A stretch of DNA of 32,031 nt from an uncultured Bacteroidales bacterium (lineage in GTDB: Bacteria > Bacteroidota > Bacteroidia > Bacteroidales > UBA4417): positions 1 to 32,031 of the forward strand of contig CAIJPI010000191.1 of NCBI GenBank assembly GCA_903822525.1, given 5' to 3'. Under the pieces are notes generated by a model, which was not told where the DNA came from, ran no database searches, and saw only the letters and a program-made list of their open reading frames with translations. Positions 1 through 32,031 of this stretch are shown one piece after another; position 1 is the first letter of the stretch, and every line of letters begins with the position of its first letter. The position numbers and the translations under genes were made by a program.

Positions 1-130
1 AAATATAATTTATATAAATTATCTTATGTTTTTCTTATAACAGTATAATTACGGATCAAACGCTCTAAAAGTTAGGAGTTGAATTATTGACAAATGATAA
101 AAAAATATTAGTTTTTAAAATCGGACGGAT

Positions 131-147
131 CGATTTAATCTAAATCG
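131..147 (-). terminator. Possible weak terminator hairpin after the TPM gene
   Basis: CGATTTA and TAAATCG form a perfect 7-bp stem around a 3-base loop, just beyond the stop of the TPM-domain gene that ends at 178. On the minus strand the stem is followed by T-rich sequence, but not by an immediate T run. The stem is AT-rich, so it may be weak or fortuitous. Confidence 0.3.
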
Positions 148-177
148 CTACTGTCAAATAATAACATCATTTTTGTG

Positions 178-963
178 CTACCAGCTACCACCTGCACCGC
201 CTCCTCCAAAGCTGCCGCCACCAAATCCACCAAATCCGCCTCCACCTCCGCCAAATCCGCTGCCACTGCTTCCGCTTCCTCCGCCCATCATCCAAGGGAA
301 GAAGAGCATTCCTGCACCGCCTGAGCGGTTAATTGTACGATGGTTGTTATTATTACGTGAAAACAGAAAAACAACCACAATAATAATAATAAGAATAAAG
401 ATTGAAGATGATTTTTGTTTCTTTGACTTGCTGTATTTATCGGCCTTGTATTCGCCTTTAACCAACGACATAAGTACGTCAGAAGCTGCATTTATACCCC
501 CATAGTAGTCATTTTGTTTAAAATCGGGAATCATTTCATTGTTAATGATGTCGGATGCAGTTGCGTCGGGTACAAATTTTTCAACACCATATCCTGTTGC
601 AATAAACGCTTCCCCATTTTCGCCGGCACTCTTTGGCTTAATCAGAATTACAAAGCCATTGTCAAATTTACTTCCGCCTACTCCCCATTTCTGCCCAAGT
701 TGCTGTGCATAATCAGCCTTTTCATACCCGTCGAGGCTTGGAACTATCACCACCGTAATCTGAACGGATGTGGAATCATTGAATGCAACCAGTTTGAATT
801 CCAGTTCTTGCAATTGATCGGGACTCAACAATTGTGCAAAATCGTTTACCAGGTGCGGAGGATCGGGTCTTTCGGGAATACTGCCCTGTGTAAATCCGGC
901 TTTGGTGAGTAGCAGCAGGATTGGTAATACGAAAAGGAATTTTATGTAGATGCCGGGTTTCAT
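178..963 (-). CDS. Exported TPM-domain (YgcG-type) protein with Gly-rich tail
   Basis: This 261-residue protein has an N-terminal signal peptide (about residues 1-25, ending near GFTQG). A TPM domain follows (about 33-165, with the typical 'DFAQLLS' opening and an 'ATGYGVEKFVPD' segment). A basic KSKKQK stretch precedes a very hydrophobic membrane segment (about 187-203), and the last 45 residues are a Gly/Ser-rich tail ending GGSW. This order is standard for YgcG/TPM proteins: a periplasmic TPM domain anchored by a C-terminal helix. Some TPM proteins have been linked to photosystem repair or phosphatase activity, but the role in bacteria like this one is unknown. It lies 45 bases behind a second TPM gene, and a lemA gene is upstream. 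LemA plus TPM proteins is a recurring neighbourhood, so they probably act together at the inner membrane. The ATG start is well placed for the signal peptide. Confidence 0.88.
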   Translation of the reverse strand: MKPGIYIKFLFVLPILLLLTKAGFTQGSIPERPDPPHLVNDFAQLLSPDQLQELEFKLVAFNDSTSVQITVVIVPSLDGYEKADYAQQLGQKWGVGGSKFDNGFVILIKPKSAGENGEAFIATGYGVEKFVPDATASDIINNEMIPDFKQNDYYGGINAASDVLMSLVKGEYKADKYSKSKKQKSSSIFILIIIIVVVFLFSRNNNNHRTINRSGGAGMLFFPWMMGGGSGSSGSGFGGGGGGFGGFGGGSFGGGGAGGSW

Positions 964-1008
964 AAGCTTGGATTAACTTTGTTTTGAGGGGTGCAGTTTT
1001 AAAGATTA

Positions 1009-1446
1009 TCAGTTGAATGAAATTTCATCCGAAAGTTCATTAACATCATCAGTTTTGTAGGGAAAATGCTTTTTAAGCTGTTTTCCGGTATCTGAAATAG
1101 CTTCAACCAAACCCTCTGTAAAATTACTTTCGCGGAAATGATTTAGCATCTTGTTACGGACGGTATCCCAAAATATTTCGGTAACTATTGTGTGAATTGC
1201 AGTATCCCCGATTATTGCAAATTTTCGGTTTTTTACAGCCAGGTAAATCAGGACTCCATTGCGGCTTACTGTTTTCTCCATCTCCAGTTTATTGAATATA
1301 GCCAAAGCCCTGTCGAGCACTTCACCCTTACAAGTATTCTCAATATGTACTCTGATTTCGCCTGAAGTATCCAACTCGGCATGCATGATAGCCTGCCTGA
1401 TATCTTCCTGTTGATCTTTTGTGAAAAAATTCTTTGCTGAAGTCAT
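1009..1446 (-). CDS. Small soluble TPM-domain protein
   Basis: This protein of about 145 residues consists almost entirely of a TPM domain and has no signal peptide or membrane helix. It contains 'SGEIRVHIENTCKG', 'NGVLIYLAVKNRKFAIIGD' and a C-terminal helix-rich part. The same domain is in the neighbouring exported protein. The ATG at 1446 is preferred over an in-frame TTG four codons upstream (1458). The gene lies between lemA and the exported TPM gene, all on the minus strand. In many bacteria the trio LemA, membrane TPM protein and soluble TPM protein occurs together. No biochemical function can be given. The acidic C-terminus (DDVNELSDEI) has no recognisable motif. Confidence 0.85.
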   Translation of the reverse strand: MTSAKNFFTKDQQEDIRQAIMHAELDTSGEIRVHIENTCKGEVLDRALAIFNKLEMEKTVSRNGVLIYLAVKNRKFAIIGDTAIHTIVTEIFWDTVRNKMLNHFRESNFTEGLVEAISDTGKQLKKHFPYKTDDVNELSDEISFN

Positions 1447-1485
1447 TTCTGTAATCAATTTAATCAGTTTTATTAATAGGTGTTT

Positions 1486-1493
1486 TAAAGATA
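1486..1493 (-). promoter_or_regulatory. Possible -7 element (TATCTTTA) for the TPM gene pair
   Basis: TATCTTTA matches 7 of 8 positions of the Bacteroidetes -7 element TAnnTTTG and lies 39 bases upstream of the ATG at 1446. No clear TTG was found at the -33 distance. If real, the two TPM genes have their own transcript in addition to read-through from lemA. Confidence 0.35.
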
Positions 1494-1530
1494 ATTTTCA
1501 GTTCATCTTATCTTCAACAAAATCCGGTAG

Positions 1531-1658
1531 CAATAGTGACGCAAGGTCATATTATGCACTATTGTAAAAAAGAAAGGAAGTCAATTGCAGGAAAACAGGG
1601 GTGTAAGATTCAATATACCTCTTAAAGATAACCTTTATTTTCAAGCATTTGACTTCCT
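1531..1658. repeat. Nested inverted repeats in the lemA-TPM intergenic gap
   Basis: The 367-base gap 1447-1813 holds no convincing gene. It contains CAATAGTG (1531-1538) against CACTATTG (1557-1564), and AGGAAGTCAATTGC (1575-1588) against GCATTTGACTTCCT (1645-1658; 13 of 14 complementary). A 60-codon TTG-initiated frame at 1585-1767 overlaps the second pair but has no promoter, family resemblance or ATG. The structure could be a small RNA, an attenuator or a decayed mobile element. Nothing in the sequence decides which. Confidence 0.35.
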
Positions 1659-1813
1659 GTTTGGTGAAATCTATATGACTGTGACCTTTTATGAACGTAG
1701 TTGCAGATTAATTTCTTTTTGTGAAAGTGTTAAAATTAATTTGAACGAAAACATTCTGTATAAATGATTCCAGGTTTTCTGAAGTATTGCCAGGATTAAG
1801 AATCCGGAATATA

Positions 1814-2410
1814 TTAAAACTCGACTTTTGGAGCATTTTCAGCACCAGCCTGAGCCTCAAAATATGGTTTCTTCGAAAACCCGAATAAGCCGGCCATGAT
1901 ATTGGTAGGGAAACGCCTCAACTGAGAGTTGTATGCCTGAACTGCTTCATTAAAGTTCCGTCTTTCAACATTGATACGGTTTTCGGTACCTTCGAGCTGA
2001 GCCTGCAACTGAAGAAAGTTCTGATTTGCTTTTAAATCAGGGTATTTCTCAACTGTAACCAATAGTCTGCTCAGTGCTGATCCGAGTTCATCCTGTGTTT
2101 TCTGGAACTGAGCGAGTGTATTGGCGTTCAGTTTAGTGGCATCCACATTAATAGTTGGTTTGGTGGCATTTGCCCGCTGCTCAATAACTTTTATAAGGGT
2201 TTCCTGCTCGAATTTTGCATATCCTTTTACAGTACTTACAAGGTTAGGGATAAGGTCGGTTCTGCGCTGGTATGCTCCCTGCACATCGGCCCATTTCTTA
2301 TTTACATTTTCTTCTGAACTAACAAGTTTATTGTAGGTTCCGGGTATTGACAGCAAAAGAATCACACCTAACAGTATAACTCCGCCTATGATAATCCATG
2401 ATTTTTTCAT
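1814..2410 (-). CDS. lemA: LemA family membrane protein
   Basis: This is a 198-residue LemA-family protein. It has a short N-terminus, one membrane helix (about 5-21), then the long helical domain. The family signature is clear: 'YNKLVSSEENVNKKWADVQ', then 'YQRRTDLIPNLVSTVKGYA' and 'LERRNFNEAVQAYN'-like helices in the C-terminal part. The protein is expected to have its N-terminus outside and its helical bundle at the membrane surface. Its molecular role is not established. The start is the ATG at 2410. A longer frame reaches a TTG at 2455, but that TTG lies within the -7 promoter element at 2453-2460, so it should not be on the transcript. htpG ends 57 bases upstream and the two TPM genes follow. 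Confidence 0.9.
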   Translation of the reverse strand: MKKSWIIIGGVILLGVILLLSIPGTYNKLVSSEENVNKKWADVQGAYQRRTDLIPNLVSTVKGYAKFEQETLIKVIEQRANATKPTINVDATKLNANTLAQFQKTQDELGSALSRLLVTVEKYPDLKANQNFLQLQAQLEGTENRINVERRNFNEAVQAYNSQLRRFPTNIMAGLFGFSKKPYFEAQAGAENAPKVEF

Positions 2411-2452
2411 TTTTGGGTTTTTATTGGTTATAATTTTGGTTTTATCACTTCT

Positions 2453-2460
2453 CAAAAGTA
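2453..2460 (-). promoter_or_regulatory. -7 promoter element (TACTTTTG) of lemA
   Basis: Exact match to TAnnTTTG, 42 bases upstream of the lemA ATG and just past the htpG stop codon. No obvious TTG at the -33 position. It argues that lemA can be transcribed separately from htpG, and it rules out the upstream TTG start. Confidence 0.5.
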
Positions 2461-2466
2461 ATGTAA

Positions 2467-4374
2467 TTACCCGATAATATCGAGGCTTCTCTTAATAAAT
2501 CCGGTTAAAGCTTCTCCTTTTAGCAGGTTTTGCGATAATAAAGCCAGATCAATTAATTGTTTGATTGTTTTTGTTTTAGCTTCCTGGTCATCGGTTTCGA
2601 GCAGTTGATTCATCAATTTGTGGTTTGAGTTCAGTACCAGATTATAGCTATCAGGCATATTTCCCATAAATGAATATTGTCCTCCACCCATCGCCGACAT
2701 ATCTTTCATTCGACGCATGAACTCAGGCTGGGTTACTGTTACAGGCAAATCATTTTCACCCAGGTTTTCGACCGAGATATGATATACTGCTTTGTTCAAC
2801 TGTTGCTCAAATATTTCGGTCAGCTGCTTGGTTTGTTCTTCCGATAGTCTCGAAGGCAGTGATTCGGCTTTATTGATCAGTTTATCGGCTACCTCTGCAT
2901 CAACACGTACAAAGTGACTTTTTTCGAATTTTTGTTCCAGCGTATTTACAAAGTGGTTATCGATGGGTCCATCCAGTACCAAAATATCGTATCCGCGTTC
3001 GCGTGCATTCTGCACATAGCTATGCTGATCTTCAGGGTTGGAAGTGTAAATAAATACCAGGTTGCCGTCCTTATCGGTCTGATTTTCTTTAATCAGGTTC
3101 TTGTATTCTTCAAAAGTAAAATACTTATCATCCGAATTCTTCAGCAGGCAGAATTTCTCTGCACGGTCGAAAAATTTAGTTTCCGAAACAATACCATATT
3201 CAATAAATACCTTGATATCATCCCATTTTTTCTCGAACTCTTCGCGGTTATTTTTAAACAGTTCTTCCAGCTTATCGGCTACCTTTTTCATGATATGACC
3301 GGAAATCTTCTTCACATTCGAATCACTTTGCAGGTAGCTACGCGAAACATTAAGCGGAATATCAGGCGAGTCGATCACACCATGCAGCAAGGTCAGGAAA
3401 TCGGGTACAATACCTTCGACAGAATCGGTTACAAATACCTGGTTGCAGTAGAGCTGAATTTTATCGCGCTGCATTTCGAAGTTTTTCTTCACTTTAGGAA
3501 AAAATAACACTCCGGTCAGATTAAACGGATAATCGACATTCAGATGTATATTGAACAGGGGATCCTCAAATGTGGCAGGATATAACTCGTGGTAGAAGCT
3601 TTTATAATCTTCGTCCTTCAGTTCGGTGGGTTTTTGTTTCCATAAGGGATTTGAGTTGTTGATGATACGAGGCTTTTCGACCTCAATCTCTTTTGGTTCA
3701 CCCTTTTCGTCTTTTTCTGTTTCTGATTTTTCCCATGATTTCTCGTTGCCGAAACGGATCGGTACAGGCAGAAACTTGCAGTATTTGTTCAATAGGCCCA
3801 GTATGCGGTGATCTTCGAGGAATTCGTTGGATTCTTCGTTGATATATAGTACGATTTCGGTTCCGCGATCTGATTTTTCAGTTTCTTCGATAGTATATTC
3901 AGGCGAACCGTCACATTCCCAACGAACAGCTTTTGTTCCGGCGCCTTTTTTAAAAGTTTTTGTCTTGATTTCAACCTTATCCGAAACCATAAAGGATGAG
4001 TAAAATCCAAGCCCGAAATGGCCTATCAATCCTCCTTGTTCAACTTCAGTTTTATTTTTGAATTTTTTCACAAATTCCTCAGCTCCCGAAAAAGCGATCT
4101 GATTGATATATTTGTCAATTTCTTCAGCTGTCATTCCTATGCCACGATCCTTGATGGTAAGGGTCTTGTTTTCCTTGTCGATGATAACTTCAATAGTCAG
4201 GTCGCCAAGTTCGTCTTTTACTTTATCGAGTGAAGAGAGTGTTTTTAGTTTAGTTGATGCGTCTACTGCATTTGCGATAAGTTCCCTGAGGAATATTTCA
4301 TGATCTGAATAAAGGAATTTTTTAATGATGGGGAAAATGTTCTCAGTCTGTACGTTGATCTTTCCGGTTTGCAT
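2467..4374 (-). CDS. htpG: Molecular chaperone HtpG (Hsp90)
   Basis: This is a full-length 635-residue bacterial Hsp90 (E. coli HtpG is 624). The N-terminal GHKL ATPase domain shows 'ELIANAVDAS' (31-40), 'DRGIGMT' (76-82) and the lid/glycine motif 'GHFGLGFYSSFM' (118-129). The middle domain includes 'GVLFFPKVKKNFEMQRDKIQLYCNQVFV' in segments and 'PLNVSRSYLQ', with the catalytic-loop Arg. The C-terminal dimerisation domain contains a Met-rich amphipathic stretch (MRRMKDMSAMGGG). It is a cytosolic ATP-dependent chaperone that remodels client proteins. The ATG at 4374 is preceded by a divergent regulatory region shared with ilvE. A charged insertion (about 215-232, rich in E/K) is the usual variable linker. 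Confidence 0.98.
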   Translation of the reverse strand: MQTGKINVQTENIFPIIKKFLYSDHEIFLRELIANAVDASTKLKTLSSLDKVKDELGDLTIEVIIDKENKTLTIKDRGIGMTAEEIDKYINQIAFSGAEEFVKKFKNKTEVEQGGLIGHFGLGFYSSFMVSDKVEIKTKTFKKGAGTKAVRWECDGSPEYTIEETEKSDRGTEIVLYINEESNEFLEDHRILGLLNKYCKFLPVPIRFGNEKSWEKSETEKDEKGEPKEIEVEKPRIINNSNPLWKQKPTELKDEDYKSFYHELYPATFEDPLFNIHLNVDYPFNLTGVLFFPKVKKNFEMQRDKIQLYCNQVFVTDSVEGIVPDFLTLLHGVIDSPDIPLNVSRSYLQSDSNVKKISGHIMKKVADKLEELFKNNREEFEKKWDDIKVFIEYGIVSETKFFDRAEKFCLLKNSDDKYFTFEEYKNLIKENQTDKDGNLVFIYTSNPEDQHSYVQNARERGYDILVLDGPIDNHFVNTLEQKFEKSHFVRVDAEVADKLINKAESLPSRLSEEQTKQLTEIFEQQLNKAVYHISVENLGENDLPVTVTQPEFMRRMKDMSAMGGGQYSFMGNMPDSYNLVLNSNHKLMNQLLETDDQEAKTKTIKQLIDLALLSQNLLKGEALTGFIKRSLDIIG

Positions 4375-4412
4375 AGTATATTATTTTTTTTGTTTTTCAT
4401 GAGCGAGGTAAT

Positions 4413-4451
4413 CAAAGCATGTGCCATCCGGAAATGACTGTCAAATTGACA
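4413..4451 (-). promoter_or_regulatory. Putative htpG promoter with overlapping palindrome TGTCAAATTGACA
   Basis: On the minus strand a TTG (4442-4444) is separated by 21 bases from ATGCTTTG (4413-4420), which keeps the TTTG half of the Bacteroidetes -7 element but not the TA. A perfect 13-base palindrome, TGTCAAATTGACA (4439-4451), lies on the -33 region, the place expected of an operator. The promoter is 38 bases from the htpG ATG. The regulator is unknown. Confidence 0.4.
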
Positions 4452-4759
4452 CTTTCAAATTATTGTCATTCAGTTTAAAGTTAGCGATTGTTTTTAGCCT
4501 GTCCATGACAATATTTAAATATTTAAAGTGAATTGTACTTTGTAAAATGAATCCGTAAATTGTCAATAAAAAAACAGGTAATAGCTCATTTTTAAAAGGT
4601 GTTTATCTGCATGATTCGGAATAAAGATTATTTTTCCAAATTTTATTATGTTGCCTTTTTATTTTCTAACTTCGCCATAGTAAGTAAAACACTGAAAACA
4701 GGATTGTTGTTGTATTTATTTGGTTGGCATACAGTATTTTAACATACAAATAAAAATAT
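4452..4759. other. Divergent htpG/ilvE intergenic region
   Basis: No gene is seen here. It holds further TTGTCA/TGACAA hexamers at 4463-4468, 4506-4511 and 4560-4565, an AT-rich symmetrical stretch around 4511-4526 (ATATTTAAATATTTAAA), and TAACTTCG at 4667-4674, a one-mismatch -7 candidate for ilvE. It probably carries the ilvE promoter and control sites for htpG. Confidence 0.45.
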
Positions 4760-5782
4760 ATGAATCAAGTTGAATGGGGAAGTCTGCCCTTTGGATACCA
4801 GAAAACAGATTATAATGTCCGTGCATATTACCGCGATGGAGAATGGGGGGGGCTAGAGGTCAGCAATTCAGAGTACATTTCGGTACATATGGCTGCTACA
4901 GGACTTCATTACGGGCAGCAAGCCTTCGAAGGATTGAAAGCATACATGGGCAAAGATGGTAAAATCAGGTTGTTTCGCTGGGAAGAAAATGCCAGGCGTA
5001 TTCAGGATTCGGCTAATGGTATAATGATGGCAGTTCCTCCTGTTGAACTTTTTAAAGAGGCAATATTTACCGCAGTACGAAAGAATATTGATTACATCCC
5101 ACCGTACGGAACGGGTGCATCTTTATATGTACGTCCTCTGCTCTTCGGTTCAGGAGCAAGAGTAGGAGTGAAGCCTGCTGACGAATATATGTTTCTTGTG
5201 TTTGTATCACCTGTAGGTCCGTATTTTAAAGAAGGTTTCAACCCTGTTAGTATAATGGTTGCCCGCGAATACGACCGTGCAGCTCCAAAGGGAACCGGAC
5301 AGTATAAAGTTGGCGGAAACTATGCTGCCAGCCTTACAGCCGGTGAAAGGGCGCATAAAGAAGGATTTGCTTCGGCCCTGTTTCTTGACGCACGCGAAAA
5401 AAAGTATATTGACGAAGCAGGCCCTGCCAATTTCTTTGCTATTAAGGGCAATACTTACAGTACTCCACTTTCGGAATCAATTCTTCCTTCCATTACAAAC
5501 AAGAGCCTGATGACTCTTGCAGAAGATATGGGGATGAAAGTTGAGAGAAGAAAAATAGCATTGGAAGAATTATCGGAATTTGACGAGGTAGGTGCCTGCG
5601 GAACAGCTGCTGTTATTTCGCCGATCCGTCGAATTGTAGATGTTGAGATGGGCACTGAATGGAATTATTGTCTTGATGGAAAAGCCGGTGATAAATCGAC
5701 TCAGCTTTATCAACGCCTGATCGATATTCAGTATGGTGACGCTCCAGATACTCATGGTTGGACAACTGTTGTAGATATTTAA
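4760..5782 (+). CDS. ilvE: Branched-chain amino acid aminotransferase
   Basis: This 340-residue fold-type IV PLP aminotransferase is of the longer BCAT type shared with eukaryotes and many Bacteroidetes. Visible motifs are 'HYGQQAFEGLKAY' (50-62), 'LFRWEENARR' (71-80), the PLP-binding lysine K183 in 'QYKVGGNYA', 'DEAGPANFF' in the cofactor-phosphate region and 'GACGTAAVISPI'. It interconverts Leu, Ile and Val with their 2-oxo acids using 2-oxoglutarate/glutamate, the last step of their synthesis or the first of their breakdown. It is monocistronic: divergent from htpG on its left and closed by a strong terminator 20 bases after its stop. The ATG at 4760 gives the usual family length. Confidence 0.96.
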   Translation: MNQVEWGSLPFGYQKTDYNVRAYYRDGEWGGLEVSNSEYISVHMAATGLHYGQQAFEGLKAYMGKDGKIRLFRWEENARRIQDSANGIMMAVPPVELFKEAIFTAVRKNIDYIPPYGTGASLYVRPLLFGSGARVGVKPADEYMFLVFVSPVGPYFKEGFNPVSIMVAREYDRAAPKGTGQYKVGGNYAASLTAGERAHKEGFASALFLDAREKKYIDEAGPANFFAIKGNTYSTPLSESILPSITNKSLMTLAEDMGMKVERRKIALEELSEFDEVGACGTAAVISPIRRIVDVEMGTEWNYCLDGKAGDKSTQLYQRLIDIQYGDAPDTHGWTTVVDI

Positions 5783-5802
5783 CAAAATTTGATTAAAGAA
5801 CG

Positions 5803-5832
5803 AACGCCGGTAATTTTCCGGCGTTTTTTTTT
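5803..5832 (+). terminator. Rho-independent terminator of ilvE
   Basis: AACGCCGG (5803-5810) pairs perfectly with CCGGCGTT (5818-5825) across a 7-base loop and runs straight into an uninterrupted T run ending at 5832. It lies 20 bases after the ilvE stop. Confidence 0.92.
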
Positions 5833-6014
5833 GGCTTTTACCTGTTAATTATTTCGATGAAAAAATATTCTGACTTTTTTATGCCAATTTAAAACATGAT
5901 ATGTAGCATAGCGTATTGAACCTATACTGAGATCTAATCCTGTTAAATTAATACAAGTTATTTTTAAAAGCCGTTGTCGTAGAACTGCCTGAAAAGTCCT
6001 TTTTTTGGGAATTT

Positions 6015-7151
6015 TTATTTCAGAAGGTCGAAAGCAGCATCAAGGTATATATATGCGTCGGTTGGAGCATGATTCCTGTATCCTTTGCTCCTGCTGGTGC
6101 CCAGCCTTACAACCACTGCATTTAGTGATGGTATGATGAAAATATATTGACCCAGTATTCCTCGCATATAAGTTACTTTTTGTCCTTTGTACTCCAGCAT
6201 CCAAAACTGGTAACCGTAATAATTACAGGTTTTGCCATCTTCTCCTTTAAGCCATACGGCAGGACGGGTAGCCTGATCAATATACGCTTTCGAGACAAGC
6301 TGACGGTTATTGAATTGACCGCTGTCGAGCACCATCTGGCCAATGCGTGCAAAATCACTGGCTGTGCTGTTGAAACAGCAATAGGCTTTTTCGGTGCCCC
6401 CTGTCCGGTCGAGGCTCCAGAGTGCAGGATGCTCAGCGCCTAGAGGCTTCCATAGTTTTTCGGAAGCATATTCTGAGACCGGTTTCCCGGAAGCTTTTTC
6501 GATGATGAGTGCAAGCAACTGTGTATTGCAACTCTGGTAAACAAATGTTTGGCCAGGTTCACTTTTCACTTTTAGTGCAAGCATTTGGTGGGAAAGTTGC
6601 CGGCCGTAATAAGCCTTGGTTGTGGCTGAAAAAAGGCTCGAATATCCCTCGTCCCAGTCCAATCCCGAACTCATAGTAAGCAGATCCCGTATACGAAGTG
6701 TAAATTCGATGGTATTTTTAAAATCAGGCAAAAAATCGGTAACAGGCTGTTCAATGCTTTTGATTTTGTTTTCATCAAGCAGGCATCCAATCAGCAGTGA
6801 AATTATACTCTTGGCAGCTGAAAACGAATTACTGAGGGTTGTGTCGCTGCCTCCATCCCAATATGCCTCATGGATAATTTTTTTATTCCTGATGACTACA
6901 AATGCAGTTGTGCCGAATGAATCAAATACGGTGAGGCTGGAAGGATTGATTTTTTGAATGTTGTAGACTGAATCATAAAGCCAAGGTATTGGCTTTGCAT
7001 TTTTCACAAGCCGGTTGGTGAAGATTTTATAATCGTCAATATTGACATGGCCATGAATAAGAGCCTGCCTTAAATGGACAGGTAAAAGTGCAGCCAGGAG
7101 CAGCAATGAAACTACAAGGTATAGCAGTATTCTTATGGCTCTTTTCTTCAT
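6015..7151 (-). CDS. Serine hydrolase, beta-lactamase class C/esterase-like family
   Basis: This 378-residue protein has an N-terminal membrane anchor or signal (about 7-25, no clear cleavage site) and a beta-lactamase-fold serine hydrolase domain. The active-site SxxK is 'SAAK' with S111 and K114. The second motif is Y205-Q206-S207 in 'FVYQSCNTQ', followed by 'LLALIIEKASGKPVSEYASEKLWKPLG', typical of class C-like esterases and peptidases. In place of the usual C-terminal HxG the sequence reads 'MRGILGQYIFI'. The family includes carboxylesterases, D-aminopeptidases and 6-aminohexanoate-dimer hydrolase relatives; the substrate cannot be deduced and true beta-lactamase activity is not implied. 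It acts in the periplasm or at the inner membrane. It stands alone on the minus strand, convergent with ilvE. Confidence 0.88.
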   Translation of the reverse strand: MKKRAIRILLYLVVSLLLLAALLPVHLRQALIHGHVNIDDYKIFTNRLVKNAKPIPWLYDSVYNIQKINPSSLTVFDSFGTTAFVVIRNKKIIHEAYWDGGSDTTLSNSFSAAKSIISLLIGCLLDENKIKSIEQPVTDFLPDFKNTIEFTLRIRDLLTMSSGLDWDEGYSSLFSATTKAYYGRQLSHQMLALKVKSEPGQTFVYQSCNTQLLALIIEKASGKPVSEYASEKLWKPLGAEHPALWSLDRTGGTEKAYCCFNSTASDFARIGQMVLDSGQFNNRQLVSKAYIDQATRPAVWLKGEDGKTCNYYGYQFWMLEYKGQKVTYMRGILGQYIFIIPSLNAVVVRLGTSRSKGYRNHAPTDAYIYLDAAFDLLK

Positions 7152-7308
7152 ATTTTCAGATTAAATGGTATAATCTTGCTGGTTATACTTTCTTACTAAA
7201 GGCATGCTTTGTTCCTGATGCCTTATGAATGAAGCTATGCAGGAATTAAAATATGGATTGGAACACGGATTTATACATTTCTGCATTCATCTTAATCAAA
7301 GCGTAATT

Positions 7309-8151
7309 TTACAGGAGATTGTTGTCTCTTAATATCGTTTCCATTTCGTTTTGCATAGATTGTGCTTCCTGACCTGCTTTTTCAGCAAAATCAATTCCTG
7401 AGGATGCAAAGAGGATGCTTCGGGAAGCATTGATCAATAAACCGCAATGGCTGTTGAGACCGTATTTCGCAACTGCGTTCAGATCGCCGCCCTGGGCTCC
7501 AACTCCGGGAACCAGAAGGAAATGATCGGGTACAATTTTTCGGATATCCAGAAGCATTTCAGCTTTGGTGGCTCCAACCACATACATCATATTATCGTAG
7601 TTACCCCATTTGGAAGTCCGTTCCAGCACACGTTCAAAAAGCCTGGTTTCGTTCTGGTCGGTGAATAACTGAAAATCATCGGATCCTTTATTGGATGTGA
7701 GTGCCAGCACAATAGCCCATTTGCCAGGGAAAGCCAGGAATGGCTTCACTGAATCTTCACCCATGTAAGGAGCAACGGTAATGGCATCGAAACTGAATCC
7801 TGAAGCCTGTTTGTCGAAAACTGAAATGGCATATTGTGTTGAAGTATTCCCGATATCACCTCGTTTGGCATCGGCAATGGTGAAAACTTCATCTTTGAAA
7901 TTCTCAAGGTAATTCATGGTCTTCTCAAGGCTGATCATTCCCTTTATGCCACGGCTTTCGTAAAATGCAAGGTTTGGTTTATAGGCTACTGTATAAGGTA
8001 AGGTAGCATCAATTATCTGTTTGTTAAACTCAAAAACCGGATCTGCTGAATCGAGCAGATGTGTTGGGATTTTATTCAGGTCGCTATCGAGGCCAACACA
8101 AAGAAAGGATTTTTTTTGTTGAATAAGGTGAAAGAATTCGGTGCGGTTCAT
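7309..8151 (-). CDS. pyrF: Orotidine 5'-phosphate decarboxylase
   Basis: This 280-residue OMP decarboxylase is of the longer type-2 family. Visible motifs are '[10 protein letters not shown]' near the N-terminus, '[12 protein letters not shown]' (58-67), the catalytic '[11 protein letters not shown]' (94-104, K96 in the Asp-Lys-Asp charge network) and the phosphate-binding '[11 protein letters not shown]' with 'NASRSILF' near the C-terminus. It catalyses the last step of de novo UMP synthesis, in the cytosol. The other pyr genes are not in the window. The next gene on the same strand, prfA, is separated from it by a MITE-like element, so the two are unlikely to share a transcript. Confidence 0.96.
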
Positions 8152-8452
8152 AGGGATATGCGTTTTCTGCAGTGAGCAAGGTTAGGAATGAAACGTATTA
8201 ATTCGACAAGTTCTTGGATTTGCTTTACAAATTAACACAAATTTTCGTTGCAGATTTTATCAAACCAATATTTAGGTTCAAACATAACTTATCGGTCTGA
8301 ATCTAAAATGGATGACGAAATGACTGTATATTTATAATCTATGCTTTTTGACTGCCCTATTAATCTCAACCTCCTAATAGAAAGCTGAATCAGGACAGGA
8401 AAGCAGATTTATTTCTTATGAAAAGGTATATGAATCGGATGATAAAAAAAAT
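8152..8452. other. pyrF upstream region, no gene seen
   Basis: There is no supported coding frame. On the minus strand TACGTTTC (8190-8197) is a one-mismatch -7 candidate for pyrF, 38 bases before its ATG. The rest, up to the mobile element at 8453, is AT-rich with no clear structure. Confidence 0.4.
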
Positions 8453-8681
8453 GGTTCAACTACGAATTTAATCGAATTGGTTCTAAATTGGCCCGAAGTC
8501 GGAAGGCGGAAGTCTGAAGCAGGGACTAACCCGAATTTACATACTATCAATTGAAAATAAGTTGCATACTGTTAATCGTCTTACAATGTGCTTCTTATTC
8601 TGAATAAAATAGTTTTCAGGAGATATTCTGACTTCCGACTTCCGACAACTTGATTGGACCCACTAAAATAATAGTAGAACC
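8453..8681 (-). mobile_element. MITE-like element, copy 1 (229 bp)
   Basis: This is a non-coding element in the opposite orientation to the other two copies in the window (19315-19550 and 23761-24010). It has terminal inverted repeats (outer end GGTTCAACTAC here against GGTTCTACTA at the other). Its flanking 8-mers are AAAAAAAT (8445-8452) and CAAAAAAT (8682-8689), which match at 7 of 8 positions, as expected of a slightly decayed target-site duplication. Inside are complementary arms of CGGAAGT-type heptamers: three on one side and only two on the other. A central core contains TTATTCTGAATAA. There is no ORF. It is inserted between pyrF and prfA. Confidence 0.88.
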
Positions 8682-8705
8682 CAAAAAATAAAGCGGACCT
8701 TCAAT

Positions 8706-9776
8706 TTATTCCGTTACCTCTTTCAGCCTCTCAGCATTTTCAGCTAACTGCAGCGAATCAATAAAGTCCTGTATTTCACCATCTAAAAATACTGGAAGGT
8801 TATACATGGTAAGATTGATGCGATGGTCGGTTACGCGGCTTTGCGGGTAGTTATAGGTACGTATTTTTGCTGAGCGGTCGCCTGAGGAAACCATGGTTTT
8901 ACGTTTTTTCGAAATTTCATCCAGGTATTTCTGATATTCTCTTTCAAAAATCCGGGCACGAAGCACCGTCATGGCTTTCTCGAAATTCTTCATCTGCGAT
9001 TTTTCATCCTGTATAGCCACAACAATTCCTGTGGGAGCATGAGTAAGCCTTACGGCAGAGTAGGTCGTATTTACGCTTTGTCCGCCGGGGCCAGAGGAAC
9101 AGTATGTGTCTTTCCGGATATCGCTTGGTTTAATATCAACTTCAAACTCATCGGCTTCGGGAAGTACTGCAACCGAAGCAGCTGATGTATGGATACGTCC
9201 TTGTGTTTCAGTATCAGGGACACGTTGAACGCGGTGTACACCCGATTCGTATTTCAACAGTCCGTAAACTCCATCGCCTTTAACTTCGAAGATTACTTCC
9301 TTGAAACCTCCCATGGTGCCTTCGGTCATGCTTACAGGCTCAATTTTCCAGTTTTTACGTTCGATGTAGCGTGTGTACATGCGGTAAAGGTCGCCGGCAA
9401 AAATGCTGGCTTCGTCGCCACCGCTACCTGCCCTGATTTCGACAACGGCATTTTTTACATCCTGCGGATCGGAAGGAATAAGCATCAGGCGGATTTCTTC
9501 TTCCAGTTTTTCCTGTTTTTCCTGAAGAGTGTCTATTTCTTCACGGGCAAATGCGCGCATTTCCTCGTCTTTTTCTTCTTCGAGTATGGAATGACAGGCT
9601 TCGATTCCTTCGACAATTACTTTATATTGTTTATATCCTTCAATGATAGGCTGAAGTTCTTTGAAATCTTTGCTGAGTTTAATGAATGCTTTAATATCCT
9701 GCATAACGTCAGGATCGTTGATCTGTTTCTCAATTCCAAGGTAACGCTCGTGTATGGCTGCAAGCTTGTCTAACAT
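8706..9776 (-). CDS. prfA: Peptide chain release factor 1
   Basis: This 356-residue class I release factor has a coiled N-terminal domain, the tripeptide stop-codon anticodon PxT as 'PDT' (187-189, in [10 protein letters not shown]), and the GGQ motif (231-233, in [12 protein letters not shown]) that triggers peptidyl-tRNA hydrolysis. The PxT motif makes it RF1 (UAA/UAG) rather than RF2 (SPF). The frame opens at a TTG at 9803, but that codon overlaps the -7 promoter element (9801-9808). The ATG at 9776 gives the normal RF1 length and is preferred. It is a single gene downstream of purM, from which it is separated by a structured 163-base gap. Confidence 0.97.
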
Positions 9777-9800
9777 ATTATTATCTGATTTTTGCGGGTG

Positions 9801-9808
9801 CAAAGGTA
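9801..9808 (-). promoter_or_regulatory. -7 promoter element (TACCTTTG) of prfA
   Basis: Exact TAnnTTTG, 24 bases upstream of the ATG at 9776, the same spacing as before several other genes here. No TTG at -33. It overlaps and so excludes the upstream TTG start. Confidence 0.5.
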
Positions 9809-9831
9809 AGGGAAATGAAGATTGCTTTTAG

Positions 9832-9922
9832 ATATTACGCTAAAAGGTTCCGGCTGGCTGATCCTTCCGGTAAAAATAGCATGAGAATTCCGAAAAATTG
9901 TTTTGCCGGTTGAGCGTAATAT
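9832..9922. repeat. Nested inverted repeat between purM and prfA
   Basis: ATATTACGCT (9832-9841) is perfectly complementary to AGCGTAATAT (9913-9922). Within it, CCGGC (9850-9854) pairs with GCCGG (9905-9909), leaving a loop of about 50 bases. It begins 17 bases after the purM stop (reading the minus strand) and ends 23 bases before the prfA -7 element. It is not followed by a T run, so it is not a classic terminator. It may be a transcript 3'-end stabiliser, a small RNA or a tiny non-autonomous insert. Confidence 0.5.
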
Positions 9923-9939
9923 GAGATCAGAAGATGAAG

Positions 9940-11100
9940 CTAATATTCGAATGATTCGGTGCCAACCTGTATTGTCAGCTTCTTGCCTTCCCGTTTTTCG
10001 CATCTGCCGATAATCCGGGCCGGTATGCTGAAACTCTCTGAAATTGCAATAATGTCGTTTGCAATCTGTTCGTTAACATACAATTCCATACGGTGTCCCA
10101 TATTAAAGACCTGGTACATTTCTTTTAATGAGGTGCCTGATTGTTCCTGAATCATTTTAAAGAGAGGTGGAACCGGGAAAAGGTTATCCTTGATAATATG
10201 AAGGTTTTCGACAAAATGAAGCACTTTTGTTTGTGCTCCGCCACTGCAATGGATCATACCATGTATTGCGGAACGGTGTTTTTCGAGTATTTCCCTGATC
10301 ACAGGAGCATACGTGCGGGTTGGGGAAAGTACCAGTTGTCCTGCATTCATGCCTTTAACTTCGGTAGGGTCAGTAACTATCAGGTTGCCTGAATACACCA
10401 GATCTTCGCTGATAGCATGATCGTAGCTTTCAGGATATTTTAGCGAATAGTCATGGGCAAAAACATCATGTCTTGCTGATGTAAGTCCATTGCTGCCCAT
10501 TCCTCCGTTATAGCCGGTTTCGTAGCTTGCCTGTCCGAATGATGCCAGTCCGACAATTACATCGCCCGGCTGAATGTTGTTTTCAATAATATCGCTCCTG
10601 TGTACCCTTGCGGTAACGGTGCTATCAACAATAATGGTTTTTACCAGATCGCCTACGTCGGCAGTTTCGCCTCCGGTTGAATGTATTCCTATTCCGTTGT
10701 CCCGCATCATGGCCAGACATTCCTCGGTACCAGCTATAATTTCGCTGATCACTACGCCGGGAATCAGGTTTTTGTTGCGCCCGATGGTGGATGAAAGTAA
10801 AATGCCATCGGTTATTCCAATACAGAGTAAGTCGTCGGTATTCATAACCACTGCATCCTGGGCGATACCTTTCCATACGGATATATCGCCGGTTTCACGC
10901 CAATACACATATGCGAGTGATGATTTGGTTCCGGCACCATCGGCATGCATTACACAGCAGTATTCGGGATCGTTTCCTAAAAGGTCGGGTATTACTTTGC
11001 AGAAAGCATTCGGGTACAAGCCTTTGTCGATATTTTTAATTGCCTGATGAACATCGTCCTTGGTTGCCGAAACTCCTCTTTGTGAATACCTGTCGGTCAT
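9940..11100 (-). CDS. purM: Phosphoribosylformylglycinamidine cyclo-ligase (AIR synthase), long form
   Basis: This 386-residue PurM/PurL-superfamily protein makes aminoimidazole ribotide from FGAM with ATP in purine synthesis. Family features are 'MHADGAGTKSSLAYVYW' with the conserved DGxGTK nucleotide-site motif (about 54-70), 'GIAQDAVVMNTDDLLCIG' (98-115), 'GGETADVGDLV' (143-153), 'SGNLIVTDPTEVKG' and 'FNMGHRMELYV'. It is about 40 residues longer than the roughly 345-residue enterobacterial PurM. This longer form is common in Bacteroidetes. It is cytosolic. The ATG at 11100 is directly followed by 'TDRYSQRGVSATKDDVHQAI', a conserved opening. Confidence 0.93.
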   Translation of the reverse strand: MTDRYSQRGVSATKDDVHQAIKNIDKGLYPNAFCKVIPDLLGNDPEYCCVMHADGAGTKSSLAYVYWRETGDISVWKGIAQDAVVMNTDDLLCIGITDGILLSSTIGRNKNLIPGVVISEIIAGTEECLAMMRDNGIGIHSTGGETADVGDLVKTIIVDSTVTARVHRSDIIENNIQPGDVIVGLASFGQASYETGYNGGMGSNGLTSARHDVFAHDYSLKYPESYDHAISEDLVYSGNLIVTDPTEVKGMNAGQLVLSPTRTYAPVIREILEKHRSAIHGMIHCSGGAQTKVLHFVENLHIIKDNLFPVPPLFKMIQEQSGTSLKEMYQVFNMGHRMELYVNEQIANDIIAISESFSIPARIIGRCEKREGKKLTIQVGTESFEY

Positions 11101-11181
11101 CTTGGGGTGTGATAGTTAGTTTGGTTATTAAGCGGACTGTTTAGGGTATTGAATGATTTCCTGTGCCACACATATTTCAGG

Positions 11182-11189
11182 CAAAGTTA
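11182..11189 (-). promoter_or_regulatory. -7 promoter element (TAACTTTG) of purM
   Basis: Exact TAnnTTTG in the 102-base gap after the OmpA-family gene, 81 bases upstream of the purM ATG. The implied 5' leader is about 70 bases; no riboswitch fold was recognised in it. Confidence 0.45.
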
Positions 11190-11202
11190 TCGGGATCAAC
11201 GG

Positions 11203-13653
11203 CTATTTAAAGATAAGCTGCTTTTTCTCTTTATCAATGGTAAAAGTTCCGAATTTTTTAAGCACTTTCTCGCTCATTAAAACTGAAGCTTTTTGTTTTT
11301 GAAGCACAGTAGCTTCCAGTTCAAATGCTGAACGGGTTGCTATTCCTATTTCGCCAACAGTAAAAAGAGATTTATCAGCAACAGTATTACTGGCAAGGAT
11401 TTTTTCGGCATCCCCTTCAAAATCGGTTTTGCCAATAGCCCCTGCTTTGAGCATTTTCATTGTTTCGTCTACCGAAAAACTTAGCCCGGGACCATCCTCA
11501 CTCAGGGTTATCTGAGTTGTGAATCCGTTTACAACAGCCGCAAAGTACAATGTGTTATCAGGGTTTGACTGCAAGGGGACTACATTATCTTCAGGGTTTA
11601 TCTGTATGCTGACTTTCTGATTCTGGCTGGTAATAGCCTGGTTCTGTGTTTTAGGGACAAAGTCTTTGCTGATAATCCGGAATTCGGAACGACGGTTCAA
11701 TGAATAGGCAGCTTCCTGTTCAGGTTTTGTGGAAAGGGAGTCGATAAAAGCCTGTGAAAGCAGAGTGCCGGTTTTAAAAGTAAAGCCGTCTTTAACTGCA
11801 TCTTTCATCATTTTCCTTGGAATGCGTTCGCCATATCCTTTTGCAATAAGTCTGTCAGGATCAATACCACGGTCGATAAGGTAGTTTACAACTGACTCGG
11901 CCCGTTTCTGCGAAAGCACATCATTGCTTTCATCAGTGCCTCGTGAGTCGGTATGTGATGCGAGTTCTATAATAATAGTTTCATTTTCGTCCAGTGTCTT
12001 GATCAGACCCTGCAACGAATCCTGGTATTGGGGTTTCAGGTCCCATTTGGCAAGGTCATAGAGAATATCGGGTAAAACAACAGGTTTGTCAGGAATAGGC
12101 TGCAGCATGAAGTTGATAGTGAAGTCTTTGCTGCTTTCGAGTCCGACAGTGGTTTCCTTCGCTTTTTTGTTAAAATAATTTGCCTTCAGGCAGATAAGTT
12201 CATAGGTAGTATTTGGTTTTATCTGTGATTTGCTGAAGCTGTAAAATCCTTTGGCATCGGTGCGTGCTTCGACTGAAGTGCCGTTCGATCCTGTAAGTTT
12301 GATAACAGCACCCTGAATAAACTGCAGTGTATTGTCATCTTTTACAAGCCCGGAAAGGGTAAAGATGACAGGCGGATTCACAAAGGAATACAAGTCGTCG
12401 CTTCCACGGCCACCTTTACGGTTGGAAGAAAAGAATCCCTTATCCTCTTCAGGATGGAAAATCATGGCAAAATCATCACCCGATGAGTTTATCGGGACCT
12501 GTAAGTTTACCGGTTTGGTCCATTCGTCGTTCGAAAAGGTAGAGCGGAAGATATCGAGGCCTCCCATACCCGGATGTCCGTTGGATGAAAAATACAAGGA
12601 AGTGTCGTTTCTCATAAACGGGAACATTTCATCGCCAGGAGAATTAATAACCGGTCCTGCATTAACGGCTCTTCCGAAATTATCGTTTGAAGTTTTGCGT
12701 GTCGACATCCATATGTCTTTGCCTCCCTTCCCTTTAGGGAGATTGCAGGAGAATAACAGGGTAAGTTCGTCGGGACTAACTGAAGGATTGCCGAAAACGG
12801 TTGTGCTGTCGCCGCCCAGGTCCAGTGCTTTGGGCTCGCCCCAATTGCGGCCTGCCCTGCGGGAAACCATGATTTTACAACCCTGCAACGAGCCTTTATC
12901 ATTTGCGCAACGGGTAAAATACAATTGGGTGAATTTGCTGTTTACGGATGGATTTCCTTCGTTGGCTTCGGTATTTATCACATTGCCGGTTTCAAGCAGC
13001 ACAGGAGTTGACCATTGAGCTTTAGGGTCAAGTTTTGAGATGAAAAGATCGCTGAAGTTCTGGCCTGTCCAGTTGTCCATATCTTTTCCGGTGGCAGCAT
13101 CGCGGGTGGATGTGAAAATGATGGTATTGTAAAGTTTATCAGCGTATGAAACTGAGAAGTCAGATTCTTTCGAATTCAACACTTTTTCGGTGCTGATTTT
13201 ATATTTAGTAGGGTTATCAATCCATTCCTGTGCAAGAACACAAGAAAGAGATCCATTTTTTCCCCGTGGATCTTCAGGTGCTAATTCAGCATATTTGTCG
13301 AAATACAATTTTGCATCCTTATATTTCTCATTTGATTTCATGGACTGGGCCAGGTACAGAAAAACCAAAGGATTGGTTTCGGCAAACTTCGTTTTTATCA
13401 GTCTTTTGTATGCCGGCTCAGCTTTCTTCGTATTGTTGATAAAACGGTAACATTCGGCCATCTGAAAAGATATCTTTTCCTTATCCGGTTTGCCTTTTGT
13501 TTTTGATAATGCTTTTTTATACTTGGCAAGTGCCACATTATACTGCATATTATTAAAAGCATCGTCGCCAGCACGCAGGAAGCGGTTCTGTGCAAAAACA
13601 GGAGTAGCAGCCAGGCTGAGGATAAAGGTGAAAAGAAGGATACGTATTGTCAT
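11203..13653 (-). CDS. PorE-like OmpA-family protein (TPR-PD40-CarboxypepD_reg-OmpA) with extra C-terminal domain
   Basis: This is an 816-residue exported protein. Domains in order: signal peptide (1-21, 'ATPVFAQ', no lipobox Cys); TPR-like helices (about 24-140); a WD40/PD40-type beta-propeller (about 160-425, with repeats such as 'NPSVSPDELTLLFS' and 'DLFISKLDP'); a carboxypeptidase regulatory-like beta domain (about 431-500); and an OmpA peptidoglycan-binding domain (about 528-660, 'SHTDSRGTDESND...SQKRAESV', 'GYGE', 'LNRRSEFRI'). The OmpA domain has the roughly 40-residue insertion usual in Bacteroidetes. This architecture is that of PorE, a periplasmic factor of the type IX secretion system, and of related gliding-motility proteins. 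Residues about 695-816 form a further domain resembling a degenerate retropepsin. It probably links an outer-membrane machine to the cell wall. Many Bacteroidetes have several such paralogues, so PorE identity is inferred. Confidence 0.88.
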   Translation of the reverse strand: MTIRILLFTFILSLAATPVFAQNRFLRAGDDAFNNMQYNVALAKYKKALSKTKGKPDKEKISFQMAECYRFINNTKKAEPAYKRLIKTKFAETNPLVFLYLAQSMKSNEKYKDAKLYFDKYAELAPEDPRGKNGSLSCVLAQEWIDNPTKYKISTEKVLNSKESDFSVSYADKLYNTIIFTSTRDAATGKDMDNWTGQNFSDLFISKLDPKAQWSTPVLLETGNVINTEANEGNPSVNSKFTQLYFTRCANDKGSLQGCKIMVSRRAGRNWGEPKALDLGGDSTTVFGNPSVSPDELTLLFSCNLPKGKGGKDIWMSTRKTSNDNFGRAVNAGPVINSPGDEMFPFMRNDTSLYFSSNGHPGMGGLDIFRSTFSNDEWTKPVNLQVPINSSGDDFAMIFHPEEDKGFFSSNRKGGRGSDDLYSFVNPPVIFTLSGLVKDDNTLQFIQGAVIKLTGSNGTSVEARTDAKGFYSFSKSQIKPNTTYELICLKANYFNKKAKETTVGLESSKDFTINFMLQPIPDKPVVLPDILYDLAKWDLKPQYQDSLQGLIKTLDENETIIIELASHTDSRGTDESNDVLSQKRAESVVNYLIDRGIDPDRLIAKGYGERIPRKMMKDAVKDGFTFKTGTLLSQAFIDSLSTKPEQEAAYSLNRRSEFRIISKDFVPKTQNQAITSQNQKVSIQINPEDNVVPLQSNPDNTLYFAAVVNGFTTQITLSEDGPGLSFSVDETMKMLKAGAIGKTDFEGDAEKILASNTVADKSLFTVGEIGIATRSAFELEATVLQKQKASVLMSEKVLKKFGTFTIDKEKKQLIFK

Positions 13654-13726
13654 ATTGTACTTTGTGGACGGATCAAAACTTAAGGTACTGGGTAGTAATC
13701 TGTAAAACGATATTAAAACGAATTTA

Positions 13727-14143
13727 TTATTCTGCAGGGGTTGTGTTATCAGCAGGTTGAGGTGATGCAGCAGCAGTTGGGTTTTCAGTTAAAGGTGCAT
13801 CAGCAGGTATCCCGGAATCCGGAGATTTAGCAGGATTTTTTTTCTCTGCCATCTCAGTTTCAACCTGTACCTTGTTACGGTTAAACTCCCGGTTTACGCT
13901 TTCGACCTGATCCCGGACCTGAGTTTGAGCCGAAGAAATTTCATTCTGCAATTCGGAAGTTTCTTTCTTGAATTCCCTTGTGAGGTCGCCTGATGCCTTT
14001 TTCATCTGATTCATCAGCCTGCCGGCTTTACGAGCCATTTCCGGCATTTTTTCGGGCCCGAAGACAAGGAATACTACCAGCATGATAACCAGCAGTTCGC
14101 CTCCGCTAATATCGAGAAATAAAAGTACGGGCATTCCGGACAT
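13727..14143 (-). CDS. tatA: TatA/TatB-type twin-arginine translocase component
   Basis: This 138-residue protein has one N-terminal membrane helix (about 13-28, 'SGGELLVIMLVVFLVF') and the hallmark hinge FGPEKMPE (28-35). An amphipathic helix (MARKAGRLMNQMKKAS) and a long polar coiled-coil-like segment (about 50-100) follow, and then an Ala/Pro/Thr-rich tail. TatA/B proteins form or recruit the pore that exports folded proteins with twin-arginine signals. Bacteroidetes commonly have TatA-like proteins and TatC but no distinct TatB, so the A/B label is not certain. The extended C-terminal half is longer than E. coli TatA (89) and more like TatB. No tatC is in the window. Confidence 0.88.
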   Translation of the reverse strand: MSGMPVLLFLDISGGELLVIMLVVFLVFGPEKMPEMARKAGRLMNQMKKASGDLTREFKKETSELQNEISSAQTQVRDQVESVNREFNRNKVQVETEMAEKKNPAKSPDSGIPADAPLTENPTAAASPQPADNTTPAE

Positions 14144-14169
14144 AGATAGTGCTTTTATATTTTAACCCA

Positions 14170-14177
14170 CAAAAGTA
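14170..14177 (-). promoter_or_regulatory. -7 promoter element (TACTTTTG) of the tatA-type gene
   Basis: Exact TAnnTTTG, 26 bases upstream of the ATG at 14143 in the gap after the permease gene. No clear TTG at -33. Confidence 0.5.
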
Positions 14178-14281
14178 ATAAACTACCTTCACTTTATCGA
14201 ATAATATCTTCTGCCTGCAATAACAGCTTTATCCGGATTCATTGTTCGGATATAAAAGTATCATGCTCTTTGTTCAGTCAG

Positions 14282-15739
14282 TTATCCTTTACTGTTATTA
14301 ATTTTACTGTTAAATCGGCTGTAGGAGAAATATATAACAATACCGATAGCCATCCAGATGATTAAGCGGAACCATGTATCGCGTGGCAAAGTGGCCATTA
14401 CGCCCAATGACGATAAAACACCAAGAATAGGAATAAGAGGGAATAATGGTGTTTTAAACGGGCGGTGAATTTCAGGTCTTTTATACCTGAGAACCAATAT
14501 TCCGGCACAAACCAGCACAAAAGCAAGCAAAGTTCCTATTGAAACAAGCTCTCCAAGTATGCCTATTGGAAAAAGACCTGAAACAATCATGGCTATACCT
14601 CCTGTAATAATGGTTGTTATATATGGAGTTTTAAATTTTGGATGAACTTTTCCGAATGACTGTGGGAGAAGTCCATCGCGCGACATGGAAAAGAAAATCC
14701 GAGGCTGTCCCATCAACATTACAAGGATTACGGAACTAAGTCCGGCAATAGCGCCAATTTTAATTGGCAGCCGAAGCCAGGCCATACCATCACCTGCTGC
14801 GTTAACAGCAACTGCAACGGGTGCAGGGTCGCTCAGTTTTGTATAGGAAACGATACCTGTCATAACCAGTCCGACAAGTATATAAATAACTGTACAGATC
14901 ATTAATGATCCCAGAATTGCCCATGGCATATCTTTCTGAGGGTTTTTTGATTCCTGGGCTGCGGTTGATACAGCATCAAATCCTATATAGGCAAAGAAAA
15001 TTACCCCGGCAGCGCGGAAGATTCCACTCCATCCGTAATGACCAAATTCGCCCGTATTCATTGGGATAAATGGAGTAAGGTTATCGGATGAAACGTAATT
15101 CATTCCAAAACCAATAAAAAGTAAAATCACAATAACTTTTATCAGTACAATGATATTATTAAAGTTTGCTGATTCTTTTATACCGACAACCAGGAGGGTA
15201 GTAACCACGGCAACAATAAATACTGCCGGGAAATTAATAAAAGCTCCGGTTGTCGACCAGTCACCAGTTGCTGCATTATAATAAAACGGTGCATTTGAAA
15301 TGGATGCTGGAATGATAATTCCAAAGTCCTTAAAGAAACTTACAATATATCCCGACCATCCGACAGCAACTGTTGACGCACCGAACAAGTATTCAAGTAT
15401 CAGGTCCCAGCCTATGATCCATGCAATGAATTCGCCAAGGGTTGCATAGGCATAGGTGTAAGCGCTGCCTGCAATGGGTATCATAGAAGCAAACTCGGCA
15501 TAGCATAATCCGGCGAAAGCACAGGCAATACCGGCTACCACAAAAGATAAAACAACGGCCGGGCCGGCATAACTGGCTGCAGCCTGCCCTGTAAGTACAA
15601 AAATACCAGCACCGATGATTGCTCCTATACCCAGCGAGATAAGATTCCACCTGCTTAGTGTACGCTTTAATGAGTTTTTGTCATCGGTAGTTTGTTCCAG
15701 AAGCGTGCCGATTGATTTAGTTGCAAAGAGATTTGACAT
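14282..15739 (-). CDS. APC-superfamily amino acid permease
   Basis: This is a 485-residue polytopic membrane protein with about 12-14 hydrophobic helices. The first helix carries the APC signature 'LGIGAIIGAGIFVLTG', and further family segments are 'AGIACAFAGLCYAEFASMIP', 'GSAYTYAYATLGEF', 'FFAYIGFDAVSTAAQESKNP' and 'GQPRIFFSMSRDGLLP'. It resembles the cationic amino acid transporter branch (YfnA/CAT-type), but the substrate cannot be read from the sequence. It acts in the inner membrane. Upstream ATG and TTG codons at 15760 and 15763 lie next to or inside the -7 element at 15761-15768, so the true start is more likely the ATG at 15739 (MSNLFATKS). It is probably a single-gene transcript. Confidence 0.93.
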   Translation of the reverse strand: MSNLFATKSIGTLLEQTTDDKNSLKRTLSRWNLISLGIGAIIGAGIFVLTGQAAASYAGPAVVLSFVVAGIACAFAGLCYAEFASMIPIAGSAYTYAYATLGEFIAWIIGWDLILEYLFGASTVAVGWSGYIVSFFKDFGIIIPASISNAPFYYNAATGDWSTTGAFINFPAVFIVAVVTTLLVVGIKESANFNNIIVLIKVIVILLFIGFGMNYVSSDNLTPFIPMNTGEFGHYGWSGIFRAAGVIFFAYIGFDAVSTAAQESKNPQKDMPWAILGSLMICTVIYILVGLVMTGIVSYTKLSDPAPVAVAVNAAGDGMAWLRLPIKIGAIAGLSSVILVMLMGQPRIFFSMSRDGLLPQSFGKVHPKFKTPYITTIITGGIAMIVSGLFPIGILGELVSIGTLLAFVLVCAGILVLRYKRPEIHRPFKTPLFPLIPILGVLSSLGVMATLPRDTWFRLIIWMAIGIVIYFSYSRFNSKINNSKG

Positions 15740-15760
15740 GGTATTGGATTTAGAATACAT

Positions 15761-15768
15761 CAAACGTA
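15761..15768 (-). promoter_or_regulatory. -7 promoter element (TACGTTTG) of the APC permease
   Basis: Exact TAnnTTTG, 21 bases before the ATG at 15739. It touches the alternative ATG at 15760, which would therefore fall upstream of the transcription start. Confidence 0.5.
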
Positions 15769-16140
15769 CATAAAAAAAATTAAATATTAGCTATCAGGAT
15801 GCCAAATCATCATTATTTGATAAGACAATTGGACAGGTAATGGGTGAAATAACATTACATTGGTGAACAGGAATTTTCCTGATTCAAGTAATTGAGTGGA
15901 TAAATTAGCTGACTTTCGATATATTATTCAGTTGTTATGTGGCCGTTTTATATAGCAGTTTTTAGTTGACGTACTGTTCCATATATTAACGGAACCATTT
16001 CGTATAAAACCTGTAATATGGCTTATTCATCGACGTCGTATTAATCAAATTCTAATAGAATGCCGATGCCACTTTATCCGGTAATGAAGTGTCATTTGCT
16101 AAAAAGCGTTAATTCAATATGAGCATGATCTCCTTTTTTG
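15769..16140. other. Divergent permease/TonB intergenic region, no gene seen
   Basis: About 370 AT-rich bases with frequent stops in all frames. A short GTTCC...GGAAC inverted repeat lies around 15977-15996. There is no terminator, RNA fold or repeat copy. Confidence 0.4.
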
Positions 16141-16148
16141 TAGGTTTG
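16141..16148 (+). promoter_or_regulatory. -7 promoter element (TAGGTTTG) of the TonB gene
   Basis: Exact TAnnTTTG, 24 bases upstream of the TTG start codon at 16173, the same spacing seen before prfA and tatA. This supports the TTG as the genuine start. Confidence 0.55.
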
Positions 16149-16172
16149 TAAATAATTACGTTAAATCCGGAA

Positions 16173-16952
16173 TTGAAAAAGAAACCCACCAATCCTACTC
16201 TCGACGATATCGTTTTTGAATGCAGAAACAAGGAGTATGGATCCTATGTACTCCGTAAAAACCAACAGGCATACCTGTTTCGCGGTTTATTGGTTTCGAT
16301 AGCAGTTTTATTACTGTTTCTTGTGGCAATCACAAAAATTTCGCGTTTCCAGCATACCCGTTCTATTGATAATTCTCAGCCATACGGGCATTCAGTTGAT
16401 ATTGAACTTCCTGATAAACCGTATGGTATCCGATCGGTCAAGTTATCAGGAAACGCATCTTCTTCGGCATTGGTCCTTCCTAAAATTGTTGCTGTCCCTG
16501 AGCCGGTAATTACAAAAGATGAGAAATCCGGCAAACAAACCGGTGATGGAAATGATACCACCGTCAGTAGCGGGGAAGGGACTGGAAAAACGGAAAGCAG
16601 TGAATTTTCAAGCAGGGGGGACGGAATAGAAGGGGAAGTATTTGGTTCGGCTGATATAAATCCACAGTTTCCGGGAGGACAAAAGGCGCTGCAGGAATTT
16701 ATTGATGAAAACATGAAATACCAGGATATTTCCAGGAGTTCATCCAGCAAGGGTACTATACTGATTTATGCAGTGATTGCAAGCGATGGTTCATTGTGGG
16801 ATATAAAAGTAATCAAGGGATTATTGCCAGAGCTTGATGAGGAAGCATTGCGGGTAGTCAGGCTGATGCCCCGCTGGAAGCCGGCCATACGGAATGGGAA
16901 GCCTGTAAATGTCCGCTGTTATATCCCGATTTCGGTTTCGCCGATAAAGTAA
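16173..16952 (+). CDS. TonB-family energy transducer (TTG start)
   Basis: This 259-residue TonB-like protein has a short cytosolic N-terminus ('NPTLDDIVFECRNKEYGSYVLRK', the conserved Bacteroidetes TonB opening, in segments) and one membrane helix (about 33-51). A periplasmic linker of low complexity follows, then a C-terminal TonB domain (about 166-259: 'PQFPGGQKALQEFI', 'GSLWDIKVIKGL', 'DEEALRVVRLMPRWKPAIRNGKPV'). It transmits the ExbB/ExbD proton-driven signal to TonB-dependent receptors. No ATG is available: an in-frame stop lies at 16149-16151 and the first start-like codon is TTG at 16173, 24 bases after a -7 element. The linker has few prolines compared with classical TonB. exbB follows after 215 bases, probably with its own promoter. 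Confidence 0.92.
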   Translation: MKKKPTNPTLDDIVFECRNKEYGSYVLRKNQQAYLFRGLLVSIAVLLLFLVAITKISRFQHTRSIDNSQPYGHSVDIELPDKPYGIRSVKLSGNASSSALVLPKIVAVPEPVITKDEKSGKQTGDGNDTTVSSGEGTGKTESSEFSSRGDGIEGEVFGSADINPQFPGGQKALQEFIDENMKYQDISRSSSSKGTILIYAVIASDGSLWDIKVIKGLLPELDEEALRVVRLMPRWKPAIRNGKPVNVRCYIPISVSPIK

Positions 16953-17140
16953 CGCCCTTGTTTTGTTGCCTATAGTCTGTTCTGATTTATATGCCTCCAT
17001 CCGGAACCGGCTCACTCATCAGGATAAACATTGCAAATGTTCGCGGCCTTTCATACTATTTTAGTAAAACCTAAGTTATAGTTAACACCCGGTTGTTTAC
17101 AATTATTCCAAACTGTCTCAATACGGCTAAGCGAATACAA

Positions 17141-17148
17141 TATCTTTA
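17141..17148 (+). promoter_or_regulatory. Probable -7 element (TATCTTTA) of the exbB-exbD-tonB operon
   Basis: One mismatch to TAnnTTTG, 19 bases upstream of the exbB ATG at 17168. No good TTG at the -33 distance. Confidence 0.4.
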
Positions 17149-17167
17149 CATTTAAAACCGATACTAA

Positions 17168-17893
17168 ATGTTAAACGCAGTTTTACTTCAAATCGTTTCA
17201 GGTGCCGGCACTGCTGCTGATACGGCAGCACAGGCACTTATTGGCATACCACAGGCACCGGCTCGTGTATCCGAATCATTTTCATTATTCGAACTGCTGG
17301 TTAAAGGCGGACCGATCATGATACCTATTGCCATTTTATCCGTGCTGGCCATTTATATCTTTGTTGAAAGGAATCTCAGTATAAGGCGTGCTTCGAGGTT
17401 CGAAGCCGGATTTATGAACAACATCCGCGATTTTATTTACAACAACCGTATCGATTCGGCTATTGCATACTGCAAGAGTAACAAAAGTCCTGTTTCACGT
17501 ATGATTGAGAAGGGTATAAAGCGCCTGGGCCGTCCGCTGAAGGAAATAGAAGAGTCGATTGAAATCGTAGGGAAATTTGAGGTGTATAAACTCGAGAAGA
17601 ATATAGTGATACTTGCCATTATTGCAGGTATTGCCCCTATGTTTGGCTTTATCGGTACTATAATCGGAGTAATCAAGATTTTTCATGATATTTCCCTTCA
17701 GGGTGATGTCAGTATCACAACTGTTTCGGCAGGTTTATATACCAAAATGGTATCCAGTGCAGCTGGTTTGCTTGTAGGTATTACCGCATTTATACTCTAT
17801 CACTGGTGTAACATTATGGTTGAAAAAGCTGTTCAGAAACTGGAATACAGTGCCATGGAGTTTATTGATCTTTTACAGGAACCTTCGAAATGA
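17168..17893 (+). CDS. exbB: MotA/TolQ/ExbB proton channel family protein
   Basis: This 241-residue inner-membrane protein has an N-terminal hydrophobic region, then three membrane helices at about 49-66, 146-170 and 195-213. The last two carry the family pattern ('APMFGFIGTIIGVIKIF' and 'GLYTKMVSSAAGLLVGI'). Between helices 1 and 2 is the usual cytosolic loop ('ARMIEKGIKRLGRP'-like region). It forms the pentameric proton-channel stator with ExbD. The stop codon overlaps the exbD start by four bases (ATGA), indicating translational coupling. Given the TonB protein two genes downstream it is ExbB rather than TolQ, though a Tol-like role cannot be excluded because no tolB or pal is nearby. Confidence 0.93.
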   Translation: MLNAVLLQIVSGAGTAADTAAQALIGIPQAPARVSESFSLFELLVKGGPIMIPIAILSVLAIYIFVERNLSIRRASRFEAGFMNNIRDFIYNNRIDSAIAYCKSNKSPVSRMIEKGIKRLGRPLKEIEESIEIVGKFEVYKLEKNIVILAIIAGIAPMFGFIGTIIGVIKIFHDISLQGDVSITTVSAGLYTKMVSSAAGLLVGITAFILYHWCNIMVEKAVQKLEYSAMEFIDLLQEPSK

Positions 17894-18300
17894 ACCTAAG
17901 AAAGAAGACGAAAATAACAGCCGAGGTTGCAACTTCATCCATGAACGATATTATGTTCTTCCTGATGTTGTTCTTCCTTATTATGTCGACTCTACTTAAC
18001 CCAAATGTTGTAAAGCTTACCTTACCCAGCTCAAAGCATAATCAAACGCTGAGGCAGAAGGAAGTTACTATTTCGGTAACAAAGGAACTGCAGTATTATG
18101 TAAATAATGCACCTGTTGCATTCGAAATGCTCGAGCCTATGCTGTCAGCTGAACTTCGTAAGTCGAGTGATCTTACAGTTATACTGCGTTGTGATAACGG
18201 TATAAGCGTTCAAAATCTGGTCAACGTGCTGGAAATCGGCAATAAGTTAAAAGTTAAAATGGTTCTCGCCACAAAAGCCCCCAATGGAGCAACCGGATAG
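17890..18300 (+). CDS. exbD: ExbD/TolR biopolymer transport protein
   Basis: This 136-residue ExbD-family protein has a short basic N-terminus, one membrane helix (about 18-37) with the essential proton-carrying Asp at D20 ('SSMNDIMFFLMLFFLI'), and a small periplasmic domain with 'KEVTISVTKELQYYVNN' and 'DLTVILRCDNGISVQNLVNVL'. It is embedded in a compressed operon: its start overlaps exbB by 4 bases and its end overlaps the following tonB by 17 bases. Confidence 0.94.
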   Translation: MNLRKKTKITAEVATSSMNDIMFFLMLFFLIMSTLLNPNVVKLTLPSSKHNQTLRQKEVTISVTKELQYYVNNAPVAFEMLEPMLSAELRKSSDLTVILRCDNGISVQNLVNVLEIGNKLKVKMVLATKAPNGATG

Positions 18301-19219
18301 GAAAAATAATATTCAGAACCATGTATTGGGCATAGCCGGAACTTTATTGTTTCACGGCCTTTTATTCCTTTTATTCTTCCTCTTTGTTTTTCACACACCA
18401 ATTCCACCCTGGCCTGATGAAGGTGGCGGAGGCGGAGGCAACGGTCTGGAAATTAATCTGGGAGCCAGCAGTGAAGGGATGGGAACAGATCAATATGCAC
18501 AGGTGAGCATTCCGGATTTCGAAAATAAAAAAGCGCCTGAGCCTGTGGTCACTCCCTTGCAGGAAGAAGTGAAATCGGCAAATACAAAAGCAGAAGATAT
18601 TCTCACTCAGGATAATGAGGAAGCGGTTTCACTACCTTCGAAAAAGGATGACCGCAAGCCGAAAATTGTAAAGGACAATACGGTGAAGCAACCGGTTCAG
18701 CCACCTGTGGTTGCTCAGCCTGTTGTTAATACTAACGCACTGTATAAAAAGAATAAAAATACTAACGACGGAACTACAGGCAAACCCGGAAACCAGGGAA
18801 GAGAAGACGGTACTGCAGGGTCAGGCAACTACGGCGGAACCGGTTCGGGTAAGGGCAGTGGGAACGGCTCAGGGAACGGAAGCGGATCAGGAACAGGTTC
18901 AGGGTCGGGAACTGGCTCAGGCAGCGGTAGCGGCAATGGTAATGGCATTTCCTTCGATCTGGGAGGACGACCGGCCCGCAGTTTGCAAAAACCTTTTTAT
19001 AATTCGCCTGAACAGGGGAATATTGTAGTCACCATTAAAGTTAACAGACAGGGAAAAGTAACCTACGCGTCTGCCGGTGCAAAAGGTACCGATATTTCAG
19101 AAATAGGGCTGCGTCAACAAGCAGAGAATGCTGCGCTTAAAACAGTATTTGCACCTGATGAAAATGCCCCTGATGAACAAAGGGGTACCATTACTTACAA
19201 ATTCAAGAAAGTTAAATAG
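18284..19219 (+). CDS. tonB: TonB-like energy transducer with Gly/Ser-rich spacer
   Basis: This 311-residue protein has a short cytosolic N-terminus, one membrane helix (about 14-36) and the motif 'GGGGGGNGLEINLG' (47-60) seen after the helix in Bacteroidetes TonB relatives. A charged and Pro-containing segment (about 85-150) follows, then a very regular Gly-Ser/Thr/Asn spacer (about 179-221), and a C-terminal TonB-like domain (about 236-311: 'GNIVVTIKVNRQGKVTYASAG', 'AENAALKTVFAPDENAPDEQ' in segments). It lacks the YP/PxW signature of classical TonB, so its receptor partner may differ. It starts 17 bases inside exbD, so the three genes are co-translated. Confidence 0.87.
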   Translation: MEQPDRKNNIQNHVLGIAGTLLFHGLLFLLFFLFVFHTPIPPWPDEGGGGGGNGLEINLGASSEGMGTDQYAQVSIPDFENKKAPEPVVTPLQEEVKSANTKAEDILTQDNEEAVSLPSKKDDRKPKIVKDNTVKQPVQPPVVAQPVVNTNALYKKNKNTNDGTTGKPGNQGREDGTAGSGNYGGTGSGKGSGNGSGNGSGSGTGSGSGTGSGSGSGNGNGISFDLGGRPARSLQKPFYNSPEQGNIVVTIKVNRQGKVTYASAGAKGTDISEIGLRQQAENAALKTVFAPDENAPDEQRGTITYKFKKVK

Positions 19220-19314
19220 ATTCTCCTTTATTAAAAGACTTCCTTTGAAGAGTTGCTTTTAAGTGCTTTATAAAAGCTAATCATTCCTGAAAGACAAGGA
19301 TCATTCAAAGATTT

Positions 19315-19550
19315 GGTTCTACTGTTATTTTAGTGGATCAAATCAAGATGTCGGAAGTCGGAAGACGGAAGTCAGAATTTCTCCTGAAAACTATTTTATT
19401 CAGAATAAGAAGCACATAGTAAGACGATTAACAGTATGCAACTTATTTTCAACTCATAGTATGTAAATTCAGTTTAGTACCTGCTTCCGACTTCCGTCTT
19501 CCGACTTCGGACCGATTCAAAACCAATTCCATTAAATACGTAGTAGAACC
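19315..19550 (+). mobile_element. MITE-like element, copy 2 (236 bp)
   Basis: This copy is in the same orientation as copy 3 (23761-24010); the two differ at about 14 positions plus a 14-base indel. It is flanked by an exact 8-bp direct repeat AAAGATTT (19307-19314 and 19551-19558), a target-site duplication. The ends are GGTTCTACTGTT and, inverted, GGTTCTACTACG. Left-arm heptamers CGGAAGT-CGGAAGA-CGGAAGT are complementary to the right arm ending CTTCCGACTTCGG. There is no ORF. It lies between the exb/tonB operon and a downstream terminator-like hairpin. Confidence 0.93.
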
Positions 19551-19566
19551 AAAGATTTAAACAACA

Positions 19567-19600
19567 AAAGCCCTGCAATTTGCAAGGCTTTCTGTTTTTT
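19567..19600. terminator. Bidirectional terminator-like hairpin
   Basis: AAAGCCCTGCAA (19567-19578) and TTGCAAGGCTTT (19580-19591) pair with a single mismatch on the plus strand (a G-U pair on the minus strand). On the plus strand it is followed by CTG and six T, and on the minus strand by CTTTTGTTGTTT-type sequence. It can end the exbB-exbD-tonB transcript from the left and the small-peptide transcript from the right. Confidence 0.7.
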
Positions 19601-19616
19601 GACTGGTATTTCAGGG

Positions 19617-19739
19617 TTAGAAAAGTAGTTTTATAAGTACAAGGATGGCAATAAAGCCGCCTATTATGAGAAAGAATGGCAGAGCTCCGCTGCTTTTTTT
19701 GCTTTGTTCTTCATCCGGGTGATATTCATTAGTTTTCAT
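19617..19739 (-). CDS. 40-residue single-helix membrane peptide
   Basis: This short open frame reads ATG to TAA. It has a polar N-terminal half (MKTNEYHPDEEQSKKSSG) followed by one strongly hydrophobic helix (about 20-38, 'PFFLIIGGFIAILVLIKLLF'). The amphipathic layout, with charged residues only before the helix, looks like a genuine small membrane protein rather than a chance frame. It sits directly behind a terminator-like hairpin at 19567-19591. Such peptides are often annotated as hypothetical in Bacteroidetes; no function is known to me. Confidence 0.6.
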   Translation of the reverse strand: MKTNEYHPDEEQSKKSSGALPFFLIIGGFIAILVLIKLLF

Positions 19740-19890
19740 GATTTCGGGATTTAAGTAATGATTCCGGTTGTAATAGCTGAAAAATACCCAATTCAGAGAA
19801 AGGTGGAATTTCAGTACCCGGAAATATAAAATTGATTGTAAAGACGCTGCCTACTGATTTGTATCAACGAAGTAATGAGTACGTGACTAT

Positions 19891-20235
19891 TTATAAACGT
19901 AATGCGCCTGTATAAATAAAAACAGGGATAGTAGAATAATAACGACTGTTTATTGATCTGAAAGGAATCTCAACAATCGCTGGTGAAGTTGAACTATATT
20001 TATTGACAAAAGTAGTATTGAAAGGATAAGGAAACCAATGATTCCTGTTCTGGAAATTCTGAATCTTGTTTCCCTGATCAGGCCTGAGAAAAAAATCAAC
20101 AGGACCCTGAGTCTTTATCCTTGACTCTGCCCATTTCCCCGATTGCACATAAGCTAATTCCAACTTAGCCTGGCTCTGAAGCATAAGAGACAGGAAAAGA
20201 ACAAAGATTGCGCAAAGGGATAAGAATGGCTTCAT
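19891..20235 (-). CDS. Small exported protein of unknown function
   Basis: This 114-residue protein has a clear signal peptide (about 1-22, 'LLSLMLQSQA'-like core with cleavage near QSQA) and a mature part of about 90 residues. The mature part is rich in aromatic residues, Asn and Ser and contains no Cys. It includes 'GPVDFFLRPDQGNK', 'NHWFPYPFNTTFVNKYSS' and a beta-rich end 'STIPVFIYTGALRL'. I do not recognise a family. It lies between the 40-residue peptide and secDF on the same strand, but the strong secDF terminator (20311-20338) separates it from secDF, so it has its own promoter. Confidence 0.7.
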   Translation of the reverse strand: MKPFLSLCAIFVLFLSLMLQSQAKLELAYVQSGKWAESRIKTQGPVDFFLRPDQGNKIQNFQNRNHWFPYPFNTTFVNKYSSTSPAIVEIPFRSINSRYYSTIPVFIYTGALRL

Positions 20236-20301
20236 AGCCTTTTACAAATTATGGCATAAAGGTAATTGATTTCAGCTCAATACTAAAATGATTTCCCAAT
20301 A

Positions 20302-20338
20302 TAAAAAACAAAGAGCCCTGAAAATTTTCAGGGCTCTT
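20302..20338 (-). terminator. Rho-independent terminator of secDF
   Basis: This is a perfect 28-base inverted repeat: AAGAGCCCTGAAAA (20311-20324) against TTTTCAGGGCTCTT (20325-20338). On the minus strand it runs into TGTTTTTTAT. It is 23 bases beyond the secDF stop. Confidence 0.92.
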
Positions 20339-20361
20339 CAAATATTAGATTTTAATCCAGA

Positions 20362-23300
20362 CTACTTCTTTTCAGCTAATTTCAGCTTAGCTTCATGGCG
20401 TCTTTTCTGCCACATGATAAGGTCATAAGCAATAGGCGTAGCGTTCAGAATGGATGAATATGTTCCAACTGCAACCCCTAATAAAAGAGCAAATGTGAAT
20501 CCCCTGATTACTTCACCACCAAATAAGAACATGGCAAGTAATACCATAAATGTAATACCTGATGTATTCAATGTACGGCTCAATGTACTGTTGATAGCTG
20601 CGTCCATTGTTTCCTGCAGATTCCGTTTCGGATACAGAGTGGTATATTCACGGATACGGTCGAAGATAATTACCGAGTCCATAATCGAGTAACCAATAAT
20701 GGTGAGGATAGCAGCAATAAAATGCTGGTCGACATCAAGACTGAAAGGAAGCACGCCATGTAGCAACGAGAATATTGCAATTACAATAAACGTATCGTGG
20801 AACAGTGAAACTACAGCGCCAACACCCCATTGCCATTTACGGAAACGAAGGAGGATGTATGCAAATACAATCAACAAAGTGAAGAATACAGCGTAATATG
20901 CTTTAACAAGCAAACTGTAAGCAATAGTTGGCTGCACCTTCTGTGAACTCATTTTTCCAAAAGCTTTTTTGTCGCTGTGCGCGAGGAAATCGGCTGCAGA
21001 TATACCGTTTTTGTATAGAGGTTTTAGACCGGCATAAAGTTTTGCTTCAACAATTGAATCTACTTTTGGTGATTGATCATTGATCATGAATGAAGTGGTA
21101 ATCTTCACCTGGTTATTCTTACCGAAAGTCTTTACTTCAGGCTCCTGGCCGTATTCTGTTCCTAAAGCCATACGAACATTATCGGTACGAACATCCTGGT
21201 CGAAACGGACAATATAAGTACGTCCGCCTTCGAAATCTATACCATAGCTAAGTCCCCTTGTAAATAAGGAAACAATACCTATAACAACAAGTGCACCTGA
21301 AATAATATAGAAAATCTTCCTCATTCCAATAAAATCAACTTTGGTATGGGTAAGAATGTTTTCTGTAAAACGATTCCACAAACTAATTTTTTTGTTTCTA
21401 TCCAGAAGAGCAATAAAAATTATGTGTGTGATAAAGATAGCACAGAACATGGAACTAAGAATACCAATGATAAGTGTAGTTGCAAATCCTTGTACAGGTC
21501 CTGAGCCAAATATGTATAATACAATACCGGTTAAGAGTGTAATGACGTTACTATCGACAATAGCCGAGAGTGCATGTTTATACCCATCATCAATAGCCAG
21601 TCGTAAGCCTTTTCCAGCCCGGAGTTCCTCCCTGATACGTTCATTGATAATTACGTTTTTATCAACGTCCATACCCAGGGTAAGCACAATACCGGCAATA
21701 CCGGGAAGTGTTAAAACGGCACCTATCGAAGCAAGAACTCCAAATACAAAGAACATATTGACTAAAAGGGCAACATTAGCTACCATACCAGCCCTGTTAT
21801 AGTAGAAGATCATGTATAACAACGTAAGAGCGAAAGCTACTATAAATGACCATAAACCGGCATTAATAGCTTCTTTACCAAGAGTAGGTCCAACAACAGC
21901 TTCTTCAACAATATGAGCAGGAGCAGGGAGCTTACCGGCTTTCAGCACGTTAGCAAGGTCCTGGCCTTCTTCAACCGAGAAGTTACCTGAAATGGATGAA
22001 CGACCGTTAGGGATTTCATCATTTACGTTTGGTGCTGAATAAACATATCCATCAAGTACAATTGCAACCTGTTTGCCAACGTTGTCGCGGGTAAGGTTAC
22101 GCCATATTTTTGCGCCTGTATTATTCATTCCCATCGAAACCTCAACTCTTCCGTTCTGATCGTAATCCTGACGGGCATCAATGATAACATCGCCAAAGAG
22201 TGCTGCGGTATTCTCACGGTTAGTCGATTTTAGCGCCATCAGTTCAAGAACTTCAGGAGCTTCTTTTTCAGGTTTAACAGCCCAGGCAAGCACGCAATTA
22301 CGTGGCAGCAATCCTTTTACCTTCGATAACATTACATTTATCCGAGCAGTATCTTTAATTGCAGCATAACCTACCGTAGCACGGTTGGTAGCATACATTT
22401 GTCCGTTTTGCTGTGAGTAAGCGGGTTGAAGGTATGCAAATAAAGGATTTTCCTTTTTGTATTTGGCCGCCTGCTGGTCTTTACCGGTTGCAGTTGTGTC
22501 CTGTTTCAGTTTGTCGGCAAGACTTGATTTCTTTGCTGTATCAGCAACTTTAGCAACAACTGCGCTTGAATCTTTTTTAGCTTGCAGTGTATCGCCGGCT
22601 TTTGCAGTTGTGTCAGCTACAATGTCTGTACCTGCCAAGCGTTTGTTGGCTTCGTTAAAAATACCGGCCAGTTCACTGAATTTATAGGTTTCCCAGAATT
22701 CGAGTTTAGCTGATCCCTGGAGAAGTTTACGAACGCGGTCAGAATCTTTGATACCAGGTAATTCGATTAAAATGCGGTCGCTGGTAGCGTGTTTACTGAT
22801 ATTAGGCTGGGAAACGCCAAAACGGTTAATACGGTTGCTAAGAATCTCGAAGGTGCGGTCAAAGGCATCATTACATTCCTTGCGAATTACAGTAAGAACT
22901 TCTTCGTTAGTAGAAGTCGGCCTGATTTTTTCGCGCAATTCCATACGGCCGAAAATAGCTGATAGTTTTGCATTTGGATCTAACTGGGTAAAAGATTCTC
23001 CAAACAGGGTAACAAAGTTTGATTGACTGTTCTTCTGTTTTTCAGAAGCCATTTCCATAGCTTTGGTGAAAACAGGATTTGTACTGTTACCTGACATTTG
23101 CCGTACTACATCAGCAACGGAAACTTCCATTGTTACGTTCATACCACCCTTGAGGTCAAGACCGAGGTTGATTTCGCGATCCATACATTCTTTATAAGTG
23201 TACTTGCGGAGAAGTATATTATAAACAGGTTGGTTGGCTACTGAATCGAGATAGTACTGCGTACGTACATCTTTAAGTGAATCGAGAAGATGGACTTCAA

Positions 23301-23472
23301 GTAGGGCATCGTTTTTTGCTAATTGTTTAGCCAGAGCTTGCGCTTGTTCGTTGGTTGCGTACTTTTCAGCTCTGTTTTTGGTAATTGCAGTAACCAAAGT
23401 AAACGAAAGCTGGAAAAGTGACACCAGGGCAAATGCAATTGCAAAGAAACGTATTGTGCCTTTATTCTGCAT
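20362..23472 (-). CDS. secDF: Protein translocase SecD-SecF fusion
   Basis: This 1036-residue single polypeptide combines SecD (N-terminal part) and SecF (C-terminal part), as is normal in Bacteroidetes. The SecD half has a first helix (about 8-30), 'GLDLKGGMNVTMEV' (104-117), a periplasmic P1 domain, and 'GMDVDKNVIINERIREELRAG' in the fourth-helix region with the conserved Asp. The SecF half begins near residue 720, with 'GIDFEGGRTY' (about 743-752) and 'YSIMDSVIIFDRIRE'. Twelve membrane helices are expected. It uses the proton motive force to pull preproteins through SecYEG. A Lys/Ala/Asp-rich low-complexity insert (about 287-340, with repeated 'DT', 'KKDSS', 'KLKQDT') lengthens the periplasmic domain. 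It is flanked by a near-ideal promoter and terminator, so it is monocistronic. Confidence 0.97.
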   Translation of the reverse strand: MQNKGTIRFFAIAFALVSLFQLSFTLVTAITKNRAEKYATNEQAQALAKQLAKNDALLEVHLLDSLKDVRTQYYLDSVANQPVYNILLRKYTYKECMDREINLGLDLKGGMNVTMEVSVADVVRQMSGNSTNPVFTKAMEMASEKQKNSQSNFVTLFGESFTQLDPNAKLSAIFGRMELREKIRPTSTNEEVLTVIRKECNDAFDRTFEILSNRINRFGVSQPNISKHATSDRILIELPGIKDSDRVRKLLQGSAKLEFWETYKFSELAGIFNEANKRLAGTDIVADTTAKAGDTLQAKKDSSAVVAKVADTAKKSSLADKLKQDTTATGKDQQAAKYKKENPLFAYLQPAYSQQNGQMYATNRATVGYAAIKDTARINVMLSKVKGLLPRNCVLAWAVKPEKEAPEVLELMALKSTNRENTAALFGDVIIDARQDYDQNGRVEVSMGMNNTGAKIWRNLTRDNVGKQVAIVLDGYVYSAPNVNDEIPNGRSSISGNFSVEEGQDLANVLKAGKLPAPAHIVEEAVVGPTLGKEAINAGLWSFIVAFALTLLYMIFYYNRAGMVANVALLVNMFFVFGVLASIGAVLTLPGIAGIVLTLGMDVDKNVIINERIREELRAGKGLRLAIDDGYKHALSAIVDSNVITLLTGIVLYIFGSGPVQGFATTLIIGILSSMFCAIFITHIIFIALLDRNKKISLWNRFTENILTHTKVDFIGMRKIFYIISGALVVIGIVSLFTRGLSYGIDFEGGRTYIVRFDQDVRTDNVRMALGTEYGQEPEVKTFGKNNQVKITTSFMINDQSPKVDSIVEAKLYAGLKPLYKNGISAADFLAHSDKKAFGKMSSQKVQPTIAYSLLVKAYYAVFFTLLIVFAYILLRFRKWQWGVGAVVSLFHDTFIVIAIFSLLHGVLPFSLDVDQHFIAAILTIIGYSIMDSVIIFDRIREYTTLYPKRNLQETMDAAINSTLSRTLNTSGITFMVLLAMFLFGGEVIRGFTFALLLGVAVGTYSSILNATPIAYDLIMWQKRRHEAKLKLAEKK

Positions 23473-23518
23473 GTGTTTAGAATTTAGGTAGTTAGATAAA
23501 CTTTATTTTTTGAGCCTG

Positions 23519-23548
23519 CAAAGATAGAAATCTATTGGCAAATAACAA
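23519..23548 (-). promoter_or_regulatory. Bacteroidetes-type promoter of secDF (TTG-N19-TATCTTTG)
   Basis: On the minus strand TTG (23546-23548) lies 19 bases from TATCTTTG (23519-23526), a full match to the Bacteroidetes -33/-7 consensus with ideal spacing. It is 46 bases upstream of the secDF ATG. It is the best promoter in the window. Confidence 0.75.
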
Positions 23549-23752
23549 ACCCGGGCGCAGAAAGAAATGTGCGGAATTATAATCTACTTATCAACAAAGA
23601 GACATTTCAGGACGTAATGTTTGCAAAATCAGATGATTTGTTTGCATGCAAAAATACAGGGAAGGATTATATAAAAACATGATTTTAAGGTGTACGAACT
23701 CTTTGCAGAAACTTTATACCTGTCAAAAGGCAAGAATGAAATGTGTTTAGTT
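23549..23752. other. Divergent secDF/phosphatase intergenic region, no gene seen
   Basis: AT-rich sequence between the secDF promoter and MITE copy 3, with no supported coding frame, RNA or repeat. The remaining bases 24019-24206, after the element, are likewise without a gene; GATCTTTG at 24052-24059 is a one-mismatch -7 candidate for the gene at 24207. Confidence 0.4.
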
Positions 23753-23760
23753 ATTCTTTT

Positions 23761-24010
23761 GGTTCTACTGTTATTTTAGTGGGTCAAATCAAGTTGTCGG
23801 AAGTCGGAAGACGGAAGTCGGAAGACGGAAGTCAGAATATCTCCTGAAAACTATTTTATTCAGAATAAGAAGCATATTGTAAGACGATTAACAGTATGCC
23901 ACTTATTTTCAATTCATAGTATGTAAATTCGGGTTAGTACCTGCTTCGGACTTCCGTCTTCCGACTTCGGGCCAATTTAAAACCAATTCCATTAAATTCG
24001 TAGTAGAACC
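23761..24010 (+). mobile_element. MITE-like element, copy 3 (250 bp)
   Basis: The longest copy. It is flanked by an exact 8-bp direct repeat ATTCTTTT (23753-23760 and 24011-24018). The terminal inverted repeats start GGTTCTACT at both ends and stay alike over about 22 bases (about 17 identical). The left internal arm has five heptamers (CGGAAGT/CGGAAGA alternating) against three in copy 2, which accounts for the 14 extra bases. The core contains the palindrome TTATTCAGAATAA. There is no ORF. It is inserted between the divergent secDF and phosphatase genes. Confidence 0.93.
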
Positions 24011-24206
24011 ATTCTTTTTACTTGCTGCCTTTCTTCGTTATGCTTTATTCCGATCTTTGTAAAAAATGGATATGCATCAAGCCTGTCATGCACAATCAAG
24101 AATTTCGAAAATCTGGCACATTCAGCTTGAAACTAAACACCTGCTGAAAAATTCAAGAATATTAAATAAAATGGACCACAAGATATAGTATATCAACAAC
24201 ATAAAA

Positions 24207-25271
24207 ATGGCCAGAGTAATCTTGACATTTCAAAAAAAATATATGCATATGGTTGTTTTAAATAGGATTTGGAGCTATATAAATATGATTCCTGCTCTTT
24301 TATTAAGTCCTGTTTTGATTTGCAATTTACCTGATGAGAAGCGGGAAGCAATAAAAAACAGAGATTTTCTTCGGGAGGAAACAGTAATTATCCCCTTTTT
24401 TCGAAAAAGCAGACATTTTTCGACACTATACCTGCTCCTGCCGGTTTTATTTCTGTTTTCCGGTTTTTCGGGTGCTCAGAATGTTTCCCTGAAAGTACTT
24501 ACTTACAATATTCGCTATGCTAACCCAGGAGATTTACCAAATACCTGGCCAGAGAGAAAAGACAAGGTGTTTGCTGCAATCTCTGAAGCATCGCCCGACA
24601 TATTCGGGCTGCAGGAAGCTCTGAAATCGCAGGTCGATGATACAGAGAATGCTTTCCCCGGATTTACCAGAATCGGGGCTGGACGCGATGATGGTAAAGA
24701 GGCGGGTGAATACTCTCCGATTTTTTTTAATACAGAGAAATATTCATTACTAAAGTCTGGTGTATTCTGGCTTTCGCAGACGCCCACCGTAGCCGGCAGC
24801 AGGGGATGGGATGCCGCATGCAACCGCATAGTTACCTGGGTACACCTGAAGGATATTCGTTCCGGGGAAGGGTTTTTCGTTTTCTGTACACACTTCGATC
24901 ACATGGGCGAAATTGCAAGGCATAATTCGGCGCTTATGGTTTTACAGGCAGTGGATTCACTTGCCGGGGAAACTCCCGCCGTGCTTATAGGTGATTTTAA
25001 TGCAACTCCTGATTCGGAACCCTATCAGATTATCACGGATAAGTCGAATCCGAAGCATTTGATTGAAGCCCGCACAGTTTGTGAAAACAACAAAGGACCT
25101 GAATATACCTATACCGGATTTAAGATTGGAGCTATACCCGGCGCAAGAATCGATTATATCTTTGTGAAAAGTAAAATGAAAGTTGTTTCCTATACCGTTA
25201 ATTCTGAAAACAATGGTGAATATTATCCTTCGGACCATTTGCCGGTGAATGCAACACTGTTGCTTAAATAA
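24207..25271 (+). CDS. Exported endonuclease/exonuclease/phosphatase-family protein
   Basis: This is a Mg-dependent phosphoesterase of the EEP superfamily. All catalytic signatures are present: N101 ('LTYNIRYAN'), E137 ('GLQEAL'), H229 ('CTHFDH'), D263 and N265 ('IGDFNATPD'), D316 ('RIDYIFV') and D343-H344 ('SDHLPV'). The substrate is not deducible; relatives cleave DNA, sphingomyelin, inositol phosphates or other phosphodiesters. The frame from the ATG at 24207 gives 354 residues, but a textbook signal peptide lies internally (about 62-90: basic 'FFRKSRH', hydrophobic 'LYLLLPVLFLFSGF', cleavage at SGA/Q). The nearest codon to it behind a GGGAGGA sequence (24373-24379) is ATT at 24387. The true start may thus be a non-canonical ATT, or an upstream ATG may produce an unusual 60-residue extension. 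The T9SS cargo gene follows 89 bases later. Confidence 0.88.
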   Translation: MARVILTFQKKYMHMVVLNRIWSYINMIPALLLSPVLICNLPDEKREAIKNRDFLREETVIIPFFRKSRHFSTLYLLLPVLFLFSGFSGAQNVSLKVLTYNIRYANPGDLPNTWPERKDKVFAAISEASPDIFGLQEALKSQVDDTENAFPGFTRIGAGRDDGKEAGEYSPIFFNTEKYSLLKSGVFWLSQTPTVAGSRGWDAACNRIVTWVHLKDIRSGEGFFVFCTHFDHMGEIARHNSALMVLQAVDSLAGETPAVLIGDFNATPDSEPYQIITDKSNPKHLIEARTVCENNKGPEYTYTGFKIGAIPGARIDYIFVKSKMKVVSYTVNSENNGEYYPSDHLPVNATLLLK

Positions 25272-25360
25272 AGCCAGATTTCGGTTATGATACAATTGGT
25301 TTTAATCTAAATAAATAATGAAATTCATTCCCTTCAGCATATAAATATCAGTACCACCAT

Positions 25361-27631
25361 ATGGTAAATGCATTCAGCCGTTTTTTTGTTTTCCTTATCG
25401 TTTATTCAGTATCGTGCAATGCTGATGCATATGCACAGTTATCTGCAGTACATGATTTTAATCGAGTGGACAACGTTTTATTGATTAATGAGAACTCAGA
25501 TACCTTGTTGTTTCCCTTTGCCGGCGGACTTAACAGCTGTCAGTTTGCAAATCTGGATATTAATCTCGACGGAATTGACGATGTACTGGTTTTCGATCGT
25601 CACGGCAACCGGATACTGCCGTTTATAGTTACTCCATCCCCTTCATTAAAACTGGTTTACGCACCCGCATATGTTTCTTTATTTCCTCCTCTTGAGCAAT
25701 GGATGCAGGGGATTGATTATAATCACGACGGCAAAAAGGATCTTTTTACCTATACCACCGGCGGAATAAAGGTATACCGGAATGATTCGGATGCTTCTTT
25801 GAAGTTTACGCAGGTTACGTATCCTTTTCTTTTTTCGCTGCAGGGTACAACGCTGACCAACATACTGGTTACATATGCCGATTATCCTGCCATTGCTGAT
25901 GTGGATGGCGACGGTGATGTGGATGTGCTTACTTTCTGGGGCTTGGGCTCATTTGTTGAATGGCATAAAAACACCTCTGTTGAGCGCTTTGGAAACGCGG
26001 ATTCGCTCACTTTCGAGAAATCATCTTCCTGCTGGGGGCACTTTGCCGAAGGAAATGAAAACAACATGGTTGTGTTGGATACCTGTGCAGCATCGAACCA
26101 AGTAAAGGACGCCAGTTCTGAAATTTCAGATGATCCAAAGCACACCGGGTCGACCCTGTTACTTAATGACCTGAATGCCGACGGGAAACCGGACCTGACC
26201 ATAGGGGATGTCGATTTCAACACATTGATCCATTTAACGAATGGCGGAACTTTAGCGGATGCTAAGATGACATCACAAACTATGGATTTCCCAAATGCGG
26301 CCAATCCTGTTAATATGAATACCTTTCCGGCAGCCATGCTGGTTGATGTAAATAACGACGGACAGAAAGATTTGCTTATTTCACCCTTTGATCCTTCGCT
26401 GATTAAAGGTGAAAACTATAAAAGTGTAGAACTGTATTGGAATAATGGAACAAATGCCCAACCTGTCTACAACCCTGTTTCAGAAAGTTTTATACAGGAA
26501 GAGATGCTTGATCTCGGGTCGGGTGCTTACCCGACGTTTTTTGATTACAATGGTGATGGGTTAACAGATATACTGTTCGGAAATTATGGGTATTCCGATA
26601 CCTGTATGTATTCACCTGAAAGTGGCCTGGTGTGCACCTTTACATCAAAGATTGCCCTTCTGCTGAATACCGGAACACTCCAGCAACCGGTCTTCACATT
26701 AGTTGATAGGAATATTGCACAACTGGATACTCTTCAGCTACAATCGCTAATTCCTTCTGTTGCCGATTTGGATGGCGACGGCGATATGGACCTGGTTTGC
26801 GGAAACTCGAAAGGTAAACTGGTATACTGCGAAAATATAGCCATGTCAGGACAACCAGCTGATTTCAAACTAATCGATCCGGCCTGGCAATCCATTGATG
26901 TGGGTGATTTTTCGGCCCCACAGTTATTCGATCTGGACCAGGACGGGCTTTTCGACCTGGTTTGCGGGAAAAGAAATGGGACAATAAGCTTTTATAAAAA
27001 TACAGGTTCAACTGCAGTTGCAAAGTTTACGCTGGTTACGGAAATGTTGGGAAGCGTAGATGTGACAAACACTCAGCTTTCGAATTATGGATACAGTGTC
27101 CCCTGTTTTTATAAAGACCGGCAGGGTAAGACTGTGCTATTTTCCGGGTCAGAATTCGGTGATATTTTTGTTTACGATCAGATCGATAACAACCTGAACG
27201 GAAATTTTCATTTTCTGGGTACATTACCGGGTAATAGTGAAGGATGGCGTACAGGGGTGGCTTTTGGGAACCTGAACAATGATACTCTCACGGATATGCT
27301 TATCGGCAACTATGCAGGTGGTTCAGGATTATTTTATGGAAAATCGGATAAAATATTCGGTATTGACAATGAAATAAGAAGCAGGTATTCAGCCTTGCTT
27401 ATTTCGCCTAATCCGGCCAGAACAGAAGTTTCGATATCGTCGGAAAGTGAATTTCAATTGGCACCGGCAGCTATACGTATTTGTGGAATGGATGGTAAGA
27501 CTATCAGACAGTTTTCACAACTGGAATTGCCATTTCTTATGGATATTTCAGGAATCAAAAATGGAATTTACCTACTTACGTTGTGTACAAACAAAGGTAT
27601 AATGACAGCTAAACTTGTTATTTGCCGATAG
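25361..27631 (+). CDS. Secreted FG-GAP/VCBS-repeat protein with T9SS C-terminal sorting domain
   Basis: This 756-residue protein has a signal peptide (about 1-25, ending near ADAYAQ). A long series of FG-GAP/VCBS-type repeats with Ca-binding DxDxDG-like loops follows: 'INLDGIDDVLVFD', 'NHDGKKDLFTY', 'VDGDGDVDVL', 'LNADGKPDLTIGD', 'VNNDGQKDLLISP', 'YNGDGLTDILFGN', 'LDGDGDMDLVCG', 'LDQDGLFDLVCGK' and 'LNNDTLTDMLIGN'. These would form a beta-propeller. The last 79 residues (678-756, opening 'ALLISPNPARTEVSIS', with 'DISGIKNGIYLL') are a type A T9SS sorting domain that directs export across the outer membrane and usually attachment to the cell surface. The ligand is unknown; propellers of this kind often bind polysaccharide or protein. 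Confidence 0.92.
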   Translation: MVNAFSRFFVFLIVYSVSCNADAYAQLSAVHDFNRVDNVLLINENSDTLLFPFAGGLNSCQFANLDINLDGIDDVLVFDRHGNRILPFIVTPSPSLKLVYAPAYVSLFPPLEQWMQGIDYNHDGKKDLFTYTTGGIKVYRNDSDASLKFTQVTYPFLFSLQGTTLTNILVTYADYPAIADVDGDGDVDVLTFWGLGSFVEWHKNTSVERFGNADSLTFEKSSSCWGHFAEGNENNMVVLDTCAASNQVKDASSEISDDPKHTGSTLLLNDLNADGKPDLTIGDVDFNTLIHLTNGGTLADAKMTSQTMDFPNAANPVNMNTFPAAMLVDVNNDGQKDLLISPFDPSLIKGENYKSVELYWNNGTNAQPVYNPVSESFIQEEMLDLGSGAYPTFFDYNGDGLTDILFGNYGYSDTCMYSPESGLVCTFTSKIALLLNTGTLQQPVFTLVDRNIAQLDTLQLQSLIPSVADLDGDGDMDLVCGNSKGKLVYCENIAMSGQPADFKLIDPAWQSIDVGDFSAPQLFDLDQDGLFDLVCGKRNGTISFYKNTGSTAVAKFTLVTEMLGSVDVTNTQLSNYGYSVPCFYKDRQGKTVLFSGSEFGDIFVYDQIDNNLNGNFHFLGTLPGNSEGWRTGVAFGNLNNDTLTDMLIGNYAGGSGLFYGKSDKIFGIDNEIRSRYSALLISPNPARTEVSISSESEFQLAPAAIRICGMDGKTIRQFSQLELPFLMDISGIKNGIYLLTLCTNKGIMTAKLVICR

Positions 27632-27694
27632 AAGTATAAATTCAGATAATAGTTTCTATAATTACCTTTTATGATATTGTGGTTCAGTTGTGCT

Positions 27695-29362
27695 TTAATA
27701 GCTGAAACTGCTTCCACCCAGAAATTCCCTTAAAATGGAGGTTGGCGGAATTTCGGTAGGTTTAAGAGGTCTGAAATAACTGAAGAAGTTGAGCAGCCTT
27801 GTGGCTTCTGAATATTCAGGCTGGTTTGGCTGAACTTCGAGTAATATAGGTTCGGCAAAAGGTTTTAAAACTGCCAGTTCATATAAAAGGGCAGAGTTAA
27901 ACATGGTGTCGGCTTCTTCCTGATATGGGAAAATATGTTTTTCTTCACCTAAACGGACACTTTGCCATCTTGAAATTGTTTCGCGGGCCGAATATTTCCG
28001 GTAACGGTAATCGCGGACTATCCTGCGGATAAGCCTGTTATCGGTAGTGCTGACGCGGTTATGATCATCAATGTTTAATGAAGTGAGTGCCGAAACATAG
28101 ATTTTAAATTTGGCTTCTGCCGGTATGGAACTGGTAAGCATGGGATTCAATCCATGGATGCCTTCAATAATCAGCACATTCTCAGGGAGCATCTGCATCG
28201 TTTCGCCCGAATAAAAACGGGTGCCCGATTCGAATAAAAATTTTGGAATTTCGATTTTATCCCCGTTCAGCAGCTCGAGTATATTTTGGTTGAATAAAGG
28301 AATATCAAGCGCTTCAACAGCTTCGTAATCGTGATTGCCGTTTACGTCGAGTGGGGTCTTATCCCTGTCGACAAAATAGTTATCGAGCGATAAATTGAGT
28401 GGTTTCATTCCATTTACCATCAGTTGCACAGCCAGGCGCTTGGCAAAAGTGGTTTTCCCGCTCGATGAAGGGCCGCTGATCAGAATGACCTTGACCTGGT
28501 TATTACGCATGCGGATGTTATCAGCAATCTGCCCGATTTTCTTTTCGTGGAGTGCTTCGGATACTTTAATCAGAACCTCGGATTTGCCGTTCGAACAGGA
28601 ATTGTTGAGATCGCTTACATTAGGGACTTCCAGAATTTTAATCCATTGTGAGAATTCCTGGAAGATTTCGAAAAGCTTATTTTGGATCACCAGGTTCTCG
28701 ACCTGTTCAGGGTTGTTTTTCTGTGGTACCTGAAGTAACAATCCGTTGTAATACCTGTTGAGGTCAAAAATTTTCAGGTAAGCTGTCGAAGGGACCATGC
28801 AGCCATAAAATGATCCGATATGGCCATCCAACTTGTAGTAGCTCGAAAAATTCTGACCTTTGTGTTTCAGCAGGCTTATTTTATCGACTAAACCATGAGC
28901 TTCAAATTTCCGGATCACTTCCTCCGTTTCTTCTTCAACGAGGATAAAAGGAATGTCAGCGTCCACGATCTCCTGCATCCTTTGCTTAATAGCTGTTATG
29001 TCCTCTGCACTTAAATCCTTTCCGGCAACGGATACTTTACAATAAACGCCTTTGGATATAGAATGGTCGATCAGAAGTTTTGAAGCAGGGAAAAGCTCAT
29101 CAGCAGCTTTGTACAGAACAAATGAAAGACTTCGGAAGTACATTCTTACACCATCAGGATGTGTAATGTCGATAAACTGAACCGAAAGCGGGTGAAAAGC
29201 TTCAAAATTAATTTCCTGCAATACATTATTTACCAGGGCTCCGAGAATTGGGTTTTTCATTTTCACACCAAAGTCCCTGATTACCTGCACGAGTGAAGTC
29301 CCCCTTGAGACTATTTTTGTTGTACCGGTATTTATACAGTGAATTGCAATAGTTTTATTCAT
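27695..29362 (-). CDS. TGS/tRNA-SAD-like uridine kinase family protein (nucleoside kinase)
   Basis: This 555-residue fusion has an N-terminal TGS-like ubiquitin-fold segment (about 1-60), then a region resembling the threonyl-tRNA synthetase editing/second additional domain (about 60-240, 'PLSVQFIDITHPDG', 'LFPASKLLIDHSISKGVYC' in segments). A C-terminal phosphoribulokinase/uridine kinase domain follows, with Walker A 'GPSSSGKTT' (297-305), the substrate region 'LSLDNYFVDRDKTP', 'FLFESGTRFYSGE' and 'VLIIEGIHGLNP'. Proteins with this layout are annotated as nucleoside or uridine kinases and would phosphorylate a nucleoside using ATP or GTP. Why they carry synthetase-like domains is not known. 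It converges with the T9SS cargo gene and lies 282 bases downstream of uvrA. Confidence 0.88.
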   Translation of the reverse strand: MNKTIAIHCINTGTTKIVSRGTSLVQVIRDFGVKMKNPILGALVNNVLQEINFEAFHPLSVQFIDITHPDGVRMYFRSLSFVLYKAADELFPASKLLIDHSISKGVYCKVSVAGKDLSAEDITAIKQRMQEIVDADIPFILVEEETEEVIRKFEAHGLVDKISLLKHKGQNFSSYYKLDGHIGSFYGCMVPSTAYLKIFDLNRYYNGLLLQVPQKNNPEQVENLVIQNKLFEIFQEFSQWIKILEVPNVSDLNNSCSNGKSEVLIKVSEALHEKKIGQIADNIRMRNNQVKVILISGPSSSGKTTFAKRLAVQLMVNGMKPLNLSLDNYFVDRDKTPLDVNGNHDYEAVEALDIPLFNQNILELLNGDKIEIPKFLFESGTRFYSGETMQMLPENVLIIEGIHGLNPMLTSSIPAEAKFKIYVSALTSLNIDDHNRVSTTDNRLIRRIVRDYRYRKYSARETISRWQSVRLGEEKHIFPYQEEADTMFNSALLYELAVLKPFAEPILLEVQPNQPEYSEATRLLNFFSYFRPLKPTEIPPTSILREFLGGSSFSY

Positions 29363-29644
29363 AATGATGAGCTGGTTTTATTTAAAACCTTCTGAGTAAT
29401 TTATAACTCTGTAACTTGTTTTCCTTATATATTAATACACCTCAATTGAAATAGTTATTTTCATATATCCTTTGCAGCCGGAAATAATATATTCTGTTTT
29501 GAAGCCTAAATATTATTAACTGAATTGTGTATTGATTATTGTTTGTATCCTTGAATTAGAGCAGGGTGGACTCGAATTTAATCTGTATAGTTTTCTGACA
29601 GTTTTGAGAAATGGATTTATAGAACACCAATAAAATACCGGGGG

Positions 29645-32031
29645 TTATTTCCCGAGAATATCCTTTAGATAATGTGCCGTATAACTGTTTTTGTCCTTCG
29701 CCAGTTGTTCGGGTGTGCCTTCAGCGATAATGTATCCGCCTCGCTCGCCACCTTCAGGGCCCAGATCGATTACATAATCAGCCACTTTTATAACTTCCAG
29801 GTTATGTTCGATAACAAGCACGGTATTGCCCCTGTCGACTAATTTGTTGAGAACATTCAGCAGAATGTTAACATCCTCGAAATGAAGACCTGTTGTAGGT
29901 TCGTCGAGGATATAAAGCGTACGGCCCGTATCACGTTTCGAGAGTTCGGTAGCCAGTTTTACGCGTTGTGCTTCACCTCCCGACAAGGTGGTTGATCGCT
30001 GGCCTAAAGTAATATAGCCGAGCCCAACCTGGTTCAGGGTGCTTATTTTCAGAAGTATGGAAGGGATATTTTCGAAGAACTCGACAGCATATTCGATGGT
30101 CATATTCAGCACATCGGTTATTGATTTGCCTTTGTATCGTACTTCGAGTGTTTCGCGGTTATAGCGTTTGCCTTCACAAACTTCGCAAGGCACATGAACG
30201 TCGGGAAGAAAGTTCATCTCAATAATCCTGATCCCGGCACCCTGGCATGTTTCGCAGCGGCCGCCTTTTACGTTAAATGAAAAACGCCCGGGCTTATAAC
30301 CCCTTATTTTTGATTCGGGCAGGGCTGAAAATAATTTCCTGATTTCATCAAATACTCCTGTATAGGTTGCCGGATTCGACCTGGGTGTACGGCCTATCGG
30401 TGACTGGTCAATTTCAATAACCTTGTCAATGTTTTTCAGACCTTCGATACTTTTGTAAGGAAGCGATTTTTGTTCTGAGCGGTAAAAATATTTGCTCAGG
30501 ATGGGGTATAATGTTTCATTGATAAGGCTCGATTTTCCGCTTCCTGAAACACCGGTAATGCATGTAAAAACACCCAGAGGTAGTTTTAAGTCGACATTTT
30601 TCAGGTTATTCCCTGTTGCTCCGGTAAGGGTAAGATAATCTTTTTCATGTTTCCGTCGGACAGGTGGTAACATGATTTTCTTTTTACCTGAAAGATACTG
30701 GCATGTTATGCTGTTGAATTCATGCAGGTTTTCGGGTGCGCCCTGAGCAACAATATGACCGCCATGGGTTCCTGCGCCAGGTCCCATATCGATTACATGA
30801 TCGGCAGCCAGTATCATATCCTGGTCGTGTTCAACTACAATTACTGAGTTGCCCGTATCGCGGAGATTCTTCAGCGATGCAATCAGGCGGTGATTATCAC
30901 GCTGGTGAAGCCCAATGCTGGGTTCGTCGAGGATATAAAGCACACCAACTAACTGCGAACCAATCTGTGTAGCCAGGCGGATACGCTGTGATTCGCCTCC
31001 CGAAAGACTTCCGGAGGTGCGGCCGAGCGAAAGGTAATCGAGACCAACGTTCAGAAGGAAAGTCAACCTGCTTTGAATCTCACGGATAATTTCGTGTGCA
31101 ATCAGCTTTTGACGATCATCAAGGTGTTCCTCTAATTTACTGAACCAATCCGCCAGGTTTACCAGGTCCATATGCGACAGTTCAGCTATATTTTTCCCGT
31201 TGATCTTATAAAACAACGATTCCTTTTTCAGCCTGGTGCCATTGCATTCAGGACATTCAACAGAGTTCATGAAACCTTCAGCCCAGCGTTTTAATCCTTC
31301 GGGATTGCCGGCCTCATTCTGATTTAAGATATGCTGGACTATCCCTTCGAAGTTAAGCGAGTAAGATGAAGTAACACCGAGGTATTCGTTTTTCACCTTT
31401 ATAACTTCCTCCGATCCGTAGAGTATGGTTTCGATAGCAGCTTCGGGAATATCGGATAAGGGCGTGTCGAGCGTGAAATGATATTTGTGCGAAATGGCTT
31501 CAAGTTGTCGGAATATCCAGGTTGGTTTGTACTCGCCAACCGGAGCAATACCGCCTTTTTTTATGCTTTTCGATTGATCGGGTATCACCTTGTCGAGGTC
31601 AATTTCTGAGATATACCCTAAGCCTTTGCATCGTTGGCAGTATCCGTAAGGTGAATTGTAAGAGAAGCTGTTTGGTTCAGGTTCGTCGTAGGCAATTCCT
31701 GTTTCAGGATCCATCAGAAGCCGGCTGAAGAACCTGGCATCCTTTGAGGTTGATTCCAGTGCCATCAGGGCTCCTTTGCCTTGACGGAGTGCAGTTTGTA
31801 TCGATGCTGTCAGACGGGTTAGCGATTTATCGTTAATTTTTATAGTATCGATCACAGCTTCTATGTCGTGGATCTTATACCTGTCGACCTGCATCCCGAA
31901 TGTAATTTCGCTTACCTCTCCATCGATACGGACTTTCAGAAAGCCTTGTTTGCGGATTTGCTCAAATAGCTCACGGTAGTGCCCTTTGCGTCCTCTTACC
32001 AGAGGTGCAAGGATATATATGGTTTTCTCCG
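29645..32031 (-). CDS. uvrA: Excinuclease ABC subunit A (UvrA), N-terminus beyond the window
   Basis: The frame stays open from the right edge of the window (first readable residues EKTIYILAPLVRGRKGHYRE), so the apparent ATG at 31894 is internal. About 795 of the roughly 940 residues of UvrA are present. Seen are the zinc-binding CxxC pairs ('YCQRCKGLGY', 'CPECNGTR', and in the second module 'CETCQGAG' with 'CEVCEGKRYN'), and the first ABC signature and Walker B ('LSGGESQRIRLATQIG', 'YILDEPSIGLHQRDN'). Also seen are the second Walker A ('GVSGSGKSSLINETL'), and the second signature and Walker B ('LSGGEAQRVKLATELS', 'YILDEPTTGLHFEDV'). The first Walker A is outside. UvrA dimers find DNA lesions and load UvrB in nucleotide excision repair. 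Confidence 0.97.
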   Translation of the reverse strand, partial: EKTIYILAPLVRGRKGHYRELFEQIRKQGFLKVRIDGEVSEITFGMQVDRYKIHDIEAVIDTIKINDKSLTRLTASIQTALRQGKGALMALESTSKDARFFSRLLMDPETGIAYDEPEPNSFSYNSPYGYCQRCKGLGYISEIDLDKVIPDQSKSIKKGGIAPVGEYKPTWIFRQLEAISHKYHFTLDTPLSDIPEAAIETILYGSEEVIKVKNEYLGVTSSYSLNFEGIVQHILNQNEAGNPEGLKRWAEGFMNSVECPECNGTRLKKESLFYKINGKNIAELSHMDLVNLADWFSKLEEHLDDRQKLIAHEIIREIQSRLTFLLNVGLDYLSLGRTSGSLSGGESQRIRLATQIGSQLVGVLYILDEPSIGLHQRDNHRLIASLKNLRDTGNSVIVVEHDQDMILAADHVIDMGPGAGTHGGHIVAQGAPENLHEFNSITCQYLSGKKKIMLPPVRRKHEKDYLTLTGATGNNLKNVDLKLPLGVFTCITGVSGSGKSSLINETLYPILSKYFYRSEQKSLPYKSIEGLKNIDKVIEIDQSPIGRTPRSNPATYTGVFDEIRKLFSALPESKIRGYKPGRFSFNVKGGRCETCQGAGIRIIEMNFLPDVHVPCEVCEGKRYNRETLEVRYKGKSITDVLNMTIEYAVEFFENIPSILLKISTLNQVGLGYITLGQRSTTLSGGEAQRVKLATELSKRDTGRTLYILDEPTTGLHFEDVNILLNVLNKLVDRGNTVLVIEHNLEVIKVADYVIDLGPEGGERGGYIIAEGTPEQLAKDKNSYTAHYLKDILGK

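Follow-up and report, generated by a model that had tools for sequence, protein, structure and literature searches.

Three short non-coding elements in this DNA truly belong to a multi-copy family of miniature inverted-repeat transposable elements (MITEs), and with a probability of roughly 0.9 they are non-autonomous elements with two different ends, resembling the 3′ and 5′ ends of ISL3-family insertion sequences (ISs), that would be mobilised in trans. Their arms are built of 7-bp tandem arrays, which is their unusual feature.

Results

The window, i.e. the whole stretch of 32,031 nucleotides analysed, contains three copies of subfamily A. Copy 1 (8453..8681, minus strand, 229 bp) is inverted and lies between prfA and pyrF, and copies 2 (19315..19550, 236 bp) and 3 (23761..24010, 250 bp) are on the plus strand, copy 3 having two more repeat units than copy 2. 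The target-site duplications, all given on the plus strand, are exact on both sides of copy 2 (AAAGATTT, 19307..19314 and 19551..19558) and of copy 3 (ATTCTTTT, 23753..23760 and 24011..24018), and the two sides of copy 1 (8445..8452 and 8682..8689) agree at 7/8 positions. None of the listed open reading frames (ORFs) of at least 80 aa overlaps any of the three copies. The initial annotation, made from the letters of the window, had described three non-coding copies at these coordinates with these ends, the inversion of the first, two exact direct repeats and one of 7/8, and no visible transposase, all of which was borne out. Searching the window against Rfam returned no match, and a motif scan of positions 8300-24200 gave 39 promoter-like sites (37.5 expected) and 22 terminator-like sites (15.3 expected, sd 4.0), none of the latter listed inside a MITE copy.

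Across the organism's own genome (G000), 30 full-length copies of 211-302 bp were found (39 listed rows minus 9 reverse readings of the same copies), falling into three subfamilies, together with six further copies split across contigs, the halves of which were re-paired via their 8-bp flanks (five exact, one at 7/8); the high copy number that had been predicted from the window is therefore real. The assembly often breaks at these repeats. Among the 30 full-length copies the duplication is an exact 8 bp in 21, 7/8 in seven and 5/8 in two. Since 28/30 true flank pairs agree at 7/8 or better compared with 18/870 mismatched pairs, and 57 genomic matches to the end pattern (at most two mismatches) compare with none for its reversed control, the window copies and their duplications are beyond chance. 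The duplicated 8-mers vary between insertion sites, and the terminal inverted repeats are imperfect and about 22 bp long. Gene context was evaluated for 25 of the 30 copies, five being left out for their short flanks: 22 are intergenic and three are spanned by an ORF of at least 100 aa once the element is removed. The targets, first described as AT-rich and intergenic, are indeed AT-rich and mostly intergenic. These are the traits of a MITE: short, multi-copy, free of ORFs of at least 80 aa (in the window copies), bounded by terminal inverted repeats and target duplications, and with ends in common with autonomous elements, here residing in genomes other than its own (L118 and a Saprospiraceae ISL3 element, see below).

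Each hairpin arm is an array of a 7-bp unit (GGAAGTC/GACTTCC), the two arms being inverted to each other around an AT-rich core. In copy 3 the left arm is a GGAAG-type array (23796..23837, plus strand) and the right arm the complementary CTTCC-type array (23944..23977, plus strand; inverted pairs I5 and I10), the two being paired in the predicted hairpin; the predicted folds are strong (RNA fold z -8.1 for copy 2 and -10.2 for copy 3). Most of the length variation of the MITE is due to this repeat, as length departs from the subfamily median by multiples of 7 in 28/30 copies and in 14 of the 16 that are off the median. The arrays would gain and lose units, probably via replication slippage, which would explain why copies differ in 7-bp steps. 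Scored against a null of first-order Markov resampling, the tandem array has p >0.05 in 5/30 own copies and in 7/15 elements from other genomes; this scoring omitted the L197 element and, for the L101 element, whose 451-bp bounds are probably wrong, took a 209-bp end, the duplication there being 6/8.

It is conceivable, though we doubt it, that the arrays came first and were either captured by a transposon or simply hit by its insertion, being otherwise unrelated to the biology of the MITE. Such an order of events would fit the heptad arrays without recognised MITE ends that occur in the own genome (C88 and C142) and in other genomes (L039, L269, L271 and L272), the reversed control of the heptad pattern giving 3 in G000, 2 in G105 and 9 in G210. 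It sits badly with the three subfamilies, which are about 65% identical and yet all carry the unit in both arms, inverted and at the same place, and with some MITEs of other lineages that have the same ends but a different tandem unit, some of them with 8-bp arrays.

The left end of the MITE differs from the right, the left corresponding to the 3′ end of an ISL3 element and the right to its 5′ end. A locus of the same order, L118, contains a 1277-bp ISL3 element with an 8/8 duplication (TTTTTTAT), the protein of which matches PF01610 (234.8 bits) and NCBIfam NF033550 (288.5 bits, cut-off 180). The IRR-like left end of copy 3, GGTTCTACTGTTATTTTAGTGGGT (23761..23784, plus strand), matches the 3′ end of this element at 23/24 positions and its 5′ end at 17, and the IRL-like right end, GGTTCTACTACGAATTTAATGGAA (23987..24010, minus strand), matches the 5′ end at 20/24 and the 3′ end at 18, the comparison between MITE and IS being one of end sequences only. 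A second, multi-copy ISL3 element with similar ends was found in the Saprospiraceae MAG Tobar13m-G19 (G712), where the 3′ end GGTTCTACTGTCATTTTAATGGGT lies on 4/7 contig edges carrying an ISL3 C-terminus, the remaining 3/7 representing another ISL3 element that ends in GGTTCTTTACC; the 5′ end is present on three contigs, two of which pair through exact 8-bp flanks. The left MITE end agrees with the ends of this element at 22/24 and 21/24 positions and the right end at 18 and 19. Two more ISL3 elements, L147 and L148, have GGTTCTACC/GGTACTACC ends and 8/8 duplications. Overall, subfamily A ends share 17-23 of 24 positions with L118, the Saprospiraceae element and L147, and 16-18 with L148; the left-to-3′ and right-to-5′ correspondence is clear in L118 and unclear in the other three.

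In a survey of the order, only L118 among the 31 loci checked for paired ends combined GGTTCTAC ends with a duplication, the remaining loci having GGATC/GGGTC-type ends or none resolved. At the level of the phylum, paired ends of the ISL3 type flanked by 8/8 duplications were present at 7/30 loci (L147, L148, L154, L155, L160, L161 and L164), of which only L147 and L148 start with GGTTCTAC/GGTACTAC, and the rest had no paired ends or chance pairs. PF01610 was matched in nine of 19 other genomes that have the end pattern, and in none of the 19 was a complete ISL3 element bounded by MITE-type ends assembled. The MITE thus has the 8-bp target duplication and an end sequence common to ISL3 elements; the ISL3 transposase (DDE_Tnp_ISL3), present in its partner L118, is absent between its own ends, and it is therefore not itself an ISL3 IS.

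The IS6, IS1595, IS66 and IS256 families also generate 8-bp duplications, and there is a slim chance that one of these other DDE families moves the MITE, copies of which abound in genomes that yielded no ISL3 transposase with such ends. Nevertheless, every IS found with ends of this type, in a search directed at ISL3 alone, belonged to ISL3, and in one of these elements each end has its counterpart in the MITE. If the MITE were no transposon at all but a hairpin repeat of the REP/BIME or terminator kind, multiplied through recombination or duplication, its strong predicted hairpins and the intergenic position of 22/25 testable copies would be accounted for. This is highly improbable, as the 7/8 or 8/8 duplications of 28/30 copies, varying by site, argue strongly against it and there is also a full-length IS whose ends match.

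A search of 16 genomes from the genus, the own genome included, detected no ISL3 transposase with MITE-type ends; the taxonomic family consists of this genus only, and the family-level search covered the same genomes. One of the 16 has a PF01610 match (L082, which we take to be ISAon1-like), but its GGATCA ends differ, agreeing with subfamily A ends at 9-13 of 24 positions, and it was rejected as a partner. When the L118 protein was used as query in the genus, it retrieved only L082 and fragments of 37-40 aa in G009 (L178 and L180), which were also rejected, having an ISL3-like C-terminus but lying near a different end. A resident autonomous partner was likewise not found in the own genome, which is 93% complete and in 354 contigs, so that absence of the transposase is not proven.

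The site of copy 1 was compared at 15 loci from other genomes of the genus. At nine of them (L254-L257, L260-L263 and L268) prfA is next to or near pyrF, about 0.9 kb away in L260, and none of these nine has paired MITE ends between the two genes; among the other six, no pyrF was found at L258, L259 and L264, L265 is off the contig, and L266 and L267 gave hits of about 40% identity. The spacers of the nine syntenic loci are too diverged, and hence no base-exact empty site was recovered among them. The check for empty sites proposed in the initial annotation yielded these nine loci without paired ends and no base-exact junction.

Discussion

From the sequence comparisons we propose that both MITE ends are acted on by a DDE transposase of the ISL3 type that is provided in trans and that places the element in AT-rich, mostly intergenic targets, duplicating 8 bp in the process. 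The inverted GGAAGTC/GACTTCC arrays around the AT-rich core would form a long hairpin, and the transposase may now be absent from, or merely transient in, the lineage. The initial annotation had listed IS1595, ISL3 and IS6 as candidate families and recommended looking for a full-length IS with matching ends; the search directed at ISL3 found full-length elements of this kind, with 8-bp duplications, in other Bacteroidota and none in the own genome, which supports ISL3 among the three.

A MITE with ISL3 ends is a modest variation on known ISL3-linked MITEs. The description "undescribed-looking" holds for this sequence family, as no account of it, or of bacterial MITEs with array arms, was found in the open-access literature searched, but not for the kind, since ISL3-linked MITEs have been published (PMC11448079, PMC3852290). 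Like the 187-nt ISL3-linked MITE of Microcystis aeruginosa, as far as the excerpted account describes it (PMC11448079), the Bacteroidales MITE is short, non-coding, multi-copy and mainly intergenic, with 8-nt duplications and a stem-loop. Both also have ends matching ISL3-family elements, which in Microcystis belong to the host's own genome (GGCTCTTCG). The Microcystis MITE differs in end sequence and phylum; its likely transposase is resident, and its copies are described as identical at 187 bp, tandem-array arms not being mentioned in that excerpt (PMC11448079). The 179-bp MITE of Methanosarcina acetivorans, with ISMac21 as ISL3 partner, is likewise ISL3-linked but archaeal; its table row in the excerpt reads 179, 6, 22, 7, of which we take 6 as the copy number (PMC3852290). 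According to the excerpted reports, 8-bp duplications are shared with Tn7546 of the ISL3 family (AT-rich duplication AAAATAAG, inverted repeat GGGTCTTCGGA; PMC9782665) and ISPpu12a (PMC4133298), but these are kilobase-sized and carry a transposase and other genes. In the portion of PMC4679880 consulted, heptanucleotide direct repeats of TAACTGA are described from Beggiatoaceae, Cyanobacteria and Bacteroidetes, with slippage proposed; they too are 7-bp tandem arrays and largely intergenic, but have another unit and no evident transfer mechanism, whereas the GGAAGTC arrays sit inside a mobile element.

The combination of ISL3-type ends with a variable 7-bp repeat inside makes it appear that the MITE spreads short tandem-repeat arrays around the genome. 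More speculatively, it might be an ISL3-dependent "mobile VNTR" with slippage-prone arms, which would plant a length-variable array beside a gene at each transposition; old copies that have lost their ends may account for the free heptad arrays seen in the genus, the architecture would recur in some other Bacteroidota with other units, and the family might persist with no transposase resident in the genome, sustained by ISL3 elements that come and go. Short repeats with ends that recur across Bacteroidota are now tied to ISL3, and with the transposase missing, supply in trans and loss of the partner can be tested directly. The 7-bp length steps show that a variable tandem array can be part of a transposable element, and such an element is one concrete route by which bacterial short tandem repeats could spread.

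Copies, target duplications and subfamilies

The three window elements (8453-8681, minus strand, 229 bp; 19315-19550, 236 bp; 23761-24010, 250 bp) were re-read in the sequence, which returned the coordinates, ends and duplications of the initial annotation, and no listed ORF of at least 80 aa overlaps them, in agreement with their description as non-coding. The high copy number proposed from these three copies was borne out by a whole-genome count in G000, the genome holding the window (4.11 Mb, 354 contigs, 93% complete). Copy 3 as query gave 115 matches, many covering inner 7-bp arrays only; the left-end pattern (≤2 mismatches) gave 57 matches vs 0 for the reversed control; and paired-end parsing yielded 39 rows, which after removal of 9 reverse readings of the same copies left 30 full-length copies. 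Extraction of their flanks revealed 8-bp duplications matching at 8/8 in 21/30, 7/8 in 7/30 and 5/8 in 2/30 copies, whereas a mismatched control (left flank of one copy vs right flank of another) reached at least 7/8 in 18/870. The duplications are 91% A+T and 22 of the 25 copies with enough flank lie between ORFs of at least 100 aa, extending to the genome the AT-rich, intergenic targets noted in the window.

The copies form subfamilies A (10 copies, GTTATTTTAGTG), B (11 copies, GCTAATTTAGTG) and C (9 copies, GCCAGTTTAGTG), with identities of 0.86-0.99 within and 0.65-0.68 on average between them. Since the closest pair in each subfamily is 98-99% identical, copying seems to have been fairly recent. 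The assembly is frequently broken at these repeats, leaving ten left and seven right ends unpaired. Contig-edge halves of matching subfamily were re-paired by an exact 8-mer for C49/C187, C6/C299, C241/C6, C340/C201 and C240/C290, and at 7/8, again within one subfamily, for C13/C324. The C235-C187 pairing (7/8) was rejected because the subfamilies differ and C187 already has an exact partner; halves on C117, C304, C228 and C70 found no partner among the unpaired G000 ends.

Of 15 loci compared in other genomes of the genus, nine keep the prfA-pyrF neighbourhood of copy 1, all of them lacking paired MITE ends between the two genes. Divergence of the spacers prevents recovery of a base-exact empty site, so the comparison is consistent with insertion and falls short of proof. 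A sigma-70-like 9/12 match, CCGACA-16-TAAAAT, points outward through the left end of each window copy in a motif scan (8642-8669, plus strand; 19354-19327 and 23800-23773, minus strand) and is only a lead, the whole scan being at shuffle level. Downstream of secDF, a 14-pair stem followed by a T-run (20309-20340) looks like an ordinary intrinsic terminator.

ISL3 elements with matching ends

The initial annotation had named IS1595, ISL3 and IS6 as compatible families and considered assignment from the window impossible. ISL3 transposases were searched for with the PF01610 profile in the genus and the order, giving hits in 1/16 (own genome included) and 64/295 genomes, respectively. The second-best hit in the order, L118, is a complete 1277-bp element outside the genus with ends GGTTCTACTGTTATTTTAATGGGT and GGTTCTACCACGATTTAAGTGGAA and an exact 8-bp flanking duplication, TTTTTTAT. 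Its 404-aa protein scores 234.8 bits against PF01610 (cut-off 23) and 288.5 bits against NF033550 (cut-off 180), and just below the cut-offs of the ISL3 helix-turn-helix and zinc-ribbon models. The MITE left end agrees at 23/24 with the L118 end past the transposase stop, and the MITE right end at 20/24 with the one ahead of the start codon, vs 17 and 18 of 24 in the crossed comparisons; other 24-mers (one strand of six G000 loci, each with a MITE copy) exceeded 15 matches only 10 times. The final transposase codons enter the end repeat (CCA TTA AAA TAA CAGTAGAACC). A comparable reading (CCA CTA AAA TAA) is retained by the left end of A type, which would fit an origin from the 3′ end of an ISL3 gene; we infer descent of this end from an L118-like transposase gene.

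A second partner element occurs in the Saprospiraceae MAG Tobar13m-G19 (G712), where three contigs (L090, L105, L111) carry the 5′ end followed by an apparent N-terminus. An ISL3 C-terminus lies at seven contig edges, four with the 3′ end GGTTCTACTGTCATTTTAATGGGT (L218, L222, L224, L226) and three (L228, L230, L232) from a second ISL3 element in that genome, with end GGTTCTTTACCATATTCAGTGGGT. Two 5′/3′ pairs have an exact common 8-mer, ATATTTAA and AAATTTCT; the L105 5′ end found no partner among the G712 3′ edges. Because its own ends are near-identical (22 and 21 of 24 vs the MITE left end), this element cannot separate MITE left from right. Relatives of the L118 protein occur in 42/395 genomes of the phylum; 8/8 duplications flank L147 and L148, with ends GGTTCTACC or GGTACTACC, and L154, L155, L160 and L161, with GGyTC-type ends. 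Matching full-length elements thus support an assignment once withheld: judged by L118, G712 and the phylum elements, the choice among the three families is probably best answered by ISL3, the one family that the search covered.

The exact 21-base end pattern was found in 34 stretches of named genomes, of which 33 carry the label Bacteroidetes, Chlorobiota or a taxon belonging to either (including Bacteroidales, Salinivirgaceae, Saprospiraceae, Cytophagales, Cesiribacter, Lishizhenia and Ichthyobacteriaceae). The remaining match, at 5332-5352 of a Candidatus Blackburnbacteria contig (L099, MHCC01000014.1), may reflect horizontal transfer, misbinning or chance. At ≤3 mismatches, the 12 genomes checked hold 1-44 occurrences each (reversed control 0), and that of L118 only the L118 copy itself. 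Parsing of end loci gave sixteen rows with duplications of at least 7/8, of which L101 is probably mis-bounded and four (L103, L187, L197, L199) are apparently from the own genus. The MITE query matches in 15/16 genus genomes (own included), several via 7-bp arrays only; relatives spanning most or all of its length at 66-77% identity occur in G004, G008, G011, G013 and G014. Ichthyobacteriaceae MAG BB17 (G707) has 44 end matches (≤3 mismatches); its loci L191, L201 and L209 contain TTGAGC...GTCGAA-type repeats, the latter two with two nested end sequences on one side. L197 (KTt_bin-0938, G700:C228) is a 508-bp element with a 7/8 duplication and near-identical interior repeats containing GTCCCGTAGGGACG.

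Within the 16 genus genomes (own included), neither PF01610 nor the L118 protein found a transposase with matching ends. The sole PF01610 element (L082) has GGATCA ends, and the 37-40-aa ISL3-like C-terminus beside end GGCACTATAGGATTTAGAGTGG in genus mate G009 (L178, right edge of C198; L180, left edge of C67) belongs to a different ISL3 element. A fragmented assembly may lose multi-copy IS, but contig edges in G712 still carry transposase remnants of its multi-copy IS, and neither query found a remnant of this kind in G000. The simplest reading, not proven, is that the partner transposase is absent now and its supply was past or transient.

Heptanucleotide arrays in the arms

Long hairpins are predicted for copy 3 (-99.1 kcal/mol, z -10.2) and copy 2 (-77.5 kcal/mol, z -8.1), their arms being arrays of a GGAAGTC-like unit and its complement. 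Copy lengths range in 7-bp steps over 222-250 (A), 211-302 (B) and 236-286 bp (C). The offset from the subfamily median is a multiple of 7, zero included, in 28/30 copies, and in 14 of the 16 off the median; each of the two exceptions lies one base beyond such a multiple. The left arm of one B copy is longer by 11 units, the right arm of one C copy is expanded, and the C340/C201 copy has an array of ~270 bp on the C340 side.

Arrays of GGAAGTC-type units also occur apart from recognised MITE ends, on C88 and C142 of G000 and at L039, L269, L271 and L272 in other genomes. The ~500 bp of arrays at G000:C88:4030-4520 (L242), in which most units face the same way, a short segment is reversed and no MITE ends were recognised, are possibly a decayed or hyper-expanded copy. 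The array pattern (≤2 mismatches) occurs in 17/198 genomes of the order, G000 having the highest number of hits listed (166, vs 3 for the reversed control). Among same-end MITEs of other lineages, L087, L108 and L110 have 8-bp arrays (0/200 resamplings reached the score), and tandem-array scoring gave no such array in L109, L191, L194, L201 and L209; array arms are therefore frequent among same-end MITEs and not universal.

Discussion

The literature searched contained no earlier account of this MITE family, which had been called undescribed-looking, and no prior description of array-armed bacterial MITEs. ISL3-linked MITEs are reported from Methanosarcina (PMC3852290) and Microcystis (187 nt, GGCTCTTCG ends, 8-nt duplications; PMC11448079), 8-bp duplications are on record for ISL3 elements (PMC9782665, PMC4133298), and heptanucleotide arrays are known from several phyla (PMC4679880). 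The ends, duplications and likely ISL3 dependence of the family are ordinary; its interest lies in arms able to stretch and in the absence of a partner.
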